Of a DNA stretch of 64,000 nt, positions 1-64,000 are shown one piece after another. Within the stretch, counting starts at the first letter, position 1, and each line of letters begins with the position of its first letter. The DNA is from a virus, in IMG/VR virus record IMGVR_UViG_3300020183_000012, positions 82,720-146,719 of that record; one strand, 5' to 3'. The notes under the pieces are model-generated. The model did no database searches. It saw nothing but the letters and a program-made list of their open reading frames with translations, and was not told the origin of the DNA. The position numbers and the translations under genes were made by a program.

Positions 1-14
1 TTTGAAGGATTGTC

Positions 15-311
15 ATGTCAAGAAAGAACAGATCATACATTTTGGTAGTTCGCTGCACCGTAGACGCGGTGGAATCTGTGCTTTCTGCGGAAAAAAGGTG
101 TCCTTTTATTAGCAATCAGGTGGATTCCCGATATGCTTCGTCGTGGGGAAGTCAATACGAAATTGTTTATTCATGCAAACTAAAAAAAGACGCCTTTGCA
201 ATCAAGAGATGGTGGCTTGAAAATGGGCAACTGGACAATCCTGAGTTTTCAATAAATCAGTCATGCTCCACATATTCTACAACCCGTCAAACGATTCTTT
301 TAGGGTACTGA
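15..311 (+). CDS. Hypothetical protein, 98 aa
   Basis: No family recognised. The ATG follows GAAGGA at a normal ribosome-binding distance. The protein is soluble-looking, with scattered cysteines and a basic middle (KLKKDAFAIKRWW). It has no copy of the recurrent upstream element seen from position 525 on, so it probably belongs to a transcript that starts before the window. Its end overlaps the next reading frame by about 50 bases, so one of the two starts may be wrong. Confidence 0.55.
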   Translation: MSRKNRSYILVVRCTVDAVESVLSAEKRCPFISNQVDSRYASSWGSQYEIVYSCKLKKDAFAIKRWWLENGQLDNPEFSINQSCSTYSTTRQTILLGY

Positions 312-472
312 AATACGACTACGAAGTAAGGGACTTCATCAATCGCCCAATTTACTCAGGCGGTCAATGGAAATACATTCAACTAAGTCCCGATGACTGC
401 ATCGCAAAGTTGATGCAATTCGTCAGAGATGAAACACCGAGCGATGAGTACCGCTCTGACGAACTTATTTGA
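263..472 (+). CDS. Hypothetical protein, 69 aa
   Basis: No family recognised. The acidic C-terminal half (RDETPSDEYRSDELI) and tyrosine-rich N-terminal half look protein-like. The start lies inside the end of the preceding gene in another frame and has no clear Shine-Dalgarno sequence, so translation may be coupled or the start may be wrong. The 50 bases that follow are non-coding and lead into the first copy of the repeated promoter element. Confidence 0.4.
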   Translation: MLHIFYNPSNDSFRVLKYDYEVRDFINRPIYSGGQWKYIQLSPDDCIAKLMQFVRDETPSDEYRSDELI

Positions 473-524
473 CACAACAGGGTCAGTTTAGGTTGGTTGA
501 GGCTTGTTTAGATAAGGTATGATT

Positions 525-547
525 TTTCATCGGGTGAATAAACTAAT
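525..547 (+). promoter_or_regulatory. Repeated promoter element, copy 1
   Basis: TTTCATCGG then GAATAAACTAAT. It ends three bases before the ATG at 551 and lacks the ACAAGGAG module. A transcript starting just downstream would be leaderless or nearly so. Confidence 0.6.
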
Positions 548-550
548 GGC

Positions 551-916
551 ATGAGTCACCCTTACCATCACGCTCTGTCAAGTGTCAAGCGTTTCGGAGG
601 CACTTGGAGCGATTACATTGAGATTCACGAATGGTTCGATCAGACGAAGGCTCTTATCCCTGATGTTCGTCATCGGGCAATCCTTCATTCGTCTTTCGGA
701 ATCTTCCTGTGCCAACAGGTTTTCGGTGAGGTTCTTGTGCGGGATTCTGACGGAAAGCCCGTGCCTGTCCGTACCATTGCGGAGCAACACATTATTGAGG
801 ACATGGGATTTATCCCTACTCCTCAAGATTGGTTTGCGGGTATGCAGCCCGAGAAGTGGATGGCAAGAGGAGCAAAGCCTCTTTCCGCTGAAACAGAACA
901 AGTTTTGGCTGACTAG
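551..916 (+). CDS. DUF6915-like phage protein, 121 aa
   Basis: The N terminus MSHPYHHALSSVKRFGG, followed by a segment IHEWFDQTKA, RHRAILHSSFGIFLCQ and a late IAEQHIIEDMGFIP block, matches what I recall of DUF6915. That is a small family common in phages and mobile elements with no known biochemical role. The histidine-rich start and HRA motif are the family hallmarks visible here. The ATG is fixed by the promoter element immediately upstream; there is no Shine-Dalgarno sequence. A tRNA-Arg gene follows 10 bases after the stop, probably on the same transcript. Confidence 0.75.
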   Translation: MSHPYHHALSSVKRFGGTWSDYIEIHEWFDQTKALIPDVRHRAILHSSFGIFLCQQVFGEVLVRDSDGKPVPVRTIAEQHIIEDMGFIPTPQDWFAGMQPEKWMARGAKPLSAETEQVLAD

Positions 917-926
917 ACAATCTTAA

Positions 927-1000
927 GTTCCCGTGGCTCAGTTGGATAGAGCAGCCGCCTTCTAAGCGGCAGGTCGCTGGTTCGAGTCCAGCCGGGAACG
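927..1000 (+). tRNA. tRNA-Arg (anticodon UCU)
   Basis: Full cloverleaf. Acceptor GTTCCCG pairs with CGGGAAC, the D-arm reads GCTCAGTTGGATAGAGC, the anticodon stem GCCGC/GCGGC encloses loop CTTCTAA (anticodon TCT), and the T-arm contains GGTTCGAGTCC. CCA is not encoded. It decodes AGA, a codon abundant in the A+T-rich half of this window. Confidence 0.97.
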
Positions 1001-1008
1001 CTTCTACG

Positions 1009-1034
1009 ATACCCGGTTCATAGCCGGGTATTTT
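1009..1034 (+). terminator. Intrinsic terminator after tRNA-Arg
   Basis: ATACCCGG and CCGGGTAT form an 8-bp stem around a short loop, followed by TTTT. It ends the DUF6915-tRNA unit. Confidence 0.8.
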
Positions 1035-1140
1035 AACTAATCCGGGGAATCTGCATTATTTTGCTTGCCTATTTGGTCTATTGGGCTATAGTTCCACCTC
1101 TGAAGAGATGATTCAAGGTGCATAGACTACATAGGTGAAA

Positions 1141-1164
1141 GTTGCATCCCGAGAATAGACTAAT
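1141..1164 (+). promoter_or_regulatory. Repeated promoter element, copy 2
   Basis: GTTGCATCCC then GAGAATAGACTAAT, a divergent copy with AATAGACTAA as core. It lies about 60 bases before the likely ATG at 1226, the longest leader in this block, and that leader contains a GTGCC/GGCAC hairpin. Confidence 0.5.
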
Positions 1165-1225
1165 GGGGTAATAGTGCCGCACCGAGTGGCACAACAAGTT
1201 GAGCATTCGCACAAGGATACAAATA

Positions 1226-1864
1226 ATGCCTGTTGCAAGTCCTATTGATACCGGAACACGCACCTTGACTTTCATCATCAAGGGAATCGCACCGTTGATG
1301 ATGCACAACGGTCTGTTGGCTTCGCCCTTCTATTCGTATACCAAGCGTCTGAAGGAGATCACCAAGAAGCGCGGCAAGACCGAAGAGGATCATATTGAGG
1401 TGGCTAAGATTGAGTGGGAAGGCGGTCTTTACATGAGTAGCCGCGATGCGGATACTGGTCTTTGGTCTGAGGACTCGCATCCCATCATTCCCGCTGAGTG
1501 TCTTTACGCGACCCTTCTCGCGGGAGCAAAGGCTTTCAAAGGCGGGATGTCTTTCAAGGCAGGAGTGTTCATTACTCAATCGGCTCGTCTGCGCTACAAG
1601 GGAGACAACAAGATCAAGACTCTTGCTGACCTTCGTGGCAAAGATATTTTCATCGACTCCCGCCTCGTTGATGTAAACGGCAGCAAGGTGACGCGAACCC
1701 GCCCGATCTTCCACGATTGGTCGTGCGAGTTCAATGTTGAGTATGATCCGTCCGTTGTTGATGAAGCAGACCTTATCCGTTGGGTTCAAACGGGCGGTAG
1801 GCTCAAGGGTCTTTGCGAACTGCGTCCAACGATGGGTCGGTTCACCATTGAGTCTTACAAGTGA
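1226..1864 (+). CDS. Conserved phage protein of unknown function, 212 aa
   Basis: The chosen ATG follows ACAAGGA at a normal distance; a TTG 27 bases upstream is possible but has no ribosome-binding site. The protein opens with a hydrophobic strand ending in IAPLMMHNG, then a KEITKKRGKTEEDH segment, a central IPAECLYATLLAGAKAFK helix, and ends TGGRLKGLCELRPTMGRFTIE. I recall this architecture (PLLMHN near the start, GLGDWRPxxGRF near the end) in many phage and environmental proteins of unknown role. RAMP-like folds look superficially similar, but I do not claim that relationship. It stands alone, with hairpin repeats following the stop. Confidence 0.75.
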   Translation: MPVASPIDTGTRTLTFIIKGIAPLMMHNGLLASPFYSYTKRLKEITKKRGKTEEDHIEVAKIEWEGGLYMSSRDADTGLWSEDSHPIIPAECLYATLLAGAKAFKGGMSFKAGVFITQSARLRYKGDNKIKTLADLRGKDIFIDSRLVDVNGSKVTRTRPIFHDWSCEFNVEYDPSVVDEADLIRWVQTGGRLKGLCELRPTMGRFTIESYK

Positions 1865-1952
1865 TGCTCTCCTCTCTCCGCAGAAATGCGTAGAGAGGCT
1901 TTCTTATGGTCTGCTTTGGCAGGATACGGTTCGTTGCGCTCAGGAGTGGTCT

Positions 1953-1999
1953 GCTTCTCGCCTTCTACCGGGGAAACCCGGTTTGGAGGCTTTCTTTAG
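1953..1999 (+). repeat. GNRA-hairpin repeat, unit 1 of 3
   Basis: GCTTCTCGCCTTCT, then the perfect stem ACCGGG-GAAA-CCCGGT, then TTGGAGGC and a T-rich tail CTTTCTTTAG. The outer GCCT/AGGC bases can extend the stem. It resembles a terminator with a GAAA tetraloop. Confidence 0.75.
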
Positions 2000-2054
2000 G
2001 TCGGATGCCCTCAGATTGGGCTAGTTTAGGTAGGGTGTGATGCGATGTGTTCCG

Positions 2055-2101
2055 CTTCTCGCCTTCTACCGGGGAAACCCGGTTTGGAGGCTTTCTTTAG
2101 T
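2055..2101 (+). repeat. GNRA-hairpin repeat, unit 2 of 3
   Basis: Identical over its 47 bases to the first unit, 102 bases further on. The intervening sequence is unrelated in detail but G/T-rich (TTTAGGTAGGGTG). Confidence 0.75.
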
Positions 2102-2150
2102 CTTGTTGGGGCATGATACGGTCAGGTTCGGTAAGGTCAGAAGAGGTATG

Positions 2151-2192
2151 CTTCTCGCCTTCTACCGGGGAAACCCGGTTTGAAGGCTTTCG
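2151..2192 (+). repeat. GNRA-hairpin repeat, unit 3 of 3
   Basis: Third unit, 96 bases after the second, with GAAGGC in place of GGAGGC and a shorter tail. The whole 1865-2205 interval has no credible gene; these hairpins are its only content. Confidence 0.7.
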
Positions 2193-2205
2193 TGGGTACG
2201 GCAAA

Positions 2206-2229
2206 GTTGCATCCGTTGAATAAAGTAGT
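2206..2229 (+). promoter_or_regulatory. Repeated promoter element, copy 3
   Basis: GTTGCATCCG then TTGAATAAAGTAGT. The core has AAAGTAGT instead of AAACTAAT. It is followed by a short CTTGCCCAAGTGGGCAA hairpin and then the DUF932 gene. Confidence 0.55.
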
Positions 2230-2273
2230 CTTGCCCAAGTGGGCAATCTCAATCATCTAGGAGCAGAACAACA

Positions 2274-3284
2274 ATGGCACATGGAATTAAGAATCGTGAT
2301 CGCGTCCTCATCGTTGGTGACCGTGGTTGGCACGGGTTGGGTCAGCAGATGGATTCGATCAGCATGACCGATCTCAAGGAGCAGTTCCCATACTCCTACG
2401 AGAAGGTTCCGATGTTCACCGCCGATGGCGTGGAAGTTGAAGGCTTCAAGGCTGTCATCACTACCGATGACAAGCAGAGCAACGGTGTCGTGGGTGACAC
2501 CTACGAGATCATCAACCTTGACGAGATGTTTGGTCTTGCTAACGATCTTGTTGTTGCTCACGGGACGGGTCGTGTTGTCAGCGCAGGAAGCCTTCACAAC
2601 CGCGAGGACTTTTTCGTTGATCTCGGCATCGACCGCGAGTTCCGCAGCGGTGAGGATGTCAACAAGCCATTCATCGGTATCACCAACAACTTCTGTGGTA
2701 TGCGCCACTTCGTTGCGGGAGCGCACATGAACAGGATCGTCTGCGCCAATACTCTGAATCTCATGCTCCGCGAAGTCAAGGGTTCTCCTCGCGCCATCAA
2801 GATTCGTCACACTAAGGGTGCATGGAACCGACTCGCTGAGGCGAAGCGCATTCTCGGCATCACCCTTGCCGCGTTCGACAAGGCTGATGAGGAGATGCAC
2901 CAAATGATCTCCAAGAAGATGACCGATGCAGAGATCGCTTCGTACTATGATGCCATCATGCCGATGACCAACATCCCGCCTCGCCGTGCAGACGAGAACG
3001 AGGAGCAGTATGAAGCCCGTGTTGAAACCATCGAACGCGCAAACCGCAAGGCTTCCCGTGTCCGTGCAGAGTGGAGCATGACGCTTGACAACGAGCGCGG
3101 CGTTCTTGGTCAGGAGCCGAACCTTTGGCTTGCGATGAACTCCGTGACCAAGTGGGTTCAGCATGAGAATCAGGTGAAGAACGAATCGACCAATCCCCTG
3201 ATCCGTGGTTGGAGCAACCGTTTTGCAACGGGCTTCAAGATGACAAACGAAGCCCATGACGCAGCATTGTCTGTGCTTGGGTAA
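2274..3284 (+). CDS. DUF932 / TIGR03299 phage-plasmid protein, 336 aa
   Basis: Matches the DUF932 (TIGR03299, 'phage/plasmid-like protein') family. Visible hallmarks are WHGLGQQM near residue 20, NGVVGDTYEIINLDEMF in the first third, FIGITNNFCGMRHFVAGAHMNRIVCANTLNLMLRE in the middle, RHTKGAWNRLAEAKRIL, and a helical C-terminal half ending LIRGWSNRFATG. The length is typical for the family. Its function is unsettled; it is widespread in phages and conjugative elements. The ATG follows a TAGGAGCAG ribosome-binding site. It is single-gene: promoter copy upstream, terminator hairpin downstream. Confidence 0.9.
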   Translation: MAHGIKNRDRVLIVGDRGWHGLGQQMDSISMTDLKEQFPYSYEKVPMFTADGVEVEGFKAVITTDDKQSNGVVGDTYEIINLDEMFGLANDLVVAHGTGRVVSAGSLHNREDFFVDLGIDREFRSGEDVNKPFIGITNNFCGMRHFVAGAHMNRIVCANTLNLMLREVKGSPRAIKIRHTKGAWNRLAEAKRILGITLAAFDKADEEMHQMISKKMTDAEIASYYDAIMPMTNIPPRRADENEEQYEARVETIERANRKASRVRAEWSMTLDNERGVLGQEPNLWLAMNSVTKWVQHENQVKNESTNPLIRGWSNRFATGFKMTNEAHDAALSVLG

Positions 3285-3351
3285 ACCGAACTAAGGTTAG
3301 GTATGGCGAGTCTAGGTATGCCCTGCCATTGTATGGTCTGTCAAGTTCAGT

Positions 3352-3385
3352 CCCCTTCACCGGAGAAATCCGGTGGAGGGGTTTT
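3352..3385 (+). terminator. Intrinsic terminator after the DUF932 gene
   Basis: CCCC, then CACCGGA-GAAA-TCCGGTG, then GGGG and TTTT. The GAAA tetraloop and CCGG core resemble the three hairpins at 1953-2192, pointing to a shared origin. Confidence 0.75.
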
Positions 3386-3403
3386 GCCGATAAACATAAT
3401 GAC

Positions 3404-3474
3404 TGCCTTGTGGTGAAACGGTATCACGGGAGACTTTGGATCTCCTTTTCTTGGTTCAAATCCAAGCAGGGCAA
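3404..3474 (+). tRNA. tRNA-Gln (anticodon UUG)
   Basis: Acceptor TGCCTTG pairs with CAGGGCA (one G-U). Anticodon stem GGAGA/TCTCC surrounds CTTTGGA (anticodon TTG), and the T-arm reads CTTGGTTCAAATCCAAG. CCA is not encoded. A copy of the repeated promoter starts directly after the acceptor stem, so the tRNA's 3' end abuts the next unit. Confidence 0.95.
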
Positions 3475-3475
3475 A

Positions 3476-3500
3476 TCTTTCATCCTGGAAATAAACTAAT
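3476..3500 (+). promoter_or_regulatory. Repeated promoter element, copy 4
   Basis: TCTTTCATCCTGG then AAATAAACTAAT, followed by GGACAAGGAGAACC. The stretch from the ACAAGGAG module through the first four codons is nearly identical to that of the unit at 4016. Confidence 0.75.
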
Positions 3501-3517
3501 CGGACAAGGAGAACCGG

Positions 3518-3733
3518 ATGCAGAACCCCGTTACCATCACCGAAAACTGCCGAATCACCGGAGAGGCTTACTCAGTCACGGTGGATTCAGGCGACCTTGA
3601 GCGTTACAAGAACGGCGAGGGTCTGATTCAGAACATCTTCCACTACCTTAACGCAGGGGATCGTGAGTTCATCAAGACAGGCATCTCGCCCAAGGGTTGG
3701 GAAATCATGTTTGCAAACGAAGAAGAGGACTAA
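3518..3733 (+). CDS. Hypothetical protein, 71 aa
   Basis: No family recognised. It begins MQNPVTITENCRITGEAYSVTV and ends FANEEED. Its first four residues and upstream leader are shared with the gene at 4058, whose remaining sequence is unrelated. The start is set by GGACAAGGAG eight bases upstream. The next gene starts three bases after its stop, so the two form a small operon. Confidence 0.75.
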   Translation: MQNPVTITENCRITGEAYSVTVDSGDLERYKNGEGLIQNIFHYLNAGDREFIKTGISPKGWEIMFANEEED

Positions 3734-3735
3734 CA

Positions 3736-3993
3736 ATGTCATTTGAACTACGCGCACGGATTATGATTGGAAGAGGGTACAAGTTTGCCCTCGCTCAGAT
3801 TTCTGAGGACGGTGTTAATGAGTTCATCCCTGCATTTGCAAACCGTGGTGCTTTTCTTGTTCCCATATGGATCAAGTCTCAGGATGCCCACAATGTTGTC
3901 GCGGTTCTTGGTAGTGAACCAACAGACGATCAGAAGGAAGTGACCATCCCGCGTGGCTACATCCTCAGCATCGCAATGATGCCAAGTATGTAA
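3736..3993 (+). CDS. Hypothetical protein, 85 aa
   Basis: The ATG three bases after the previous stop is preferred over an upstream in-frame start that overlaps that gene. The AAGAAGAGG in the end of the preceding gene can act as ribosome-binding site. The predicted fold is beta-rich (ELRARIMIGRGYKFALAQI, VPIWIKSQ, VVAVLGSEP). No family recognised. Confidence 0.7.
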   Translation: MSFELRARIMIGRGYKFALAQISEDGVNEFIPAFANRGAFLVPIWIKSQDAHNVVAVLGSEPTDDQKEVTIPRGYILSIAMMPSM

Positions 3994-4015
3994 GTGCCAT
4001 CTCAATAATTGGCAA

Positions 4016-4040
4016 TCTTTCATCGGGCAAATAAACTAAT
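4016..4040 (+). promoter_or_regulatory. Repeated promoter element, copy 5
   Basis: TCTTTCATCGGG then CAAATAAACTAAT, followed by AGGACAAGGAGAACC. Near-consensus copy for the zinc-finger-like gene at 4058. Confidence 0.75.
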
Positions 4041-4057
4041 AGGACAAGGAGAACCGG

Positions 4058-4255
4058 ATGCAGAACCCCTTTGACAACGAACCTGAGTGTTCCTGTGACG
4101 GCTGTGACGGCAAGTTTCCCGAATCATTGATGCGTCCTGCCACCTACCGTTATGTGGACGAATCTTGGGAGACTTTCCACTTCTGCCCGTCATGCATCGC
4201 TAGAGATAGAAAACTGGATGAAGAAGCGCACCTCCGGTCACCGCACCTGTGGTGA
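4058..4255 (+). CDS. Small zinc-finger-like protein, 65 aa
   Basis: Cysteines in CSCDGC near residues 11-16 and FCPSC near residues 43-47 make a plausible four-cysteine zinc site, as in small phage zinc-binding proteins. Function is unknown. It shares the leader and the MQNP N terminus with the gene at 3518. A second zinc-ribbon-like gene follows 25 bases later with no promoter copy between them, so both probably share a transcript. Confidence 0.7.
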   Translation: MQNPFDNEPECSCDGCDGKFPESLMRPATYRYVDESWETFHFCPSCIARDRKLDEEAHLRSPHLW

Positions 4256-4280
4256 TCGACAAATGAACTAACTGTGCAAA

Positions 4281-4484
4281 ATGAGCAAGAAAGACGATTC
4301 TTCAAGAAAATCAAAGAGCCTTGGGGAACTGATTGACCGTTGTCCAAGATGCGGTCGTACAATCACTTGGTTCAACGACATTCCGCTCAGGGGTTTCTGT
4401 TGGGGAACGCCCGATAACGAACACGAAGAGTATTCCGTGATTGTCTGTCAGAAGAAGATCGAAGATTTTTCATCGCGGAAATAA
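4281..4484 (+). CDS. Small zinc-ribbon-like protein, 67 aa
   Basis: RCPRCGRTI at residues 20-28 is a classic zinc-knuckle half-site; later cysteines (GFCWG, IVCQK) could complete the site. Function unknown. The last codons (EDFSSRK) and the stop TAA are encoded by the next promoter copy (TTTTTCATCGCGGAAATAA), so coding and promoter sequence overlap. Confidence 0.7.
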   Translation: MSKKDDSSRKSKSLGELIDRCPRCGRTITWFNDIPLRGFCWGTPDNEHEEYSVIVCQKKIEDFSSRK

Positions 4485-4490
4485 AGTAGT
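4465..4490 (+). promoter_or_regulatory. Repeated promoter element, copy 6
   Basis: ATTTTTCATCGCGG then AAATAAAGTAGT. It overlaps the end of the zinc-ribbon gene and supplies its stop codon. The ACAAGGAG module is replaced by CACAGGAAAC. Confidence 0.65.
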
Positions 4491-4507
4491 TGCACAGGAA
4501 ACAAGCA

Positions 4508-4825
4508 ATGAGCGATGCATTTTCTAAAGAAATAAACTCTCATGTCTCCTCCATGAAGCAGGACATGAAAGATGTGGTTGACAAAGAACTTAAGTCTCTT
4601 GTCCTCTCCCTTGTTTCCGAGGGAATCGTCAATGCCAATTTTGACGACAAGGGCTATCTGAACGACATTTCGTTTACGGAAGGAGGCAAGGCTTTCATGG
4701 AAGTCTTGGCTTTCAATCTATCGCACCGAATCGAAAAGATTATTGAGAGCGATGGCATCAAGGAAAAGGAAAAGCAGGAACTTAAATCAGTCCTGAAGCA
4801 CATGAAAAACTTGCCGCTCCCGTGA
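4508..4825 (+). CDS. Hypothetical helical protein, 105 aa
   Basis: The ATG at 4508 follows CAGGAAAC; an in-frame TTG at 4490 lies inside the promoter core and is unlikely. The protein is strongly helical and charged ([54 protein letters not shown]), suggesting a coiled-coil or helical bundle. No family recognised. tRNA-Arg(CCU) follows 21 bases after the stop. Confidence 0.7.
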
Positions 4826-4846
4826 TGGAGCCGTATAGTTTGGAAA

Positions 4847-4920
4847 GCCCTCGTAGTTCAGTTGGATAGAGCGACGGTTTCCTAAACCGTAGGTCACAGG
4901 TTCGAACCCTGTCGGGGGCG
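4847..4920 (+). tRNA. tRNA-Arg (anticodon CCU)
   Basis: Acceptor GCCCTCG pairs with CGGGGGC (one G-U). The anticodon stem ACGGT/ACCGT encloses TTCCTAA (anticodon CCT). The T-arm is CAGGTTCGAACCCTG. CCA is not encoded. It decodes AGG, complementing the AGA-reading tRNA at 927. Confidence 0.97.
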
Positions 4921-4927
4921 TTTCAAA

Positions 4928-4950
4928 GTTTCATCACAGGAATAAACTAG
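4928..4950 (+). promoter_or_regulatory. Repeated promoter element, copy 7
   Basis: GTTTCATCACAGG then AATAAACTAG, eight bases after tRNA-Arg and four bases before the next ATG, again without a Shine-Dalgarno module. Confidence 0.65.
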
Positions 4951-4954
4951 AAAT

Positions 4955-5266
4955 ATGAACACGAATTACGAAGATTTCCTCAGTCTCAGCGAAGTGACCG
5001 CTGCCGTTGCGCTTGCAGAAGGCGACAATACAACGGGAATGGAACTCATCCTGCTGAATGACGATGACGGCAATCTGACGGGAGCAGTTGCAGTCCATAC
5101 GGACGGTACGCTTGTCGGTCTTGATACTTCCGACATTATGACTGCCGTAGGATATCACAAGAACAAGGATGCTTTCACAAATGACGGCGAAGGAGCCGTC
5201 ACGGTGCGCCTTGAGGACGGATTCGTAACGGGGATTGATGTCGTTTTGAGAACCCACGAGTCTTGA
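4955..5266 (+). CDS. Hypothetical protein, 103 aa
   Basis: Acidic, beta-rich protein (MELILLNDDDGNLTGAVAVHTDGTLVGLD, VTVRLEDGFVTGIDVVLRT) of unknown family. The ATG lies almost directly after the promoter core, so the message would have a very short leader and no Shine-Dalgarno sequence, as for the gene at 551. Confidence 0.7.
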   Translation: MNTNYEDFLSLSEVTAAVALAEGDNTTGMELILLNDDDGNLTGAVAVHTDGTLVGLDTSDIMTAVGYHKNKDAFTNDGEGAVTVRLEDGFVTGIDVVLRTHES

Positions 5267-5310
5267 GTTCATCTCACGGGTCGCACTCTCGTTATAAGTG
5301 CAAACACTAC

Positions 5311-5346
5311 GACCATCTGTAGCCTAAATGCTCAGGTGGTCATTTT
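5311..5346 (+). terminator. Intrinsic terminator
   Basis: GACCA-x-CTG pairs with CAG-x-TGGTC across an 11-base loop, followed by ATTTTA. It closes the unit that starts at 4955. Confidence 0.65.
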
Positions 5347-5370
5347 ACATCCGGCAAACAGGATAATAGT
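5344..5370 (+). promoter_or_regulatory. Repeated promoter element, copy 8 (divergent)
   Basis: TTTACATCCGGCAAACA then GGATAATAGT directly before ATG. The core is TAATAG rather than TAAACTAA; it is the least certain copy. Confidence 0.35.
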
Positions 5371-5565
5371 ATGAAGAAGCAAAGACAGAGCGAAATACGC
5401 AGGGCTTTGAGTCCAAACTCAGAATCCATCATGGCTTCATTTTGGTTTCTATGCGGATTCTTTGTGTTACTTTACATTTTCATAAAGACACCAATACTAA
5501 ATGTCATTTCACAGTATGTTCTTCATCCTATCAGGGATGCCCTGATGCCGGGGCCGCCGCCATGA
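5371..5565 (+). CDS. Small single-span membrane protein, 64 aa
   Basis: A charged N terminus (MKKQRQSEIRR) precedes a hydrophobic segment of about 23 residues (MASFWFLCGFFVLLYIFIKT, residues 21-40), then a short tail ending PGPPP. This is a bitopic inner-membrane protein by composition. It could be involved in lysis or superinfection exclusion, but nothing in the sequence proves either. Confidence 0.6.
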   Translation: MKKQRQSEIRRALSPNSESIMASFWFLCGFFVLLYIFIKTPILNVISQYVLHPIRDALMPGPPP

Positions 5566-5579
5566 GAACGAGCACGAAA

Positions 5580-5603
5580 GTTTCATCCGTTGAATAAACT
5601 AAT
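5580..5603 (+). promoter_or_regulatory. Repeated promoter element, copy 9
   Basis: GTTTCATCCG then TTGAATAAACTAAT, followed by GTACAAGGAGAGC. It serves the DUF1281-like gene. Confidence 0.75.
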
Positions 5604-5621
5604 CGTACAAGGAGAGCATAA

Positions 5622-6332
5622 ATGCCAAACTGGACTGGAAATCTTCTCAAGGTCAAGGGTAAGAAGGCCGACCGCGATCTGTTTGCATCCGAACTCAAGG
5701 CTTTCATCCGCAGCAAGTTCAAGCCTCTAATCAACAAGTGGGCGGAGGAAAACCCAGACGAGTGCCGCAACAAGTACGAGAAGCGAATCGTTCCGGTGTT
5801 CGACTTCAACTTCGTGATCCCAATGCCCGAGGAACTGGAAGGCACTACTTCTCCCCGTCCGATGACGCGAGAGCAAATCATTCATTTGGCGAAGGAGAAT
5901 GAATGGCCGGAGGACACTCTGAAGTGGCGGCTTGAAAACGCTCTTACTGAAGATGATGCAAAGCGTCTTGATGAACTTAAGAGCCGCTATGGTTTCGATA
6001 ACTGGTACGAATGGTGCTGTGCCCATTGGGGGACTAAGTGGAATGCCTGTAACTCTGAAGGTAACAGCCCCCAAGAAACAGCGACCATGACTATCTACAG
6101 TTTCGATACCGCTTGGTCACCGCCTGTCCCTGTCATTCACGCACTTGCCGCTGCCTACCCCAAACTGACTTTCCGCCTTGACTTTACCCTTGAGGGTGAG
6201 TCAGGAAAGTGGAACATTATTGGCGATTCCAAGCAATACGCAGGGTGCATCAAGGCACTTGCGAAACGCCAAGTGGAGTTGGAACAGACGATCTGTGCAA
6301 TGTTCCGTGAAGGCACTATCGAAAGCAAATAA
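5622..6332 (+). CDS. DUF1281 / YubB ferredoxin-like protein (Api92-like), 236 aa
   Basis: Hallmarks are MPNWTGNLLKVKG at the start, FDFNFVIPMPEEL in the middle, YEWCCAHWGTKWNA, and TIYSFDTAWSPPVPVIHALAAAYPKLTF towards the end. These match the DUF1281 / YubB ferredoxin-like family found in phages (Api92-like) and plasmids. The biochemical role is unknown. Length is typical. The start follows ACAAGGAG. The gene at 6351 follows after 18 bases with its own GATAGAGGAG site, so the two are probably co-transcribed. Confidence 0.88.
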   Translation: MPNWTGNLLKVKGKKADRDLFASELKAFIRSKFKPLINKWAEENPDECRNKYEKRIVPVFDFNFVIPMPEELEGTTSPRPMTREQIIHLAKENEWPEDTLKWRLENALTEDDAKRLDELKSRYGFDNWYEWCCAHWGTKWNACNSEGNSPQETATMTIYSFDTAWSPPVPVIHALAAAYPKLTFRLDFTLEGESGKWNIIGDSKQYAGCIKALAKRQVELEQTICAMFREGTIESK

Positions 6333-6350
6333 TCTGCCGATAGAGGAGAT

Positions 6351-6797
6351 ATGGCTAACTTTCTCCGTTCCATCTTTGCTGCGCTAAAGGAGCCATTTCC
6401 GGCTGCGATATGCAACTGTATCCTTGATGCCTATGTCCATCCACGCGACATTCCTGTCGTGATCCAATACATGAAGGACTTTACTTATCAAGATATAAGT
6501 CTTTCTTTCGGAAACACGGACAGTCCAGATAGGACTCACATTGAGGTGAAATTCAGGGATTCGGAGTGGACTCCCAACGAGATCGTTGATTCTTTCTTTA
6601 TTTATCAGGACGATCTTCAAAGACTCATCCCCAATGGGGAATTCGTTTTCTCCATCCAAGATCACCATGTTGTTCCGTCATTTAGGAACATCATAAGGGA
6701 GAAGTACCGCACCTTCTTGTCGCGGTGGACTAGACACCGGATGAAGGTAAGCAAGCGTTGGAGGTCAGGAGATGTCGAAGTTACATCATGTAAATAA
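6351..6797 (+). CDS. Hypothetical protein, 148 aa
   Basis: No family recognised. A hydrophobic N terminus (MANFLRSIFAALKEPFPAAICNCILDAYV) could be amphipathic. The rest is mixed, with a basic C terminus (SRWTRHRMKVSKRWRSGD). The start follows AGAGGAG. The last residues (EVTSCK) and TAA stop are encoded within the next promoter copy, TTACATCATGTAAATAAACTAAT. Confidence 0.75.
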   Translation: MANFLRSIFAALKEPFPAAICNCILDAYVHPRDIPVVIQYMKDFTYQDISLSFGNTDSPDRTHIEVKFRDSEWTPNEIVDSFFIYQDDLQRLIPNGEFVFSIQDHHVVPSFRNIIREKYRTFLSRWTRHRMKVSKRWRSGDVEVTSCK

Positions 6798-6803
6798 ACT
6801 AAT
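6780..6803 (+). promoter_or_regulatory. Repeated promoter element, copy 10
   Basis: GTTACATCATG then TAAATAAACTAAT, followed by TGGACAAGGAGAACACCC. It overlaps the end of the preceding gene. The following leader and first ten codons recur at 8950-9009. Confidence 0.75.
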
Positions 6804-6821
6804 TGGACAAGGAGAACACCC

Positions 6822-7184
6822 ATGACATTCATTCCCGCCAACTTTGATGCCATGCTGACCGATCCCGGCAAAACCGTTGCGAAAGACCCATGCTTCCGTT
6901 CATGCCGAAACATGGGTTTTCAGATGACCTTCTCCAACGGATGGATGATCTCCGTACAGTTTGGAGCGTTCAACTACTGCTCCAACCGCGACTTGAACGC
7001 AGACTCAACCATGTTTCTTGATGGGCCGAAGGGGACTCTGGAGTGCGCCAACGCCGAGGTTGCCGTCTTCAACCCTGACGGCGATTTTGTTCGCCCCGAT
7101 GGTTTTGACTTTAGTGAAGATGTGAAGGGTTTTGTTAACCCTGACGAGGTTTCTCTTTTGGTTAGGTGGGTTTCTAGCCGATAA
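6822..7184 (+). CDS. Hypothetical protein with shared MTFIPANFDA N terminus, 120 aa
   Basis: Starts MTFIPANFDA, identical at DNA level to the start of the gene at 8981. The remainder (NMGFQMTFSNGWMISVQFGAFNYCSNR) is unrelated to that gene. The body, with an FxNGWxxSVQFG stretch, resembles small phage proteins I have seen of unknown function. The start is fixed by GGACAAGGAG. The next gene follows after 25 bases. Confidence 0.75.
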   Translation: MTFIPANFDAMLTDPGKTVAKDPCFRSCRNMGFQMTFSNGWMISVQFGAFNYCSNRDLNADSTMFLDGPKGTLECANAEVAVFNPDGDFVRPDGFDFSEDVKGFVNPDEVSLLVRWVSSR

Positions 7185-7209
7185 AGGGTTCCTACAGAAA
7201 GGAACTCCT

Positions 7210-7500
7210 ATGGGCAAGATCAAATCATTTACATTAAATATAGAACCGGAAATCGTCAGTCAGACCTACCCTGAACTTACCGAAGCACAGGTCGCCGCCG
7301 TCATGGAAGAACTGATTCAGTACGAAACTGACATCTTTGACTTCATATTCGAGAAAATTGAAGAGATTGTTGAGGATACAACCGATGGCGACGAAGAGGC
7401 GGATGATGATGACGAAGATGACGAAGATGACGACGACAATGACGAACCGTGGATGGATGAGGACGAAGACGAAGACGAAGACGAAGACGAAGACTTCTGA
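7210..7500 (+). CDS. Hypothetical protein with acidic Asp/Glu tail, 96 aa
   Basis: The ATG at 7210 follows AAAGGAACTCC; upstream in-frame starts overlap the previous gene. Residues 1-60 are mixed and possibly helical (EPEIVSQTYPELTEAQVAAVMEELIQYE). The last 36 residues are nearly all Asp/Glu, encoded by GAC/GAT/GAA repeats. Such tails occur in DNA mimics and histone-like chaperones, but no specific role can be assigned. Confidence 0.75.
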   Translation: MGKIKSFTLNIEPEIVSQTYPELTEAQVAAVMEELIQYETDIFDFIFEKIEEIVEDTTDGDEEADDDDEDDEDDDDNDEPWMDEDEDEDEDEDEDF

Positions 7501-7502
7501 AA

Positions 7503-7526
7503 GTTTCATCCGCTGAATAAACTAAT
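7503..7526 (+). promoter_or_regulatory. Repeated promoter element, copy 11
   Basis: GTTTCATCCG then CTGAATAAACTAAT, followed by CGGACAAGGAGAACCC. It starts three bases after the preceding stop. Confidence 0.75.
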
Positions 7527-7542
7527 CGGACAAGGAGAACCC

Positions 7543-7845
7543 ATGACGAAGAAGATGACCGTGCACGAATCGTTGGCTTGCAACAATTGCCTCATCGCAA
7601 TTACGATGCTCGACCTGTCGCTGAACGATGTCTACGGTGGTGGTGGTGCGAAGTCGATGATCCGCGAACTCGCCCCTGAGTTTTGCGGGAGCCACTACAA
7701 CTCCGAACACATCACCGACCGTTGGGATGATATCAAAGAGATTCTGATGAATCTTGACATTCCTGACGATCATCAGTCGAATCTCGCAGGGATGGCTGCG
7801 GAGGAGTCCATTCAGACTCTCCTGCTTGTCCGCGCTGTCGGTTAA
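7543..7845 (+). CDS. Hypothetical protein, 100 aa
   Basis: No family recognised. Helical, with a glycine turn (DVYGGGGAKSM) and a CNNC pair near residue 13. Single-gene unit: consensus promoter and ACAAGGAG upstream, strong terminator hairpin downstream. Confidence 0.75.
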   Translation: MTKKMTVHESLACNNCLIAITMLDLSLNDVYGGGGAKSMIRELAPEFCGSHYNSEHITDRWDDIKEILMNLDIPDDHQSNLAGMAAEESIQTLLLVRAVG

Positions 7846-7869
7846 GACTTTGGGTTCTCCTCCCCATTA

Positions 7870-7905
7870 GACGGGTAGGTTCTTCTTCGGAAGTTCCTAC
7901 CCGTC
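7870..7905 (+). terminator. Strong hairpin terminator
   Basis: Perfect 10-bp stem GACGGGTAGG/CCTACCCGTC with an inner TTCTTCGGAA fold. There is only a short T-run after it, so termination could also depend on other factors. Confidence 0.7.
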
Positions 7906-7906
7906 A

Positions 7907-7932
7907 ACTTTACATCCGGGGAATAAACTAAC
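7907..7932 (+). promoter_or_regulatory. Repeated promoter element, copy 12
   Basis: ACTTTACATCCGGGG then AATAAACTAAC, followed by GTACAAGGAGAACCC. The upstream terminator ends at its edge. Confidence 0.75.
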
Positions 7933-7949
7933 TGTACAAGGAGAACCCG

Positions 7950-8405
7950 ATGAACTTCAGGTACAACGATGGAGGACGAGCCGCTGCCGGATACAAGGGA
8001 CACACCGGAGACTGCGTGACTCGTTCGATTGCGATTATCACCGGGCTTCCGTATCAGGAGGTCTACGATGTCCTGTCGAACGGATGCCGCACTCAGCGCA
8101 TCACCCGTGGAGGTCGCTACAAGTCATCTGCCAGTAACGGAGTGAACACCAAGCGCAAGTGGTTCCGCGATTACATGGAGGCACTTGGCTTCCAGTATGT
8201 CGCAACGATGGGAATTGGCAGCGGGTGCAAGACCCATTTGCGTTCGGATGAACTGCCGAAGGGCCGTCTTATTGTGCAGGTCAGCAAGCATTACACCGCC
8301 GTGATTGACGGAGTAATCAACGATACCTTTGACCCGTCCCGTGACGGCACTCGTTGCGTCTACGGTTACTGGATTCACAAACCCCTGTCCAAGATCACTG
8401 CCTGA
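7950..8405 (+). CDS. Papain/transglutaminase-fold-like protein, 151 aa
   Basis: GDCVTRSIAIITGLPYQEVYDVL (residues 20-42) followed by VQVSKHYTAVIDGVINDTFD gives a Cys...His...Asp arrangement. This is typical of small phage papain-like or C39-like proteins. Conserved GDC at residues 20-22 would hold the nucleophile, H in SKHY the base and D in NDTFD the third residue. Substrate is unknown; proteolytic or deamidating toxin-like activity on host proteins is possible but unproven. The next gene follows 26 bases later with its own GGAG site. Confidence 0.7.
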   Translation: MNFRYNDGGRAAAGYKGHTGDCVTRSIAIITGLPYQEVYDVLSNGCRTQRITRGGRYKSSASNGVNTKRKWFRDYMEALGFQYVATMGIGSGCKTHLRSDELPKGRLIVQVSKHYTAVIDGVINDTFDPSRDGTRCVYGYWIHKPLSKITA

Positions 8406-8431
8406 TACCTCTCACACTGGAGAACCTGACC

Positions 8432-8911
8432 ATGCAAATCAAGATCACAATCAACCTCGCATGCAACAACGCCGCATTCGCCCCGGACGATGCTAGAGGA
8501 TCGAGCGTTGCGGCATACGAGGAGGTCATGCGCATCATCAACGACGGCACGATGCCTTGGGTCATCGAAACGGCACTTGAGACGGCGACCGATACCGTCA
8601 CCTCGCACATCGGGCGCATCCTGAAGGATGTGAACGGCAACACAGTCGGGCGCATCGATGCGGAGGTGCAGTCGGCGCGGATGCACCACGCGGCGGAGAT
8701 CCCAGCACCGTGCAGGAACGACTCGACACCAACAACGAAGACCGCGATCAGTGGATGGACCGATTCCGATCTGACGATTGTGCTAGAAGCCGCCTATCAG
8801 GCTCTGTCCGACAGTCGCACTGGAGCGTCCATTGCAGAGCGCATGGACATCAGTGACGATGAACTCGATGCGACCATCTTGCGCCTCCGCGCAGTGCTGT
8901 GGACTGACTGA
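8432..8911 (+). CDS. Hypothetical protein, 159 aa
   Basis: The ATG at 8432 follows CTGGAGAACC; the upstream extension overlaps the previous gene. The N-terminal half is beta then helix (MQIKITINLACNNAAF, YEEVMRIINDG). The C-terminal half is helical and acidic (LTIVLEAAYQALSDSRTGASIAERMDISDDELDATILRLRAVL), reminiscent of a small helix-turn-helix but without a confident match. Confidence 0.7.
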   Translation: MQIKITINLACNNAAFAPDDARGSSVAAYEEVMRIINDGTMPWVIETALETATDTVTSHIGRILKDVNGNTVGRIDAEVQSARMHHAAEIPAPCRNDSTPTTKTAISGWTDSDLTIVLEAAYQALSDSRTGASIAERMDISDDELDATILRLRAVLWTD

Positions 8912-8938
8912 CCGATGTACGCCGCCGCGTGAAAGAAA

Positions 8939-8962
8939 GTTTCATCCAATGAATAAACTAAT
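8939..8962 (+). promoter_or_regulatory. Repeated promoter element, copy 13
   Basis: GTTTCATCCA then ATGAATAAACTAAT, followed by CGGACAAGGAGAACACCC. The leader and first codons are nearly identical to copy 10. Confidence 0.75.
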
Positions 8963-8980
8963 CGGACAAGGAGAACACCC

Positions 8981-9316
8981 ATGACATTCATTCCCGCCAA
9001 CTTTGATGCCGACCAGTACGAACTGTATACCCCCGACAACGGAGACCGGAGTCAGTCAGAGGATGCGGCAGCGAAGATCAATAACATCATCAACTGTCAA
9101 CTTCAGAACAACATCACGAATTGTCGCACCGCTGCGGTTGGTGCTGCCACGAAGATGCTCCGTGAGGTTGAGCGTCAGATCATCGCACTTGGATATGAAA
9201 AGAAGTTTGGTGCGCTAGACACCGAGCCTCGCTACATCATCCGCCTTGCAATCGCCCGTAACATCCGCAAGTGGGCGGATATGGAAGAATACGAGTTCAA
9301 CACGGACTCATTCTGA
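8981..9316 (+). CDS. Hypothetical protein with shared MTFIPANFDA N terminus, 111 aa
   Basis: After the shared MTFIPANFDA the sequence diverges completely from the 6822 gene: an acidic linker, then a helical region (DAAAKINNIINCQLQNNITNCRTAAVGAATKMLREVERQIIALGYEKKFG) and NIRKWADMEEYEF. No family recognised. The shared start suggests promoter, leader and first codons moved together as a cassette. Confidence 0.75.
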   Translation: MTFIPANFDADQYELYTPDNGDRSQSEDAAAKINNIINCQLQNNITNCRTAAVGAATKMLREVERQIIALGYEKKFGALDTEPRYIIRLAIARNIRKWADMEEYEFNTDSF

Positions 9317-9317
9317 A

Positions 9318-9342
9318 ACTTTCATCGGGCAAATAAACTAAC
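9318..9342 (+). promoter_or_regulatory. Repeated promoter element, copy 14
   Basis: ACTTTCATCGGG then CAAATAAACTAAC. It is followed within seven bases by ATG, with no ACAAGGAG module. Confidence 0.7.
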
Positions 9343-9348
9343 TAGGCA

Positions 9349-9570
9349 ATGTTTCATCCTTCCCAACAGCACCGCAGAGGGACTCCCGTGATTCAACTCC
9401 ATGAAACTGTAATGGGTCAAAGGCTGATTCTTCGTGACATTCCGACTTTGGTTGACCAACTGGCTCTCCTCAACCGTAACCTTGAGGCGTTGACAATTCA
9501 ACTTTCCTCACTCCGTGCAGAACAGAAGCCTAACACCGAGGCTGAAGTTTCATCGGAGAAAATGAAATAA
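9349..9570 (+). CDS. Hypothetical protein, 73 aa
   Basis: Two starts are possible. The ATG at 9349 sits directly after the promoter core (leaderless style). A GTG at 9388 follows GCAGAGGGAC, a good ribosome-binding site, and would give 60 aa. The helical remainder (LRDIPTLVDQLALLNRNLEALTIQLSSLRAEQK) looks like a coiled coil. Its last codons and stop come from the next, divergent promoter copy. Confidence 0.6.
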   Translation: MFHPSQQHRRGTPVIQLHETVMGQRLILRDIPTLVDQLALLNRNLEALTIQLSSLRAEQKPNTEAEVSSEKMK

Positions 9571-9571
9571 T
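9547..9571 (+). promoter_or_regulatory. Repeated promoter element, copy 15 (divergent)
   Basis: GTTTCATCGGAGAAAATG then AAATAATC, followed by AAACAAAGGAATCC. It overlaps the end of the previous gene; the core is poorly conserved. Confidence 0.4.
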
Positions 9572-9587
9572 CAAACAAAGGAATCCA

Positions 9588-9854
9588 ATGCACGAAGAAC
9601 TCATGACACTTGACCAGTATATCGAAGCCCTCAACGCCATGAAAAAGACGCATGGTGGGGACAGCCTGATCTTCGTCTTTGATCGCTCGTTCAGCGATCT
9701 TGCTACTCAGGTTAAGAAGATGGGCAAGCGAGAGTTTGACCGTGAAATGTCGGACGATGATGTGGACAGCATCATCTTCTCCATCAACCCGAGTCCTGTT
9801 CACGATGCCATCAACGGCGCGATTGAGAGTGCCTTTGATTCGTATGTGAAGTAA
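9588..9854 (+). CDS. Hypothetical protein, 88 aa
   Basis: No family recognised. The N terminus MHEELMTLDQYIEALNAMKKTHGGDSLIFVFD has the form of small phage proteins with a leading helix followed by a strand. The remainder is acidic. The start follows CAAAGGAATCC. A promoter copy and a structured RNA follow. Confidence 0.7.
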   Translation: MHEELMTLDQYIEALNAMKKTHGGDSLIFVFDRSFSDLATQVKKMGKREFDREMSDDDVDSIIFSINPSPVHDAINGAIESAFDSYVK

Positions 9855-9879
9855 ACTTTCATCGCAGGAATAAACTAAC
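9855..9879 (+). promoter_or_regulatory. Repeated promoter element, copy 16, driving an RNA
   Basis: ACTTTCATCGCAGG then AATAAACTAAC. No ribosome-binding module and no gene follow; a structured non-coding region does. This copy argues that the element acts at transcription rather than translation. Confidence 0.7.
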
Positions 9880-10140
9880 TGCGGACTCGTCTGAGCGAGT
9901 ATAAACAGGGTATTAGGCTCAGAGCGGCAGGGAAACCTGCTTTACCGCCTCCCACGCCATGCAGAAAGTCCGGACTTTCAGCACCGCGTTCCAACTGTGG
10001 TGAATGCGCAGCCGCAGGGGAGAAAGAGCGTCGGCATCCTTCCCTCGCTCAAGGTGTTAAAAAGGGTGCGAACGGAACCCACCGCAGCCCCACTAGACCC
10101 AAAGAGGAGAAATTCTCGCGGGAAAGGTGGGGCTGTGCGT
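9880..10140 (+). ncRNA. Structured non-coding RNA, about 260 nt, partly RNase P-like
   Basis: There is no credible ORF, but stems are abundant: ACTCG/CGAGT at the 5' end, GCGG-CAGG-GAAA-CCTG with closing CCGC, the 16-base palindrome GAAAGTCCGGACTTTC at 9964-9979, and a long 3' stem GCAGCCCCAC/GTGGGGCTG. GAAAGTCCGG resembles the bacterial RNase P RNA P4 strand, and AAAAAGGGTGCGAACGGAACC resembles its P10/P11 region. I could not identify the matching 3' P4 strand (ACAGAACCCGG), so RNase P identity is only a possibility. Ends are inferred from promoter copy 16 and the next promoter copy at 10147. Confidence 0.55.
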
Positions 10141-10146
10141 TGGCAA

Positions 10147-10171
10147 ACTTACATCAGTCGAATAAACTAAT
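10147..10171 (+). promoter_or_regulatory. Repeated promoter element, copy 17 (first csrA)
   Basis: ACTTACATCAGT then CGAATAAACTAAT, followed by CAGCAAGGAGGC instead of ACAAGGAG. This csrA leader therefore lacks the exact ACA before GGA. Confidence 0.7.
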
Positions 10172-10189
10172 TTCAGCAAGGAGGCTAAA

Positions 10190-10372
10190 ATGCTTGTAAT
10201 CACCCGTAGAGAAGGCGAAGAGATCGTGATAGGTGAGCCACGCGCACCGCTTGGGATCATCCGTATTGTAGCCATCAAGGGAAGCCAAGTTAAAGTGGCA
10301 CTTGAGTTCCCGAAGGAAGTCCCGGTGAACCGCCGCGAGATTGCGGAAGAGATCATCAGCGAAGAGGAGTGA
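10190..10372 (+). CDS. csrA: CsrA/RsmA-like RNA-binding regulator, 60 aa
   Basis: Full-length CsrA: MLVITRREGEEIVIG, central IIRIVAIKGSQVKVALEFPKEV, then PVNRREIAEEI. The family RNA-binding positions are kept: the first strand after the initiator Met, the TRR arginine, and the VNRREI arginine that corresponds to R44 of E. coli CsrA. CsrA dimers bind ANGGA motifs, often over ribosome-binding sites, and repress or stabilise mRNAs. Many leaders in this block carry ACAAGGA, so these are natural candidate targets. The next gene begins five bases after its stop. Confidence 0.93.
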   Translation: MLVITRREGEEIVIGEPRAPLGIIRIVAIKGSQVKVALEFPKEVPVNRREIAEEIISEEE

Positions 10373-10376
10373 TCGA

Positions 10377-10598
10377 ATGAAAACCTTTCATGTGTGTTGG
10401 AAACTGAAGACGAGCGTGGTCACCGTGGAGGTGATTACGATGACGGGACGCGAAGACAGCATGGTGGAAAAGACCGCCATGCACAATCTCAAGCGCGACG
10501 GGGTCTTCATTGACAAAACTCGTCTTGAAAAACCGACCATCACTCTTGTCTACAGCGGGGAGTCAACAGCCAAAACTTTCATCGGGCAAATAAACTAA
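10377..10598 (+). CDS. Hypothetical protein between two csrA genes, 73 aa
   Basis: The ATG at 10377 follows the GAGGAG at the end of csrA, so it is translationally close-coupled. The sequence is beta-rich (MKTFHVCWKLKTSVVTVEVITMTG, KPTITLVYSGES). The last residues KTFIGQIN and the TAA are encoded by the next promoter copy. Sitting between the two csrA genes, it could be a CsrA partner, but it does not resemble FliW. Confidence 0.7.
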   Translation: MKTFHVCWKLKTSVVTVEVITMTGREDSMVEKTAMHNLKRDGVFIDKTRLEKPTITLVYSGESTAKTFIGQIN

Positions 10599-10599
10599 C
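10575..10599 (+). promoter_or_regulatory. Repeated promoter element, copy 18 (second csrA)
   Basis: ACTTTCATCGGG then CAAATAAACTAAC, followed by CGACAAGGACAG. ACAAGGA directly precedes the second csrA start, which would allow autoregulation. Confidence 0.75.
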
Positions 10600-10614
10600 C
10601 CGACAAGGACAGAT

Positions 10615-10836
10615 ATGCTTAGCATCACCCGTTCAGAAGGCCAAGAAGTTGTGGTCGGAAATCCTGCCGCACCGCTTGGAATTATTCGGATTGAAAAGAT
10701 CAAGAGCGGGAAGGTAAGGATAACCTTTGACTTCCCAAGAGAGATGCCTGTGCATCGCGCTGAGGTTGCAGCCGAAATCTTGCGTGATCGGGAGGCTCAA
10801 GACAAGGAGTTCATGAAGAGGACTTTCGGGGAGTGA
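10615..10836 (+). CDS. csrA: Second CsrA/RsmA-like regulator, 73 aa
   Basis: A paralogue of the 10190 protein: MLSITRSEGQEVVVG, IIRIEKIKSGKVRITFDFPREM, PVHRAEVAAEIL. The VHR arginine is kept and the TRR is TRS. It has a 12-residue C-terminal extension (EAQDKEFMKRTFGE). Divergence from the first copy in the strands that pack the dimer suggests either a heterodimer or distinct RNA preference. Two CsrA proteins in one phage region is unusual. Its leader carries ACAAGGA. Confidence 0.92.
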   Translation: MLSITRSEGQEVVVGNPAAPLGIIRIEKIKSGKVRITFDFPREMPVHRAEVAAEILRDREAQDKEFMKRTFGE

Positions 10837-10837
10837 A

Positions 10838-10862
10838 ACTTTCATCGGGCAAATAAACTAAC
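10838..10862 (+). promoter_or_regulatory. Repeated promoter element, copy 19
   Basis: ACTTTCATCGGG then CAAATAAACTAAC, two bases after the csrA stop, followed by GCACAAGGAGAACCC. Confidence 0.78.
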
Positions 10863-10879
10863 TGCACAAGGAGAACCCA

Positions 10880-11422
10880 ATGCGACTTGTGATTGACGCA
10901 GAAACAAACGCAATCGACTTCAATGCTTGGAACAAGGGAGACAGTTCTTCGCTCAAGAAGATTCATTGCCTTTGCGCGATTGACGCAGACACCGGAGAGG
11001 AATACTCTTACGAAAGCGACACGCTGAACATAGGTCTGATCCATGTTTACTCTGCTGATATGCTGATCGGACACAACCTTGCGTTTGATATCCGTGCAAT
11101 GGAGGTGTGGAGTGGAACACCGCTTCCCTCCCGGATCAAGAAGAACTGCACTTACAAGTCCGTTAAGAAGATGTTTCCCCACGGCTTCCGCGAACACCGC
11201 ATCACCAACCCTGATCGCAAGGGGTCGAACTCGCTTGAGGCTTGGGGATACCGCTTGGGAGTCCACAAGGAAAAGCCTCCGATTGATTGGAGCAAGCCGG
11301 ATCCGTTGATGCTTGGTTACTGCTTGCAAGACTGCCGTGTGACGCTTGCGCTGCATCGCCTCATCGAACGCCGCAAGAGATGGGGAATGCTTTCCCCGCT
11401 CATTGAAACTTTCATCGGGTAA
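10880..11422 (+). CDS. Stand-alone 3'-5' exonuclease domain of T7-type DNA polymerase, 180 aa
   Basis: Resembles the N-terminal exonuclease domain of T7 DNA polymerase. Exo I is VIDAET (D6, E8), Exo II is IGHNLAFD (D70), and Exo III is GYCLQDCRVT (Y147, D151). The segment GSNSLEAWGYRLG (from about residue 115) mirrors the T7 GSHALEAWGYRLG. All four metal ligands are present, so it should be an active DEDDy nuclease. The protein ends after Exo III with no polymerase domain. Its last codons and stop (ETFIG, TAA) lie within the next promoter copy. Possible roles are DNA degradation, repair or proofreading in trans. Confidence 0.85.
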   Translation: MRLVIDAETNAIDFNAWNKGDSSSLKKIHCLCAIDADTGEEYSYESDTLNIGLIHVYSADMLIGHNLAFDIRAMEVWSGTPLPSRIKKNCTYKSVKKMFPHGFREHRITNPDRKGSNSLEAWGYRLGVHKEKPPIDWSKPDPLMLGYCLQDCRVTLALHRLIERRKRWGMLSPLIETFIG

Positions 11423-11432
11423 ATAAACTAAC
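11408..11432 (+). promoter_or_regulatory. Repeated promoter element, copy 20
   Basis: ACTTTCATCGGG then TAAATAAACTAAC. The first TAA is the stop codon of the exonuclease gene. It is followed by TGGACAAGGAGAG. Confidence 0.78.
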
Positions 11433-11449
11433 TGGACAAGGAGAGTCTC

Positions 11450-11725
11450 ATGTGCAAGTCAAAGACTGACATCAGCCCGAAGGTCGCAGAGAACCTCATC
11501 AGCGAGATCAACCGTCTGAAGGCGAAACTGGACATCGCACCGCGTGTCGCCGTGAAGGGAAACCCGGACTCGCAGATGGTTGAGGTTTCTCGTACCGGAT
11601 TCGAGGACGCGCTTGACTGGATGGCGTTTATCATCCACCGTGCCTCTGAAACACCGGAGCAGCGCGAAGCCCGTGAGCAACTGGACGAACAGAACAGCGT
11701 CTACAATCGCGGACTGGGAATCTGA
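11450..11725 (+). CDS. Hypothetical protein, 91 aa
   Basis: No family recognised. Helical throughout (PKVAENLISEINRLKAKLDI, FEDALDWMAFIIHRASETPEQREAREQLDEQNSVY). It could form a coiled-coil oligomer. Single-gene unit with a strong hairpin after the stop. Confidence 0.72.
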   Translation: MCKSKTDISPKVAENLISEINRLKAKLDIAPRVAVKGNPDSQMVEVSRTGFEDALDWMAFIIHRASETPEQREAREQLDEQNSVYNRGLGI

Positions 11726-11737
11726 GCCATCCTGTGT

Positions 11738-11776
11738 GGCGGGGTGCGGCAGTCCGAGCGGGCTGTCCACCCCGTC
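11738..11776 (+). terminator. Hairpin terminator
   Basis: GGCGGGGTG pairs with CACCCCGTC around a GC-rich loop that can itself pair. No long T-run follows. Confidence 0.6.
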
Positions 11777-11785
11777 ACCTTACGA

Positions 11786-11810
11786 ACTTGCATCGGGGAA
11801 ATAAACTAAC
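11786..11810 (+). promoter_or_regulatory. Repeated promoter element, copy 21
   Basis: ACTTGCATCGGGG then AAATAAACTAAC, followed by TGGACAAGGAGAACCC. Confidence 0.78.
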
Positions 11811-11830
11811 TGGACAAGGAGAACCCAGCC

Positions 11831-12070
11831 ATGATCGTCCACTTCGTCAAGTCCAACCCCGAATACCCGAACATGATCGTCTTCGTCTACGAGGACACCA
11901 TCAGCCTCTGCAAGGGCAGCACTGGCAACGCCATCGTGACCGCTTGGGCTAAGGCTGACCGCTCCGTCCCGAACGAGGACGAGGTTCACGACATCATCAG
12001 CGACTTCATTGAGCGTTGGCAGGACGAATACAGCCCGAGCGAGTGGAGCAAGTTCGCACCCGCCACCTGA
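11831..12070 (+). CDS. Hypothetical protein, 79 aa
   Basis: No family recognised. A beta-hairpin-like start (MIVHFVKSNPEYPNMIVFVYEDTISLCKG) is followed by an acidic helix (EDEVHDIISDFIERWQDEY). Codon use is G+C-rich here, like the next few genes. It is followed after 13 bases by a zinc-ribbon-like gene. Confidence 0.7.
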   Translation: MIVHFVKSNPEYPNMIVFVYEDTISLCKGSTGNAIVTAWAKADRSVPNEDEVHDIISDFIERWQDEYSPSEWSKFAPAT

Positions 12071-12083
12071 CGAGGATCAACCA

Positions 12084-12323
12084 ATGAACACGACTCCGCT
12101 CCGCGTCTCGTTCACCTGCCCCTGCTGCAACAGCGGGGGCTTCTTCAGTCCTGAGTTGAAGTCTTTCGACCAAATCGCGGGTTCCACCACCGATTGTGGG
12201 AACTGCGATGCCCTCCTCATCGTGACCCTGGACGGGACTGTCGCACCGTTCCATGAGTGGGTTAACACGGGAGATTACCGTTGGCCGAAGGACGGCAAGG
12301 GGACGAGTTTCATTACCGTCTGA
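12084..12323 (+). CDS. Small zinc-ribbon-like protein, 79 aa
   Basis: CPCC at residues 11-14 and CGNC near residues 38-41 form a likely four-cysteine zinc ribbon. The ATG follows CGAGGATC. A longer in-frame extension overlapping the upstream gene is less likely. Function unknown; it is the third small zinc-binding protein of this block. Confidence 0.7.
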   Translation: MNTTPLRVSFTCPCCNSGGFFSPELKSFDQIAGSTTDCGNCDALLIVTLDGTVAPFHEWVNTGDYRWPKDGKGTSFITV

Positions 12324-12324
12324 A

Positions 12325-12349
12325 ACTTTCATCGGGCAAATAAACTAAT
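12325..12349 (+). promoter_or_regulatory. Repeated promoter element, copy 22
   Basis: ACTTTCATCGGG then CAAATAAACTAAT, followed by CCGACAAGGAGAACC. Confidence 0.78.
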
Positions 12350-12366
12350 CCGACAAGGAGAACCGA

Positions 12367-12645
12367 ATGACTTACAAGAAGGAAGGCTACATCTCGGTCG
12401 ATAGCGGTCAGATCATGATCATCGACCCGTGCTACATCAAGAAGGACTTTGAGAGCGAAAGCACCGACAAGGCGGGTCTGAACTACGCAGGTGCTTGCGC
12501 TGTCACCCTGTCGGAGAACCTCTGCGGTGAGTTCGGTGGCCTTGCGTTTGCCTCCTCCACCTATTCAGGTGACGGGGAATACCCTGTCTATGTCAAGCGT
12601 GACCGCTACGGCAAGATTCTCTCCGTCAAGATCAAGTTTGCCTAA
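12367..12645 (+). CDS. Conserved small protein with VDSGQ-DPCY signature, 92 aa
   Basis: EGYISVDSGQIMIIDPCYI at the start and SSTYSGDGEYPVYVKRD near the end match a small protein group I have seen in phages and bacteria (DUF4241-like), without an assigned activity. The fold looks all-beta. The promoter and ACAAGGAG fix the start. A long hairpin follows the stop. Confidence 0.7.
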   Translation: MTYKKEGYISVDSGQIMIIDPCYIKKDFESESTDKAGLNYAGACAVTLSENLCGEFGGLAFASSTYSGDGEYPVYVKRDRYGKILSVKIKFA

Positions 12646-12655
12646 TGGGTGCATC

Positions 12656-12730
12656 ATGGGGCGTGGCAGGGATTCTCTGACGAGATCCTGTGGCGGGTAG
12701 CCAACGGGTGCGTTCCTGACCACGCCCCTC
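12656..12730 (+). terminator. Long stable hairpin
   Basis: GGGGCGTGG pairs with CCACGCCCC across about 55 bases that contain an internal CAGG/CCTG stem. It separates the 12367 unit from the next promoter copy and may be a terminator or small RNA. Confidence 0.5.
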
Positions 12731-12732
12731 CA

Positions 12733-12757
12733 ATCTTTCATCGGGCAAATAAACTAA
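12733..12757 (+). promoter_or_regulatory. Repeated promoter element, copy 23
   Basis: TCTTTCATCGGG then CAAATAAACTAAT, followed by CGGGCAAAGAGAACCC, where the GGA core of the usual module is lost. Confidence 0.75.
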
Positions 12758-12774
12758 TCGGGCAAAGAGAACCC

Positions 12775-13044
12775 ATGAACACCCGAATCACCATCAAGGA
12801 CTTGGATCGCGCTGTGATCGAACTGAACTCGCTCCTCGGCTACACGATGGGGCAGGAAGGATCGTTCTGCTTGCAGGGATCCTACGGCGGATGGCAACTT
12901 CAGCGCAAGTGTGGCATCGGAAACGAGGCCGTCACGAACGGATACATTCCGAAGCGCAAACTGTTTGACCGCATCACCGACATTCGACGGGGCGTACAGA
13001 TCACCAAGAAGGTGCTGAATCTCAACGCCTACTACACGAACTAG
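12775..13044 (+). CDS. Hypothetical protein, 89 aa
   Basis: The ATG at 12775 is chosen because it follows the leader; the upstream in-frame extension runs through the promoter and hairpin. MNTRITIKDLDRAVIELNSLLGY, then GSFCLQGSYGGWQLQRK, then RGVQITKKVLNL resembles small phage proteins of unknown function. It is likely a helix-strand-helix protein. Confidence 0.72.
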   Translation: MNTRITIKDLDRAVIELNSLLGYTMGQEGSFCLQGSYGGWQLQRKCGIGNEAVTNGYIPKRKLFDRITDIRRGVQITKKVLNLNAYYTN

Positions 13045-13049
13045 CAACA

Positions 13050-13074
13050 ATCTTTCATCGGGGAAATAAACTAA
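13050..13074 (+). promoter_or_regulatory. Repeated promoter element, copy 24
   Basis: TCTTTCATCGGGG then AAATAAACTAAT, followed by CCGACAAGGAGAACCC. Confidence 0.78.
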
Positions 13075-13091
13075 TCCGACAAGGAGAACCC

Positions 13092-13409
13092 ATGTCGAAC
13101 CAAGCAATGTACCGCGAAGGCGCACCCTGCCCGTGGGGAAAGATTCTTGACACTCAGAAAGTGGCTGACGGAATCCACTTCCTCAGCACCGCAGGACACG
13201 GAGGCTACCTTCTGTCCCGTGAGCGTTTCAATCAGATGCCCGAGCACCTACGCAACCTTTCGTTCACCTCCGATCAATACTTTGAGGAAGATGTTTCGTG
13301 GTGTGCCGTTCCAATCGCCTTCCCTGAGGCGTTCAGCAAGGGAACCGTTGCAGCCGCCCAAGACTGCTACGACTCATGGCTTCACAACAATCTTTCATCG
13401 GGCAAATAA
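13092..13409 (+). CDS. DUF7007-like protein, 105 aa
   Basis: PWGKILDTQKVADGIHFLSTAGHGGYLLSRERF followed by YFEEDVSWCAVPIAFPEAF matches a domain I recall as DUF7007, often at the C terminus of phage and plasmid proteins; here it stands alone. Activity unknown. The final residues (NNLSSGK) and TAA are encoded by the next promoter copy. Confidence 0.7.
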   Translation: MSNQAMYREGAPCPWGKILDTQKVADGIHFLSTAGHGGYLLSRERFNQMPEHLRNLSFTSDQYFEEDVSWCAVPIAFPEAFSKGTVAAAQDCYDSWLHNNLSSGK

Positions 13410-13414
13410 ACTAA
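13390..13414 (+). promoter_or_regulatory. Repeated promoter element, copy 25
   Basis: TCTTTCATCGGG then CAAATAAACTAAT, followed by CCGACAAGGAGAACCC. It overlaps the end of the DUF7007-like gene and supplies its stop codon. Confidence 0.78.
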
Positions 13415-13432
13415 TCCGACAAGGAGAACCCA

Positions 13433-13825
13433 ATGAACCGGAACCTCAAGTACCTGACCGTTGCCCTGACTGGTGGAGCAGTCTCGTTTGCCGTGGCAAT
13501 CGCATTGGACAGATCCATGCCCAAGGCATTGACCTTCATCGCTACTGGTGTGGCAGCATCGCTCGTCTCCCACATCGTGCTGTCGCTCATGGTCGCACGG
13601 AAGGTCAACCGTGTGAGCAAGACGAGCAAGAAGTTCGGTGACTTCCACCACGATCTCAACCACCTCAAGTATCCGGTTTACAACCGCAGCAAGGTGATTG
13701 AGAAGGAATCACCTGCCGCACCGAAGGGCAAGACCAAGCCGAAGCGGAAGAACCCGCCAAAGGGAAAGAAGCCAAACCCGCCCACCGATGCGGTGAATGA
13801 CGCTTCAAGCCTCAACACCGACTGA
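13433..13825 (+). CDS. Two-span membrane protein with basic tail, 130 aa
   Basis: Two hydrophobic segments (about residues 6-24, LTVALTGGAVSFAVAIAL, and 32-54, ALTFIATGVAASLVSHIVLSLMV) are followed by a soluble tail rich in Lys and Pro (GKTKPKRKNPPKGKKPNPPTD). It is probably an inner-membrane protein with a cytoplasmic nucleic-acid-binding or membrane-associating tail. No family recognised. Confidence 0.7.
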   Translation: MNRNLKYLTVALTGGAVSFAVAIALDRSMPKALTFIATGVAASLVSHIVLSLMVARKVNRVSKTSKKFGDFHHDLNHLKYPVYNRSKVIEKESPAAPKGKTKPKRKNPPKGKKPNPPTDAVNDASSLNTD

Positions 13826-13826
13826 A

Positions 13827-13851
13827 ACTTGCATCAGGGAAATAAACTAAC
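13827..13851 (+). promoter_or_regulatory. Repeated promoter element, copy 26
   Basis: ACTTGCATCAGGG then AAATAAACTAAC, followed by TGCACAAGGAGAACCC. Confidence 0.78.
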
Positions 13852-13871
13852 TGCACAAGGAGAACCCACCA

Positions 13872-14255
13872 ATGAGCAGCACCAAGACGATGATCCTGAT
13901 CAAGGTCGATGGAACCGTGAGCGAAATCCCTAACACCGGATACGAAAGCATCGTGGCCGCAATCGGCGGCGGTTACATTGAGGCAGTCCCGATGGGCGAT
14001 GGTCACGCAGCCTACATCGACGAGGAGGGCAAGTTGAAGAACCTCCCCATCAATCCGGTCGCAACCTTCCTGTGGTACAAGCGTCTGCGACCAATGGGAG
14101 ACTTCCTGTGCGGAGACTGCGTGGTTGTCCGCAGCGTCAACGACGAGGGCGAACTGGACGGCGAGGACTACACTCCCTGCCCCGAAATCCGCAAGACCGC
14201 AGATCAGATCACCGCGATGGACGACCTTGCACGGTGTCACTTCGTCACCCCCTGA
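13872..14255 (+). CDS. DUF3846-like protein, 127 aa
   Basis: MILIKVDGTVSEIPNTGYESIVAAIGGGYIEAVPM, then AYIDEEGKLKNLPINPVAT and GDFLCGDCVVV reproduce the DUF3846 pattern (quasi-ubiquitin-like, common in phages and actinobacterial plasmids). Function unknown. The start follows ACAAGGAG. A long GC-rich terminator follows. Confidence 0.82.
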   Translation: MSSTKTMILIKVDGTVSEIPNTGYESIVAAIGGGYIEAVPMGDGHAAYIDEEGKLKNLPINPVATFLWYKRLRPMGDFLCGDCVVVRSVNDEGELDGEDYTPCPEIRKTADQITAMDDLARCHFVTP

Positions 14256-14267
14256 CACATTGGGTTC

Positions 14268-14316
14268 CGCGTGTGGGGCAGGGCAGGCAGCGTCTCGCCT
14301 CCCTGCCCCACCGCGT
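14268..14316 (+). terminator. GC-rich intrinsic terminator
   Basis: CGCG-x-GTGGGGCAGGG pairs with CCCTGCCCCAC-x-GCG, followed by TTTCTT. Confidence 0.75.
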
Positions 14317-14317
14317 T

Positions 14318-14342
14318 TCTTGCATCCGGAGAATAAACTAAT
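14318..14342 (+). promoter_or_regulatory. Repeated promoter element, copy 27
   Basis: TCTTGCATCCGG then AGAATAAACTAAT, followed by CGGGCAAGGAGAACCC. Confidence 0.75.
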
Positions 14343-14363
14343 CGGGCAAGGAGAACCCACCAC

Positions 14364-14534
14364 ATGACCACCAAGCCACCCACCGGACACCGACCCGGAA
14401 AGTTCGTACACGACGCCTTCCGAGCAGGCATCCGACTCCGCGCCAAGACTTGGGGCAAGCGGAACACCGACCCCCGCACCGAACGCAGACGCGCCAAGAG
14501 CGAACTGCGGCGGGAAGTTGCATCAGGGAAATAA
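14364..14534 (+). CDS. Small basic protein, 56 aa
   Basis: Not obvious from length, but the promoter and GGCAAGGAGAACCC point exactly at this ATG. The product reads MTTKPPTGHRPGKFVHDAFR, then a strongly basic arginine-rich half (RTERRRAKSELRREVASGK). About a third of residues are Arg/Lys, suggesting nucleic acid or ribosome binding. The last codons (EVASGK, TAA) are encoded by the next promoter copy, the same overlap seen for several neighbours. Confidence 0.7.
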   Translation: MTTKPPTGHRPGKFVHDAFRAGIRLRAKTWGKRNTDPRTERRRAKSELRREVASGK

Positions 14535-14540
14535 ACTAAT
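14515..14540 (+). promoter_or_regulatory. Repeated promoter element, copy 28, with inserted hairpin
   Basis: AAGTTGCATCAGGG then AAATAAACTAAT. Between core and CAAGGAGAACCC there is an extra segment with the small hairpin GGGAA-TAG-TTCCC, lengthening the leader. Confidence 0.75.
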
Positions 14541-14579
14541 CAGGCAAGGGAATAGTTCCCCTGCAAGGAGAACCCAACC

Positions 14580-14978
14580 GTGAAGCAGATCAGCAGCGTC
14601 AGCAAGGATACCGCCACCGCACTCCGCGATGCCGTCAAGACCCACTTCGACATCACCCCCGGAAGCGCGATGAGCGGCGAGATCACCTTCGCCATCACCT
14701 TCGACATGAAGCGCGGCGAACCGTACACCAAGACCGTCCCCCAAGCCGCTTGCCCGTGGACGCTACTCTCTGTGGCACTCCACCTCGCAGGATTCGGTCG
14801 CGGTCGCATCACCGAGATCGTCAGTACCGTGCAGCAGATGACCGATGAGCAGCGCAAGGAGTACCGCGACTCCATGAGCGAATCCGTCAAGGAAGTCATG
14901 GAAGGGATCGGCGCAACCACCGTCCGCACCGTGCCAGGAACGCAGACCTTCAACACCTTCACCGTGCAGGTCACCTAA
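14580..14978 (+). CDS. Hypothetical protein, 132 aa
   Basis: Starts with GTG, placed seven bases after CAAGGAGAACCC. The N-terminal half is helix then strand (ISSVSKDTATALRDAVKTHFDI, GEITFAITFDMKRG). The C-terminal half is helical (EIVSTVQQMTDEQRKEYRDSMSESVKEVMEG) and ends in a beta-rich TFTVQVT. No family recognised. Confidence 0.7.
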   Translation: MKQISSVSKDTATALRDAVKTHFDITPGSAMSGEITFAITFDMKRGEPYTKTVPQAACPWTLLSVALHLAGFGRGRITEIVSTVQQMTDEQRKEYRDSMSESVKEVMEGIGATTVRTVPGTQTFNTFTVQVT

Positions 14979-15009
14979 ACGGGTGAACCCACGGTCAGGA
15001 TGAACCAAG

Positions 15010-15040
15010 CAGGGCGTGGTGAGCCGTACACCGCGCCCTG
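15010..15040 (+). terminator. Hairpin terminator
   Basis: CAGGGCG-x-GGTG pairs with CACC-x-CGCCCTG around a seven-base loop. It closes the 14580 unit. Confidence 0.7.
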
Positions 15041-15047
15041 TACCATT

Positions 15048-15072
15048 GTTGCATCGGGGAAACAAACTAACT
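15048..15072 (+). promoter_or_regulatory. Repeated promoter element, copy 29
   Basis: GTTGCATCGGGG then AAACAAACTAAC, followed by AGACAAGAGGAACCC; both modules carry single changes. Confidence 0.7.
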
Positions 15073-15091
15073 AGACAAGAGGAACCCACCC

Positions 15092-15487
15092 ATGCCCACC
15101 ACTACCTACACCGCCGAAACCGTCCGCACCAAACTGATGACCGATGACGCTTGGCTCATTCGTGGCTTGCTTGCCATCTTCGCCCTACAGACCGAGGACG
15201 AACGCGCCGCAGGCAGCACAACCCATCACAACGGCGTAGGCTTCAACGGAGTGGATGCTTCGTTCTGCACCTCCCTTGTCGAGCAGTTCAAGGGGCGTGG
15301 CTCCCTGTCCCCCAAGCAGATCGCATCCCTCCGCAAGATCATGCCCAAGTACGCCGCGCAGTTGGCAGCCGTCGCCAACGCGAAGGCAGCCGCAGCCGCA
15401 GCCACAGCAGACGCAGACGCAGCCCGTGCAGCCGCAGCCGAAGCCGCTCACGAAGCCCGTCTGCAAGCCGAGTACGGCGAACCCTAG
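15092..15487 (+). CDS. Conserved phage protein with Ala-rich tail, 131 aa
   Basis: KLMTDDAWLIRGLLAIFALQTEDERAAG then NGVGFNGVDASFCTSLVEQFKGRGSLSPKQIASLRKIMPKYAAQLA is a pattern I recognise from many phage and bacterial small proteins. It has the 'NGvGFNgxDaxfxxSl' and 'LSpKQ...KYxxQL' signatures, with no known activity. The C-terminal 40 residues are almost all Ala/Asp/Glu (coiled or disordered). It is the last gene of the G+C-rich block. Confidence 0.75.
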   Translation: MPTTTYTAETVRTKLMTDDAWLIRGLLAIFALQTEDERAAGSTTHHNGVGFNGVDASFCTSLVEQFKGRGSLSPKQIASLRKIMPKYAAQLAAVANAKAAAAAATADADAARAAAAEAAHEARLQAEYGEP

Positions 15488-15576
15488 TAAGTCGAACCGG
15501 GCAGAGCAGCACGCCGCTACACTAGACCCTGCACAGACGGACTCAGCCACAGACCAACCGGAATCCGTGGGGTAAC

Positions 15577-15602
15577 AAGTTGCATCCCGCGAATAGACTA
15601 AC
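15577..15602 (+). promoter_or_regulatory. Repeated promoter element, copy 30 (orphan)
   Basis: AAGTTGCATCCCGC then GAATAGACTAAC, with no gene or obvious RNA in the next 200 bases. The interval 15488-15806 otherwise holds only this copy and two GGGGATACC repeats. Confidence 0.6.
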
Positions 15603-15722
15603 TGTGCAACCGAACCACGAAAAAACCACGGACAAACCAGCGTCAAACTGAGCCGACCGGAAAGTGCCTTGGCGGCTACCCCCTACCGTACCCCCCTATT
15701 ACTTGGGGTAAAATCCCTCTGA

Positions 15723-15739
15723 GGGGATACCTTAGTGGG
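15723..15739 (+). repeat. GGGGATACCTTAG repeat A
   Basis: GGGGATACCTTAGTGGG, preceded by CCCTCTGAGGGG, so the 5' G-run can pair with upstream C's. First of seven copies between here and 21.3 kb. Confidence 0.7.
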
Positions 15740-15769
15740 AAAATGGTAGTTTTTTAATTTTGGGTGGAA

Positions 15770-15821
15770 GGGATACCTTAGTGGGAGGTGGTATAGGTAT
15801 AATATTATGAACTGGTTGAAA
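15770..15821 (+). promoter_or_regulatory. GGGATACC repeat B, promoter-like, with first codons
   Basis: GGGATACCTTAGTGGGAGG, then GGTATAGGTATAATATTATG. TATAAT makes a good -10 box, and ATACC/GGTAT can form a hairpin. The whole 52 bases, including the first five codons (MNWLK), recur at 16861-16912. Confidence 0.6.
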
Positions 15822-16847
15822 TTTGCAAGGGACGAGCGAGATAATTTTTCGGGAAAGAAACCCAGGGTGCTTTCGGGAAAGAAACCCAGGGTGCTTATGG
15901 TGTCTCTTCCGGACATGTGGGGCATTACGGACGAAGATCTGAAGCCTTTGCGTGAGATTGCCCAGGTGGATTGGGTTCAGACGAAGCACATTACGGAGCG
16001 TGAGCTTGGTAAGCGTTGCGAGGGCTACGACTATCTGATGTTGAACATGGATCCGATGCCTTTTCCGGACCCGAACAAGTTGGACAAGCTTACGGAGGTA
16101 TTTTATAAATTTCCGGGTGTTCGGGGTTTGAAGGGGATTAATGTTGACATGACTGACGCGGACTTCTTTAGTCCTGGTATTGCGAAGCGGCTTGGTATTG
16201 TGCTTCAGGATTCTCCTGACACTACGACAGAAAGTGTTGCTGAATCAGCACTTACGGAGATACTTTTGCATGCCAGGAACCGTCATCTTGCGTATGTTGA
16301 CGTGGTGAAGGATCGTGACGTGGAGTGCAGGAAGTCTCTTGACCTGAAGGGCAAGGTTGCAGGGGTGATAGGTAAGGGACACATAGGTTCACGCGTGGGT
16401 TCATTCCTTGAGGCTTTGGGGATGCGTGTTATGTACAACGATGTGGATCCGAAGCGTGGCGGCGGGGATTCTCTGGAGGACATATTCAGGGAGGCTTGCG
16501 TGGTGAGCATCCACGTACCGTGCCACCAGCCTCATACGAACAAGAGCAATGAGGGTCTTATAGGGGAGAAGCTTTTGGGTATGTGTAAGGACCTGATACT
16601 GGTGAATCTTGCAACGGACATTATTGTTGACATTGGGGCGTTGAAGGATGCTCTGGACGGGGGCAGGATTCGCGGTTACTCTGTGGAGAGTGGCAGGCAT
16701 GAGACCGAAAGTCTGCGTCGTTACGAGAACGTCCACATATCTCCGTGTTCATACGATTCAGATGAGTCGGTTGCGAACGTGAAGAGGGTGTGGATCCGCA
16801 ACATGATCTCTGCGGTACGGGGTTCTCCCGAGAACGTTTGGATTTAA
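15807..16847 (+). CDS. D-2-hydroxyacid dehydrogenase-like protein, catalytic residues altered, 346 aa
   Basis: The NAD-binding core KGKVAGVIGKGHIGSRVGS (about residues 181-199) and LKDALDGGRIRGY identify the D-isomer-specific 2-hydroxyacid dehydrogenase superfamily. The usual catalytic Arg (in 'NxARGxxVD') is replaced (NLATDIIVD), and the PH-motif histidine before the C terminus is SPCS. It is therefore probably not a normal dehydrogenase and may be a binding or regulatory derivative. The N terminus carries the MNWLKFA tag, followed by a tandem duplication (SGKKPRVL twice, two 24-base copies at 15849-15896). Confidence 0.8.
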   Translation: MNWLKFARDERDNFSGKKPRVLSGKKPRVLMVSLPDMWGITDEDLKPLREIAQVDWVQTKHITERELGKRCEGYDYLMLNMDPMPFPDPNKLDKLTEVFYKFPGVRGLKGINVDMTDADFFSPGIAKRLGIVLQDSPDTTTESVAESALTEILLHARNRHLAYVDVVKDRDVECRKSLDLKGKVAGVIGKGHIGSRVGSFLEALGMRVMYNDVDPKRGGGDSLEDIFREACVVSIHVPCHQPHTNKSNEGLIGEKLLGMCKDLILVNLATDIIVDIGALKDALDGGRIRGYSVESGRHETESLRRYENVHISPCSYDSDESVANVKRVWIRNMISAVRGSPENVWI

Positions 16848-16880
16848 TTTTCGGGCGTAGGGGATACCTTAGTGGGAGGT
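16836..16880 (+). repeat. 45-base direct repeat, copy 1 (contains GGGGATACC repeat C)
   Basis: Runs from the last codons of the dehydrogenase gene (VWI, stop) through TTTTCGGGCG and GGGGATACCTTAGTGGG. It is repeated exactly at 17903-17947 after the next gene. Confidence 0.85.
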
Positions 16881-16939
16881 GGTATAGGTATAATATTATG
16901 AACTGGTTGAAAGAGGAACTTTACGAAGCGGTGGGGTAA
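16861..16939 (+). pseudogene. Duplicated promoter plus truncated MNWLK mini-ORF
   Basis: Positions 16861-16912 copy 15770-15821 exactly, including ATG and MNWLK. The copied frame (16898-16939) then reads MNWLKEELYEAVG and stops. It looks like the 5' remnant of a duplicated dehydrogenase gene, or a leader peptide for the nucleotidyltransferase-like gene starting ten bases later. Confidence 0.55.
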
Positions 16940-16948
16940 AATGTAATC

Positions 16949-17887
16949 GTGAGAGACATCAATCGCAACATGGCGGCAAGAACGGTGGGCAACTGGTGGA
17001 AGCGTGCGGGCATCGTAGACAATCCATCCAAGGAGTTGAGCGATGTATTTGATCCGGGCTCCACCCGCATGAGCGATTATGTCGTTGAGATGATCAACAG
17101 GGGTCTTGCACAGATACAGGAATATCTTGATTCCACCCATCCCGGGGTCAAGATCACGCATCATGAAGTCATTGGAGCAGCAGTAACTTACCAATACACC
17201 CCCAAGAGCGACATAGACACCACCGTTTTCATCAACATGCCTAAAACAGATCGGAGGTTTTGGGTCATCAACGATTGGATTATAGAAAATCTTGACAAAA
17301 CTATGTATTTTAAGGAGAGGCCAATCCAGTTCAAGATCGCACCAGATTCGTTAGTGGGGACCCAGAGTGCCAATGCTGATGCCATTTACGACCCCACCGA
17401 AAGGCGCTTTGTGAAGAAGCCCTCTCTGATAGGTGCCTCAGGTAGTTATCGCAAATTAGTTGAGTTAGGAAGTTCTGAGGAACGCAAAGAGTACCGTCGC
17501 CTTGAGGAGGAGTTGCGAGGGATGGCAAGGTCCTGGGCAAAGGTGGGCAGACAGGCACTTGAATCAGGTAAGCCAAGCGAGTTAGGGAAGTGGCTTTGGC
17601 CCCAAGCTCGTGAGATAGCTTCAGCAATTAAGCGGATAAGAAGTTTGAGAGGCGAGGCCTACAGCCAGCCTGCAGCTCCTGGAAGAATAAGCCAAAACTG
17701 GGGTCGGGGTAACATACTATTCAAAATGATGGAGAGGGATGGATACATTGAGCTGTTTTCACTCATCAAAAAAACCTTGGGTGATCGGCAAGTTTTACAC
17801 CCTGAAAATCTTGCAGCATCTGTAGAAATGGCTGAAAAAATAATGAATCAGCGTGTTGGTTTCGATCCAACCACCGATCCAGCATAG
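16949..17887 (+). CDS. Nucleotidyltransferase-like protein, 312 aa
   Basis: GAAVTYQYTPKSDIDTTVFI (about residues 72-91) resembles the nucleotidyltransferase-fold signature G[GS]...DxD, with SDID supplying two metal-binding acids. FKERPIQFKIAPDS could include the third strand. The rest is helical and basic. The substrate (tRNA, sugar, nucleotide or protein AMPylation) cannot be told. Start: a GTG at 16949; an ATG at 16970 would place a tag-like NWWKRAG at residues 8-14. The gene is flanked by duplicated segments of the preceding gene's ends. Confidence 0.6.
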   Translation: MRDINRNMAARTVGNWWKRAGIVDNPSKELSDVFDPGSTRMSDYVVEMINRGLAQIQEYLDSTHPGVKITHHEVIGAAVTYQYTPKSDIDTTVFINMPKTDRRFWVINDWIIENLDKTMYFKERPIQFKIAPDSLVGTQSANADAIYDPTERRFVKKPSLIGASGSYRKLVELGSSEERKEYRRLEEELRGMARSWAKVGRQALESGKPSELGKWLWPQAREIASAIKRIRSLRGEAYSQPAAPGRISQNWGRGNILFKMMERDGYIELFSLIKKTLGDRQVLHPENLAASVEMAEKIMNQRVGFDPTTDPA

Positions 17888-17902
17888 TCTTGACAGCAGG
17901 GT

Positions 17903-17947
17903 GTTTGGATTTAATTTTCGGGCGTAGGGGATACCTTAGTGGGAGGT
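17903..17947 (+). repeat. 45-base direct repeat, copy 2 (contains GGGGATACC repeat D)
   Basis: Exact copy of 16836-16880. It includes the dehydrogenase's terminal codons although it follows a different gene, so it marks a segmental duplication. Confidence 0.85.
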
Positions 17948-17972
17948 TATGGCATTATTATTTTCGGGCGTG

Positions 17973-18010
17973 GGGGATACCTTAGTGGGAGTTTATGATA
18001 TTATTATTTA
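17973..18010 (+). promoter_or_regulatory. GGGGATACC repeat E, promoter-like
   Basis: GGGGATACCTTAGTGGGAG followed by TTTATGATATTATTATTT, an A+T-rich -10-like stretch. It is the nearest upstream signal for the methyltransferase gene at 18046. Confidence 0.5.
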
Positions 18011-18045
18011 TGTAAAGTCGATAGAAGCCTAAAGGAGCACGCACT

Positions 18046-18816
18046 ATGGAAAGTTATAAAATAGAACATTTCAGCGTAAGCAAGACCAACGACCACGTTG
18101 AGAACGACCCTACCGACTACGGGAGGCTGTGGAAGGAGCTAAACCGCCAGCAAGCGGAGAACGAGCTTAAGCACGGCAGTCTTTTCAATGGTCAGTGGTA
18201 CAAGCCATGGAGAATGGTGAGGATGATGAAGCTGTGCAAGCTTATGGGTGGCAAGGGGTGGTTTGGGGGCAAGAGGATTCTTGAGCTTGGTTGTGGTCAC
18301 GGTCATGTGAGCAAGATGCTGAAGGACTGGGGAGCGAACCCATTGGCAACGGACGGCAGGGAGTGGTGCGTGGAGGCAACGAACTACTACTGGCCAGACC
18401 TTGAGGTAAAGCTTGTGGACCAGACGAAGGACTACGATCTTGGGAAGTTTGACCTTGTGATACACTGGGGTATATCGCACCATCTTCCTCCTGATGCATG
18501 GGAGTACGATCTGATGTGTGCAGTGGGTCATGCCCCGGTAATGAGCTACGAGTGTGAGGTAGTGGACTCGAGTGATCCTAAGTGGGTGAAGATAAACTCG
18601 AATGACACGGGAGGCATGGACAAGAGCCTTACGGGTGTAGGTACGTTTTTGAGTGCTGCAGCCGTAGAGAGGTGCTTCGGTGATATAGGCTGTAGTTTCA
18701 AGCGATACGACGACAGGGATCTGGACTGCGGATCGTGTCACTATTCATGGAAAGAGATGGACTCTGGGGATTTCAATTACGGGCACATGCGTTTATGGAT
18801 GGTCCATGGGACGTAA
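18046..18816 (+). CDS. Class I SAM-dependent methyltransferase, 256 aa
   Basis: ILELGCGHGHVSKMLKDWGA (about residues 82-101) is a textbook SAM-binding motif I. LATDGREWCVEA supplies the acidic motif II, and GKFDLVIHWGISHHLPPDAWEYDL is motif IV/post-motif. The substrate is unknown; neighbouring sugar-modifying genes make a glycan or small molecule plausible. The start follows AAAGGAGCACGC. Codon use is more G+C-rich than the genes after 22.6 kb. Confidence 0.88.
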   Translation: MESYKIEHFSVSKTNDHVENDPTDYGRLWKELNRQQAENELKHGSLFNGQWYKPWRMVRMMKLCKLMGGKGWFGGKRILELGCGHGHVSKMLKDWGANPLATDGREWCVEATNYYWPDLEVKLVDQTKDYDLGKFDLVIHWGISHHLPPDAWEYDLMCAVGHAPVMSYECEVVDSSDPKWVKINSNDTGGMDKSLTGVGTFLSAAAVERCFGDIGCSFKRYDDRDLDCGSCHYSWKEMDSGDFNYGHMRLWMVHGT

Positions 18817-19388
18817 GGTGTTTTGGTAATAAAATTTTGGGGCAAGGAGAAGCCTGGTATATTTTCCCTGTTCTGCCCGTAGGGCAGTTGTGGCGGATCC
18901 GTTCCCTCTAGTGATGAAAAGCCCCTTATGGGGATACCTTAGCGGCTGAGTGGGCATCCGATGGAGTCCGATGGCACAAACCCAATAGGTATTATTGAAG
19001 CCCGAAAAATATTTATACGGTAAGAGATACATCTCAGAAAGTGGTGTATTAGCGCATATGGGTAACATAGAGAATGGGTGTGGCGATAGAAGTTATAATA
19101 ATCAAGGGGGGATCCACCGAAACGGGTGGCTGAAAAGGCAATGGATGGGAGACACAAATGATTTAATGACAAAGCAGCTTATAAGTTATGGTATTGGAAT
19201 AGGATTAATTATATCTGGATTCTTTGGATCTTTCAGACGAATCAAGTAAAATTTATGGTTTAACTTGCCCCAAAAATATAAATTTATAAAATTCATGGGG
19301 GAGATCCCTAAAAGGGTCGGCTTAGGATATTGGGAATTAGCAATCAAAAAAAAGGTTATTATAATCTATAATATTAAATATTAGTATC
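18817..19388. other. Mostly non-coding interval with hairpins
   Basis: Holds the CTGCCC-GTA-GGGCAG hairpin near 18870, the CCCC-TTAT-GGGG hairpin and GGGGATACC repeat F at 18930-18945. It also has a doubtful reading frame to 19249 whose C terminus (LISYGIGIGLIISGFFGSFRRIK) could be a one-span membrane peptide (possible start ATG at 19145). No ribosome-binding site clearly supports it. Confidence 0.5.
18930..18945 (+). repeat. GGGGATACC repeat F
   Basis: GGGGATACCTTAGCGG with the C variant. The GGGG pairs with the CCCC four bases upstream. Confidence 0.7.
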
Positions 19389-19838
19389 ATGAATTGGTAT
19401 AAGAGCGCAGGAAAATGGACAAAAGGAGACGGAGACTGCTTTAAAGCGGCATTAAATCTTCTTTTAGTGAGGAATTTTCCTAAAGACAACGGAGATTTGC
19501 TGGTTCACGCATTGGTGCACGGTCGCGGAAGTGCATACGGGCATCGATTTCCTCATGCTTGGGTTGAGACAAAAGAGGGCATTGCAATGGACCACTCCAG
19601 TGGTAAGAGTATAGATATACCAAAAGAAATATATTACGCCCTTGGAAACATAAATCCAGACGAAAAGGGAAGCTACATGTCGTACACGCTTGCAGACGTA
19701 AGAAAGAAAATTACCGAGCACAAGCACTACGGACCATGGGATCTAGATACAGAACTGCAGAGAACTCCAGAAGACTGGAATGAACCAGAGGAAGAGACGG
19801 ATGATGATGAAGACTGGGATGACGATGAGGATGAATAA
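19389..19838 (+). CDS. Tagged papain-like fold protein, 149 aa
   Basis: Starts with the recurrent tag MNWYKSAGK. GDGDCFKAALNLLL (about residues 14-27), LVHALVHGRG, and FPHAWVETKEGIAMDHSSGK give a Cys...His...Asp layout of a papain or transglutaminase-like fold, as in small phage proteins. The C-terminal tail is strongly acidic (EEETDDDEDWDDDEDE). The stop overlaps the next start by one base, so the next tagged gene is co-translated. Confidence 0.65.
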   Translation: MNWYKSAGKWTKGDGDCFKAALNLLLVRNFPKDNGDLLVHALVHGRGSAYGHRFPHAWVETKEGIAMDHSSGKSIDIPKEIYYALGNINPDEKGSYMSYTLADVRKKITEHKHYGPWDLDTELQRTPEDWNEPEEETDDDEDWDDDEDE

Positions 19839-20389
19839 TGAATTGGTATAAAAATGCATCTAATTACAGCGAAATGAAAGATTTTATGGAAGAATTTCAG
19901 TGGTACAGGGACCGTGGTGTCGCATCCGGACTCACGGACAAAGAAATAGAAAAAATATGGACAGAATCTCCAGTGGGATACACCGATCCAGTTGATCTAG
20001 ACAGAATAGGGAATACATATACTCCAGAAGTTACAGGAGAATCCGAAGAGGAAAGAATTAATAAATTTATAGAATGGGCAAAGAAAGAGAATAGAGAAGA
20101 CAGTGCGGAGAGCGAATGGGGAGAGAAAAGACTAAGAGATCCAGAAGGATATCTTCGCAATCTTTTAGTGGGTATAGGCAGAGGTGACTATCCTGCAGTA
20201 AACATCGTTGAAGCTGAGGGTCTGGGAAGCTTTATTGTTGGAGGTAGAACTCGCGCTGCGGCTGCCCGCGCACTAGACATGCCTCTGAGGACCAGAAAAA
20301 TAAAAATGCCCTGGAAGGAAAATGAGAGCACCAGAGAGGTAAAGGATTTATTTTATAAATTTGATGAACAGGAAAGTAAGGACGCTTAA
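19838..20389 (+). CDS. Tagged ParB/sulfiredoxin-like protein, 183 aa
   Basis: Begins MNWYKNASNYSEM (tag). The C-terminal half, PAVNIVEAEGLGSFIVGGRTRAAAARALDMPLRTRKI, resembles the ParB/Srx nuclease-like motif GxHRxxAAxxLg. A typical ParB DNA-binding helix-turn-helix is not seen, so a partition role is not supported. The first half is acidic and helical. Confidence 0.6.
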   Translation: MNWYKNASNYSEMKDFMEEFQWYRDRGVASGLTDKEIEKIWTESPVGYTDPVDLDRIGNTYTPEVTGESEEERINKFIEWAKKENREDSAESEWGEKRLRDPEGYLRNLLVGIGRGDYPAVNIVEAEGLGSFIVGGRTRAAAARALDMPLRTRKIKMPWKENESTREVKDLFYKFDEQESKDA

Positions 20390-20402
20390 GGGCAGAATCT
20401 CA

Positions 20403-21116
20403 TTAATTCTTTCGGAGTACCCAATAGGTCTGTTCAAAAACTTTTCCCCATCCTCTGAGGAGTGAGAATACTCCCAGTGGTATCTTGGTTCTCTCGACAA
20501 ACTCATTGACGCCTATCTCCACTCCCTGCCAGCTGTTGTAGTCGTCTCCGAATATAACGCCTCCTGGAGAGAGTAGATCCCAATAGAGATTCAGGTCACG
20601 GGTAAAGTCTTCGTAATCGTGACTTGCGTCTAGATAGATCATATTCGGATGTACTTTGAATGTCTTTAGGATGGTGGCTCCTGTCACTGATGTCTGTGGA
20701 AGTGGAATGACTCTTTCGGAATATCCCTTATGTACGCAGTTGCTCAGGAATTGCTGATAGATGGTGGGGTATCCGTGCACCAATTTCATATCCCTCTCCC
20801 TTAGCCATATTTTTGCATCATGTTCATTAAGAGATCTAGGAGGAAGATTCGTCCTCATCTCTTGGGATCCTAGCCAGGTGTCTACGCATATGATGTCTGT
20901 ATCTAGTCCTTCCTTGGTTGCAGCATCGAGCATTGTGAAGCAGGATTGTCCTTTCCAGGTTCCCACTTCTAGTATAAAGGGGGGTTTGTATTCCCTCACT
21001 AGATCTCCGAATATTCTTGCTGTACCGTTCCATCCGCTGTAATCAGGCTCCATCAATTGAAGTCCAGACCAGATGTCTCCTCTAAGTAGCTTTTCTTTTG
21101 TTTCTATATTAAGCAT
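20403..21116 (-). CDS. Class I methyltransferase (Methyltransf_24-like), 237 aa
   Basis: ILEVGTWKGQSCFTML is motif I, IICVDTWLG motif II, and MIYLDASHDYEDFTRDLNLYWDLLSPGGVIFGDDYN matches the Methyltransf_24 / cephalosporin-hydroxylase-like group. I prefer the Met that starts MLNIETKEK. A longer frame begins 42 bases earlier but overlaps a possible + strand ORF. The first nine codons plus upstream DNA (21090-21130) are repeated at 22552-22592. It is the first minus-strand gene in the window. Confidence 0.82.
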   Translation of the reverse strand: MLNIETKEKLLRGDIWSGLQLMEPDYSGWNGTARIFGDLVREYKPPFILEVGTWKGQSCFTMLDAATKEGLDTDIICVDTWLGSQEMRTNLPPRSLNEHDAKIWLRERDMKLVHGYPTIYQQFLSNCVHKGYSERVIPLPQTSVTGATILKTFKVHPNMIYLDASHDYEDFTRDLNLYWDLLSPGGVIFGDDYNSWQGVEIGVNEFVERTKIPLGVFSLLRGWGKVFEQTYWVLRKN

Positions 21117-21130
21117 AACTTGTATATCGA
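21090..21130 (-). repeat. 41-base repeat, copy 1 (start region of methyltransferase)
   Basis: Covers the leader and first codons (MLNIETKEK) of the minus-strand methyltransferase. It matches 22552-22592 with a single difference. Confidence 0.8.
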
Positions 21131-21148
21131 CACATGACTGAATAACAA

Positions 21149-21274
21149 ATGAAGGCACGAAACAAAAAGATCAATCCCTATGGTGGTAGATGCGTGCACG
21201 GATACGTGAAAGACTGGAGAAAAGGAATAAAATTAGAATTTCTTAAAAAGGGGGATACCTTAGCGGGAGTGTAA
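21149..21274 (+). CDS. Possible small basic protein, 41 aa
   Basis: ATG frame reading MKARNKKINPYGGRCVHGYV, then KDWRKGIKLEFLKKGDTLAGV. Composition is protein-like and basic, but there is no clear ribosome-binding site. The last codons run through GGGGATACC repeat G. It would diverge from the methyltransferase gene. Low confidence. Confidence 0.3.
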   Translation: MKARNKKINPYGGRCVHGYVKDWRKGIKLEFLKKGDTLAGV

Positions 21275-21285
21275 GAATATTATAT
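21251..21285 (+). promoter_or_regulatory. GGGGATACC repeat G, promoter-like
   Basis: GGGGATACCTTAGCGGGAG followed by TAAGAATATTATATTAA. This is the likely promoter region of the dockerin-protease gene at 21311. Confidence 0.5.
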
Positions 21286-21310
21286 TAATATTACATTTTA
21301 AGGAGACCAC

Positions 21311-22390
21311 ATGGCAGTACTGCGCTACTACAAACCCAACATCCACGATGTGTACCGCTACCCAACACAAGCCACACCAACAAGCGGGGGTATCGCACCC
21401 AATGGTTACAACTCAGAGTGTCAGTCATATGACCACATTGACTGGTCGGGCACCAGCGCCCTCCATCGAAACTTCTGCAACAACATTCCAAACAATAGTT
21501 TCAACAATATTTTCTTCACGATTCCATATGATCGAAACAGCGTGAACTTTTGGAATCAATGCACCTATGGCGCGGTGCTGATCTCGCCACGGCATGCGCT
21601 TATCTGCCAACACTTCCGTGGTGCTAGACCCGACCCGAATGACAACACAGGTGGTATTCGGTTCCTAGGAAAGAGCGGTGCTTTCTATGAAAACAAGGTC
21701 ACTCGCGTCTATCTCAACATCGGCCCTGATACGACTATGCTTGAGTTTGATAAGGAACTTCCCGATTCCGATGTCAAAATCTATAACAGGATCGCTGATC
21801 CGCTTTACATTCCCACAGGCACTTCGCTGTGGACGAAGGATAGCAACGGCAAAATCTACAAGACACTCTTTAAGAGCGCATACTTGGATACAACTACCAA
21901 CGATACGAGAGGGTACAACTTCAACGCATGCTTGGATGGCATCAACGATGGGGCGTTCAGGAACGGAGCACTCGCTATCTTTGCTGGCGACTCGGGTTCA
22001 CCTGTGATGGTGCGAGACGCATACGGAGACACAGTCTTTGTTGGATTGGAGTACGGTGGTCAATCGGTCAGCAAGGCTACCTTCGCAAACCTTGTTGCAG
22101 CACTCACTCCCTTTGGATATAAGGTGCAGCATGTCAAGTTGTCTGCCAAGATGGAAGACATCAATCAGGACGGTGTGGTTGATCAGGAAGACCTAAATCG
22201 AATCCTCGCCAGATGGGGTCAAACGAAACCTGTCTTTGAGGACATGGATGGAGACGGCAAGGTGGACGGGATCGACCTGTCACGGGTACTAGCGGCATGG
22301 GGGTCGTACACCATGCCAACATTCCCGCAAGCCGTGGTCAACCCAGGAACGGTCATTACGAATCCCCCAACTGGCAAGCCACGGGCATAA
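21311..22390 (+). CDS. Trypsin-like serine protease with C-terminal dockerin repeats, 359 aa
   Basis: Protease part: GAVLISPRHALICQHFRG supplies the histidine, TTMLEFDKELP the aspartate, and FAGDSGSPVMV the serine of a chymotrypsin-fold triad. The C-terminal third has two calcium-binding dockerin repeats, DINQDGVVDQEDLNRILARWG and DMDGDGKVDGIDLSRVLAAWG, a pattern common in planctomycete secreted proteins. No signal peptide is obvious at the N terminus. Base and codon use is G+C-richer than the genes to the right, suggesting acquisition from a host. It could be a virion-associated or released protease. The start follows AAGGAG. Confidence 0.82.
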   Translation: MAVLRYYKPNIHDVYRYPTQATPTSGGIAPNGYNSECQSYDHIDWSGTSALHRNFCNNIPNNSFNNIFFTIPYDRNSVNFWNQCTYGAVLISPRHALICQHFRGARPDPNDNTGGIRFLGKSGAFYENKVTRVYLNIGPDTTMLEFDKELPDSDVKIYNRIADPLYIPTGTSLWTKDSNGKIYKTLFKSAYLDTTTNDTRGYNFNACLDGINDGAFRNGALAIFAGDSGSPVMVRDAYGDTVFVGLEYGGQSVSKATFANLVAALTPFGYKVQHVKLSAKMEDINQDGVVDQEDLNRILARWGQTKPVFEDMDGDGKVDGIDLSRVLAAWGSYTMPTFPQAVVNPGTVITNPPTGKPRA

Positions 22391-22600
22391 ATTGCTTACC
22401 TAATTATTAGTAAACAAGAGGGCACTTCATAGCAAGCAGCAAAGGTGGTTTTCTCAATACAAGCAAGAGAGCGCAGAAGCATGCCGCTTTCGTAAAGGCT
22501 CTGAACCGCAAGCGCAACCAAGATGGAACCTCCAAGAAGAAAGGGGGCGGTCTTTTCTTTTGTTTCTATATTAAGCATAGCTTGTATATCGATAGAGGAT
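22391..22600 (+). pseudogene. Possible gene remnant
   Basis: A + strand frame without a start codon reads ASSKGGFLNTSKRAQKHAAF, then VKALNRKRNQDGTSKKKGGG, a lysine-rich protein-like stretch preceded by stop codons. It then runs into the 41-base repeat at 22552-22592. It looks like the 3' end of a gene cut off by recombination. Confidence 0.3.
22552..22592 (-). repeat. 41-base repeat, copy 2
   Basis: Second copy of the methyltransferase start region (MLNIETKEK), here not attached to any recognisable minus-strand gene. The frame continues only by antisense through the remnant. Confidence 0.8.
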
Positions 22601-22682
22601 AAAGCATCGATTAAATAATATAGCATAAAACATAGGATCTAATATGATTATGTTCTAATATAGAATAGAAAAAGGAGATTTC

Positions 22683-22847
22683 ATGCAATATAAATTATCA
22701 AAAGATCAGTGGTTGGAAATAGGGGAAAAAGCTGGATGGATAAAAGAAGCAAAAAAGAATAAAGGGCAGTGTTGGGAGGGGTACAAAATGGTTGGAATGA
22801 AAAATAAAAATGGTAAAAAAGTGCCAAACTGCGTGCCTAAAAATTAA
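22683..22847 (+). CDS. Small protein with CWxGYxxxGMKxKNGKKVPNCVP motif, 54 aa
   Basis: Reads MQYKLSKDQWLEIGEKAGW, IKEAKKNKGQCWEGYKMVG and MKNKNGKKVPNCVPKN. The C-terminal half is a sequence I recognise from many phage proteins, where it ends larger structural or hypothetical proteins. The start follows AAAGGAGATTTC. It marks the beginning of the A+T-rich block. Confidence 0.75.
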   Translation: MQYKLSKDQWLEIGEKAGWIKEAKKNKGQCWEGYKMVGMKNKNGKKVPNCVPKN

Positions 22848-22873
22848 TCATATAATTTGTATCATGGTACTTT

Positions 22874-23785
22874 ATGAAAATAAAAAAAGAAAAGTTGAGA
22901 CAAGATAAAGTACTTTGGGCTCTACCTACATATCCAGCTAAATATAAATATATACCAAAAATAATAGAAGCAGTTGAAAAAGAGCCAACTGTTGATATTG
23001 TATTTGTTATAACAAGGCAATCAGAAAAGAAAGAGCTTAAAAAAATAACAAACGGCAAATACAAGATATTAATAGTTGGTGATGATGTAGGAGAAGAAAG
23101 ATTAAAACATATAGAAAAAGTAAATGCAATACGTAGTTATAAGCAATACTGGGCTTTAGATAAACTTAGAAAAAGTGGATATCGTTGGGTTGTAATGACT
23201 GAAGCAGAAGTAGAGCCAGTAGACCTTTCTCTCATGCTAGATGCTTGCATAGCGCTTGATAGAAATAAGGTCTTGGCCGGTTTTTCTGTTCACCTTACTG
23301 ATATATTCAGAAATATAAGTCATGCTTCATTCAACATAATATCAAATGGAGAAAGGGAAAAATTTGTACTTAAAAATAAATCTTCTTTAGAGAAGATGAG
23401 ACTAAATAACATTATGATGAATGTAAATATATGGTTTAGTGAAATGCTAATATATGACATGTCGGTCGTTCCTTCCTTTCTAAAGGCTTCTAATTGGAGT
23501 GACTGGAACTATATCAAAGATACACTTACTTGGTACACATTTTGTTATGTCTCGTATTATTATTATCTTATGATTAATAATGGATATCGAATATGGGAAT
23601 TTAAACCAAGACCAATAGGAGACGACAAAATGCCTGGAGGCCTAGAACACATAAACAGAGAAAACTGGGAAGCATTAAATAAAAAAATAAAGATATACTG
23701 GACTCCATGGTGGGTTTATAGAAAAGAAGATAGGGTATGCTTAAAATTTCATCTTGACTGCAATCCGTGGTTTATTAAAAAATGA
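22874..23785 (+). CDS. Glycosyltransferase-like protein, 303 aa
   Basis: VLWALPTYPAKYKYIPKIIEAV, VDIVFVITRQSEKKELKK and GYRWVVMTEAEVEPVDLSLMLDACIAL follow the layout of GT-A glycosyltransferases: N-terminal Rossmann half, and an acidic TEAEVEP in place of DxD. The C terminus is aromatic-rich (YWTPWWVYRKED). Family and sugar unknown. It starts a run of sugar-related genes. Confidence 0.5.
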   Translation: MKIKKEKLRQDKVLWALPTYPAKYKYIPKIIEAVEKEPTVDIVFVITRQSEKKELKKITNGKYKILIVGDDVGEERLKHIEKVNAIRSYKQYWALDKLRKSGYRWVVMTEAEVEPVDLSLMLDACIALDRNKVLAGFSVHLTDIFRNISHASFNIISNGEREKFVLKNKSSLEKMRLNNIMMNVNIWFSEMLIYDMSVVPSFLKASNWSDWNYIKDTLTWYTFCYVSYYYYLMINNGYRIWEFKPRPIGDDKMPGGLEHINRENWEALNKKIKIYWTPWWVYRKEDRVCLKFHLDCNPWFIKK

Positions 23786-23808
23786 TCTTTTAATTGAAGG
23801 ATGATTCA

Positions 23809-23823
23809 CTATAAAATAATTGA
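23809..23823 (+). promoter_or_regulatory. TATAAAATAATTGA box, copy 1
   Basis: CTATAAAATAATTGA 25 bases before the gene at 23848. The same 14-base TATAAAATAATTGA occurs before the gene at 34487. It resembles late-type phage -10 boxes. Confidence 0.35.
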
Positions 23824-23847
23824 AAATAAAAATTCAGGAGTACACAA

Positions 23848-24108
23848 ATGGGATTAAAAGAACAATTGGGGTTTGAAAAAAATGGAGATACATGGATTTT
23901 GTCAAATTCTGGAATAGACAAAGCAAAAACTGCGTCCATAAAAAGAATAGAGCATTTTATATCAGAGGCAAACATTGCTTTTAATGAAGAAAATGGTCAA
24001 AATTTAATCTTTAATCGTACTTGGGGTTCAAAAATTATTGAAAGTGCTTTTGATTTTGGTTTTATAAATCAAAATGAAAAAAATGACTATAAAAACAGAC
24101 TAGGATAA
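23848..24108 (+). CDS. Hypothetical protein, 86 aa
   Basis: No family recognised. Helical, with an N-terminal GLKEQLGFEKNGDTWILSNSG and later NRTWGSKIIESAFDFGFINQNEK. The ATG follows TTCAGGAGTAC. Confidence 0.65.
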   Translation: MGLKEQLGFEKNGDTWILSNSGIDKAKTASIKRIEHFISEANIAFNEENGQNLIFNRTWGSKIIESAFDFGFINQNEKNDYKNRLG

Positions 24109-24139
24109 AAAATATATTATATATATAAGGAAAAATAGT

Positions 24140-24538
24140 ATGAAATTTAATCTAAAAAAATTTAATCTCAATAAAAATAGGCAAAAAATAAGTCATCATC
24201 TCAAGCAGGCATCAAGCTGGTCTGGAAAATTCAATTACGAATTTGATGATTTAGAAATAAAAAACCCACCATGTAAATGTAGTGGAGAGGCTGAAATTTC
24301 GTATCAAGCTAGTTATGACAGTGGAACATGGTATGATCCGCCAGAATCAGATATAAAAATAAAAGTAAATATAACAGCGGTTAAATGCATTGAGGAATCA
24401 GGAAGAGAAGAGCCCATGGATCCTTATATTATGGATAATATAAAAGAACAGCTTGAAAAAGATGAAAATATTAAGGAGATGGCCTTTAATCAAAAAGGCA
24501 TGGACGAAGACGAACCCGATTACGATATAGAATATTAA
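24140..24538 (+). CDS. Hypothetical protein with MKFNLKK N terminus, 132 aa
   Basis: The N terminus MKFNLKKFNLNKNRQKISHH and LKQASS resembles that of the 59952 minus-strand protein (MKFNLKKQAQ) and the tag family. The middle has CKC and a C-terminal cysteine, and the end is acidic (MDEDEPDYDIEY). Unknown function. The next gene starts eight bases after its stop. Confidence 0.65.
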   Translation: MKFNLKKFNLNKNRQKISHHLKQASSWSGKFNYEFDDLEIKNPPCKCSGEAEISYQASYDSGTWYDPPESDIKIKVNITAVKCIEESGREEPMDPYIMDNIKEQLEKDENIKEMAFNQKGMDEDEPDYDIEY

Positions 24539-24546
24539 ATCACGCT

Positions 24547-25296
24547 ATGAAAAAAACCAAATATAAAACAATATTTGTAAGCGATTGGCATCTTGGAAGC
24601 GATGGCTCTAAGAGCAAAGACATTGCTAATTGGCTTGATAGTGTTGAAGCAGAAAAAATTTATCTAGTAGGTGACATAATAGACTGGTGGAGATTGAAAA
24701 AAAGATGGAAGTGGTCTGAAAATGATGCAAGACCAGTTGTAAAAATATTAAAAGCAGCAAGAAAAGGCACCAAGGTAATTTGGGTTGCAGGAAATCATGA
24801 CGAATTCATGAGAGAGGTTAGCAAATTTGCAGACACGATAGCAGGCATAGAGCTTGTCCCATTAGAAACTATTCATGAATGTGCAAACGGGAAAAAAATG
24901 ATGATTACTCATGGAGACATGATAGATGCGTCTGTGAGACTTACTCCATGGCTTGCAATAATTGGGAGTCACGCATATGACAATTTAGTGGTAATATCAA
25001 GGATGATTGACAGAATTAGAAAAATAATTGGTCTCAAGCCCTGGTCTGCAAGTAAATTTGTAAAAAGTAAAGTTAAAAAAGCGGTTGACTGGGTGACTGG
25101 CTGGGAAAATTCAATAACTATGATAGCAAAAAGAAGAGGGTACGATGGCGTAATATGTGGACATATTCACAACCCAGAAATAAGAATAATTGATGGAGTT
25201 CAGTATGTAAATTGTGGAGACTGGATAGAGCATGCTACATGGGCAGCAGAAGAAGAAAATGGAGATATAAAAATATTTTACTGGAATAAAGAATGA
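24547..25296 (+). CDS. LpxH-like metallophosphoesterase, 249 aa
   Basis: Calcineurin-like phosphoesterase motifs in order: VSDWHLGSDGS, VGDIIDWW, AGNHDE, ITHGDMID, CGHIHNPE, with NCGDWIEH last. The order and the DIIDWW/GNHDE context resemble UDP-2,3-diacylglucosamine diphosphatase (LpxH family), which acts in lipid A synthesis. It overlaps the next gene (family-4 glycosyltransferase) by four bases (ATGA), so the pair is translationally coupled and likely works on one glycolipid. The actual substrate is not proven. Confidence 0.8.
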   Translation: MKKTKYKTIFVSDWHLGSDGSKSKDIANWLDSVEAEKIYLVGDIIDWWRLKKRWKWSENDARPVVKILKAARKGTKVIWVAGNHDEFMREVSKFADTIAGIELVPLETIHECANGKKMMITHGDMIDASVRLTPWLAIIGSHAYDNLVVISRMIDRIRKIIGLKPWSASKFVKSKVKKAVDWVTGWENSITMIAKRRGYDGVICGHIHNPEIRIIDGVQYVNCGDWIEHATWAAEEENGDIKIFYWNKE

Positions 25297-26291
25297 AGAT
25301 AGCAATAGTTACTGATACTTCCTGTAGGCAAATGAATGGCGTATCAACAAGCGTAAAAATTCTTTTTGAAGAATTAAAAGAAAAAGGCAAAAGAGCAATA
25401 GTCATCGATGCTGAAAAAATAAACGGAATAGATCTTTCAAGGTGGAGTCCAGGATTGCATTTAGCGAATCCAATAAAAGCACAAAGATACTGCTATGAAT
25501 TGCTGGATAAGTTCAAGCCAGACCATGTTCATGTTGCCACTGAAGGACCAATGGGATGCTCAGGATTAAAATGGGCATCATATAATGGCGTAAGAAGCAG
25601 TGCTTGTTCTCATACTGATTGGGAAAAAATACTTTCAAAAATGGTACCTTTGATAGGCGGACTGATTGGAAGATGGTTTACATCTAGAACTACAAAAGCA
25701 GATATACGTTTTTTTAGAAATAGCAGTGCAGCTAAAGAATGGAAATTAAAAACCGGGATGGATGGGCACGTGCTAAAAGGCGGAGTTGACAGGTGCTTTA
25801 AATATAGAAATGGCATCAGGAAAAATTCAATATTGTGGGCTGGAAGAATATCAAAAGACAAAAATCTAGAAGACGTAAGAATGGTTGCAGAGCATGGATT
25901 TAGGGTGGTGATCGCAGGAGACGGTCCAATGGTTGGATCGGATATATTGGCACATAAAAATATAGAATATCTTGGCAGATTGAGCAAATGGGCTCTTAGC
26001 GACTCAATGAATAGATACAGAGGTTTTTTATTCACAAGCAAAACAGATACTTTGGGACTTGTTTGTTTGGAATCCGCATGCTGCGGCATGCCCACAGTTG
26101 CATATGAAAATGATGCAACATCAGATAGTGTAATTAATGGGAAGACTGGGTTAAAAGGTGAAAACTTAATAGAATTAATTGAAAAATTAGAACAAATAGA
26201 TTATGCAGATTGTGCAAATTTTGCAAGCAAAGAATGGGGAACTGGAGCTATGGCCAAGTCTTTTTTAAATAGCATTGACAAAAAAAGTTAA
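25293..26291 (+). CDS. Glycosyltransferase family 4 protein, 332 aa
   Basis: MKIAIVTDTSCRQMNGVSTSVKILFEELK at the N terminus, DHVHVATEGPMGCSGL, then ILWAGRISKDKNLEDVRMVAEHGFRVVIAGDGPM and SKTDTLGLVCLESACCGMPTVAYENDATSDSV are GT-B fold, GT4 family signatures, close to mannosyl/glucosyl glycolipid transferases. It is coupled to the LpxH-like gene upstream. A phage carrying this pair could remodel host outer-membrane lipids to block superinfection. Confidence 0.85.
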   Translation: MKIAIVTDTSCRQMNGVSTSVKILFEELKEKGKRAIVIDAEKINGIDLSRWSPGLHLANPIKAQRYCYELLDKFKPDHVHVATEGPMGCSGLKWASYNGVRSSACSHTDWEKILSKMVPLIGGLIGRWFTSRTTKADIRFFRNSSAAKEWKLKTGMDGHVLKGGVDRCFKYRNGIRKNSILWAGRISKDKNLEDVRMVAEHGFRVVIAGDGPMVGSDILAHKNIEYLGRLSKWALSDSMNRYRGFLFTSKTDTLGLVCLESACCGMPTVAYENDATSDSVINGKTGLKGENLIELIEKLEQIDYADCANFASKEWGTGAMAKSFLNSIDKKS

Positions 26292-26330
26292 AAACAAAGG
26301 TTTGTATATAATTATTAATTAAAAAACGAT

Positions 26331-26555
26331 ATGCATTGGTACAAAAAATGTTCCCAAAAAGAAGATAAAAAGACCGTTTCTGATCTTGCAAAAGATCTAA
26401 TGAAAAGGTTGTTAGCATATGGAATGACCCCTGAAGAAATAGAAAGAGCAATAAAATCTGGATACCTTGAAAGAATTATTGGTAAAAAACCACCATTATC
26501 AAATACATCTGATTCAGGATGGGATGATCCATCATTTTGGAAAGACAACAATTAA
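26331..26555 (+). CDS. Tagged hypothetical protein, 74 aa
   Basis: Starts MHWYKKCSQKED, a variant of the MNWYKxA tag. VSDLAKDLMKRLLAYGMTPEEIERAIKSGYLERIIG is a helical segment resembling a small helical bundle; the C terminus is acidic. The next tagged gene starts directly after its stop. Confidence 0.7.
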   Translation: MHWYKKCSQKEDKKTVSDLAKDLMKRLLAYGMTPEEIERAIKSGYLERIIGKKPPLSNTSDSGWDDPSFWKDNN

Positions 26556-26556
26556 T

Positions 26557-27228
26557 ATGAACTGGAAAAAAAGAGCGCAATTTTCTGGACCAGCAATTGG
26601 TGACATTGATGACATTTTGGGAAACATACATCAGACTAAAATGTATGAAGAAGATGCCAAACAAGGTACAATTAGGGGACGTAGGCCTTCCGAAGATTCT
26701 GTACCAACAGTGCAAACAGAGCCTGAATATTTATTGACCCAAAAAAGAGAGAAAGATCTTGAGAATAAAGAAACAAAAATATCAAGATATTATTCTCCTC
26801 ACATTTCAGAACAAGTTAATCATTCTGTAAATAGCGCTATTGATTCGATATTAAAACTAAGCAAAGCATTTAAACTCGGCAAGGCCATTAATGAATTAAT
26901 GGAAAATAAAAATATTATAGATAAAATAACTTTGCATTCCTACAAGATGTTAAGAGCAAAGCTTGTTTCAGGTGTTCTTAGCAATATTAATAAAAAGAAT
27001 GAATGGGCAGATAGAGAAACAGCTATAATATCTAATATAAGAGTAAAAGAATTATTATCTGTTTACGAGAATGAAGAAAAAAATATACTAGGAGTTTTTA
27101 AAGAAGTAGTAGAAGAAATTTCTTTTAAGACAAAAAAAATTGCTGAATATTCAGCGATATTTGAAATGATAGTAAAAGAATTTTTAAACAGTTTGAAATA
27201 TAATAGTTTAGATTATTCTGAAAGTTAA
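26557..27228 (+). CDS. Tagged helical protein, 223 aa
   Basis: The ATG at 26557 gives MNWKKRAQFSGPAIGD (tag); an in-frame upstream extension overlaps the preceding gene and is unlikely. The rest is charged and helical (coiled-coil-like ISEQVNHSVNSAIDSILKLSKAFK, VFKEVVEEISFKTKKIAEYSAIFEM). No enzymatic motif. Candidate structural or internal virion protein because of the tag. Confidence 0.65.
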   Translation: MNWKKRAQFSGPAIGDIDDILGNIHQTKMYEEDAKQGTIRGRRPSEDSVPTVQTEPEYLLTQKREKDLENKETKISRYYSPHISEQVNHSVNSAIDSILKLSKAFKLGKAINELMENKNIIDKITLHSYKMLRAKLVSGVLSNINKKNEWADRETAIISNIRVKELLSVYENEEKNILGVFKEVVEEISFKTKKIAEYSAIFEMIVKEFLNSLKYNSLDYSES

Positions 27229-27254
27229 AACCTTACAGACAATAAAAATTAAAA

Positions 27255-27992
27255 ATGAAAGTAGCTGTTTGCGTATCTGGAAAATTTGAAAGTGCACGCG
27301 ATTTAATAATCTCCAATAATAGTATATTGAAAGACAAATTTTGTGGTGCTGATTTTTATTATGCAACATGGGATTACTATAAAGATTCTTTTTTAAACAC
27401 TTTTCCAACATATGAATGTTTTTATTTTCAAGAGCCAGAAATAGAATATCATCCATATAAAGATATTAATCCAAAAAATTATATATCTGCACGTTTTAAG
27501 GAAGCTTTTAAATATATAAAAAAGAAAAAAGACGGAAAAGGGATGGAGTGGTCATCTCATCATACAAAACAAATAATAATTCATTCTTGGCTTGCCGATT
27601 TGATAAGTGGAAAATACGACATTGTAATAAGAACAAGATTTGATGCAAGAATATGGGAAGAGGCAAATTTTGAATCATATATTAGTGATTCTTATAAAAA
27701 TAACAGGACAATAGGTTTTGCAACGACAAGACATAGTATGTTTAATAAAATATATGAGTCTACCAAGGGAGAAAAAAAAAGCACATCTGATTGGTTGCTT
27801 GATCAACTGATCATTCATCCTGCAAATTTCATAAATAGAAAAACCGTAGAAGAGCTGGACAGAAATAAAATACTTCATCCAGCTGAAATGGGATGGTATC
27901 AAGTTTTAAGTATGCCATATGGTTCAAGGCACAGAAATATGCATGGATGGGTAAATCATGATCGAAACATACCAGAAATATTTATTAAGTAA
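27255..27992 (+). CDS. Glycosyltransferase-like protein, 245 aa
   Basis: MKVAVCVSGKFESARDLI, HTKQIIIHSWLADLISGKYDIVIRTRFDARIWEE and GWYQVLSMPYGSRHRNMHGWVNHDRNIPEIF are reminiscent of capsule-type glycosyltransferases with an 'RxRxDAR' acidic motif. No exact family. Three sugar-transferase-like genes follow in the same direction, with short gaps. Confidence 0.5.
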   Translation: MKVAVCVSGKFESARDLIISNNSILKDKFCGADFYYATWDYYKDSFLNTFPTYECFYFQEPEIEYHPYKDINPKNYISARFKEAFKYIKKKKDGKGMEWSSHHTKQIIIHSWLADLISGKYDIVIRTRFDARIWEEANFESYISDSYKNNRTIGFATTRHSMFNKIYESTKGEKKSTSDWLLDQLIIHPANFINRKTVEELDRNKILHPAEMGWYQVLSMPYGSRHRNMHGWVNHDRNIPEIFIK

Positions 27993-28004
27993 AAGGATTG
28001 AGTA

Positions 28005-28670
28005 ATGAAAAAAATCATAATGCAGCATTATACTGGTGAAATAAGCGGCTTAGTAAAATTATCAATAGAAAATATAAGTAAATATGCAAAGAAGGTGGGA
28101 TCAGAATATAAGCTTATAACTGGAAATGTTTTTCATTCCAATCTGAGTCCCCCGTGTCAAAAAATGCACATGCTTAATGAAATTTTTGATTCATATGATG
28201 TTGTAGTAATGATGGATACAGATATGTTTAAAACAAAAAATGTTAATTTAAGTATATTCGAAGATACTGACGGAGTTGGGATATTCACAAAAGATCAAAA
28301 AAGAGTTTTTAAAATGTTCAAAAAAATCCATCCAAATTTAGCAAATATAGAATATCCATATTTTGGAGGATGCATATGGAGAATGGATTTAAATTTGAGA
28401 CAAACATTAAGAAAACACTTAGTTGAAGATGAAATATTAAAATTTAATTGTTCATTTGAAGATGAGGCAATATTCCATAGACTTGCAACTAGAGCAGGAA
28501 TAAAAGAATGTAAAATATTAGAAGAGATGTGGGGATACGGGAGTTATTATCCTAATCTTGAAGAACAGGCCATCATACACATAAGAACAAAAATAAATCC
28601 AAATAATAAATTTTTAAAACGAACAAAAATGGAAAATTATATTGAGATTAAAAATGGGGGGATAATATAA
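28005..28670 (+). CDS. GT-A glycosyltransferase-like protein, 221 aa
   Basis: SYDVVVMMDTDMFKTKN has the DxD-type nucleotide-sugar-metal motif, and NIEYPYFGGCIWRMDLN with FEDEAIFHRLAT the acceptor-side pattern of GT8-like enzymes. The stop and the next start overlap (TAATG), coupling it to the paralogous gene that follows. Confidence 0.65.
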   Translation: MKKIIMQHYTGEISGLVKLSIENISKYAKKVGSEYKLITGNVFHSNLSPPCQKMHMLNEIFDSYDVVVMMDTDMFKTKNVNLSIFEDTDGVGIFTKDQKRVFKMFKKIHPNLANIEYPYFGGCIWRMDLNLRQTLRKHLVEDEILKFNCSFEDEAIFHRLATRAGIKECKILEEMWGYGSYYPNLEEQAIIHIRTKINPNNKFLKRTKMENYIEIKNGGII

Positions 28671-29464
28671 TGAAATATTTAATATATCAATACTGGGATG
28701 GAGATATAAATGAAGGTGCTAAATTTTCATCAAAACTGATGAAAGCATATGCAAAACAAATAGAATCAGATTATGTTTTTGAACTTAATCCAAAATTCAG
28801 AACTGATCTTGGTAAATATTCTCCTCACTATGGCCAATTTAAAATTGTATATGACAGCTTATTTAATAAGTATGATAAGATTTTGTTTGCAGATACCGAT
28901 GTGTTTCCAGTGGAAAATTTAAATAAAAATATTTTTGATGAATTTACATCAGATGTTGGGATGTGCACTGAACCATATCAGCCAAAAGCAAGATTAAAAA
29001 TGAAAGGAAGTATAAATTCAAAAAATGACGAAAAGTGGGCAAAAGCAATAGAAAAAAAATGGAAAGCAAAAATGCCAAGGGGAGAAGATGGATTGTTGAA
29101 GGTTTACAATTCTGGTGTTGTTCTTTATTCCCAAAAGGGGATAGAGCAAATGAGAAAAAGATTTGTAGATTTTAAAAAATATGTAAATTATATAAAGTCA
29201 TGTGACTTGCCAGTTTTTTATACATGTGACCAGCCATATTTGCATGCTATGCTAAAAGTTTGCGAATTAAATTATCAAGAAATGGAAAATGGATGGAATA
29301 GTTATATACATTATATTTTAGATGAAAATCAAAACAAAAAAATAAATGACACTCGTAATAAAAATACAAAGTTTGTGCACATTCAACTTAGAGGAGCAGA
29401 CAATTTTAGCGAAGATGTTTTATGGAGAATAACAAATAGATCTATAGCGGAGTGGGGAATATGA
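28670..29464 (+). CDS. GT-A glycosyltransferase-like protein, 264 aa
   Basis: Paralogue-like partner of the previous gene: MKYLIYQYWDGDINEGAKFSSKLM at the start, YDKILFADTDVFPVENL with DxD, then VYNSGVVLYSQKGIEQM and CDQPYLHAML. Probably another nucleotide-sugar transferase. A 33-residue frame starting with TTG (29465-29566) directly follows, but it has no support beyond position. Confidence 0.65.
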   Translation: MKYLIYQYWDGDINEGAKFSSKLMKAYAKQIESDYVFELNPKFRTDLGKYSPHYGQFKIVYDSLFNKYDKILFADTDVFPVENLNKNIFDEFTSDVGMCTEPYQPKARLKMKGSINSKNDEKWAKAIEKKWKAKMPRGEDGLLKVYNSGVVLYSQKGIEQMRKRFVDFKKYVNYIKSCDLPVFYTCDQPYLHAMLKVCELNYQEMENGWNSYIHYILDENQNKKINDTRNKNTKFVHIQLRGADNFSEDVLWRITNRSIAEWGI

Positions 29465-29558
29465 TTGACTCCAAATAAACAAGAGTGTATAGAATATCTA
29501 AATAAATTAAATTATATTCAGTTTGATAAAACTGATGTAGACTATTATTTTTTAAAGT

Positions 29559-30248
29559 CTAATTGATATTTTTACTAAGAGCAATTATACATCTTTGTAT
29601 TGTGTCTTTTTTTTCTTCTTCTGAAAATTCTACTCGTATTTTTTGTAAAAACATCATAGAGTCCTCACCCATTAGTTCAAGTATGACATGTTCGTAAAAG
29701 TTTCTATAGGAACCCGAGTATCCATCATGTATTTTTCTATGATCTATGCCAAGTTGTTTCTCAAGATCACATAAATCAGACCACCATTCATCTATATCTT
29801 TTTTTGACAAAGTTCTACCATCAACTGTTTTTATCAGACTGCATTGATTTCTTGTGTTTGGATATATCACTTTTAGTCTTTCATATCTGGGCTTAAACTC
29901 TTCTTCTGGTATTATCCCATATATTCTGCAGTTATATGGGCGTTTATCGTGTATGGTGCATTTGTTTTCTTTAGATAGAAATATGCATGGGTTGTCTTGT
30001 GAATTAAAAACATATGATGTCAGTGCTTTTTCAACAAGGTTTATAAAGGACTCTTTGCTCCAATTATTTGTTATAAAATTCCATATTAATTTAAATTCAA
30101 CATTAAGTAAATTAGGCTGCTGTTTGGAGCAGCACCATGATGAACAGCCACCCTCATTTTCTGGCTTTAATATCCAATCCATGCAGCCTGTAGTTTCAGG
30201 TATTTTGTTATACAGTAAAGACAGATCTTCAAATATTTTTTTACTCAT
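29559..30248 (-). CDS. YkgJ-type cysteine-cluster protein, 229 aa
   Basis: The motif PCIFLSKENKCTIHDKRPYNCRIYG (about residues 87-111) is the hallmark of the YkgJ/UPF0153 metal-binding cysteine-cluster family. A further cysteine patch GGCSSWCCSK is at residues 33-42. It likely binds iron or zinc. Some members act in peptide modification, but no peptide partner is visible here. Confidence 0.75.
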   Translation of the reverse strand: MSKKIFEDLSLLYNKIPETTGCMDWILKPENEGGCSSWCCSKQQPNLLNVEFKLIWNFITNNWSKESFINLVEKALTSYVFNSQDNPCIFLSKENKCTIHDKRPYNCRIYGIIPEEEFKPRYERLKVIYPNTRNQCSLIKTVDGRTLSKKDIDEWWSDLCDLEKQLGIDHRKIHDGYSGSYRNFYEHVILELMGEDSMMFLQKIRVEFSEEEKKDTIQRCIIALSKNIN

Positions 30249-30322
30249 ATATAATTTTCGACATCATTGACAAATGATTATTTTATTAAAAAATATAATA
30301 TGTCAATAGGATGTAAATAAAA

Positions 30323-31918
30323 ATGAAAAATTGGTATAAACACATTAAAATATCTGAAACAAATACTGAAGAAGACAAACACATAACTCTTACTTCAAAT
30401 GAAGAAAATATTTTTAACATAATAAGATCTGCACGTAGCAAATACGCGAGTGATGTATCTCTTAGGGTTGCTGGAGGATGGGTTAGGGACAGGTTGCTAG
30501 GCAATATGTCTGATGACATAGATATAGCAGTTAGCGGAGGAAATGGCATAGTAATAGCAGAAGCAGTAAGAAAATTTGATCTTGATATGACTGGCGGAAA
30601 AAGAACAGATGATCCTTATTCTGTAAGTCTAGAAAAATCAAATAAAGGCTTAAAGGAAAAAAGTGCAGGCTTGCAGGTTGGTGGTATCAATATACTCGGT
30701 ATGAAAATTGAATTTGTTCCAATGAGAACAGAAGTGTATTCTGAAGAAAGTAGAATTCCCTTAATAAGAGCAACTGACAGCCCATCTGAAGACGCAAAAA
30801 GAAGAGATCTTACAATAAATTCTCTATACTACAATCTAGATACAAGAGAAGTAGAAGATTACACTGGGGGATTTGATGATCTTAAAAGCAAGGTACTGAA
30901 AACACCAATAAGCCCACTAGAGACATTAATAGAAGATCCGCTGAGAGCGCTTAGGGCGATAAGATTTGTATCTAAAATGCCTGGTTTTAAACTTGATGAT
31001 TCTTTGCTTTCTGCTCTATCAATGAAAGAATTACACGATGCATACAGAAAAAAAGTTTCACCAGAAAGAGCAAAAGTAGAGATAGAAAAAATAATAAAGG
31101 GAGAAAGACCGTCAGATTCTATTAGATTGCTTTTGCAAAGCGGACTTTATTTACCCGTTTTTTCAAGTGAAAGACTTGACTCATTTAAGCCAATAACCAT
31201 GGATCAAAACACCAAGCACCATAAATTAAACTTACTTAACCACACAATTTTAGTTGTTGAAAATCTTGATAGGATCATGAGAGAAAATGGATTCTCTGAT
31301 AGAGAAAGATATCTTGCAGTACTTGCTGCTCTTTTTCATGATTTTGGCAAAATGGATCCTTCAATAGAAAAACCAAGTAAAAAAGACCCATCTCAATCAA
31401 GCTATCATGGACATGAAAATGTTTCAGCAGAGATTGCCGAAGAAATACTTAAAAGACTTGGTTTTGGCGCGGACAGAAATATAGTAAAGTCAATAGTAGA
31501 GAGCCACATGATACCGCACTCTTTTATTGATTTGAGCAACAAGTCAATCGGAAATTTTATTAGAAGATTTGAAAGTTTGCCTATTGATGATGAAATAAAA
31601 GAGTCTCTTTGGAAACTTGTGTTTGTCCATTCAATTGCAGATACTATGGGCAAGGGAAAAATAGATGAAAAAGAACTTGAAGAAATAGAGCAAAAGAAAA
31701 AATCTATAAGTAAAATAGAAGAGTTCTTAAAAGAAAGAGAAAAAGTGGGCAAAAAACCTATTTTAAATGGCAATCAAATAATGAAATTGTTTCCAATGAA
31801 AGATCCTAAAAGTCGATACATAGCAGATATGCAAAAAACACTTTTAGAAGCACAGGACAATGGATCTGTAACTAACGAAGAGCAAGCAAAAGAATATTTA
31901 CTTGAATTGTTTAATTAA
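30323..31918 (+). CDS. cca: CCA-adding tRNA nucleotidyltransferase with N-terminal tag, 531 aa
   Basis: Bacterial class II CCA-adding enzyme. The N-terminal fingers and palm include LRVAGGWVRDRLLGNMSDDIDIAV (GG-x12-DxD), RRDLTINSLYYN, and IEDPLRALRAIRF. An HD-type phosphohydrolase region has LLNHTILVVENLD, LAALFHDFGKMD and VESHMIPH. The length is that of the HD-containing versions. The N terminus MKNWYKHIKISET carries the tag. None of the three tRNAs in the window encodes CCA, so this enzyme would be needed to mature them. An alternative role is repair of CCA ends cleaved by host defence. Confidence 0.9.
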   Translation: MKNWYKHIKISETNTEEDKHITLTSNEENIFNIIRSARSKYASDVSLRVAGGWVRDRLLGNMSDDIDIAVSGGNGIVIAEAVRKFDLDMTGGKRTDDPYSVSLEKSNKGLKEKSAGLQVGGINILGMKIEFVPMRTEVYSEESRIPLIRATDSPSEDAKRRDLTINSLYYNLDTREVEDYTGGFDDLKSKVLKTPISPLETLIEDPLRALRAIRFVSKMPGFKLDDSLLSALSMKELHDAYRKKVSPERAKVEIEKIIKGERPSDSIRLLLQSGLYLPVFSSERLDSFKPITMDQNTKHHKLNLLNHTILVVENLDRIMRENGFSDRERYLAVLAALFHDFGKMDPSIEKPSKKDPSQSSYHGHENVSAEIAEEILKRLGFGADRNIVKSIVESHMIPHSFIDLSNKSIGNFIRRFESLPIDDEIKESLWKLVFVHSIADTMGKGKIDEKELEEIEQKKKSISKIEEFLKEREKVGKKPILNGNQIMKLFPMKDPKSRYIADMQKTLLEAQDNGSVTNEEQAKEYLLELFN

Positions 31919-31928
31919 TGTAAAAAAT

Positions 31929-32612
31929 ATGAGATGTCCATCTGTTTTTATAGTTTCTCAAGGAGGGTGTGGATCCTCAGTTTTTTTTGATCAACTTGGA
32001 TATGGATCAAAATGTGAGCGTGTAACTGGCTGTGTATGTGTAAAAAAACATGTAAAGTCTTCATTCTTAAAAAAAATGAAGTTCCCAAAAAATACTAAAA
32101 TTTTATACATATATGGAAACCCATATGATCAAATCATATCATTGTCAAGAAGAAATTTGATACCGCTTTTAATATATGAATATGAAAATTCATGTAATGA
32201 AAAATACATAAACGCGTTTAGTAATTCTAGTTTTTTAAAATGGGTTAACTATGAATTAAAAAATGCTACAAAAAAAAATGACGAAGACCTTACGGCTGAA
32301 TATCTATCTAGATACACAGAAGACAATAATGTACTTTTGGACTTTAAGGAGCACTATATGTCTTGGAGAAAAGTACCAATTAAAAATGTTTCTGTGAGGC
32401 TTATAAAATATGATGAAATATTAAAATCTGGAAAAGAAAAAATATGCTCATGGCTTAAAAGAGATTTTCATTTTGAACCTAAAAAAAGAAATTCAAACTA
32501 TATAAATTTCAAAAACAACCATCCTGATTTGTTTAAAAAAATAGAAAATAAATATAAAAATTGGTTCAATATATATGAAAAATTACCATTAGTTGAAGAC
32601 ATAATATGGTAG
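31929..32612 (+). CDS. Sulfotransferase-like protein, 227 aa
   Basis: VFIVSQGGCGSSVFFDQLG near the N terminus resembles the 5'-phosphosulfate-binding loop, and ILYIYGNPYDQIISLSRRNL the 3'-phosphate region of PAPS-dependent sulfotransferases. The ATG at 31929 is preferred to a TTG that overlaps the cca stop. It fits the sugar-modification gene set. A 27-codon basic ORF (32617-32700) follows but is weakly supported. Confidence 0.65.
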   Translation: MRCPSVFIVSQGGCGSSVFFDQLGYGSKCERVTGCVCVKKHVKSSFLKKMKFPKNTKILYIYGNPYDQIISLSRRNLIPLLIYEYENSCNEKYINAFSNSSFLKWVNYELKNATKKNDEDLTAEYLSRYTEDNNVLLDFKEHYMSWRKVPIKNVSVRLIKYDEILKSGKEKICSWLKRDFHFEPKKRNSNYINFKNNHPDLFKKIENKYKNWFNIYEKLPLVEDIIW

Positions 32613-32736
32613 ATGAATGAAAAACCGCAAACAGTATAAATTAAATTTATACCAAGTTGGGGGTAAATTAAGAAAAGGTCTGGTAACAATTGTACGGTAA
32701 TAGATATCGTATATTTATAAATTAAGGAAATTTAAA

Positions 32737-33255
32737 ATGAAAAATTGGTTTTTGAAGTCAGCAGAATCTGGAGATGAAAAATTAAAGTCTTTTGTTGAAA
32801 GCGTAGAGTTTAAGACAACAAAAAAGAAGCCACTTAATTATGTTTTTTATCAAATAATTAATGGAGACGTAAGTAAAATGCCAGCTTTGAGCTATGGAGT
32901 AAACGACAAAGATCAGAATCTTATAGTTACTCAATTTCCGGACGAAGGTGAGGAAGAAACACAAAATATGGCAAAGAATGGAGATATAATCGTATCCGGG
33001 CCTGCGCATGAAAAATATGTAGTAAAACAAGAAAAATTTAAAAAGAACTATTCTGGAGAGATTGGTGAAAGCGTTTCTCCTGAGCAGTCTACCAGGATGG
33101 CTGCAAAGTATACAGGACAAGAAGAAATAATGTTTACTGCTTCATGGGGAGAAAAAATGAGGCTTAAACCTGGAGACTACATAATAAAAGAAGATGAAAA
33201 CAAATACTATAGAGTTAGACGTAAAATGTTTGAGTTGACATACGAGCCAGTGTAA
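32737..33255 (+). CDS. Tagged hypothetical protein with PGDYI segment, 172 aa
   Basis: Starts MKNWFLKSAESGDEK (tag variant). The C-terminal half MFTASWGEKMRLKPGDYIIKEDENKYYRVRRKMFELTYEPV resembles a small domain in phage proteins with GDYIV-type motifs. The middle is soluble. Unknown role. Confidence 0.7.
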   Translation: MKNWFLKSAESGDEKLKSFVESVEFKTTKKKPLNYVFYQIINGDVSKMPALSYGVNDKDQNLIVTQFPDEGEEETQNMAKNGDIIVSGPAHEKYVVKQEKFKKNYSGEIGESVSPEQSTRMAAKYTGQEEIMFTASWGEKMRLKPGDYIIKEDENKYYRVRRKMFELTYEPV

Positions 33256-33271
33256 ATGGTATAAATATGTT

Positions 33272-33904
33272 ATGAAAAAACCATTCAATCTACATAGATT
33301 TGCGTCAAATAAAATACCAGCGACAAAAGCCAGTATTCTTGTTGACAATTTGAGAAACACGTATGTCGCTAAAATAATTAAAAATAAAAAAATAGATAAA
33401 AATCTATATATAGATTTAAATAAAAAAAATTTATATGTAATAGCTGAACTTAATAGTATATTTAATCATTCTAGGTATAAAAATTTAAGCATGATGGTTT
33501 ATTTACTTCAATCATCGATGCCGATTCAAAATATTCCAGTTGGAATAATTATTGATTATTTGTTACACAATCCAATGGCACTATTAGAAGCAATAGGAAA
33601 TGCATATTCATACAAAAACTTTACACATCCAGATCGGTTTACAGCACCTTATACGAATAATATTAAAACAAAAAATAAAACCGACTTTAAAAATATATTA
33701 GAAATTTTACCATTAGATTGGATTAATTTAGTACTGTTAAAAGGCACAAACATAATAGAAGTTGTAAAAATTATGTGTGAAATAAATTTTGATTTTTCAA
33801 AAGTCAATAAAGAATCTATTAGGGCATTAAGATTGAACAAAAGAATTTTAAATAGTATCGATGATTGTCCTAATCTTAAAGGTTTTTTAGCCAGTAAAAA
33901 GTAA
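33272..33904 (+). CDS. Hypothetical protein, 210 aa
   Basis: MKKPFNLHRFASNK at the start is weakly tag-like (NLHRFAS). The rest is lysine- and asparagine-rich, with helical stretches (VGIIIDYLLHNPMALLEAIGNAYSYKNF). No family recognised. Strong A+T bias. Confidence 0.6.
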   Translation: MKKPFNLHRFASNKIPATKASILVDNLRNTYVAKIIKNKKIDKNLYIDLNKKNLYVIAELNSIFNHSRYKNLSMMVYLLQSSMPIQNIPVGIIIDYLLHNPMALLEAIGNAYSYKNFTHPDRFTAPYTNNIKTKNKTDFKNILEILPLDWINLVLLKGTNIIEVVKIMCEINFDFSKVNKESIRALRLNKRILNSIDDCPNLKGFLASKK

Positions 33905-33915
33905 TATTTTATATT

Positions 33916-34143
33916 ATGAATACATTATTAATAAAATTAAAGTCTTATGTATGTGCGTTTTTTTCTTTTATATCTTCTGAATTAAATATAATTGATAGCC
34001 AGGTAAAGCAAAAACAAGAACCTAAAAAGTCTACAAGAAAAACCGGATCTGAATCTGAAAGGCTTTCATATTCTCAAAAAAATAAAATAGAAAGTTACTT
34101 AAAAAATAATTCAAAGTCTAAATCAATAAAGAAGAATAAGTAG
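33916..34143 (+). CDS. Small basic protein, 75 aa
   Basis: A hydrophobic N-terminal stretch (LLIKLKSYVCAFFSFISSELN) followed by a highly basic, serine/lysine-rich tail (KSTRKTGSESERLSYSQKNKIESYLKNNSKSKSIKKNK). Possibly membrane-anchored or DNA-binding. No family recognised. Confidence 0.5.
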   Translation: MNTLLIKLKSYVCAFFSFISSELNIIDSQVKQKQEPKKSTRKTGSESERLSYSQKNKIESYLKNNSKSKSIKKNK

Positions 34144-34148
34144 CATAC

Positions 34149-34406
34149 TCATCTTCTTTTCTTTTTGCATTCAGATTGAGGAATAAGAAAAATTGGGAAT
34201 GTGGCAATAGACATAAATATTAACATTGCTATAAAGCTTGAAATCTGTTCGTCAACCATTATATACTCTTTCAGTATATGGCCAAATATTGAAGAAACAG
34301 GAAGAGATGGCAACATAAAAACAGCACAACACAACCACGGTATAAAGTTGGCGCAAACAGTTTTACCAGTTCTTTCCAGTATTATCTTAATTTTATTATA
34401 ATCCAT
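34149..34406 (-). CDS. Two-span membrane protein, 85 aa
   Basis: Two hydrophobic segments (about residues 19-43, ANFIPWLCCAVFMLPSLPV, and 56-75, FIAMLIFMSIATFPIFLI) with a basic end (CKKKRR). The start on the minus strand is preceded by AAAGGAG. Function unknown; it converges with the preceding gene. Confidence 0.65.
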   Translation of the reverse strand: MDYNKIKIILERTGKTVCANFIPWLCCAVFMLPSLPVSSIFGHILKEYIMVDEQISSFIAMLIFMSIATFPIFLIPQSECKKKRR

Positions 34407-34469
34407 TGTTTTCTCCTTTGTATATTTAATTATTATATTAATATAAAAATTACCCTCCTAAAAGTACGA

Positions 34470-34483
34470 TATAAAATAATTGA
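34470..34483 (+). promoter_or_regulatory. TATAAAATAATTGA box, copy 2
   Basis: TATAAAATAATTGA just before the ATG at 34487, identical to the box at 23810. Promoter function is inferred from the shared position. Confidence 0.35.
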
Positions 34484-34486
34484 TTT

Positions 34487-35203
34487 ATGAAGTACTTGGT
34501 ATACACTGTATCTGATTTTACTGATTACGCAGAAGAGTGCATAGCATATCTTTATGAAAGCATAATAAACAATAATGATGCGTCGATTTTTGATTTTTGT
34601 ATAGTTTCAAATAATAAAAATTTAAAGTCTAATTTTGATATAATATTTGATGATAATAATAGTAGCTATATAGGGTGGTCAAAGTACACAAAAAAATTAC
34701 CAAACGGATATGATGGCTATCTATATTTAGATAGTGATATATTATTTAATGAAAAAATTAAAAACATGTTTGGGCAATATGATAATTCAGTTGTATGTGA
34801 AAGTCAACAGATGGCATCTCCATGGTTTATGTTTAGTTTATCAAGCGAAGAAGAAAAAAAAGAAATGTCAAAAATAAATGGATTTAATGCTGGGACTTTT
34901 GCTTTCAAAAAAAAAGATGTTTTGATAGAGATAAGTAACATATGTGATAGAATAAAAAATAAAAATTTTAATACGATACAGCAGGCCTGTACTGAGCAAA
35001 CATGTTTTAACTATTGGATTTTTAATTGTTTAAAGAAAAAAATACTTTTTAACAACTTGACAAGAATGGTTCAATTGCATGTTACTGAAAAGCAAGAAAA
35101 TAAAAGCGTTTTTCATTTTTGCGGATTTACGGGTAATATGAAAGACAAATATGAAAGAATGAAAAAATTTATAGAAAGGTATGAAAAAAATGGATCGAGA
35201 TAA
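34487..35203 (+). CDS. GT-A glycosyltransferase-like protein, 238 aa
   Basis: GYDGYLYLDSDILFNEKIKNMFG holds the DxD-type motif. FNAGTFAFKKKDVLIE and a C-terminal HFCGFTGNMKDKYERM complete the GT8-like pattern. It overlaps the next gene by 23 bases. Confidence 0.65.
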   Translation: MKYLVYTVSDFTDYAEECIAYLYESIINNNDASIFDFCIVSNNKNLKSNFDIIFDDNNSSYIGWSKYTKKLPNGYDGYLYLDSDILFNEKIKNMFGQYDNSVVCESQQMASPWFMFSLSSEEEKKEMSKINGFNAGTFAFKKKDVLIEISNICDRIKNKNFNTIQQACTEQTCFNYWIFNCLKKKILFNNLTRMVQLHVTEKQENKSVFHFCGFTGNMKDKYERMKKFIERYEKNGSR

Positions 35204-35717
35204 AATGATATCGCTTTTACCTAAAAATCTAGTTTGGGTTGAACTTGGAGTTTTTGAGGGGGAATTTTCTAAAAAAATATTCGAACTAACACAGCCAAAA
35301 GAACTTCATCTTGTTGACATATTTCCAAAATCTATGGTGTCTGGAGATAAAGACGGGAAAAACAGAAAAACGCTAGACTTAAGAAATATTCCAAGTGAAC
35401 TTAAAGATTATTTTAGGGGCAAAAATGTTCATATACACAAATGCACAACAACGGAATTTTTAGAAAAAGCAATAGAAACTTCTATGCATATAGATGCAGT
35501 GTATATAGACGCTGATCATTCTTATGGAGCTGTTGCTTCTGATTTAAAAAGAAGCTTTCAGGCCTTAAAAAAAGGTGGATACATATGTGGGCACGACTAT
35601 AATCCTCAAAGATTTCCAGGAGTAGTAAAAGCAGTTAATGAATTTTGTGCAAAAAGAAATCTAAAGATAGAGACAAAGACAGAAGATCTGCTACCTTCTT
35701 ATCTTATAAAGTTATAA
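35181..35717 (+). CDS. Class I methyltransferase (Methyltransf_24-like), 178 aa
   Basis: VWVELGVFEGEFSKKIFEL is motif I, LHLVDIF motif II, and IDAVYIDADHSYGAVASDLKRSFQALKKGGYICGHDYN the Methyltransf_24 signature, as in the 20403 gene. A later Met nine bases downstream is an equally possible start. It is coupled to the glycosyltransferase-like gene by overlap, suggesting sugar or nucleotide-sugar methylation. Confidence 0.8.
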   Translation: MKKMDRDKMISLLPKNLVWVELGVFEGEFSKKIFELTQPKELHLVDIFPKSMVSGDKDGKNRKTLDLRNIPSELKDYFRGKNVHIHKCTTTEFLEKAIETSMHIDAVYIDADHSYGAVASDLKRSFQALKKGGYICGHDYNPQRFPGVVKAVNEFCAKRNLKIETKTEDLLPSYLIKL

Positions 35718-35720
35718 AAA

Positions 35721-36401
35721 TTAACTTGAAATGTTTTTTCTTGTCTTTTGATTTATATAAGAATAAACCTCTAATATATCGTCATGGGCTGTAGTTATGT
35801 GCTCAAGCTCCCAGCCTTCTATTTTATCAGAATTTGATATTTTTTCTTTCATTTCTTCAAGCATTGGTATCATTTGATGTATTTTTTCCATCATCATACC
35901 TTGGTTCTGATTAAAGCAATCATCACATGATGAAGAAGCTTTTTTTGTTGCAGGATTAGACTTAATTATATTTATAGTGTCGGTATAGTTTTTATCGTAT
36001 CTCTGTTTTATAAATGCATTTAAATTATTAACTTGTTGAGGAGAGGCGATTCCAGATATTGCATTATTAAAAATTTCTATCATTTGACCGTTTATAAACT
36101 CAAGTTGCCCTCCAATGTTGTTTGGCAAATTGTTCATTGGAAGCGCTTCAAATATACCTTTATTAGCTTTTCCTAATGAGGTGATCATTGCAGCAATATC
36201 TTTAGCCCCAGCAATTCCAGAAGATGCAATCATATTTTTAAGTTGACTGGAATAGGCATTTAGTGTTTGCGAAACTTGCTGATTATTTGATTGATTTGCA
36301 CCTTGTGCATTTTGGGTATTTTGTTCGTACTGTGGTGCTGCGCCAGGAATTACTGCACCGAATCCTTGATTTTGCTGCGATGACTTAAACCAATTATGCA
36401 T
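35721..36401 (-). CDS. Tagged Gln/Asn-rich protein, 226 aa
   Basis: Starts MHNWFKSSQQNQGFG (tag variant). A low-complexity Q/N/A-rich segment (residues 20-50) precedes helical parts (SQLKNMIASSGIAGAKDIAAMITSLGK, MEKIHQMIPMLEEMKEKI) and an SSCDDC pair. Likely structural. It follows the 36443 gene on the minus strand. Confidence 0.6.
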   Translation of the reverse strand: MHNWFKSSQQNQGFGAVIPGAAPQYEQNTQNAQGANQSNNQQVSQTLNAYSSQLKNMIASSGIAGAKDIAAMITSLGKANKGIFEALPMNNLPNNIGGQLEFINGQMIEIFNNAISGIASPQQVNNLNAFIKQRYDKNYTDTINIIKSNPATKKASSSCDDCFNQNQGMMMEKIHQMIPMLEEMKEKISNSDKIEGWELEHITTAHDDILEVYSYINQKTRKNISS

Positions 36402-36442
36402 AATATATATGTATTATGTATAATATTTAAAAAACCTTTAAG

Positions 36443-36775
36443 CTATTCTTCTGGGTTTATTCTAAAATAAATGTCTTTTATTTTAGAATTAAGATATTCA
36501 TTTTGAAAATCTGCATCAATAGCATCTTCTATTGCAGAAAAAAGATCATCTAGTAAAGATGATGAATTTTTACTAAAATCAAATGTTTCGTTGACAAAAT
36601 TTTCCATTTGATCTGAATTTTGTATATTATTTGGATTTATATAAAATGGATAAATGTAGCTATTGGGACCGTTGAGACCATCTGGTATTTGCCAAATTTG
36701 ATCCCAATTTATGCCTTCTATTTTTTCTAAATTATGGCTATTCTCTTCTTTGTTTTCTTCGTTTTTGTCTTTCAT
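36443..36775 (-). CDS. Hypothetical acidic protein, 110 aa
   Basis: Acidic, Asn-rich, no family recognised (KDKNEENKEENSHNLEKIEGINWDQIW..., DDLFSAIEDAIDADFQNEYL). It sits divergently from the 36840 gene with about 65 bases between starts, which should hold both promoters. Confidence 0.6.
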   Translation of the reverse strand: MKDKNEENKEENSHNLEKIEGINWDQIWQIPDGLNGPNSYIYPFYINPNNIQNSDQMENFVNETFDFSKNSSSLLDDLFSAIEDAIDADFQNEYLNSKIKDIYFRINPEE

Positions 36776-36839
36776 ATATCTTATTTCGTCATAGGATAAT
36801 ATTTTTTTTAAGAGAATATACTCATATTAGGAGATTTAA

Positions 36840-38255
36840 ATGACACCAGAGTTATATGTACCAATTTCTTGTTTGCTAGACAAAAAAATATCCGATGAGA
36901 TAAACACTAAACTTGAGATTGTATATAAATTTGCACAAGACAACATGATATCTTTTAGTGAAGTTCCAGAATATATATCTGAAATTTTAAAAAATAAAAA
37001 ATATGCATCAGCTGGAATAAAATCAAGTCTTTCTAAATTACCTGATTTTATTTTCAAATTAGCTGATTTAAAAAACGATTCTTATTTCATAAAAACAGCT
37101 CAAGAAAAAGAACAAGAAGCTTCTAATGAATCTGATGGATCTGATTCCTGGACTAGAAGCTGGTGGGCAAGCGTTCTTGGTTTTATACCAGGAGTTGGCG
37201 GAGTAATAAGTTTAGTAAATATATATAAGTATAGTTATAAGGCATGCAAAAATGAAGGAGCTTTAAGTTGGAGCTGTGTAGAATTTGTCTTTGATATACT
37301 TGTTATATTACTTGATGCAGTGACAATAGCTGGAATTATGGGATCCGTTGGGACTGCCGGAGCATCAGGTGTTGGTGCAGCTGCAGCAATAGCAGCAGGA
37401 ACAGTTATAAAGGCCATGAGACCAGTATTAAAAGTTATTATGCTTGGTGAAAAAATAACTAGGCCAATAAGGTTAGCGCTAACTCAGTTTGGAAAAGGAT
37501 TTATTGCAATTTTAGAAGCAGTAGGAATAAAATCTTCAAAAGTTATTGCGTGGTTTGCTGCAAAAAAATCTACTCCAGGAGTTTTAGGTAGAATATTTAC
37601 AAAGCTAGAAAATATGTTTATATCATTTAAGGCAATAACAGTAAACATAATAAATAAATTGAAAAATGCAATAAAGGCAGAGAAAGATCTTTTAGATCCT
37701 TTTGCTTCTGCAACAGCAACAGGTCGGGGAAGGACGGCACGAAGGGCTGCCTATGCTGCAATAGTAAGCAGGGGCCAGTTGGGTTCAAGACAAATACTTC
37801 AGTGGTGTTCTTTCTTTAGACAAGGAAGTGGATGGATGTATACGTTTAATTTAAATGCATTAAGGTCTTTTGGAATATTAGGAAAAGCCGCAGAGTCACT
37901 TACAAATTGGTTTATGTCAGAAGGCGCTACCGACATAGAAAAAAGCGTTTCAGAAATGGAAAGCGAAGTTATGCAAAATCCTAATGCAATTGTTAGTGGT
38001 CAGCAAATGAAAGCAAGAATTAAATTAATAGTTGAAGAAAACTCTGAAAAACTAGTAGCAAGACTAAGAACTGAAGGCAAAAGCGAAGCAGAAATAGCCA
38101 AGATTAAGGAGGGATATGCAAGGTATATGGCCGAAATGCTTGAGGGTATCGCTGTTTCTGGAAGCGAGACTTCCGATGAATATACAGTACAAATGCCAGG
38201 TTATGGAAAAGATGCAACATTTGATAAAATGTCGATTCCAATCGGTCCTGGCTAA
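36840..38255 (+). CDS. Large protein with hydrophobic core, possible virion protein, 471 aa
   Basis: An internal tag-like YFIKTAQEKEQEAS lies at about residues 82-95. A glycine/alanine-rich hydrophobic region follows (SVLGFIPGVGGVISLVNIY, VEFVFDILVILLDAVTIAGIMGSVG, then GASGVGAAAAIAAGTVI), and then amphipathic helices. The C-terminal third is soluble. It could insert into membranes (injection or pilot protein); this is inference. The start follows TAGGAGATTTAA. Confidence 0.6.
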   Translation: MTPELYVPISCLLDKKISDEINTKLEIVYKFAQDNMISFSEVPEYISEILKNKKYASAGIKSSLSKLPDFIFKLADLKNDSYFIKTAQEKEQEASNESDGSDSWTRSWWASVLGFIPGVGGVISLVNIYKYSYKACKNEGALSWSCVEFVFDILVILLDAVTIAGIMGSVGTAGASGVGAAAAIAAGTVIKAMRPVLKVIMLGEKITRPIRLALTQFGKGFIAILEAVGIKSSKVIAWFAAKKSTPGVLGRIFTKLENMFISFKAITVNIINKLKNAIKAEKDLLDPFASATATGRGRTARRAAYAAIVSRGQLGSRQILQWCSFFRQGSGWMYTFNLNALRSFGILGKAAESLTNWFMSEGATDIEKSVSEMESEVMQNPNAIVSGQQMKARIKLIVEENSEKLVARLRTEGKSEAEIAKIKEGYARYMAEMLEGIAVSGSETSDEYTVQMPGYGKDATFDKMSIPIGPG

Positions 38256-38474
38256 TTAATTTGATTTTTCGCAGCCAAGTTGAGGATATTCAGTATAATC
38301 AGGAGGGACATCAAAATTTTCTTTTGATAATATCTCCATTCCTGGTTTTTGATTGTCTATAAAATCTTGAATTCTTTCCCATGCCCTGTATTGATTGTTG
38401 AAATTTCTCCAACAACCAGGGTTTCCGTATATTTTGTCAATTAAAATTTGTTGTAAATTTGGAAATTTAGACAT
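38256..38474 (-). CDS. Hypothetical protein, 72 aa
   Basis: No family recognised. MSKFPNLQQILIDKIYGNPGCWRNFNNQYRAWERIQDFID is helical. It follows the helicase gene by five bases, so they are co-transcribed. Its end abuts the convergent 36840 gene. Confidence 0.6.
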   Translation of the reverse strand: MSKFPNLQQILIDKIYGNPGCWRNFNNQYRAWERIQDFIDNQKPGMEILSKENFDVPPDYTEYPQLGCEKSN

Positions 38475-38479
38475 TTTTA

Positions 38480-41461
38480 TTACCTTGATATTTTATACCA
38501 GTTTGTGTTTGTATTTAAGCTTGCTTTTTTCATTTCTTTGCCTATTTGCTCTACTTTCTGTTCCAGTTTTTCATCTATTTCTTCAAGTTTTGCCTGAAGT
38601 TCATTTTTTCTTTTGTCATTTTCAGTAACCTCAAATCGACCTTCAGATATTCTTTCTATTTGTTCTTCATCTAGCCTTTGTATCAACTCCATTATCATAA
38701 TTTTTTGCTTGACTATTTCATAAATATCTTCATCAGCTGTGCCTTTTGCTATCATATAATAAACGTTTACGTCTTCTTTACTATTAATTCTAAAAAATCT
38801 TCCTCTGGCCTGCTCGTCTTTTGCTGGACTCCAATCATAATCATTAAATATTACATCGGTTAGTATGTTTGGAAGATCTATTCCAGTTCCACCAGCTGCT
38901 ATATTTATGACAATTGCAAAATATTTACTATTTTCTGACTTAAAATCTTGAATTATAATGTCTCTATCTGCTTTTTCTTGGTTGCCTCTAATCTGAGCGA
39001 CATTTTTGTTCATGGGTGCTAGCAACTTTGTTAGACCATCAGTAATAATATCAGCAGATTCGTTAAACGACGTAAATATTGCAACCTTTTTGCCTTGATT
39101 TATGAAAAATTTTGCAAATTCGAGTGTTTTTGGTGCTTTTGCGGAAGCAAGTTCGACTCTAATTGCACTTTGTTCATTAAGGGTACTCCTTCCTCGGTAC
39201 GAACTCATGCGGGCGTTTATCTTAGCCATAAGCGTAGCCTTATCTAGATCAACATTTTTTTCTCCAACTGCAATATTTGGAAGATTTTCTTCCATCATTT
39301 TTTTAGTTCTTTGAATATATATTCTTTGAAGTATCAAAATTTGCCTTAATTTGTCTGCGTTGGCAAATTTTTCAGATGGATTTTTTGTTTTTGGATCAAA
39401 ATTGCCTTTAAAGCGACCGTGATCGAGTTTTCCAAGAGGATGATTTACAGCTCTAAGCTGATTATAGAGATCTACTGGCTTATTCGCTATAATTGTTGCA
39501 GACAAACCCCATACGTATGGTATGTGCTGCGTAATATCTTGACAATTAAAGGTTGTTTTGTTCTTTTTGTGGTCTCCAGCTGGGTCTCTTGAGGACGGAG
39601 AGCCATTTTTTATGGTGTGACATTCATCAAGGATACAAAGAGCTATCTTGCCATCCATTGCTTGTTTTTTTAGAAATTCGGTAACTTCTTTTGACCTACT
39701 GGAAACAGAAAGATCGTTATATGGAAGAACTTTCCACATGGCTGACTCATTATTAAAAGAGTTGGAAACTTGATTTTCAGGTAGCCCTGTAATGTCTATT
39801 ACATTTTTTGTGTATTGACTAACTACAGAGGGAAGAGTAAATACAAGACACTTTTTTCTAAATGAAGAACATACATTCGGATCGGTTAAATTTGCGTCAA
39901 ATGGTATGTTGTTCTCTCTCATGAGTCTTAATTGTGCGGCCATAATAGATTGAACAGTCTTGCCTGTTCCTGTTTCGTCGCCAAGAAGAGCGGAAGACCT
40001 GGAGTAAAGGAACTGGATACCGTGAACCTGCAGATCTTTAAGGGTAAACTGTTCTCCAGTTTTTATTTTGCTTATGTTTGATTCAAATTTTTCAAGTGCT
40101 GATCTAAATTGTTCCTTATTGTCAAAGCCATCTACGCTTCCCTCAAGTCTCTCTTGCTTTATTATGCCTTTTGAAACCAGAGAGGATACAATCCTCTTGA
40201 GTTCAGACGCATCAAACCCTCTACTCTCACAACATTGTATGAATCTTGCATAATCATTAAGGGAACCCCTGGTTGGTCTTTGGTATTTAAATCTTGTATC
40301 AGAGCTTTCACTCATATTGAGATACGTATGTATATCTGGATCAGTGTTGTTTATGTCACTAGTTGAATTCACAAAACAAAATCTAAGAGATTCATTGATA
40401 AATTTTCTTAATTCTTCTGGTTGAGATCTACTTAGATAGAAAATGCTTATAAGCCAGTTGTTATTTGTATCTGCAGATATGTCTTTGCAGGTTATTGACG
40501 TTCTTGAGTTTCCGTCTTCAAATATGGTACTTGCAGAAGATGCTTGATCAAAAGGATTGCGATCAAAACCAATTTTATCTGATTGATCTCCAAGCTGTTT
40601 TAATGTTTCTTTTGACGGAGAATACAAAATCCAGCATCTTTTGGCAGCATCAAAAGTTCTTCTGGATTTTACATTTCGTATAACATTAACCATTTCTGAA
40701 CTATACTCAAAGTAAATTTCATAATTATTGCCATCTCTTATTATTTTTACTTTTTTCTTGTCTGTATTCTTACTTTCAAATACACCTTCTCTTGTATCAG
40801 CTGCATCACTTGTTGTTTTTTGTGTTGAGACTGCAATATTTGCGTTTTCTGTATTGTAGTCAAGCGATTTTAGATAATTGAAGACTATGCCCTCAACAAG
40901 TGGATGTATTTCTATTATGTCTGGTTGGCTTCTTGGATAAAAAAGCTTCCAAACTTGAATTTTGTCACCTGAAAAGTAGGAAGAAAAATCTTGTCTTTGC
41001 TCAGGAGGCAAAGACATAATTTTTTCTGATATTTCTTTTATGATTTTTCTAATTTTGACTGGGTCTAGAGACGGAATTATGTATGTACTTCTTCCATATC
41101 CTCCAGTACCAATTTTTTTAATAGATTTTGTTTTAGAAAGTTCGTTTATATCTTTAAATTCTGGATTTGTTTCAGAAAACTGGTCATTAATTCTACTTTC
41201 TATTTGATCTAAATTTTCATTTTTTAGTTGAGTATTTTTATATCTTTTTAATATGTATAGTATGCCATATATTTCATCCCAAGTCAATGGATCACTTATT
41301 TGCATTCTATATACAGACCTAAGAAGCGGATTATCATAATCAAATTTATTAAATCCTGAATTGTCATATGTTGTTGGAGCTCCTTTTCCAAACATATTTT
41401 TTACAATTTCTATTATTTTAGAAACTTCTGCACTACTGTGTTTTGATTTATTGATAGACAT
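38480..41461 (-). CDS. SNF2-family helicase with HARP-like domain, 993 aa
   Basis: Helicase core: LLGDETGTGKTVQSIMAAQL (motif I, about residue 490), ILDECHTIKNGS (motif II, DECH), WGLSATIIANKP (motif III), FINQGKKVAIFTSFNESADI (motif IV), INIAAGGTGIDLP (motif V), DEQARGRFFRI (motif VI). Upstream, NYEIYFEYSSEMVNVIRNVKSRRTFDAAKRCW resembles the HARP domain of SMARCAL1-type annealing helicases. The last residues are NTNTNWYKISR, a C-terminal version of the tag. A role in replication-fork or recombination remodelling is plausible. The N-terminal third is unassigned. Confidence 0.88.
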   Translation of the reverse strand: MSINKSKHSSAEVSKIIEIVKNMFGKGAPTTYDNSGFNKFDYDNPLLRSVYRMQISDPLTWDEIYGILYILKRYKNTQLKNENLDQIESRINDQFSETNPEFKDINELSKTKSIKKIGTGGYGRSTYIIPSLDPVKIRKIIKEISEKIMSLPPEQRQDFSSYFSGDKIQVWKLFYPRSQPDIIEIHPLVEGIVFNYLKSLDYNTENANIAVSTQKTTSDAADTREGVFESKNTDKKKVKIIRDGNNYEIYFEYSSEMVNVIRNVKSRRTFDAAKRCWILYSPSKETLKQLGDQSDKIGFDRNPFDQASSASTIFEDGNSRTSITCKDISADTNNNWLISIFYLSRSQPEELRKFINESLRFCFVNSTSDINNTDPDIHTYLNMSESSDTRFKYQRPTRGSLNDYARFIQCCESRGFDASELKRIVSSLVSKGIIKQERLEGSVDGFDNKEQFRSALEKFESNISKIKTGEQFTLKDLQVHGIQFLYSRSSALLGDETGTGKTVQSIMAAQLRLMRENNIPFDANLTDPNVCSSFRKKCLVFTLPSVVSQYTKNVIDITGLPENQVSNSFNNESAMWKVLPYNDLSVSSRSKEVTEFLKKQAMDGKIALCILDECHTIKNGSPSSRDPAGDHKKNKTTFNCQDITQHIPYVWGLSATIIANKPVDLYNQLRAVNHPLGKLDHGRFKGNFDPKTKNPSEKFANADKLRQILILQRIYIQRTKKMMEENLPNIAVGEKNVDLDKATLMAKINARMSSYRGRSTLNEQSAIRVELASAKAPKTLEFAKFFINQGKKVAIFTSFNESADIITDGLTKLLAPMNKNVAQIRGNQEKADRDIIIQDFKSENSKYFAIVINIAAGGTGIDLPNILTDVIFNDYDWSPAKDEQARGRFFRINSKEDVNVYYMIAKGTADEDIYEIVKQKIMIMELIQRLDEEQIERISEGRFEVTENDKRKNELQAKLEEIDEKLEQKVEQIGKEMKKASLNTNTNWYKISR

Positions 41462-41533
41462 TTTAAAAACAGTATTTATTGCTAGTATACAGGTTTATTT
41501 AAAAAAAACAAGAACTATCCTTTAGAGAAACTC

Positions 41534-41872
41534 ATGAACTTCAGCAATAACAAAGATTGTCACTTCTCATTTCATTACTCCATTAATACTATTGGAGATC
41601 CCAATCATTTAGATGAGTCTTTTATAGATATAAAAATATCTAAAATTGATTTTTCGCATAAAAATCACGTTTCTTTTTCAAGAAAAATAAGTATTGGGCC
41701 ATTTACTATGATAGAACAGGCCTATGAAGAGGGAACTATAGAAAATTTGATAAAATTAGCAATAGACAAATTTATGAATTCTGAAGAGTCTTTAAAAATG
41801 GTAAAATGCAACTTAGTTGAAATAATAAAAAATGGATTATATAAATATATTCATGACGAGGGTCTAATATGA
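41534..41872 (+). CDS. Hypothetical protein, 112 aa
   Basis: No family recognised. Beta-rich first half (CHFSFHYSINTIGDP, ESFIDIKISKIDF, VSFSRKISIGPF), helical second half. The stop overlaps the start of the large 41869 gene by four bases (ATGA). It diverges from the helicase gene. Confidence 0.65.
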   Translation: MNFSNNKDCHFSFHYSINTIGDPNHLDESFIDIKISKIDFSHKNHVSFSRKISIGPFTMIEQAYEEGTIENLIKLAIDKFMNSEESLKMVKCNLVEIIKNGLYKYIHDEGLI

Positions 41873-44319
41873 GCCACATAACTGTAACCTTATCGAATAC
41901 AACATATGATATAAATGAACAGTTTATAGAAAATGCAAAATCATGGTTTAATAGCAATGAAAAAAACATTCCAAATGTGTTTGGGAAAGTGACTATGGGT
42001 ATATTTGTTGGAAACATGCCACAGGGATCTTCGAAAGATCATGAATGTGATTTTGTAAGATCAAAAATAGAAGGACTTAAAAAACCATTTAACACTTTAG
42101 GGTGTGAATATTATGTAGATAAAGATAAAAATCAAAAATATGTACCAAGAAATCAAAATCCTTACTTTTTTGCTCCATTTGTAATAGAAGGAGGCAATAA
42201 TTTTTCTTTTGACCAATTAGATCAGGGCTTATACGGCGCTTTGGCTTACAGCGGTAATTTTAGAAGAATTTCATCTGGAGATGTGCAAAGTCACTTGCTA
42301 TATACTGTGCAAGTTCACGAAAATGTAGAAATGATTACCCCTAAAAGACCAAATAAAAGCACCATATTTAATTTTAGTGGCATGGCAAGCAGCCTGCCTT
42401 TTATACAACAAGCTAATAGAAAGGAAAGTATAGGGATGAAAAAAATATCAATATCTGAAGATCTTTATAAATCAAGGGGAGAAGAAATTGCAGGTGGACT
42501 TGACAGAATAGACAGAAATAAAAGAACAGGAAAAGAAAAAAGTACCTTTATTCCAGGTATTGCCATGCTATTTAGCAAGACAATCAGAGATCTTCCTCAA
42601 AAGGTAATAAACCCGATACTTGAAAGGTTCAATCAGAAGATGATGGAAGCTGGCATAACAACTATTGAAGCTCTTGATATGCCATTAATAGCGTTTCTTG
42701 GTAAAAATGATATATGGAACCTGGATGGAAGGGCAATTATTCCATTAGAAATAGAAAAAAAATCAAAAAAAGGTATTCAAGAAATTGAAATTACATATTT
42801 AGATCTTTCAACTATGCAAGTTGAAAAAAATGAAAGCCAAGAATTAAAAGACAGAGTTGAAAGAATTATAATAGAGCGTCAGGAAATGAAGCAGCTCAGA
42901 ATTAATGCTTTGATAAGAGATAGAAATGCTTTTATAGAAAAAATGCAAACTTCTTCTAGGCCATCGGCGGGTGGATTCCCTGCAATTATTTTCATGATGA
43001 ATAAACTTGACTCTTTGCTTAATTCTAGAGCATCTACATTAAAAATGCAGATAGCCTCAATGACAAAAAAATCAAGTAGTTTTGAGCAAAATCCATTGTT
43101 GTTAGAAATAGAGCAACAGTCAGAAGAGGAAATGACAAAACCTTTTGGCGAATCTGCTTTTTATACACATCCAGCTGACTATTTAAAATCAATATTAAGA
43201 GAAATGCACTACAAAGGCAAACTAGAACAAATAATGAAAATGCTTGAAAGCGGAGAACTTCAAAGGAAGTATAATCCAGAGAACGATCCAAGATTAAATG
43301 CTGTTTTTGATGCTCTTATGGAGTTTGGAAGACAATTAAGAGAAAGAAAAGAAGAAAAGAACAGAAAAGAAGATGAATCAAAACAGGAAAGAAAAGAAAG
43401 ATTTGATACTGGTGCTTTAGAACTTCCAGTATTAAGAGAAATACGAAAAATAGAAGAAATGAGTGTTGCAGACATGCCAATTGAGACTTCTGGCATATCT
43501 CCAGAGCTTTACAAATCAGAGGGCTCAAAAATGGTTGCTCCCTCAAGAGCTATGGAATATATAAGAATTAATCTTAGAGAGGTAGAGACAACAAAAGATA
43601 GACTTGCAGGCATAAGAATGATACTGGTGAGATTGAATGAAGACAAAAACATTAATGCTAGATATTTTAGAACGACAAATGGACAGAGAGATATACAAAA
43701 GATAAAATCCATGTTTGCTCAACTTCATGGATTTATAACAAGATATGTAAATTCTATGTATAAGGATGGAAAATTAGATAAAGCAAAGATAGGCTCTTCG
43801 GCAGATCCCATTGCAAACCTAAATATAGCGGAATATCTTTTGGTTTTGAATACAAAAGTAGGAGAATATATTAGGCAACTAAATGAAAACTCTGAAAATA
43901 GAACTGCCTCAAACTCTTATCCCATAAAATTTGCTCAAGATGCTGCAGCCGCCCCGCCACCACCAGCTGCGCCTCCTTTAGGAGGTATGCCAGGTATGCC
44001 AGGAGCAGGAGCAGGATCAAAAGCAGGAGACTTAAGAGGTCCTGATGAGTCGAAAATAAATGAAGAGATACATGATGATGCAAGTGAAATAGAAAAATTA
44101 AGAAAACATTTTGATAGTGCATATAAATCAGGTCACTCAATAGAAGATTCAGTGATATTGGCTATACAGGGTTCTGGATCAAGAAGAGCCCCTAGCCAAA
44201 TAGATGTTGCAATGGTGCCAGATGAGGATTATCCAGGTAGGGAGGCCCCTTTTGTCAGGGGAGTTTTTGGAATCGATCTTGGTCCAGTTCAGGATCAGCA
44301 GCCGCAAGTGCCACAGTAA
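41869..44319 (+). CDS. Large protein of unknown function, possible virion protein, 816 aa
   Basis: No enzyme motif found. Charged helical middle (IIERQEMKQLRINALIRDRNAFIEKM, LREIRKIEEMSVADM). Near residue 680 it has SYPIKFAQDAAAAPPPPAAPPLGGMPGMPG: a tag-like YPIKFAQD followed by a Pro/Ala/Gly-rich linker, then an acidic helix and C-terminal segment. The motif next to a linker could mark a processing site in a virion protein. Translationally coupled to the 41534 gene. Confidence 0.65.
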   Translation: MSHITVTLSNTTYDINEQFIENAKSWFNSNEKNIPNVFGKVTMGIFVGNMPQGSSKDHECDFVRSKIEGLKKPFNTLGCEYYVDKDKNQKYVPRNQNPYFFAPFVIEGGNNFSFDQLDQGLYGALAYSGNFRRISSGDVQSHLLYTVQVHENVEMITPKRPNKSTIFNFSGMASSLPFIQQANRKESIGMKKISISEDLYKSRGEEIAGGLDRIDRNKRTGKEKSTFIPGIAMLFSKTIRDLPQKVINPILERFNQKMMEAGITTIEALDMPLIAFLGKNDIWNLDGRAIIPLEIEKKSKKGIQEIEITYLDLSTMQVEKNESQELKDRVERIIIERQEMKQLRINALIRDRNAFIEKMQTSSRPSAGGFPAIIFMMNKLDSLLNSRASTLKMQIASMTKKSSSFEQNPLLLEIEQQSEEEMTKPFGESAFYTHPADYLKSILREMHYKGKLEQIMKMLESGELQRKYNPENDPRLNAVFDALMEFGRQLRERKEEKNRKEDESKQERKERFDTGALELPVLREIRKIEEMSVADMPIETSGISPELYKSEGSKMVAPSRAMEYIRINLREVETTKDRLAGIRMILVRLNEDKNINARYFRTTNGQRDIQKIKSMFAQLHGFITRYVNSMYKDGKLDKAKIGSSADPIANLNIAEYLLVLNTKVGEYIRQLNENSENRTASNSYPIKFAQDAAAAPPPPAAPPLGGMPGMPGAGAGSKAGDLRGPDESKINEEIHDDASEIEKLRKHFDSAYKSGHSIEDSVILAIQGSGSRRAPSQIDVAMVPDEDYPGREAPFVRGVFGIDLGPVQDQQPQVPQ

Positions 44320-44323
44320 TAAA

Positions 44324-44962
44324 ATGCAAGAATATAGATTCCAATTTCAAAAAATACCCTATGGTTTTAATGAACTAGAAGGTCTTTTTTCAGAAAATGC
44401 AGTAAAACTACATCATTTAAAGCACGAATATGGATATTTTACAAAACTAAACAAACTTGTTGAAAAAAATGTTATATTTAAAAAAAGTTCACTTGAAGAA
44501 ATTGTTAGATATTTTAATCAGAATAAAAATGATGAAGAAAATGTCAGCATAAAAAATAATGCTTGTGGACTGTATAACCATCAAATATGGTGGAAAATGC
44601 TTACATCAAAAAAGAAGCATAAAAAGCCAAATTCAGATATTAAATCTATAATAGAAAAAAACTTTAACTCATTTGAAGAGTTTGAAGAAAAATTTAAGGA
44701 TTTGTCAAAAAATCTGTTTGGTTCTGGATGGGTTTGGATGGTATGTAAAAATGGAAAAATGTCTTTAGCTTCGTGTCAAAATCAAAATAATCCAATTTCT
44801 GAAGGACTGGGATATCCGTTATTGGGAATAGATGTATGGGAACATGCATTTTATGTAGATTATTTAAATAGAAAAAAAGAATATGTAAACAAATTTTTTG
44901 AATATATAAATTGGGACGAAATAACAAATAGATACTTTGAATCAGAAAAAAGTGCATTATGA
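44324..44962 (+). CDS. sod: Fe/Mn superoxide dismutase, 212 aa
   Basis: The SOD pattern is complete: KLHHLKHEYGYFTKLN (ligand H30, Y38), GLYNHQIWW (ligand H86), LFGSGWVWMV, and LLGIDVWEHAFYVDYLNRKKEYVNKFFEYINWD (ligands D170 and H174). Fe versus Mn cannot be decided. Converts superoxide to hydrogen peroxide and oxygen; a phage copy may protect the host during infection. The ATG at 44324 is used since the longer frame overlaps the upstream gene. The stop overlaps the next tagged gene by four bases. Confidence 0.9.
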   Translation: MQEYRFQFQKIPYGFNELEGLFSENAVKLHHLKHEYGYFTKLNKLVEKNVIFKKSSLEEIVRYFNQNKNDEENVSIKNNACGLYNHQIWWKMLTSKKKHKKPNSDIKSIIEKNFNSFEEFEEKFKDLSKNLFGSGWVWMVCKNGKMSLASCQNQNNPISEGLGYPLLGIDVWEHAFYVDYLNRKKEYVNKFFEYINWDEITNRYFESEKSAL

Positions 44963-45228
44963 ACTGGTATAAGAATCAACTAAATAAAATTGCAGATGAA
45001 TGTTTTTCGATAAGCATACCATCAAGTGCAAGAATAAAAAAAGATATAGATTCCATATTGGAAACTGAAATCACTATTAAAATTGCGTCAAAAATAAGAT
45101 CTATAATAAAAACAGCATCGAATGCTAAAAAGAATAAAGAAAAACACTTTTCTAAAATAGATGATATCGTTGACCCATCAATAAAAGATCAGGTCAAGGG
45201 CATAGCAAGGTCTTATCTTGGAATTTAA
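44959..45228 (+). CDS. Tagged helical protein coupled to SOD, 89 aa
   Basis: Starts MNWYKNQLNKIADE (tag). The remainder is helical and lysine-rich (SARIKKDIDSILETEITIKIASKIRSIIKTASNAKKNKEKH). It overlaps the SOD stop (ATGA). Its end meets the convergent 45225 gene with four bases of overlap. Confidence 0.65.
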   Translation: MNWYKNQLNKIADECFSISIPSSARIKKDIDSILETEITIKIASKIRSIIKTASNAKKNKEKHFSKIDDIVDPSIKDQVKGIARSYLGI

Positions 45229-46262
45229 AATACTTTTCTAAAAGTAACCCTGTTGGTGGCGCTTGAAAAATAACGAGAACTTGGGAATCCAAAGTATTCT
45301 TCATCATTTGATTCATATGTTCCATATGGAGGCGATTGTACTTGTCCACTTGGTATGTAAAAAGTAGGTTCTGGTATAATTATTTCAAACATAGAGGTTT
45401 CACCTGAAGAAATTTTCCATTTTGCTTCTATTCCAAATGCCTCATCTCTATCGCATTCTGGATTGGCAACCTTGTCACACTCTACAACTCCTACATTTAT
45501 AAGAGTATCAAAACCTCCAAAACCTTCTGGAATATTTTGTATAGGATAAGATCTTCTAAATTGAAATATGCTTTGACTGTCTATGTCTTCTGACGAACTG
45601 TTTTTAACAAAAATATAAAAAGTTTTTACTGAAACCCTGGAGTCAATTTTTTCAAAAGGTTTGACTCTTGCAGCAACAGTCCAGTTGGGATTAGGCGTGT
45701 CAAAATAAACTATATTTGTATTAATAATGTCGTCTGGTATTATTATGGCAGAATCATAATTGCTTTCATCCGTATTTCCCCAAAAAAAGCCTGTTTTTGG
45801 TGTTTTTAGCACTGGCGGATTTTTTGAGTTGTCAAAAAAACCATATCTGTAATAGTAGCCAGATGCAGTAAGATTCATAAATTTAGATATCAAATAAAGA
45901 TTTATAGTAGTCTGATTTATAGCATCTGTTTCTAAAAATTCTAAATAAAAAGATGAATAATTGTCAATGTCTAAATATAAATAATTTTCAAAATTTTCAA
46001 AACTTGGACTATTAAAATTTGGTATTTGTATCTCTTTAAAGTTGTAACCTCTATAAAATTTTTTATAAAAAACTGGAGAATCTAAGTCTCCTCTTGAAAA
46101 TTTTACATCAACTTTTGATCTTGATTTAGTTGATATTCCGGTTTCATTACCAATACCATCATAAATTCTTTCCTTTGGAAAAAGATCATTTAAGTCTCTC
46201 CCAAAATGGATTATATCTCCATATATACTATTTAATTTATTTGAAGATAGATCTTTGCTCAT
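45225..46262 (-). CDS. Possible tail-fibre-like protein, 345 aa
   Basis: Beta-rich, with an N-terminal SIYGDIIHFGRDLNDLFPKERIYDGIGNETGIST that resembles the start of the 46266 gene and phage tail-fibre-type N termini ('DxIHxGxxxxG...DGxGxE'). The C-terminal part (EIIIPEPTFYIPSGQVQSPPYGTYESNDEEYFGFPSSRY) is Tyr/Pro-rich. It follows the 46266 gene by three bases on the minus strand. Confidence 0.5.
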   Translation of the reverse strand: MSKDLSSNKLNSIYGDIIHFGRDLNDLFPKERIYDGIGNETGISTKSRSKVDVKFSRGDLDSPVFYKKFYRGYNFKEIQIPNFNSPSFENFENYLYLDIDNYSSFYLEFLETDAINQTTINLYLISKFMNLTASGYYYRYGFFDNSKNPPVLKTPKTGFFWGNTDESNYDSAIIIPDDIINTNIVYFDTPNPNWTVAARVKPFEKIDSRVSVKTFYIFVKNSSSEDIDSQSIFQFRRSYPIQNIPEGFGGFDTLINVGVVECDKVANPECDRDEAFGIEAKWKISSGETSMFEIIIPEPTFYIPSGQVQSPPYGTYESNDEEYFGFPSSRYFSSATNRVTFRKVF

Positions 46263-46265
46263 TTT

Positions 46266-46937
46266 TTAACCTGTAAGCATTCCTATATACTTTACATAGC
46301 AATGTTTTAGATCTTTTCCATCAATAAAAGCATCTATTTTGTATGTGTGAATAGAATTGCTTTCGGGCCACATTGCATTGTATTGAACGTCACTTGTGAT
46401 TTTTACTTGACTACTTGAAATAAATGATGTTAGTACTCTGGAAGTGGTAGGATTTATAATCATTAAATTTGTTTTATAGTGCATAAATTCATTTGCACCA
46501 AAATTTGATAAAAAAGATGGGTCATATGCAAAATTGATTTTTAACTCAAGATATTGAGTACCATCAAATCCAAAAGACCATCTATTTTCTGAATATGCAT
46601 CATAAGGATCTCCGTCTGGAACTATCTCAAATGGATCTGTAATAGATGGCAATATTATTAGATTTTCAGGTGAATTTATATTGAATGTAAAGTTTGATTT
46701 AGGATACGAAGCAATGTTAAATTTTTCATAAAACCCATTTATTACAGGAGTTTGTATAGAACCGCCATTGCAATTAATTGATAATTGATCTTGAGATACG
46801 CTTATTGGCAGTTCTTTACCAGAGCCGTCGTACAAGGGAGACAAGGTGTTTTTTACGCCTTGACCGGAATTTCCAATATGTATCAAATCTTTGTATGATT
46901 GAGATGGAGTTTGATTTGATAGGCTTTTAGAGCTCAT
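46266..46937 (-). CDS. Possible tail-fibre-like protein, 223 aa
   Basis: Shares with the 45225 gene the N-terminal pattern QSYKDLIHIGNSGQGVKNTLSPLYDGSGKELPIS, then beta-rich sequence. Likely a structural paralogue. It overlaps the 46934 gene by four bases. Confidence 0.5.
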   Translation of the reverse strand: MSSKSLSNQTPSQSYKDLIHIGNSGQGVKNTLSPLYDGSGKELPISVSQDQLSINCNGGSIQTPVINGFYEKFNIASYPKSNFTFNINSPENLIILPSITDPFEIVPDGDPYDAYSENRWSFGFDGTQYLELKINFAYDPSFLSNFGANEFMHYKTNLMIINPTTSRVLTSFISSSQVKITSDVQYNAMWPESNSIHTYKIDAFIDGKDLKHCYVKYIGMLTG

Positions 46938-47305
46938 TTTATTGTTATTGTTATCTTATTTTGATTTTTGTTTTTTTTGAAGTATACAACTTTTTCGTCA
47001 GCATCCCATATACAGTCAAATTTAGAAAGACTGAAATTATTTATGTCTTTATGATTTTTGTTTTTTAGGCCAAGAAGATCTATTTTTTCTTTTACTAACT
47101 TTAAAAAATCTTCTTTTTTATTTGAATATAAAACTTTAGATTCTTTTGATATCATCACAGATTCATACTGACCGCTTTCTTTTTTTAACTCTAAGCAGCC
47201 GGTGTCAATAGGATTTTTTTCGTTTTTGTGAATCGCGCTCACGTAGACTATGTTACCGGCTATATTCGGAAAATATCTTCCAAACAAATCTTTGTTTTTA
47301 CTCAT
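46934..47305 (-). CDS. Hypothetical protein, 123 aa
   Basis: Starts MSKNKDLFGRYFPNIAGNIVYVSAIHKNEKNP, lysine-rich, with C-terminal strands (KFDCIWDADEKVVYFKKNKNQNKITITIK). No family recognised. First gene of a three-gene minus-strand cluster with the tail-like genes. Confidence 0.6.
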   Translation of the reverse strand: MSKNKDLFGRYFPNIAGNIVYVSAIHKNEKNPIDTGCLELKKESGQYESVMISKESKVLYSNKKEDFLKLVKEKIDLLGLKNKNHKDINNFSLSKFDCIWDADEKVVYFKKNKNQNKITITIK

Positions 47306-47352
47306 AACATTACTTTCTTTTAAAACCGAAAAAAACCTACTTGGAGAAAAAT

Positions 47353-48069
47353 ATGGACAATTTTGAAAAAATAAATGTACTTGATAGGGGTTTCGTTCGA
47401 CTCATTGAAGTGATGGGTTCTGATCTAACAGTAGTAAATGCTGCTAGAGTTTCGTTTCACAAGGAATCTTCTTGGGACGAAGAACAGCACCAGACAGGAT
47501 CAATAACTGGCAAGACACTCCCAGATAAGGATAAGAAGCTTATTTCGTATCTGGCAAAGCATAAGCATTGGACTCCTTTTGCCCATCCCCAGATCATGCT
47601 TCACATCAAGGCCCCTATTTCGATTCGTACCCAGCTTTTTAAGCACAAGGTCGGATTCGTTGAGAACGAAATTTCTCGTCGGTATGTTACAGAAGAACCA
47701 GAAATTTATATTCCAATGTGGCGCTCTAAGCCAACAACTGGGGCTAAGCAGGGGTCAGAAGACTTCCTTACCAATACAACCACGCTAGAGGCTGCTGAGA
47801 TCATGTACTTTGGGATGGCTAGCGATGCCCTAAAGACCTACAACTGGCTCATAGAGGCTGGTATAGCCCCAGAGCAGGCTCGTTTTGCATTACCTCAGGG
47901 TACATACACCGAATGGTACTGGACGGGTTCTTTAGCCGCTTATGCTCGTGTTTTTAAGCAAAGAATCGACCCCCATGCTCAATGGGAAGTTCGGGAATAT
48001 GCAGATGCGATAGGTAAGATAATAGCTCCGCATTTTTCAGTTTCATGGGCAGAACTAACAAGGTTTTAG
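47353..48069 (+). CDS. thyX: Flavin-dependent thymidylate synthase ThyX, 238 aa
   Basis: KHWTPFAHPQIMLHIKAPISIRTQLFKHKVGFVENEISRRYV contains the ThyX region. The canonical RHR of the RHRx7S motif reads KHK here, with NEISRRY kept. It makes dTMP from dUMP with FADH2 and methylene-tetrahydrofolate. The ATG at 47353 follows TTGGAGAAAA; an upstream TTG is less likely. Its codon use is clearly less A+T-rich than the neighbours, suggesting a separate origin. Confidence 0.9.
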   Translation: MDNFEKINVLDRGFVRLIEVMGSDLTVVNAARVSFHKESSWDEEQHQTGSITGKTLPDKDKKLISYLAKHKHWTPFAHPQIMLHIKAPISIRTQLFKHKVGFVENEISRRYVTEEPEIYIPMWRSKPTTGAKQGSEDFLTNTTTLEAAEIMYFGMASDALKTYNWLIEAGIAPEQARFALPQGTYTEWYWTGSLAAYARVFKQRIDPHAQWEVREYADAIGKIIAPHFSVSWAELTRF

Positions 48070-48094
48070 CTGTTGTCTATCTTAATTAAGACAT

Positions 48095-48319
48095 GTGAGT
48101 GATTATTTAAAGTATGATATAACATATTTTGGAGACCTGGATGAAAAGGGATTCAAAATATCTTATATGTTATTAAATCATAAAATATTTCATGAGTTTG
48201 TATTGTATCCGGATGACGATATAGTAGTTATCAAAGATGTTAAAGAAATCAAAGGATATGAAACAATATTTGATTGGATAACTTCATTTAGATATGTAAT
48301 AGATTTAAATAGGAGATAA
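48095..48319 (+). CDS. Hypothetical protein, 74 aa
   Basis: Starts with GTG. Reads MSDYLKYDITYFGDLDEKGFKISYMLLNHKIFHEFVLYPDDDIVVIKDVK. No family recognised. The next gene starts one base after its stop. Confidence 0.55.
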   Translation: MSDYLKYDITYFGDLDEKGFKISYMLLNHKIFHEFVLYPDDDIVVIKDVKEIKGYETIFDWITSFRYVIDLNRR

Positions 48320-48320
48320 A

Positions 48321-48629
48321 ATGTTTTGGATATCACTGGTGAGCGCATTTGGACTGGCTCTACTTTTTACTGAAAAAAGAGAAGAGTTTCCAGTATCATT
48401 TTTTCATAATATTTTTTTGAAAGTATTAGGAATATTTAGATATGAAAAACTTAAAAAAGTTGCTTTTTGCGTAGTATGTTTTTCTTTCTGGGCCGCTTTG
48501 CTCACTGATTGTTTTATATATTTTTTGATTGATAAGTCGTATTTCATGTGGCCATTGAGTGGATTTGCAACTTCTGGACTTTCCTGGTTTATTATAGATC
48601 TTTTAAATACATTGGACTCATCAGAATAA
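48321..48629 (+). CDS. Membrane protein, 102 aa
   Basis: Three hydrophobic stretches (LVSAFGLALLF, AFCVVCFSFWAALLTDCFIYFL, WPLSGFATSGLSWFIIDLL). The CVVCFSFW motif recalls small phage and bacterial membrane proteins of the DUF1360 type, an uncertain match. Confidence 0.6.
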   Translation: MFWISLVSAFGLALLFTEKREEFPVSFFHNIFLKVLGIFRYEKLKKVAFCVVCFSFWAALLTDCFIYFLIDKSYFMWPLSGFATSGLSWFIIDLLNTLDSSE

Positions 48630-48654
48630 ATTATTCTGTGAATGAGCGCCTGTA

Positions 48655-48665
48655 TACTATAATAC
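48655..48665 (+). promoter_or_regulatory. Sigma70-like -10 box before the sigma factor gene
   Basis: GTATACTATAATAC about 15 bases before the ATG of the sigma factor. CTGTATACTA also occurs, in the opposite orientation, before the helicase gene near 41490. Confidence 0.4.
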
Positions 48666-48677
48666 ACGAGGAATATT

Positions 48678-49484
48678 ATGAACAAAGCAAAAACAGAACC
48701 AACAACAAAAGACAAATGGCAAAAGTTTCAAACACTAAGAGACCGTAATAATTTTAAGGACCCTGAGTTTATAAAGCTCAGAAATGAAATAGCAACCGAA
48801 AATTTTCATCTTGTAATTAAGCTTTCTGACTTAATGCACAGAAAGCATCCAGAAGTTGACAAGGAAGATCTTAGAAGCTTTGGAAGTCTTGGTTTGCTTG
48901 ATGCGATAATGAAGTTTGATTCCGGTAAAGATATAAAGTTTGAGACATTTGCAACATACAGACTTTTTGGAAGCATGTATGATGAAATGAGGAAGGCAGA
49001 CTGGCTGCCTCGCTTAACAAGGCAAAGGATGACGAAGCTTGAAAAGCTAAGAGAGAAGTTTGTTTCTGCTAATGGAATAAAGCCAACAAGAGACGAAATA
49101 ATTTCTTTAGCGGAGCCAAAAGACAAGGCAGATATAGAGAAGTTTTTAAGCGAAAATGGAGAAGTTTGGATATATTCCATGAATGGAAATGTATCTAATA
49201 ATGATGATAATGAAGTGAATTTCTACCATGTTGACAAAAAAGGAAACCCGGAAGCAGATACAGTAAAAATAGATTTCTTCAATAACTTTATTAGAAAAAA
49301 CTTTAATGAAGATGAGTCTAAGATAATATGGCTTGTCTATTATGAAAATAGAACTCTAAAAGATACTGCAAATATACTTGGAATTGCAGAAAGTAGAATA
49401 TGTCCAATTCATAGTAATATATTAAAGAAGCTGCGTAAGCACTTTCAGGAGAGGCCATCTGATTTAGAAATATTCAAAATATAA
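48678..49484 (+). CDS. Sigma-70 family (FliA/WhiG-like) sigma factor, 268 aa
   Basis: Region 2: EDLRSFGSLGLLDAIMKFDSGKDIKFETFATYRLFGSMYDEMRKADWLPR (about residues 63-112) is typical of FliA/WhiG-type sigma factors. A shortened region 3 follows (RQRMTKLEKLREKFVSANGIKPTRDEI), and region 4, SKIIWLVYYENRTLKDTANILGIAESRICPIHSNILKKLRKHF. It would redirect host RNA polymerase to phage promoters; the A+T-rich block or the 30-copy element are candidate targets. The next gene starts six bases after its stop. Confidence 0.85.
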   Translation: MNKAKTEPTTKDKWQKFQTLRDRNNFKDPEFIKLRNEIATENFHLVIKLSDLMHRKHPEVDKEDLRSFGSLGLLDAIMKFDSGKDIKFETFATYRLFGSMYDEMRKADWLPRLTRQRMTKLEKLREKFVSANGIKPTRDEIISLAEPKDKADIEKFLSENGEVWIYSMNGNVSNNDDNEVNFYHVDKKGNPEADTVKIDFFNNFIRKNFNEDESKIIWLVYYENRTLKDTANILGIAESRICPIHSNILKKLRKHFQERPSDLEIFKI

Positions 49485-49490
49485 ACTAAA

Positions 49491-50051
49491 ATGCAGATAG
49501 AAAAACACATAGTATTAATTCTCAATTGTAATTGGCATCCTGTGGGATTTTGCAATGTATTTCACGCTGTAACAAAAGTTTGTGCGGAAAGAGCAAAATT
49601 TCTTGATACTGCTAATTTTCAACTAATGGGGGTAGACGAATGGTTTGAATATGACAGGTATTCAAAAACCATAAGTACAACAAGAGGTGCTTTCCCAGTT
49701 CCAGAAATAATAGTTTCTTGTTATTACGGAAAAATTCCAACATTTAGACCGTATCCAACAAAGAAAAATATTCTCAAAAGAGATAATTATGTGTGTCAGT
49801 ACACGGGTAAAAAGCTTTCCTCAAAAGAGGCTACAATAGATCACGTGTTCCCAAAAAGCAGAGGCGGGCTACTAAGCTGGGAAAATTGTGTTGCAGCCAG
49901 CTTTGAAATAAATAATCTAAAAAGAAATAGAACTCCAGAAGAATTTGGTATTAATTTACCTATGAGGCCATGTATGCCAAAATGGAACATATTTAATACT
50001 CTTCCATCAAATTTCTCAATACCAGATAGCTGGAAGAATTTTATAAAATAA
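49491..50051 (+). CDS. HNH endonuclease-like protein, 186 aa
   Basis: YVCQYTGKKLSSKEATIDHVFPKSRGGLLSWENCVAASFEINNLKRNRTPEEFG is an HNH_5-type motif (DH, N, N). The zinc-binding CxxC pairs of this family are mostly lost: CQYTG instead of CxxC, and SFEIN instead of CxxCN. The fold may be stabilised differently. Homing or packaging-associated nuclease are both possible. Confidence 0.75.
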   Translation: MQIEKHIVLILNCNWHPVGFCNVFHAVTKVCAERAKFLDTANFQLMGVDEWFEYDRYSKTISTTRGAFPVPEIIVSCYYGKIPTFRPYPTKKNILKRDNYVCQYTGKKLSSKEATIDHVFPKSRGGLLSWENCVAASFEINNLKRNRTPEEFGINLPMRPCMPKWNIFNTLPSNFSIPDSWKNFIK

Positions 50052-50056
50052 TAAAT

Positions 50057-50737
50057 ATGAAATCTGGAATAGGATCTAGAAAAACTGGATCAAAAAAATG
50101 TTCATTTTTTAATAGAATTTTTCCAGGAGTTCCATGCTTTGTGGTTGGAAGCTCTCCTTTTATAAATGATTTAAATCTAAATGCTATTGAAAATAATCTG
50201 TCTATATCCATAAACAGATCAATGTTCAAGTTCAATTCAATAATAGGAATGTGGCAAGATGTAAGTTTTTGGAAAACTGAAAAATCAACAATACAAACAA
50301 CAAAATGCTGGAAGGTTTGCACTTCATACTCTGATCCAAATAATTGTTTTTATCATTTTTCTATTAAGGGTGGAAATTTCAAAAAAACAGAAGACTGTAG
50401 TGAACTTTTTGGAAGTGGAAGTTCGGGTCCTCTAGCTGTTCAGTTTGCTGTCGCGATGGGATGCTACCCTATTATTTGTATAGGAATGGATTGTGAAATA
50501 AAAGATGGTAAAACCGATTTCTATGGTATAAATAAATTTTGGGGACCCAATACAATAGAAAACTGCAAAAAGGGAATAGAATGGATTAAAAAAGAATTCC
50601 CAGATGATATGGTTATCCTGTGCGATTCTGTAAAAAAATATAACGAATATGCTGACAAGTTTTGTGATATTTCAAAAAAAGATATATTGAATTCTACTAT
50701 ACTTGATAGCTTAAAAAACTCAAAACAAAGTCGATAA
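50057..50737 (+). CDS. DUF115/MptE-like or sialyltransferase-like protein, 226 aa
   Basis: PCFVVGSSPFINDLNLNAIENNLSISINRSMFKFN, WQDVSFWKTEK, and SGPLAVQFAVAMGCYPIICIGMDCEI match the DUF115/MptE-like Rossmann group, which includes glycosyltransferase-like proteins of phages. Likely sugar-related. Confidence 0.6.
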   Translation: MKSGIGSRKTGSKKCSFFNRIFPGVPCFVVGSSPFINDLNLNAIENNLSISINRSMFKFNSIIGMWQDVSFWKTEKSTIQTTKCWKVCTSYSDPNNCFYHFSIKGGNFKKTEDCSELFGSGSSGPLAVQFAVAMGCYPIICIGMDCEIKDGKTDFYGINKFWGPNTIENCKKGIEWIKKEFPDDMVILCDSVKKYNEYADKFCDISKKDILNSTILDSLKNSKQSR

Positions 50738-50817
50738 TTCCACTATAAAAAGAAGGTAATTTAAACAAAGGTTTGCGCCTTTCAAAATAGTAATCCGTTA
50801 GACTAAAAGGAGACAAT

Positions 50818-53346
50818 ATGTCTATTTGCCTAGAAACAGAAAGAGAAAAAATTATGAATAACAACAAAACTTTTACATATCAAGAAGCTCTTGATGAAAG
50901 TATCAAATACTTTAATGGAGATGAATTGGCAGCAAAGGTATTTATTGATAAATATGCACTAAGAAATGAGAATATGGATCTGGTTGAATCAACACCAGAT
51001 GATATGCACAGAAGAATTGCAAGAGAATTTGCAAGAATAGAAAATAAAAAATTTAAGTCTCCGTTATCGGAAAATGAAATATATGATTTGCTAAAAGGTT
51101 TTGACAGAATAGTTCCACAAGGTTCTCCAATGTATGGAATTGGGAATAGGTATCAATTCATATCATTAAGCAATTGTTATGTTGTTGAATCTCCTCTAGA
51201 TGCATATGGCTCTATCATGGAAGCTGATGAAAATTTAGTTCAGATAAGTAAAAGAAGAGGTGGTGTCGGTATAGACATATCACATTTGAGACCATCAGGA
51301 GCACCAACAAAAAATGCTGCAAGAACAAGTACTGGTGTTGTATCATTTGCTGAAAGGTACTCAAATTCAATAAGAGAAGTTGGTCAGGCTGGTAGAAGGG
51401 GAGCTCTTATGGTAACGCTAAATGTTCATCATCCAGATATATTAGAGTTCTCTAAAGTAAAGAGAGATTTAACAAAAGTTACTGGTGCAAATATTTCCAT
51501 TAGATTGACGGATGAATTTTTAAGCGCTGTTGATAAAGACGAAAAATACGAGCAAAGATGGCCAATTGAGTCTTCTTCTCCAATAATATCAAGAAAAGTA
51601 AATGCAAGATCAATATGGAATATTATTGTTGAAAATGCTCATCATATGGCAGAGCCTGGTCTTCTATTCTGGGATAACATAATAAAAGAAAGTCCAGCAG
51701 ACTGCTATTCTGATTGTGGGTACAAAACAATTAGCACCAATCCATGTTCTGAAATACCGCTATCTGCATTTGATAGTTGCAGGTTGATGCTTCTTAATGC
51801 ATTTGGATATGTAGAAAATCCATTTACAAAGAAAGCTAAATTTAATTTTGAAAAGTTCAATAAGGACGCAGAGTTGTGTCAAAGGTTGATGGATGACTTG
51901 GTAGACCTCGAGATAGAATGTATTGAAAGAATCATAGAAAAGATATCATCTGATCCAGAACCAAAAGAAACAAAGCAAAGAGAAGTTTCTCTTTGGAAAA
52001 AAATAAAAGAAGTTGCATTAAATGGTCGCAGAACTGGTACTGGAGCAACGGCAATAGGAGATGCTCTCGCTGCACTTGGTCTTCAGTATGCCAGCGAAGA
52101 TGGTATAGCGATGACTGAGGATATATACAAAAATCTTAAGCTTTCTGCATATAGAAGCAGCGTAAAAATGGCAAAAGAGATAGGTGCATTTCCTGTGTGG
52201 GATTGGAAAAAGGAAAAAGATAATCCATTTTTAGGTAGAATAAAAAATGAAGATCCATCTCTTTATGAAGATATGAAAAAGTATGGAAGAAGAAATATAG
52301 CACTTCTAACAACTGCTCCAGCTGGTTCTGTTTCAATATTAACTCAAACATCTAGTGGAATTGAGCCTCAATTTATGATTGATCCATATATCAGAAGAAA
52401 GAAAGGAAATCCAGGAGATGTTGGATTTAGATCTGATTTTGTTGATCAAAATGGAGATCACTGGATGGAATTTAAGATATATCCACCAAAAGTAAAAATG
52501 TGGATGGAAATAACTGGTGAAAAAGATCTTAGAAAGAGTCCATGGAGTGGCTCTACTGCTCCAGAGCTAGACTGGAGAAAGAGAGTGCATTTGCAATCTG
52601 TGGCTCAAAAGCACCTTGATCACGCAATTTCTAGTACCTTAAACCTTCCAAGTGACGTTTCTATTTCATCTGTTGATGAAATATATAGGACTGCATGGAA
52701 AAGCGGGTGCAAAGGTATAACCATATACAGAGATGGTTGTAGAACAGGAGTTCTTGTTTCTGAATCAAAGAAAAATCCAGAAGATGAAATTTTAATAACA
52801 AAAGCACCCAAAAGACCTGAAACATTATCATGCGATGTTCATCATTGCGTGGTTAAGGGTAAACAATATTTTGTAATAGTTGGAAAAATGAAAGAAAAGC
52901 CTTACGAAGTATTTGCAAGTATGAATCATATTTCTGATGAAAACGATGATCTATTAATATCTAAAAGTTTTGTATCTGGGACTCTTACTAAGGAATCTAG
53001 AGGTCACTACAGAGCTGATTTGAGTGATTCTAGCGATAATTCTATGAAGATTAAAAAGATAGGAGATAAACTAACTGAAGAGGAAGCAGCTTTAACTAGA
53101 ATAATATCAACAGCCTTAAGGCATGGTGCTAATGTTCAGTTTATTGTTCATCAGCTTGAAAAGGTTGAAGGTTCAATGCATGGTTTCTCAAAAAGTATAG
53201 CAAGAGCTTTAAAGAAATATATTCCAGATGGAGCTGAAGTTAGTGGAGAAACTTGCTCTAGTTGCGAAACTAAAGATAAATGTGCCCTTGTAAGACAGGA
53301 AGGATGCATAATGTGCAAGTCTTGCGGATGGTCAAAATGTGGATAA
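50818..53346 (+). CDS. nrdJ: Class II (cobalamin-dependent) ribonucleotide reductase, 842 aa
   Basis: Adenosylcobalamin-dependent reductase: FISLSNCYVVESP, GGVGIDISHLRPSGAPTKNAARTSTGVVSF, and NPCSEIPLSAFDSCRLMLLN carry the substrate-cysteine regions, and NIALLTTAPAGSVSILTQTSSGIEPQF the PxGSxS loop. The C terminus has the CSSCETKDKC and CIMCKSCGWSKCG cysteine clusters typical of NrdJ. It reduces ribonucleotides without oxygen and needs host cobalamin. The start follows AAAGGAGAC. The dUTPase gene follows nine bases later. Confidence 0.92.
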   Translation: MSICLETEREKIMNNNKTFTYQEALDESIKYFNGDELAAKVFIDKYALRNENMDLVESTPDDMHRRIAREFARIENKKFKSPLSENEIYDLLKGFDRIVPQGSPMYGIGNRYQFISLSNCYVVESPLDAYGSIMEADENLVQISKRRGGVGIDISHLRPSGAPTKNAARTSTGVVSFAERYSNSIREVGQAGRRGALMVTLNVHHPDILEFSKVKRDLTKVTGANISIRLTDEFLSAVDKDEKYEQRWPIESSSPIISRKVNARSIWNIIVENAHHMAEPGLLFWDNIIKESPADCYSDCGYKTISTNPCSEIPLSAFDSCRLMLLNAFGYVENPFTKKAKFNFEKFNKDAELCQRLMDDLVDLEIECIERIIEKISSDPEPKETKQREVSLWKKIKEVALNGRRTGTGATAIGDALAALGLQYASEDGIAMTEDIYKNLKLSAYRSSVKMAKEIGAFPVWDWKKEKDNPFLGRIKNEDPSLYEDMKKYGRRNIALLTTAPAGSVSILTQTSSGIEPQFMIDPYIRRKKGNPGDVGFRSDFVDQNGDHWMEFKIYPPKVKMWMEITGEKDLRKSPWSGSTAPELDWRKRVHLQSVAQKHLDHAISSTLNLPSDVSISSVDEIYRTAWKSGCKGITIYRDGCRTGVLVSESKKNPEDEILITKAPKRPETLSCDVHHCVVKGKQYFVIVGKMKEKPYEVFASMNHISDENDDLLISKSFVSGTLTKESRGHYRADLSDSSDNSMKIKKIGDKLTEEEAALTRIISTALRHGANVQFIVHQLEKVEGSMHGFSKSIARALKKYIPDGAEVSGETCSSCETKDKCALVRQEGCIMCKSCGWSKCG

Positions 53347-53355
53347 GGAGAAAAG

Positions 53356-53820
53356 ATGCATATGATAAAGTATAAAAGAAGTCACGAAGATGCAAGATTG
53401 CCATCCAAGGCAAATGAAAATGATGCAGGTTTTGATTTATGGTCTGTAGACGATGGGAATATATCTTACGACAAAGATGGTTTTATAAAATATATTGAAT
53501 ATGGGACAGGCATACACATAGAGCCCATGCCATATACTTTTACTATGATATATCCAAGAAGTAGCATAAGAAATAAGGATATATTGTTGGCCAACAGCGT
53601 TGGAATAATTGATAATGGATATAGAGGTGAGTTAAAAATTGTTTTTAGGCCAACAAAACAGGTAAAGGATAGAAACGAAATTTCTTTGTATTGTAAGGGA
53701 GAGAGGATAGCCCAAATAATCCCGTTTAGATACTCTAACGAATTTTATTTTGTAGAGACCAGAGAGCTTAATGAGACAAGCAGAGGCGAGGGAGGATTTG
53801 GGTCAACTGGATCGACCTGA
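53356..53820 (+). CDS. dut: dUTPase, 154 aa
   Basis: All five trimeric dUTPase motifs are present: NDAGFDLWS (1), YPRSSIRNK (2), VGIIDNGYRGE (3), GERIAQII (4) and RGEGGFGSTG (5). It hydrolyses dUTP to dUMP, feeding ThyX and keeping uracil out of phage DNA. Co-transcribed with the RNR gene; its stop overlaps the next start by one base. Confidence 0.93.
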   Translation: MHMIKYKRSHEDARLPSKANENDAGFDLWSVDDGNISYDKDGFIKYIEYGTGIHIEPMPYTFTMIYPRSSIRNKDILLANSVGIIDNGYRGELKIVFRPTKQVKDRNEISLYCKGERIAQIIPFRYSNEFYFVETRELNETSRGEGGFGSTGST

Positions 53821-55637
53821 TGCCAATAACGCCAGATAAAACTCTAGTAATATATAATTCCGGAGAACCAGCAAGTCTTGATTTCATGACTCAGTACATA
53901 AAGATCAGGAGAGTACCTCCTGCCAATCTTTATGGCATTGACACTCCAACGTCAGACAGATACCAAACATATGAAGATTTTAAACAAAATCTTCTAGATG
54001 TAATAAATAATCTTATAGATATAAATAATTATACATGTGTGCTTCTTGGGTATAGGGTACCATCTGGATTTATACACAACCAAAGAGTATATTCTTGCTC
54101 TTCTGTAATTTCTGGAAGAAAAATACCATTTGATGGAACTCCAAAAAGAAATACATCATATACCACAAGCAATTTTTTAAAGTTTGACTTAAATCTCAGT
54201 AAAATACCTGTATGTTTTTCTTTAGATGTAAAGAATGTAATACAGATGAAAATATTAATTAATAAAATCAAATCAAACAAAGACGGAGTTATCATAAATG
54301 GCAGTTTTTATTTAGATAAATATCACACGCTTTCTTCATATCCAAATGATGAAATTTATTTTGATATAGTTGATGCATTTGACAATACAGCTAAAAACAA
54401 ATTTAATATTGATGTAAGAAAAACAGCAAAAAACAGAAACTCAAATATTGAACCATCTTTTTCTTTGCTTGTAAATGATTCAATATTTTGGGGATGGGGA
54501 GATTTGATTGCAAATGAAAGTTATTTTTCTCCAACTTCCACAAATAGAGTAGTGTTCATGTCATATGATAACAGGTCAATGACATCATTAAGAATAGAAT
54601 CTTCAGACAATGCGTGTTTGGCTGCAATAAACAGAGGATATGCATGTGTCGCAGGGAATATAGGAGATTCTGCATTTTTAGAAAGTGAATTGAAAATAAA
54701 TGATCCTTACGATCCATATTCTACAGGTGCTTTAGAAAATCACATGGTACCGAATCCATATTCTTTTATGGATGCCTTATATTCAGGTAGAACTGTAGGA
54801 GAGGCATTTCTATATAGCAAACCATACTTGCATGATTCTTTTGTGATGATAGGGGATCCATTACTAAAAGCATATATAGAAAATTCGATTGATCAAGAAA
54901 AAGCAAGTGCAAAAGAATTATGGTTAGATACTGAATCAAATCTTTCAAAATCTGCAGCTTATATTATATCTGAAGGAAAATATTCTTCTCTTCTTCATGA
55001 AAGAAATTTGAGATCAAATGATCTTGATATGAAAATTGATTTAAGTAAAAGTTCTTATAATTTAAATAGTAAATATTTTATTGAAAATAGAAAAAATACT
55101 TTTTCAGGAACATTTGACGCGTTCCAGGGATTTAGCCAGCAAATAAATATGCAGATTAATGCTATAGATGACATAACATTTAGAGATTTTTTGAAAGCAA
55201 ATAACCTTTATGTTTCAAGATCTATAGTAAAAATGATGACCAACGGAGAGGCAATGATTATTGGAAATGAAATACAAAATCTAAAAGTTGACAAGAATAT
55301 ATACCTTGATATATTTGTTCAAGAAATGGATGGAGACGCGGGATATATACATTTTGAAATTGATGGATCTTTAGATGAAGATTTTGATCAAATAGTATTC
55401 AATTTTAAATCATATGAAGACACTTCTTTTTGGAAATATGAAAAAACATCTGGGTCTATGGAAAATTTTGAGCAAAGAGGAATATTTTCTGGTCTTGTAG
55501 GAAGAAGAGTTTCAGTATCAAGACCATCAACTTATCGATACAGTCTATCCGGAGAGGAATTGTATATAAGATATAGACAAATATTAAATTCAAATTACAT
55601 GTCAGAATATTTTTATGAGGTTATTATAATACCATGA
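53820..55637 (+). CDS. TIGR03790-like protein, 605 aa
   Basis: N-terminal TLVIYNSGEPASLDFMTQYIKIRRVPPANL, central FMSYDNRSMTSLRIESSDNACLAAINRGYACVAGNIGDSAFL, then TVGEAFLYSKPYLHDSFVMIGDPLLKAYI match the TIGR03790 family, known from planctomycetes, acidobacteria and others, without an established function. The C-terminal 200 residues are an extra region ending in beta-rich sequence. Overlaps the dUTPase stop (TGATG) and the next start (ATGA). Confidence 0.7.
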   Translation: MPITPDKTLVIYNSGEPASLDFMTQYIKIRRVPPANLYGIDTPTSDRYQTYEDFKQNLLDVINNLIDINNYTCVLLGYRVPSGFIHNQRVYSCSSVISGRKIPFDGTPKRNTSYTTSNFLKFDLNLSKIPVCFSLDVKNVIQMKILINKIKSNKDGVIINGSFYLDKYHTLSSYPNDEIYFDIVDAFDNTAKNKFNIDVRKTAKNRNSNIEPSFSLLVNDSIFWGWGDLIANESYFSPTSTNRVVFMSYDNRSMTSLRIESSDNACLAAINRGYACVAGNIGDSAFLESELKINDPYDPYSTGALENHMVPNPYSFMDALYSGRTVGEAFLYSKPYLHDSFVMIGDPLLKAYIENSIDQEKASAKELWLDTESNLSKSAAYIISEGKYSSLLHERNLRSNDLDMKIDLSKSSYNLNSKYFIENRKNTFSGTFDAFQGFSQQINMQINAIDDITFRDFLKANNLYVSRSIVKMMTNGEAMIIGNEIQNLKVDKNIYLDIFVQEMDGDAGYIHFEIDGSLDEDFDQIVFNFKSYEDTSFWKYEKTSGSMENFEQRGIFSGLVGRRVSVSRPSTYRYSLSGEELYIRYRQILNSNYMSEYFYEVIIIP

Positions 55638-56128
55638 TATATTCAGGAGAATTTAGATTGCATTTAGTGCTTCTTTCAAAAATATTGAAGTATGATTATA
55701 AATCTATGGTATTATTTAATAAAACAATAATTGACATAAATAATTCTGCTATAAACTTTGACAGTAGTAAGGTTGTTATGTATAAAAAAAGTGCATCTTC
55801 ATCTGTAAGACAATTGACAAGGGATACAAATGCAGGAGATGTTATTAAATTAAATTATTTACGAGAGATTTATGGACTAGCTCAAGACCAATACGGAATT
55901 AGTATTGATAAATTTTTAGAAGAAAATTACATCGAAATACCTTTAACCCTTAAGGCAGTATCTGAGTTTATAGGTGTTGTAACAACAAGATATGGTGATA
56001 AATGGTGTAGATTCATTGATATTGACATTCCAATATCTGAACTAGAAAATTCAAAATATTCTAATAAAAAAATGACTTGGAGTTTTTTGGGAGGATTTAA
56101 CAGTCCGTGGTCAGCAGATCTTAATTGA
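55634..56128 (+). CDS. Hypothetical protein, 164 aa
   Basis: No family recognised. The N-terminal half is helical-strand mixed; the C-terminal SEFIGVVTTRYGDKWCRFIDIDIPISELE is beta-rich and ends GGFNSPWSADLN. Coupled to the TIGR03790-like gene by an ATGA overlap. It converges with the 56111 gene, overlapping by 18 bases. Confidence 0.65.
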   Translation: MIYSGEFRLHLVLLSKILKYDYKSMVLFNKTIIDINNSAINFDSSKVVMYKKSASSSVRQLTRDTNAGDVIKLNYLREIYGLAQDQYGISIDKFLEENYIEIPLTLKAVSEFIGVVTTRYGDKWCRFIDIDIPISELENSKYSNKKMTWSFLGGFNSPWSADLN

Positions 56129-56506
56129 AACCAATTGATCTTTTAAATCATACCACAAGTCTGGATCGCCTCTAAATTCTTTTATTCCAGATGATATTTT
56201 TGATACAGTTTTTACTAAATCTTTTAAGGCAACAGCATCTTTAATGGTGTCTTTGTCTTCAAGATCTGATATAGCTCTTCTTATTAAGCTTTTCATGAAA
56301 ATATCATCTTTATATACTTCTGAAATATAGGAATCTATTACTTTTAGTCTTTCGGAAACCTTAGATGACTTTATTATATAGCTAAGTAGCTTTTCTTGAA
56401 TATCTTCATTTCTTTGAAGTATAAAATTGCTCAAAGCTATAGCTGATTCTGAATTTTTCACAGATTGAATTAGCATACTTTGTGTATCTTTATTATTTTC
56501 AATCAT
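56111..56506 (-). CDS. Hypothetical helical protein, 131 aa
   Basis: The start at MIENNKDTQSM is preferred since its ATG overlaps the stop of the upstream minus-strand gene (ATGA). Helical throughout (SMLIQSVKNSESAIALSNFILQRNEDIQEKLLSYIIK...). No family recognised. Confidence 0.65.
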   Translation of the reverse strand: MIENNKDTQSMLIQSVKNSESAIALSNFILQRNEDIQEKLLSYIIKSSKVSERLKVIDSYISEVYKDDIFMKSLIRRAISDLEDKDTIKDAVALKDLVKTVSKISSGIKEFRGDPDLWYDLKDQLVSIKIC

Positions 56507-57225
56507 GGCACCAATCCATATAGATTTTGTATTGGCTGTATTCCTGGCATTAGTGGACCGTGTATATTTGCACATTTTGATTGAATATTTTCAATCCAAT
56601 TTTTAGAAATAACTTGTGAAGATGGTATGGACATATATTTATATATTTTATTTTCTGCTTGTAATTGTGTTATTGAAGATCTGCAATGTGTCATTATAAT
56701 TTTTGGACCGTCTTGTAGAATTTTATCGACAGTCCAGTAGGTCCCTGGATCCCTTACTGCAACAAAATGTCTATTAAACATATCTGCTGCGTCCCGATCT
56801 GATATAACCACATTTGATCCACTTGTTCCTGATGTAAATTTTTTATAATATTCTATGAAAAACTTTTTATATGGGTCTGGAAGAGACTCTAAATATATAG
56901 GTTTACTTTTACTCATACTAATTATTGCCTTGATATCAAGAATTACTCTGTTATTAACAGATTTCATTGAACTAACGAGCTGATTGACATGAGAGTTGTC
57001 ATCTTCAAGCCTTGTCATCTGATCTTTACCTACAGAAACACCCTGAGTAACTGCTGCTGTTCCTCTTTGAGCAATAGAGGAAACCAAGCCAAGAAGTTTT
57101 GTTGTTGCCTCTAGTGTTGGATTTTCTTTTACTATATATCCAACAGCCCCGCCTGCTAATGAGGAAATTTTGTCTTTATATGAGTTTACACTTGAATTAA
57201 ACCAAGCCAGATCAAAGCAATCCAT
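56503..57225 (-). CDS. Hypothetical protein, 240 aa
   Basis: LAWFNSSVNSYKDKISSLAGGAVGYIV at the N terminus, then a predicted helical domain (NNRVILDIKAIISMSKSKPIYLE) and VVISDRDAADMFNRHFVAVRDPGTYWTVDKIL. Middle gene of a three-gene minus-strand operon. No family recognised. Confidence 0.65.
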   Translation of the reverse strand: MDCFDLAWFNSSVNSYKDKISSLAGGAVGYIVKENPTLEATTKLLGLVSSIAQRGTAAVTQGVSVGKDQMTRLEDDNSHVNQLVSSMKSVNNRVILDIKAIISMSKSKPIYLESLPDPYKKFFIEYYKKFTSGTSGSNVVISDRDAADMFNRHFVAVRDPGTYWTVDKILQDGPKIIMTHCRSSITQLQAENKIYKYMSIPSSQVISKNWIENIQSKCANIHGPLMPGIQPIQNLYGLVP

Positions 57226-57226
57226 T

Positions 57227-57766
57227 TTATCTATCTACCTTTATTATTTGATAGCACGAATTTTTCAGATTCTTAAATATTGAATCAAAAGATGAGTCGT
57301 GTGATTTTAAAATATTAAAAAAATCACTTTCTATGTTTTTAATTATATCTTTACATATATTTACTTCATTCCATCTGGAGTTTAATTGATTTATTTCAAC
57401 TTCTATATCATATGGATGACATTTTGTTGTTTGTATTTTTCTCATTTTTGGTAAATGAGAGGGAACATTTCTTGAGGATCTATTTTTATTGCATTCGTTA
57501 ATCAGAAGCGAAAACTTACCACACAAAAATCTAAGTTCTTGTTCCGTGTATGAAAGTGCAGATTTTTTTAAATCAAATATTATCATATTTTGTTGCATAG
57601 AAAAATGCTTGTCTTTAATATTCATAAACATATCTGCATGAGTAATGAATCTTTCATGGATACAGAGTAAATTTTCTATAAATTCATCAGTGCATACCTC
57701 TTTTAAGGAGTATGAACCAGTTACTTTGTTTACAAAATCTTTCAAGCTAAAAGCGCGTTTAAGCAT
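57227..57766 (-). CDS. Hypothetical protein, 179 aa
   Basis: Helical and cysteine-containing (RFLCGKFSLLINECNKNRSSRN, MRKIQTTKCHPYDIEVEINQLN). First gene of the minus-strand three-gene unit. Divergent from the 57880 gene, with a TATAAAAGG box at 57815 in between. Confidence 0.65.
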   Translation of the reverse strand: MLKRAFSLKDFVNKVTGSYSLKEVCTDEFIENLLCIHERFITHADMFMNIKDKHFSMQQNMIIFDLKKSALSYTEQELRFLCGKFSLLINECNKNRSSRNVPSHLPKMRKIQTTKCHPYDIEVEINQLNSRWNEVNICKDIIKNIESDFFNILKSHDSSFDSIFKNLKNSCYQIIKVDR

Positions 57767-57879
57767 ACCTATATATAAAATTTAAAATTAAAAGATCCTC
57801 TTATATGTCGCTTTATAAAAGGTTTTAAATTTAATAATTTGTATTATTCTGTATAAGTTATATTTAAGGAATTTATAAA

Positions 57880-58770
57880 ATGATTAAAAAATCTCAATCA
57901 AACCAAGACTTAATTTCAAAAGTACAGACATTAATAGAAAAATCTGCACTGCCACAAAATGAAAAAATAGAAGTAATAAGATTAATTGGACAATATATAT
58001 CTGGACAAATAAACCAGGGTGTATTTATGTCAAATAGATCGATAGCCACATTGAGAGCAGATCCATCAATGAATGTATTAATGACAGAAATACATAATGA
58101 AAGGCAAAAAAATCTTCAAGAGCAAAGAGATAATCAGCAAAGAGAATCAACAACACAGTCTCAGGCGTACTCTTTAGAAAGAGTAAATCAACAAAGAAGA
58201 GAAAATGGCTTACCTGAATTTAAAACATACGAAGAGGCTATGTCTCATAGAGAAAATGAAAATAAAAAACACAAAGATGCAGTAAAAAATCTTTATAGAT
58301 TTATAGCAAATGGAGACGGAGACGCAATATTGGAATCTGGAGCAACATATGTTCAGGTGAAAGAGGCAATAGACAACATCATTAATAGATCTCCAAGTCC
58401 AAAGGGATTTGATGATTCAGATCATCATTTAGAAGGCGTCTCGGAATATTTAAGAAGCATGTATGGAATACTTGATTCGAATGAAAAAGTACATTCTTTT
58501 TTTATTAATGCAATAATGGCTTATCATTCAAGAAAGGCAAACATAAAAAGCAGAAACGAACAAGAGCGTCAATCAAAAATTGATGAAGCCCATGCAAAAA
58601 GAAGAGAAAACATGGCAAGACAAACAGAGCTATCTTCTGATAGAACAAGTTTAAATGAATCTAGAAATAGAGAAAGAGATTCCAGGATGTCAAGAGTTGA
58701 CCAAGCTGCAGCAAGAAATAGAGGAAGAACAAATTCTAATTTCTCTAGAAATAATCAATTCTTTAACTAA
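57880..58770 (+). CDS. Charged helical protein, 296 aa
   Basis: Long charged coiled-coil-like regions (NERQKNLQEQRDNQQRESTTQSQAYSLERVNQQRREN, SRNEQERQSKIDEAHAKRRENMARQTEL) and a basic Arg/Ser-rich C terminus (NRGRTNSNFSRNNQFFN). No enzymatic motif; possible scaffold or virion protein. The terminator at 58781 follows. Confidence 0.65.
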   Translation: MIKKSQSNQDLISKVQTLIEKSALPQNEKIEVIRLIGQYISGQINQGVFMSNRSIATLRADPSMNVLMTEIHNERQKNLQEQRDNQQRESTTQSQAYSLERVNQQRRENGLPEFKTYEEAMSHRENENKKHKDAVKNLYRFIANGDGDAILESGATYVQVKEAIDNIINRSPSPKGFDDSDHHLEGVSEYLRSMYGILDSNEKVHSFFINAIMAYHSRKANIKSRNEQERQSKIDEAHAKRRENMARQTELSSDRTSLNESRNRERDSRMSRVDQAAARNRGRTNSNFSRNNQFFN

Positions 58771-58780
58771 TAGTATTAAA

Positions 58781-58823
58781 ACAAATAAAAAAAGACGGTT
58801 TTTAGGCCGTCTTTTTTATTTGT
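58781..58823. terminator. Bidirectional intrinsic terminator
   Basis: ACAAATAAAAAAAGACGG pairs almost perfectly with CCGTCTTTTTTATTTGT around a short TTTTTAGG loop. A- and T-runs flank both sides, so it serves the + strand gene at 57880 and the minus-strand cluster ending near 58837. Confidence 0.9.
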
Positions 58824-58836
58824 TTTTACTATTTTA

Positions 58837-58968
58837 TCAGAAGCCTCTTTGTTTTTGCCTTTCAGCTAGTTGTGCTGGAGTAAGAGAGGCATCTGTACCT
58901 GGAGCTGGTGTTGGCCTTATTCTAGAATAAGGATTTCCCCTTGCTGGGTAAACTGTTTCTGCTCCCTA
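58837..58968 (-). other. In-frame extension past a TAG stop, 43 codons
   Basis: Downstream of the TAG ending the 58966-59952 gene, the same frame stays open: GAETVYPARGNPYSRIRPTP, then APGTDASLTPAQLAERQKQRGF, ending TGA at 58837. This is 14 bases before the terminator stem. The composition continues the preceding protein's style. Either stop-codon readthrough, a mutation or a sequencing error. Confidence 0.55.
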
Positions 58969-59952
58969 TGGCGCATCAGGACCTGGACCAGGTCCTTCTT
59001 CTGCTGTGGCAGGAGCGGCTGCAGGAGCGGCTGCAGGAGCGGCTGCTGCTGGGGCAGGAGAGGCTGAAACGGATTTAGGTGCTTGTAGTTTTCCCATAAG
59101 CGCCTGTCCTTCTTGTGTCATAAGATCCATTTCAAACCATCCGTACCCATCCTTAATTACGGGGGTGTAAATGTAAAAACCAACTTTGCCCTCATTCTCA
59201 TCAGAACCACCATCATTTGCAAGATTTGTAAGGGCAGTTGGTCCATAAACAATATATGCTGGAGCTAAGGCTGGTGTTGGACCATATGTCTCCTGCTCTC
59301 CCTCATCGTTTTCAAAGACCTCTTGCTTAAGTCTAAAATTTGCAGAAGAAACCCTATATGATTCTTTCATTTTTGATTCAGCAGAAGTTGCTACTACTGT
59401 TCTTCCGCTATAAGCGTATGGTAATATAAACTGCATTTCTTCTTCATTTGCTGGTTCAGTTACTGCAGCTCCACCTCTTCTTGGCGACATCTGTGGAACA
59501 TTGGAACCAATAAGAAGAGCTACCATATAATCTGCTTTTGCTGTAACCTCAAATATGCCTCCATTTGGTATGGATTTGACTACTCCTACCTGGCTAGACT
59601 CTTGTTGCACTTGCTGTGCTGCTGGGGCTGTACCACCTTGTGCTGCTGGGGAAGACGCAGCTCCACCACCAGTAGCTCCGCCACCAGAAGCTCCGCCACC
59701 AGAAGCTCCGCCACCAGCAGCTCCGCCACCAGCAGCTCCGCCACCAGCAGCTCCGCCACCAGCAGCTCCACCACCAGTAGCTCCACCACCAGTAGATGCA
59801 CTTTGTGCTGCAGAATTTGCAGCAGCAGCAGGTGCCTGTGGGGAAGAAGGAGGAGTTTGAGCTGTTTTAAAATCAGAAAAACCTCCTATAAGGTTTTTAA
59901 TTGCATCAGATTCATTTTGTAACTGAGCTTGTTTTTTAAGATTAAATTTCAT
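58966..59952 (-). CDS. Gly/Ala-rich repeat protein, possible virion protein, 328 aa
   Basis: N terminus MKFNLKKQAQLQNESDAIKN, then FSDFKTAQTPP (both tag-like). Residues 50-100 are tandem GGGA(A/S/T) repeats encoded by a 12-base DNA repeat (59670-59790). A folded, beta-rich domain follows (GIFEVTAKADYMVALLIGSNVP, GKVGFYIYTPVIKDGYGWFEMDLM). The tail is Pro/Ala-rich and ends GPGPGPDAP at a TAG, beyond which the frame continues open. Confidence 0.75.
   Translation of the reverse strand: MKFNLKKQAQLQNESDAIKNLIGGFSDFKTAQTPPSSPQAPAAAANSAAQSASTGGGATGGGAAGGGAAGGGAAGGGAAGGGASGGGASGGGATGGGAASSPAAQGGTAPAAQQVQQESSQVGVVKSIPNGGIFEVTAKADYMVALLIGSNVPQMSPRRGGAAVTEPANEEEMQFILPYAYSGRTVVATSAESKMKESYRVSSANFRLKQEVFENDEGEQETYGPTPALAPAYIVYGPTALTNLANDGGSDENEGKVGFYIYTPVIKDGYGWFEMDLMTQEGQALMGKLQAPKSVSASPAPAAAAPAAAPAAAPATAEEGPGPGPDAP
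59670..59795 (-). repeat. Tandem 12-base repeats coding for GGGA units
   Basis: About ten near-identical copies of a GGTGGCGGAGCT-type unit on the coding strand, giving (GGGA)n with T and S variants. Prone to expansion and contraction. Confidence 0.85.
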
Positions 59953-59972
59953 ATTAATTCCCTATTTATTAA

Positions 59973-60413
59973 TTAAAAAGATGGAGTCCTTTGTGATCTT
60001 CCACTAGATTGACGAGCTGCACCCGGTTTAGACGGTCCTTTTTTGCCTCCGCTTGGATCAAAAGTTCCCATGTCAAATTGTCCAGGAGCTTTTTCTCTTT
60101 CCATTGCTCTTAAATTATTTAAATTAATCTCTCTTACTTCTTCAAGATCTTCAATCAGGGCTTGCATGTTTGGCGCATAATCAGCGTCAAGATACTGAAA
60201 GGCTTGAATTGAATTCTTTAAATACTGAACCCATTGTCCGTTTGTGCTAGACCCATCTCCGTATACAAGAGTAAATATCTGTTTTGCTCTGTCAAGATTC
60301 AAACTTCTAAGTGCAGTATCATTAGTAGAAAACCATCCAGCATCTTCGTACTGTGGTGCTTCTTGAGCTGTTTTAACTTTCCATTGACCGTTTTCAATCT
60401 CATATTTATCCAT
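59973..60413 (-). CDS. Tagged hypothetical protein, 146 aa
   Basis: Near the N terminus WKVKTAQEAPQYEDAGWF carries the tag-like K-T-A-Q. The middle is helical (FQYLDADYAPNMQALIEDLEEVREINLNNLRAMERE). The C terminus is basic and low complexity (GGKKGPSKPGAARQSSGRSQRTPSF). Fits a small virion protein; lies between two likely structural genes. Confidence 0.65.
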   Translation of the reverse strand: MDKYEIENGQWKVKTAQEAPQYEDAGWFSTNDTALRSLNLDRAKQIFTLVYGDGSSTNGQWVQYLKNSIQAFQYLDADYAPNMQALIEDLEEVREINLNNLRAMEREKAPGQFDMGTFDPSGGKKGPSKPGAARQSSGRSQRTPSF

Positions 60414-60427
60414 TTTTTCTCCTTTTT

Positions 60428-60778
60428 TTATGGTAATTTTGTTCCCTTACGCCAAGCTCTACAGCTCCAGTATCCCGCAGAAGTCTTGTCCTTTTTGGAG
60501 TCGCAATTGTGACGAGCCAAAAAACTTTTTTGTCTATTTGGCTTGTTTCTCTTGATGGATAGCGTTTTTTCGCCTTTTGCTCTGGCACTCGATCCACCGT
60601 GTCCGAAATTTACCTTTTTAACTTTTTTTGTTTTGGGATTAATGACGTATACTTTGAATTTCTTAACGTCACCCTTCATTATTTTACCAATTGGTACTTT
60701 TTTGCCTTGGTATTCGGCAGCTTCTTTAAATAAAGAAGGTTTTTTATGATTATAAGAAGTTGATACTAAATAAACCAT
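60428..60778 (-). CDS. DUF5872-like phage protein, 116 aa
   Basis: KKFKVYVINPKTKKVKKVNFGHGG, then IKRNKPNRQKSFLARHNCDSKKDKTSAGYWSCRAWRKGTKLP match a short domain I recall as DUF5872 in T4-like and other large phages, often near head genes. Strongly basic; two cysteines in HNCD and WSCRAW. First gene of the minus-strand cluster. Confidence 0.65.
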   Translation of the reverse strand: MVYLVSTSYNHKKPSLFKEAAEYQGKKVPIGKIMKGDVKKFKVYVINPKTKKVKKVNFGHGGSSARAKGEKTLSIKRNKPNRQKSFLARHNCDSKKDKTSAGYWSCRAWRKGTKLP

Positions 60779-60827
60779 GTAAATTCTCCTGTAACTTACT
60801 TTTTACATGATTTTAATATTTTACCTT

Positions 60828-61487
60828 CTACATTTTTGAATAATCAATCATTAAATATATTGAAAATTCAAAAAAATGTTTTCTTTTTTCACAAGATTTG
60901 ACATATTTAAACCTTGGATCTTCCTTTTTCTTAAATTCTTCAATAATTTCATTAGGATCACGATTGGTCTCTAAATGTATTTTGAATAATTCTTCAGTCA
61001 CTGGGTCTGTTTGTACACCAGGTGGTGTCATTTTTGAAACAACTAGCAAATAGTCTATTTCTGGCTTGTCTGAAATATCTATTTCTACACATTTCATTGG
61101 TAGCTTATTGTCATATTTAATTCCAAATACATTGTTTACAATAATTGAAACGAGTTCTTTATTAAAACTTTCACATATTGTTTGACCTATTTGGTTTCTG
61201 AATCTATCAAAATTTGTAATTGTGTCTGGAGAAACGTATGTATCATCTGAACTAAGAAAGTTTATTATTTTTCTAAGGTTAGGAGAATTTGTTACATCAA
61301 ACTTTATACATGTGTTCCAGTTTTTAGAACAAACCATTTTTCCCTCTTTGATTGAGAAATCAACAGTGTAGTTTTCAGTATTGTACTCAAGTCTTGATAT
61401 TTCATCAATAATCTCTGTTCCAATTAATATTTTATCTAAAGTCGAAAAAAAGTCTAAACTACTGTCTGTCTGGGATGTGTTTTTCAT
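60828..61487 (-). CDS. Hypothetical protein, 219 aa
   Basis: No family recognised. Mixed alpha/beta (NYTVDFSIKEGKMVCSKNWNTCIKFDVTN, CVEIDISDKPEIDYLLVVSKMTPPG). Its start codon shares the CATG palindrome with the divergent ATPase gene; GAGGT on the minus strand upstream acts as ribosome-binding site. Confidence 0.7.
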   Translation of the reverse strand: MKNTSQTDSSLDFFSTLDKILIGTEIIDEISRLEYNTENYTVDFSIKEGKMVCSKNWNTCIKFDVTNSPNLRKIINFLSSDDTYVSPDTITNFDRFRNQIGQTICESFNKELVSIIVNNVFGIKYDNKLPMKCVEIDISDKPEIDYLLVVSKMTPPGVQTDPVTEELFKIHLETNRDPNEIIEEFKKKEDPRFKYVKSCEKRKHFFEFSIYLMIDYSKM

Positions 61488-62355
61488 GATTTACCTCAAA
61501 AGTATTTATTTAGAAAATTTCTGTGGGTACAAAAAGTTCTCTCTTGACTTTTTCGACCAAAGCGAGAAGTTCAGACCATTTACTGTATTTTTTGGTCCTA
61601 ACGGATTTGGTAAGTCTACTTTTTTACAAGCAGTTAGAATACTATCACATCCAAGTCAGTTTTTTGGTAGAAACAGTGACTTGTTTTTCAGAAAACTTAC
61701 ATTTGATACAAATTATGATCCAACATATTTTAAATACAATAAAACAAAAAATAAACTTAAAATGATTGGTACTTTTTTTTCTACTGATGAAAACAAGTAT
61801 TATAAAACAGAAGTTAATGATTCAGTTGTTTCAACTGATTTGCCTCATTATAATTCAGACCAGGATGGATGGTGTATCTTTACAGATGCAGATCATCCAA
61901 TAAATATGGGTAAGTTTCAGATTAATTCTGAATGTTCTGACAAATTTATAGAATTGGCTAATGCAACATACAACTTGCCTTGCAAATTAGATAAATTTAT
62001 TTCAACTTTTGATATGGAAACTGAAGTTTCTTTTTTTCTTGATTTTACAATACAAAAGAATGATGTTACTGTTCATTACAAAAGAATGAGTGATGGAGAG
62101 AAGAAAATAGCTACATTACTTCGTTCTCTTTGTGATAAGATCACTTTTACTAATCCCAAAATTTGTTTAATTGATAATATCGAAATGCATATTTATTTCA
62201 AGAGACACCCAGTTCTTGTTGATAAACTTGTTTCAGTTTTTCCAAATGTTCAGTTTATAACCACTTCTCATAGTCAAACTCTTATATCTCATGTTAGTTC
62301 AAATTATGGGAATGGTTCTCTTGTTGATCTTGAAATAGAAAAAGATAAGATTTGA
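61486..62355 (+). CDS. SMC/RecF-like AAA ATPase with altered Walker B, 289 aa
   Basis: Walker A FFGPNGFGKSTFLQ at residues 36-49, ABC-type signature MSDGEKKIATLL, Walker B ICLIDNIEMHIYFKRH, and switch-like QFITTSHSQTLI. In typical AAA_15/OLD-like ATPases Walker B reads IDE; here Glu is Asn, which would slow hydrolysis. The middle is variable. Function could be DNA repair or defence-related. The start overlaps the divergent 61487 gene by the CATG palindrome. Confidence 0.8.
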   Translation: MIYLKSIYLENFCGYKKFSLDFFDQSEKFRPFTVFFGPNGFGKSTFLQAVRILSHPSQFFGRNSDLFFRKLTFDTNYDPTYFKYNKTKNKLKMIGTFFSTDENKYYKTEVNDSVVSTDLPHYNSDQDGWCIFTDADHPINMGKFQINSECSDKFIELANATYNLPCKLDKFISTFDMETEVSFFLDFTIQKNDVTVHYKRMSDGEKKIATLLRSLCDKITFTNPKICLIDNIEMHIYFKRHPVLVDKLVSVFPNVQFITTSHSQTLISHVSSNYGNGSLVDLEIEKDKI

Positions 62356-62390
62356 TTTTCTCTTTTTATTTAGCTCACTTCGTTCGCATG

Positions 62391-62414
62391 TTGATGTCCC
62401 TTTCGGGCCATCAA
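62391..62414 (+). terminator. Hairpin after ATPase gene
   Basis: TTGATG-x-CCC pairs with GGG-x-CATCAA around TTTC. A T-run appears only about 25 bases further (TTTTTTTC). Likely terminator. Confidence 0.6.
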
Positions 62415-62635
62415 GCATATTTGAAAATTATTTAATCATTTTTTTCTTAACCATCATTATCTGAAGGCGTAATATCGTCCCAGGAAAACGAACCGCCACT
62501 TTACTATAAGACTAGGACTTTTTCAAGTAAAGGACAAGCGCCCATCTATTCCTAGAATTGCTCATATTTTATATTTTTGTTTTTAGATTTTATAAATTAA
62601 TTTCTTCGGGGGTTTTCGTTTTAATAAATTTTGAG
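62415..62635. other. Non-coding interval
   Basis: No convincing gene. Mixed A+T-rich and G+C-richer patches, including CTTCGGGGG near 62604 and a CTAGGA...TCCTAG inverted pair spanning about 40 bases (62512-62554). Confidence 0.5.
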
Positions 62636-62830
62636 TCATTTGCCCGAGCAGGCATGGATCTCTTTTGGCTAGAGATTCTCTCCATTCTGATGATCAGATC
62701 AGTTCCGGTTCTACCTTGACGACCTTTTCTCCACGTTCAGAAACGTGCTACTAGGCATTTGAGACTTTCGTCCACGGGCCGTGCCAAGCGCCCAAGAAAA
62801 CTTAGATGTTGAGTCTTTGCCTTGACTCGT
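62636..62830. ncRNA. Cluster of small hairpins, possible structured RNA
   Basis: Six short hairpins in a row: TGCC/GGCA (62641), ATCTCT/AGAGAT (62658), CTGAT/ATCAG (62687), CACGTT/AACGTG (62732), CACGG/CCGTG (62773), GAGTC/GACTC (62811). This stretch is G+C-richer than its surroundings. An alternative is a minus-strand gene interrupted by TGA (62590-62847; MSKEVLRVKAKTQHLSFLG before the stop). Orientation and identity unknown. Confidence 0.4.
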
Positions 62831-62849
62831 AATACCTCTTTCGACATAA

Positions 62850-62872
62850 TCTTTAAAATAATAAACTAACAT
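62850..62872 (+). promoter_or_regulatory. AATAAACTAAC element in the A+T-rich block
   Basis: CTTTAAAATAATAAACTAAC, sharing the AATAAACTAAC core with the 30-copy element at 1-15.6 kb, about 45 bases before the tail-like gene at 62915. Confidence 0.4.
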
Positions 62873-62914
62873 AGTTTTACAGGTTTATAAAACAAAATAT
62901 AGAATAATTTAATT

Positions 62915-63127
62915 ATGCCATTAATAGGATTTTCTGCTGGTAAGCCTGATCCATCAGCAATAAGATTTTTTCAACAAGATACTGCACCCACCAATGCAAA
63001 ATTGGGCGATAGGTGGTTGAATACAAATAATATGAACGAGTTTATATATTTAAAGGTTTCAGAAAACCCAGATGCGTATCAGTGGTTTGATCTTTCTGGA
63101 GATTATCCTGGTGATAGTATATCTTGA
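62915..63127 (+). CDS. Tail-fibre-like protein, 70 aa
   Basis: FFQQDTAPTNAKLGDRWLNTNNMNEFIYLKVSENPDAYQWFDLSG matches a short repeat unit found in phage tail-fibre-like proteins ('APxxxxxGDRWxNTxxxxxYxxV...W'). The same unit occurs twice in the next protein. It overlaps the next gene by four bases if that gene starts with TTG. Confidence 0.65.
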   Translation: MPLIGFSAGKPDPSAIRFFQQDTAPTNAKLGDRWLNTNNMNEFIYLKVSENPDAYQWFDLSGDYPGDSIS

Positions 63128-63135
63128 GTAAATTT

Positions 63136-63906
63136 ATGGCAATACCAATTACATCATTTCCAAGGTCTCCATCAAATAATCAAGAGGTATCAATTGATGG
63201 TCGTAAGTGGGTTTACAAACTAAGCATACCTGGATGGGTTTGTTCTCAAATTGGTTCAGGAGGTGTTGTATTTATTGCATCAGAAACCGCACCTTCTGTA
63301 AATTCATATAAAGCTGGCGATAGATGGTTTAATACATCCACAGGAATTGAATATGTTCTCATCAATGATGGAGATGATAAATATTGGGTAAATGTCTATA
63401 CAACTCCTCACAGTCATTCCATTTCTAATATAAATGGTTTGCAAACAATATTAAATTTAAAGACTCAATTTTACTATAGGACTTCTCCTCCATCAAATCC
63501 AAATATTGGTGATCGCTGGATGGATTCTGTAACAGGAGATGAATACATATATGTTTATGATGGCAGTAGCTATCAGTGGATGCAGCCAACTATAAATCCT
63601 TACTTTGGATCAATAAAAGGAAATACTGTTTCCGTTACCACATCTTCTTACTCTATGATATCAACCGATTATTATGTTGGCGTTAATTACGCCGGTATAG
63701 TTACAATAACTTTACCAGAGAGTCCAGATGAAGGTAAAATGGTTGTAATTAAGGATGAATCTGGAAACGCAAGTGGCCCATCTATGTATATAGAAATACT
63801 TCCATATGATATATCAGATACAATAGACAATGTCAGCTCTGCTATAATAGATATAGACAATGGAGTAGTTGACCTTATATATAGAAATGGATGGAGAATA
63901 ATATGA
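63136..63906 (+). CDS. Tail-fibre-like protein, 256 aa
   Basis: Two copies of the GDRW unit: APSVNSYKAGDRWFNTSTGIEYVLINDGDDKYWVNV and PPSNPNIGDRWMDSVTGDEYIYVYDGSSYQWM. A beta-rich C-terminal domain follows (IVTITLPESPDEGKMVVIKDESGN), common at the end of receptor-binding proteins. Start: ATG at 63136 or TTG at 63124; the sequence does not decide. The stop overlaps the next start (ATGA). Confidence 0.65.
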   Translation: MAIPITSFPRSPSNNQEVSIDGRKWVYKLSIPGWVCSQIGSGGVVFIASETAPSVNSYKAGDRWFNTSTGIEYVLINDGDDKYWVNVYTTPHSHSISNINGLQTILNLKTQFYYRTSPPSNPNIGDRWMDSVTGDEYIYVYDGSSYQWMQPTINPYFGSIKGNTVSVTTSSYSMISTDYYVGVNYAGIVTITLPESPDEGKMVVIKDESGNASGPSMYIEILPYDISDTIDNVSSAIIDIDNGVVDLIYRNGWRII

Positions 63907-64000
63907 GTTATCTTTTTAGTAATAGTGTAAAATATGACACAAGCACAACAGGAGGAGGCGTTGCTACTCCCGTTTTAGATGATTCAACGATATCACTTAT
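63903..64000 (+). CDS. Start of a tail-like protein, partial
   Basis: Begins MSYLFSNSVKYDTSTTGGGV then ATPVLDDSTISL and runs off the window. The start is set by the ATGA overlap with the preceding tail-fibre-like gene. Probably another tail component. Confidence 0.55.
   Translation, partial: MSYLFSNSVKYDTSTTGGGVATPVLDDSTISL

Follow-up and report, generated by a model that had tools for sequence, protein, structure and literature searches.

Why do more than a dozen otherwise unrelated proteins, encoded in one viral genome, share the same short peptide, of roughly the form MNWYKxAQ? The window considered here, meaning the whole stretch of 64,000 nucleotides that was analysed, consists of bases 82,720-146,719 of the 146,719-bp IMG/VR virus record IMGVR_UViG_3300020183_000012, which is a linear genome, probably incomplete, of a large uncultured phage. 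A preliminary description of this DNA had listed 15 copies of the peptide, mostly as an N-terminal tag. All 15 copies are in frame in their ORFs and the sharing by more than 12 unrelated proteins is borne out, but several of the positions given were ORF starts and not motif sites; the genes listed at 35721 and 38480 lie on the minus strand and these numbers mark their 3' ends, so that the tag NWFKSSQ is at 36375-36395 and NWYKISR at 38483-38503. Many copies are indeed N-terminal, but C-terminal and inter-domain copies are also present, and the copies at 33284 (FNLHRFAS), 59923 (FNLKKQAQ), 57883 (IKKSQ) and 24200 (LKQASS) had been missed. The copies in the window, including the related core and variant forms, are the following.

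15810-15830, plus strand: tag NWLKFAR, N-terminus of a D-2-hydroxyacid dehydrogenase-like protein (ORF 15807-16847; a tagged homologue in L009/L046 is 76% identical).
16991-17011, plus strand: tag NWWKRAG, residue 15 of ORF 16949-17887, in which a nucleotidyltransferase-like stretch (..SDIDTTVF..) is recognised by eye, with no Pfam match.
19392-19412, plus strand: tag NWYKSAG, N-terminus of ORF 19389-19838.
19841-19861, plus strand: tag NWYKNAS, N-terminus of ORF 19838-20389, ParB/sulfiredoxin-like by a weak fold match; as the matches behind it have E > 0.04, the ParB-like assignment is only suggestive.
24200-24217, plus strand: LKQASS in ORF 24140-24538, which begins MKFNLKKFN; it aligns with MNWYKSARG of the L046 homologue.
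26334-26354, plus strand: tag HWYKKCS, N-terminus of ORF 26331-26555.
26560-26580, plus strand: tag NWKKRAQ, after the internal ATG at 26557 of an ORF listed from 26467.
30329-30355, plus strand: tag NWYKHIKIS, ahead of a poly(A) polymerase/CCA-like plus HD protein (ORF 30323-31918).
32743-32763, plus strand: tag NWFLKSA, ahead of a PGDYG-domain protein (ORF 32737-33255), whose homologue in L019 begins MNWYKIAQ.
33284-33307, plus strand: second tag type FNLHRFAS, N-terminus of ORF 33272-33904.
36375-36395, minus strand: tag NWFKSSQ, N-terminus of ORF 35721-36401.
37086-37106, plus strand: internal core FIKTAQE, residue 83 of 471 (ORF 36840-38255).
38483-38503, minus strand: C-terminal tag NWYKISR of an SNF2-type helicase (ORF 38480-41461).
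43921-43941, plus strand: internal core PIKFAQD, residue 685 of 816, before a Pro/Ala linker (ORF 41869-44319).
44962-44982, plus strand: tag NWYKNQL, N-terminus of ORF 44959-45228.
57883-57897, plus strand: IKKSQ, a candidate tag variant, N-terminus of ORF 57880-58770.
59857-59874, minus strand: core DFKTAQ, before a Pro/Ala/Gly-rich linker (ORF 58966-59952).
59923-59946, minus strand: second tag type FNLKKQAQ, N-terminus of the same ORF 58966-59952.
60360-60377, minus strand: core VKTAQE, after QWK, near the N-terminus of ORF 59973-60413.

The frequency of the tag in the full proteome, which the preliminary description had proposed to compare with chance, exceeds the chance level when this comparison is made on the whole record: NW[YF]K occurs within residues 2-40 of 10 of the 210 called ORFs (mean after residue shuffling, 0.064), and a looser motif occurs there in 19 ORFs (2.1 after shuffling). 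The corresponding counts for the 94 called ORFs of the window are 5 for NW[YF]K (0.02 after shuffling) and 8 for the loose motif (0.86). The motif is matched by 0 of 201 proteins from control viral loci. Outside the window the record has at least eight more tags, namely (record coordinates):

37252: MNWYKTAS
41825: MNWFKISQ
44430: MFFNWYKTAQ
47474: VHNWLKRA
49129: TNWIKRA
52323: MKSNWYKKSG
53786: MKINWYKTSQ
55306: MTWYKSAQ

No tag is present on any of the 72 ORFs in the high-GC stretch of the record (57-98 kb). The GC content is 0.28-0.39 in both arms of the record and 0.42-0.55 from about 50 to 100 kb, and the record had been suspected of being chimeric; another contig in IMG/VR (61,722 bp) is more than 99.9% identical to record bases 1-61,684 in every piece sampled. 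As this contig includes the point, at about 50 kb, where the GC content begins to rise, the assembly shows no sign of error that far.

The tag is not peculiar to this genome: more than 25 other virus records have it too, each with many tagged proteins. When searched as DNA, MNW[YF]KxAQ is found in 29 stretches of IMG/VR and is nearly absent from prokaryote genomes, with only 11 exact matches in 257 Gb. Without the start codon the pattern matches 70 stretches, as against a background of 15 for the reversed pattern, so lone matches outside tag clusters are partly due to chance; at many of these 70 loci no called ORF carries the tag in frame. A count of the NW[YF]K codons in 26 records gives up to 19 copies per record, compared with 0-3 for the reversed-pattern controls. 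Among 170 distinct [NTS]W[YF][KRQ] sites, a set skewed to records that were found by means of the motif, 134 fall within residues 1-40 of their protein, 15 within the 30 residues at its C-terminal end, and the other 21 are internal. The profile of the N-terminal sites (125) reads N-W-Y-K-x-[A/S/I]-[Q/K/S], with no conservation beyond it and with a variable residue 7 (Q in 67, K in 22 and S in 8 of the 125). A longer form, NWYKxIKxAL/AQ, and standalone cores (IKTAQ, VKTAQ and FNLKKAQ) are also present. The motif is not named in any paper of the open literature that was searched, and the tagged or tail-like ORFs of one of the tag-bearing records (L034) have no match in cultured phages.

It could be argued that such a repeated leader is no signal at all, and that it has been duplicated by recombination together with the 5' ends of gene cassettes, or that it is a 5' sequence that enhances translation, in line with the clustering of tags in tandem cassettes and in paralogue arrays, such as the array of at least 12 paralogues beginning MNWYKxIKxALPV in L047. 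What is conserved is the peptide and not the DNA: wherever the genetic code leaves a choice, different synonymous codons are used (AAT/AAC for Asn, TAT/TAC for Tyr, AAA/AAG for Lys and all four GCN codons for Ala), and N-termini, C-termini and fusion joints all carry it. A translation leader or DNA-level element is rejected because the codons vary and because tags are also C-terminal and internal. With residues conserved despite this synonymous variation, with cargo families that are unrelated and with a divergent DNA context, the absence of any signal is very improbable.

The tag lies outside the folded part of the protein, as an addition that ordinary domains follow. The Pfam domains of tagged proteins start at residue 18 (glucose-6-phosphate dehydrogenase, G6PDH), 11 (ART-PolyVal), 21-25 (AAA_33), 23 (the cyclic-phosphate receiver domain, cREC), 28-36 (2H-SAK) and 19 (DnaJ), and residues 1-10 of window ORF 19838 have a mean pLDDT of 51 in its AlphaFold model, the fold beginning at about residue 11. 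The AlphaFold model of the PGDYG protein is too weak for use. Untagged homologues are found in other viruses (cREC in L181 and L182, ADP-ribosyltransferase in L185), and a ParB-like paralogue without the tag is encoded by the same virus as a tagged copy. The internal copies mark the joints of fused modules. In a 1017-aa ORF of the record (29882 of the record, G000) SWYKTIKLAQ lies between two parts; in L034/G003 the homologues of the first part have NWYKHTK and NWYKKVK at their C-terminal ends, and a separate ORF encodes the second part. A poly(A)-polymerase domain of L025, homologous to window ORF 30323, has IKTAQ just upstream and SNWYKKIKADAS after it, and a 713-aa ORF of L051 has, next to its N-terminal tag, an internal tag before a module that is found also as a separate tagged ORF.

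The proteins that carry the tag are effector-like. They include glucose-6-phosphate dehydrogenase, ART-PolyVal (above the cut-off in L011), AAA_33 kinases, cREC, 2H phosphoesterases and a J-domain protein, as well as the D-2-hydroxyacid dehydrogenase, the poly(A)-polymerase/CCA plus HD protein, PGDYG and ParB-like proteins, the SNF2 helicase with its C-terminal tag and a LysM/lysozyme-like protein; the match of record ORF 8966 to MPTase-PolyVal is weak and below the cut-off. No tag is present on ThyX, ribonucleotide reductase, dUTPase, the sigma factor, the HNH nuclease, superoxide dismutase, the metallophosphatase, the GMP reductase/IMPDH-like protein and the PP-loop protein of the window's record, and the nucleotide-metabolism enzymes of the window, the terminase and the capsid protein are likewise untagged. 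The proteins would be divided in this way if those with the tag were delivered by the particle; for ARTs and polyvalent domains packaging is known or has been proposed (PMC5512222). The evidence as a whole suggests that the tag directs enzymes, in the manner of an address label, into the particle for use in the next host cell. Destinations inside the infected cell, such as a phage-made compartment, a replication site or a membrane, can also be envisaged, as the tags resemble short amphipathic peptides (the NWYKxIKxALP forms) and many of the cargos are soluble enzymes. This alternative is unlikely, because the proteins that would be expected there, namely those of replication and nucleotide metabolism and sigma proteins, have no tag, whereas head-module genes and the LysM/lysozyme-like protein are tagged.

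The head-module genes of the tag-bearing records are informative in this respect. Terminase (phrog_2) is present in 16 of 27 such records and is adjoined by a conserved module in which the first gene after terminase begins FNLKKxA, to which FNLHRFAS of the window (33284) is comparable. A portal and a head-maturation protease (phrog_18299) are recognised by PHROGs, the capsid protein of a tag-bearing record has 55% identity to gp27 of Bacillus phage G, and the portal has 32% identity to gp14. By these similarities the tag-bearing records are assigned a phage G-type (Donellivirus-like) head with its capsid protein, portal and protease, the capsid protein being found in 14 of the 21 records tested. 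Neither a terminase nor a head protease nor a capsid protein of the phage G type is detectable in the window's own, incomplete record, so its membership of this lineage rests on the shared cargo, the tags and ORFs 136539 and 138353 (record coordinates), which are homologous to the two genes that lie upstream of terminase.

The protease is the opening part of a protein of about 1,850-2,290 residues, which starts with MAMYKRAT, MAFYKTAT, MLIKVAL or MILKKAS. Two copies of hydrophobic-[KR]-x-A are present in the protease of each of the 15 records that were read (in a few N-terminal copies the first residue is not hydrophobic): the first lies at the very start of the protein, and the second immediately precedes the catalytic domain. 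This second copy reads IKTAS, VKFAS, VKIAS or MRTAA, and gp19 of phage G has LVKTAA at the corresponding site. The scaffold-like and other head genes have VKTA[SAQ], IKTAQ and FNLKKAQ at boundaries. With a motif definition that was made after the data were seen, the core hydrophobic-K-x-A-[S/Q] occurs 38 times in the head modules, compared with 11.1 (s.d. 3.3) after shuffling and 11 for the reversed motif. None of the 8 terminases and 4 capsid proteins that were counted has it, and it is not enriched in the control loci, in Tunturi_5 or in the first 40 kb of phage G. For phage G the overall enrichment of the core is small and not significant. Its proteins that begin with MKRLI[KRS]K are few; a start of the type MKRLI..K is found in gp13, gp17, gp38, gp126 and gp251, of which gp251, beginning MKRLIRKAS, is predicted to be ART-like.

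Together with the sequences of the tags, these core copies point to a tag that probably ends in a site cut by the head protease of the virus itself. The leading rival of this interpretation is that the tag merely docks, binding a site on the scaffold, core or inner shell in the way of encapsulin or microcompartment cargo peptides and staying uncut, with the K-x-A peptide of the protease being its own targeting tag. Some C-terminal tags end within a few residues of the terminus, which fits docking better than cleavage; the inter-domain copies, the variable residue 7 and the tag-like peptide with which the protease, too, begins also speak for docking. Cleavage is doubtful mainly on account of the C-terminal tags and of the variation that residue 7 tolerates. 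Docking without cleavage is nevertheless rather doubtful, because the second core copy lies exactly between the leader and the catalytic domain of the protease and other copies lie at the boundaries of scaffold-like proteins, as is predicted for maturation cuts.

It is therefore on balance the preferred interpretation, held with some reserve, that the tag is a virion-targeting signal of large tailed phages with phage G-type capsids, leading to uptake into the prohead, a probable protease cut and injection. In this mechanism a tag at the end of a protein, or at the joint of fused modules, would be bound by a head component, and its cargo would be taken up into the prohead core; the head-maturation protease would then probably cut at the shared core hydrophobic-K-x-A-[S/Q], after K-x-A, and the cargo would be injected with the DNA and act early on the next host. 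The binding partner (receptor), packaging, cleavage and injection are what we infer from the observations above. For the more general proposal, that of an interchangeable virion postal code, read by a phage G-like head core and protease and loading at least 12 unrelated enzymes per particle, the chances are about even.

The resemblance to the capsid-targeting sequence (CTS) of T4 noted in the preliminary description is upheld as an analogy by the core in the head module and head-maturation protease, the effector-like cargo and the untagged homologues, but not as common descent, as the sequence and the putative cut site differ and the capsid module is of the phage G type. The T4 CTS is present on the internal proteins IPI-III and Alt and is cut by gp21; the cargo that bears it is head-internal and has effector and anti-defence functions (PMC9026906, PMC12373910). 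Ten N-terminal residues of IPIII are enough for packaging, the residues for targeting and for processing being different, and Alt is cut at both ends, in parallel with the N- and C-terminal tags described here (PMC9026906). Both systems have a short N-terminal peptide on otherwise unrelated proteins, effector cargo and a putative protease site at its end. The tag differs from the T4 CTS in its unrelated sequence, in a putative site of the type hydrophobic-K-x-A instead of L/I-x-E, in the phage G-type capsid, in the far wider cargo and in the inter-domain copies. The position weight matrix of the 125 tags has A/S and then Q/K/S, with no E at the site, so that the gp21 pattern is not seen. A T4-like membership was considered, but gp23/S77 of the T4 type has no match in 26 records, in a search in which the built-in controls were silent too, and the phage G-type capsid protein and the phrog_18299 protease were found instead. 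As sequence, putative cut site and capsid lineage all differ, the tag is not a member of the T4 CTS family, and it would be an analogous signal, working in the same way with an unrelated sequence.

The heads of the giant phages phiKZ and SPN3US also contain many internal, ejected proteins, some of which are cleaved, and the sections of these sources used here describe no peptide shared across many cargos (PMC9026906, PMC10052503). Their propeptides are cut at S/A-x-E, unlike the core hydrophobic-K-x-A-[S/Q] found here. The ART-PolyVal, weak MPTase-PolyVal, ParB-like and SNF2 cargos are of kinds proposed to be injected as polyvalent proteins of phages and conjugative elements, for which the sections used describe no common N-terminal peptide (PMC5512222). 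Unlike polyvalent proteins, the tagged proteins mostly look single-domain, with a few fusions (those in L025 and L051 and the 1017-aa ORF of the record), and the tag is the part that they share.

Short peptides, terminal or inter-domain, also load enzymes into the icosahedral shells of encapsulins and microcompartments, and the encapsulin shell has the HK97 fold. In contrast to these cargo peptides, whose sequences are dissimilar by eye, the shell would here be that of an infectious virion.

If the targeting interpretation is correct, any tagged gene in these phages would be a likely injected effector, and the tag would directly single out candidate proteins for host takeover and anti-defence, of which many have no known function. 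If the postal-code proposal also holds, the tag alone would predict the injected effector set of these genomes, including fused and array-expanded families. The tag would further be of use as a portable peptide with which proteins could be loaded into very large phage heads, and it would yield a testable K-x-A cleavage rule for the maturation proteases of the phage G type. Capsid targeting would then extend beyond a few internal proteins of T4, to an unrelated capsid lineage in which it forms a broad system.

Beyond the window, the tag, or sequences like it, and the head genes of the phages that carry it are found in the following compared virus loci (L-numbers; L164 is phage G):

L047:5506-12809, tandem array of at least 12 diverged paralogues
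L155:1-3653 and L151:12037-15402, insertions within the head protease and portal gene of tag-bearing phages
L156:11239-16914, L157:584-7393 and L158:10201-15807, head protease as the opening part of a 1,868-2,269-aa protein
L164:38671-39219, gp251 of the cultured phage G, an ART-like protein

The array members are about 125-260 aa long, every one starts with MNWYKxIKxALPV.., and they have the segments ..GH.. and ..LD..F.NP.I.. in common. The gp251 protein starts with MRLFKMKRLIRKASRILYHGTSS, a candidate for the phage G form of the tag.

The insertions comprise intein splicing/Hint and LAGLIDADG domains in the head protease, and LAGLIDADG and DUF559/MTES-type endonuclease domains in the portal gene. 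The long head-protease proteins have several more K-x-A-S/T sites, and each is possibly a polyprotein of head-core parts.

Window positions 1-15700 form a high-GC stretch (0.47-0.59) in which short genes occur together with three tRNA genes. It contains no tags, and its composition is unlike that of either low-GC arm of the record. Three further features lie downstream:

window 21311-22390 (also L046:5589-7010), dockerin-like repeats (..DINQDGVVDQEDLNRILARWG..), C-terminal in the proteins
window 44204-44962, phage-encoded Fe/Mn superoxide dismutase gene
window 53820-55637, ORF of 605 aa

Tagged ORF 44959 immediately follows the dismutase gene. The 605-aa ORF has no Pfam match, and its homologue is a gene upstream of the terminase in tag-bearing phages. 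The dockerin-like repeats recall proteins of Planctomycetota, which is a possible hint to the host.

Follow-up and report, generated by a model that had tools for sequence, protein, structure and literature searches.

A minus-strand gene towards the end of the window, i.e., of the 64 kb of DNA analysed here, which are the final 64 kb of a linear virus record of 146,719 bases, closes at an in-frame amber codon that we attribute, with a probability of about two in three, to a lineage-specific nonsense change in a linker, giving a protein without its tail. The homologue in a relative runs without a stop through this position into homologous sequence, and TAG truly terminates genes in the phage that carries it.

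The gene and the open frame beyond its stop

The open reading frame (58966..59952, minus strand) starts at an ATG at 59952, ends at a TAG at 58968..58966, encodes 328 aa and has a high codon-usage score. From its N terminus the protein has a conserved block, then the GGGA-repeat linker, a core of ~175 residues, a second linker rich in Ala and Pro, and a short tail, with the GGGA linker encoded by nine copies of a 15-bp tandem repeat (59657..59792, minus strand). The TAG (context CCA-TAG-GGA) lies in the Ala/Pro-rich linker, a variable, poorly conserved and flexible stretch between core domain and C-terminal tail, and a truncation at this point spares the core. Beyond it the frame stays open on the minus strand for 42 codons (58840..58965), comprising the rest of the linker and a conserved tail, PGTDASLTPAQLAERQKQRGF, the whole extension reading GAETVYPARGNPYSRIRPTPAPGTDASLTPAQLAERQKQRGF. 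The original stop is a tandem TGA TAA (58834..58839, minus strand; TGA 58839..58837, adjacent TAA 58836..58834). An open frame past the TAG had been predicted, and was found; the predicted length of 43 codons includes one stop codon.

Downstream lies a bidirectional intrinsic terminator (58788..58817), common to this gene and a convergent neighbour on the plus strand (57880..58770); both occupy the same place in the relative. The hairpin starts ~10-20 nt past the TGA, the exact distance varying with the share of the A/T stem that one includes, and this fits the 14 bases given in the original prediction. The upstream neighbour (59973..60413, minus strand) is syntenic in the relative and in a further contig, L010. 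An 18-bp perfect palindrome, CCTTATTCTAGAATAAGG, is present in the extension at 58915-58932, 33 nt past the TAG, and absent from the relative.

The extension holds no in-frame ATG, GTG or TTG, which rules out re-initiation after the TAG and, together with the single open reading frame in the relative, a separate in-frame gene. Its length by itself is not significant: an open run of 43 codons has a chance of ~0.054 at this base composition, and runs at least this long follow the stop in 24 of the 159 long open reading frames of the genome, several of them plainly being in-frame neighbouring genes. By codon usage the extension has a positive score (9.5 bits), which eight others exceed; the other high-scoring in-frame extensions resemble neighbouring genes, and one that was read out has its own ATG. 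It is homology, as judged by sequence comparison, that makes the observation real.

The description of the gene as virion-like found no support: no match to the protein was obtained among PHROGs, Pfam or PDB sequences, and AlphaFold, run on two or three sequences, gave a pLDDT of 34 with unusable models of both the whole protein and the core. The virion-protein label is a guess. Elsewhere in the phage record, an M-(x)-NWYK-x-A/S-like motif starts at least 10 different-looking proteins (G000: 37252, 44430, 52323, 53786, 55306, 102108, 102557, 113042, 118440 and 127678), several of which also occur in the record of the relative; those inside the window include 19389, 19838, 30323, 35721 and 44959. 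This N-terminal motif is possibly a short targeting or packaging signal.

A relative with the uninterrupted gene

The relative (IMGVR 3300044641_010242; L003) shares ~81% DNA identity with this phage over the longest aligned stretch, 25.7 kb, and carries the gene in a syntenic position, with a core that is 84% identical and no stop at the site of the TAG. Its frame continues through an APAAAPAAAP linker to the tail PGTDDSLSPQELAERQKTRGF, where the TAG-bearing phage has PGTDASLTPAQLAERQKQRGF, and closes immediately ahead of the shared terminator. The uninterrupted protein aligns across the TAG of the window as a single tblastn alignment, and the tail of the extension matches it with an E value of 1.7e-6. 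Among 49 orthologous pairs from the two phages, this gene alone has homologous coding sequence on the far side of a stop. Since gene, tail and terminator all recur in the relative and the stop does not, the tail represents ancestral coding sequence; to judge from these alignments, the gene family includes a long form with a conserved tail. The prediction that a mutated stop had shortened an originally longer gene is thus supported, and the homologue extends beyond the position of the TAG.

Scans of viral contigs with the protein, its profile, the core, tail peptides and three neighbour genes recovered the full gene in only two records, and L010 holds the first 89 residues only. No match was obtained in a scan of genome contigs or a search of phage records, and the gene is absent from the records of 18 more distant relatives of a neighbour gene. 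One extra contig from a pattern scan with the tail DNA (L038) encodes an unrelated protein and was rejected as a chance match. We infer the direction of the change, from sense codon to TAG, from a comparison that has no outgroup; L003 may instead have lost a TAG already present in the ancestor.

Truncation or readthrough at the amber codon

A truncation would have begun with a single-base nonsense change, or with a stop made by turnover of the Ala/Pro linker, in this phage lineage. The main product would now be the protein of 328 aa, with N-terminal block and core domain kept and the tail lost, and the remaining 42 codons would be either a recent relic, left as an untranslated 3' stretch ahead of the terminator, or translated only by background leakage. 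The truncated protein would presumably be sufficient for the phage.

What counts against truncation is that the tail is not visibly decayed. It contains no second stop or frameshift and differs from the tail of the relative by 13 bases in 63 nt (21 alignable codons), distributed 4/4/5 over the codon positions. The corresponding counts for the core are 22/12/73, and the lower third-position share in the tail (Fisher P 0.06) hints at relaxation, if at anything. Five of the 21 residues differ, an ordinary count for the C-termini of this phage pair (29 other genes average 4.1 residue differences over their last 21 codons, range 0-10), and the tail was therefore protein-coding during much of the time in which the two lineages diverged. 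For 13 base changes, a number of amino-acid changes as low as this has a probability of ~0.007, summed over both lineages. Ordinary coding constraint of this kind would fit either a recent stop or continued translation and cannot separate the two.

Continued translation is the basis of the strongest alternative, namely that the stop is leaky or programmed, so that termination at the TAG yields most copies and the rest, a minority, gain the ancestral tail, as in the A1 protein of Qbeta. We consider this unlikely. The frame that is intact up to the old stop and terminator and the coding-level constraint on the tail are what one would see under readthrough, and the RNA directly past the TAG is more stably folded than most shuffled versions of it (z -1.88, 9/200). 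However, this stretch was picked after the fact, its stem begins at the first base past the stop and would be melted there by the ribosome, and a longer stretch does little better than shuffles (z - 0.97); RNA folding past the stop is at best suggestive of a signal. The codon-position pattern of the tail, described above, speaks if anything against readthrough, and the lack of a suppressor tRNA among the tRNA genes found also counts against it. Readthrough would be expected to conserve both stop and extension, whereas here the extension is conserved and the stop is absent from the only diverged relative found. Of the original prediction, which offered readthrough or a mutated stop, the second half is upheld by the homologue and the first is left without support, though not refuted: the search found no suppressor tRNA, the stop is not conserved in the only relative, and the RNA gave no compelling signal.

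Some low-level readthrough may occur, and leakiness could be the reason why a successful population tolerates a stop in its consensus. That this dsDNA phage employs a leaky UAG in a flexible linker so that a minority of the protein copies display an ancestral C-terminal peptide, having passed from all-long to mixed, is more doubtful still. Were readthrough shown, Qbeta A1 would gain a simple counterpart in a dsDNA phage, one that can be compared with an all-long homologue. In Qbeta A1 an in-frame stop is likewise followed by an open extension, with a proline-rich linker before the extra part (PMC8067240). The two differ in that the Qbeta stop is a UGA, read as Trp about 1 time in 15, whereas here a UAG is followed by G; in that the A1 extension has a folded domain, whereas here it is of 42 residues; and in that A1 is needed for infection, whereas the present case is known from sequence alone and its stop is not conserved in the relative.

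TAG as a stop codon and the form of the gene family

TAG terminates 17 of the 145 predicted genes of this phage, and in orthologous pairs TAG and TAA interchange at the same C-terminal residue (e.g., at 109974, 115456, 119162 and 130060), which shows that TAG does terminate here, as the original prediction had stated. This bears on the idea that TAG is decoded as an amino acid through host or phage amber suppression, in the manner of the late recoding of code 15. In crAss-like phages with that code, TAG is reassigned in structural genes late in infection, and such late-gene recoding is known in some large phages (PMC9523058). The likeness is that a large phage has a gene with a TAG in frame, but here TAG regularly terminates genes at conserved ends, in both the phage and its relative, no other real gene is interrupted by TAG in the 45 kb compared, and none of the 16 tRNA genes found, alongside one tmRNA, in the 146.7 kb record, a linear fragment, has the CTA anticodon of an amber suppressor. 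We therefore regard recoding as very improbable.

The tmRNA (tag DNYQFNSYRIGFTQFRLAA) adjoins the cluster of tRNA genes in the phage record (L005 17732-18098; G000:C1:37732-38098). A Pistol ribozyme (55.6 bits) was also recorded at 9885-9946 of the window. Over ~40 kb (G000:C1 about 61.6-102 kb, i.e., from the start of the window to ~19 kb) few open reading frames match the remainder of the phage in codon usage, and this stretch is not a chimera of one assembly, because it is also present in a second assembly.

That second assembly (IMGVR 3300020220_000019) comes from one of 24 Lake Tanganyika metagenomes, sample 3300020220 (PMC8245535). It carries the same TAG and shows 24 mismatches to the record of the window over about 91 kb, with one difference in the local 10 kb, located within the GGGA repeat; both TAG-bearing assemblies represent one near-clonal population. 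A sequencing or assembly error is scarcely credible, because, although metagenome assemblies may carry errors beside repeats, the same base recurs in this second assembly, which differs from that of the window at other positions.

A nonsense change in the linker thus remains our preferred reading. An intact homologue through the site, homologous sequence downstream and a standard code are what this gene shares with ordinary C-terminal nonsense truncations, and it is unlike them in that its tail is without visible decay yet. Unless protein data differ, the case is an ordinary one. For annotation, it means that the longer form of the family is of ~350-370 aa and that the copy in this strain is probably a truncated one.
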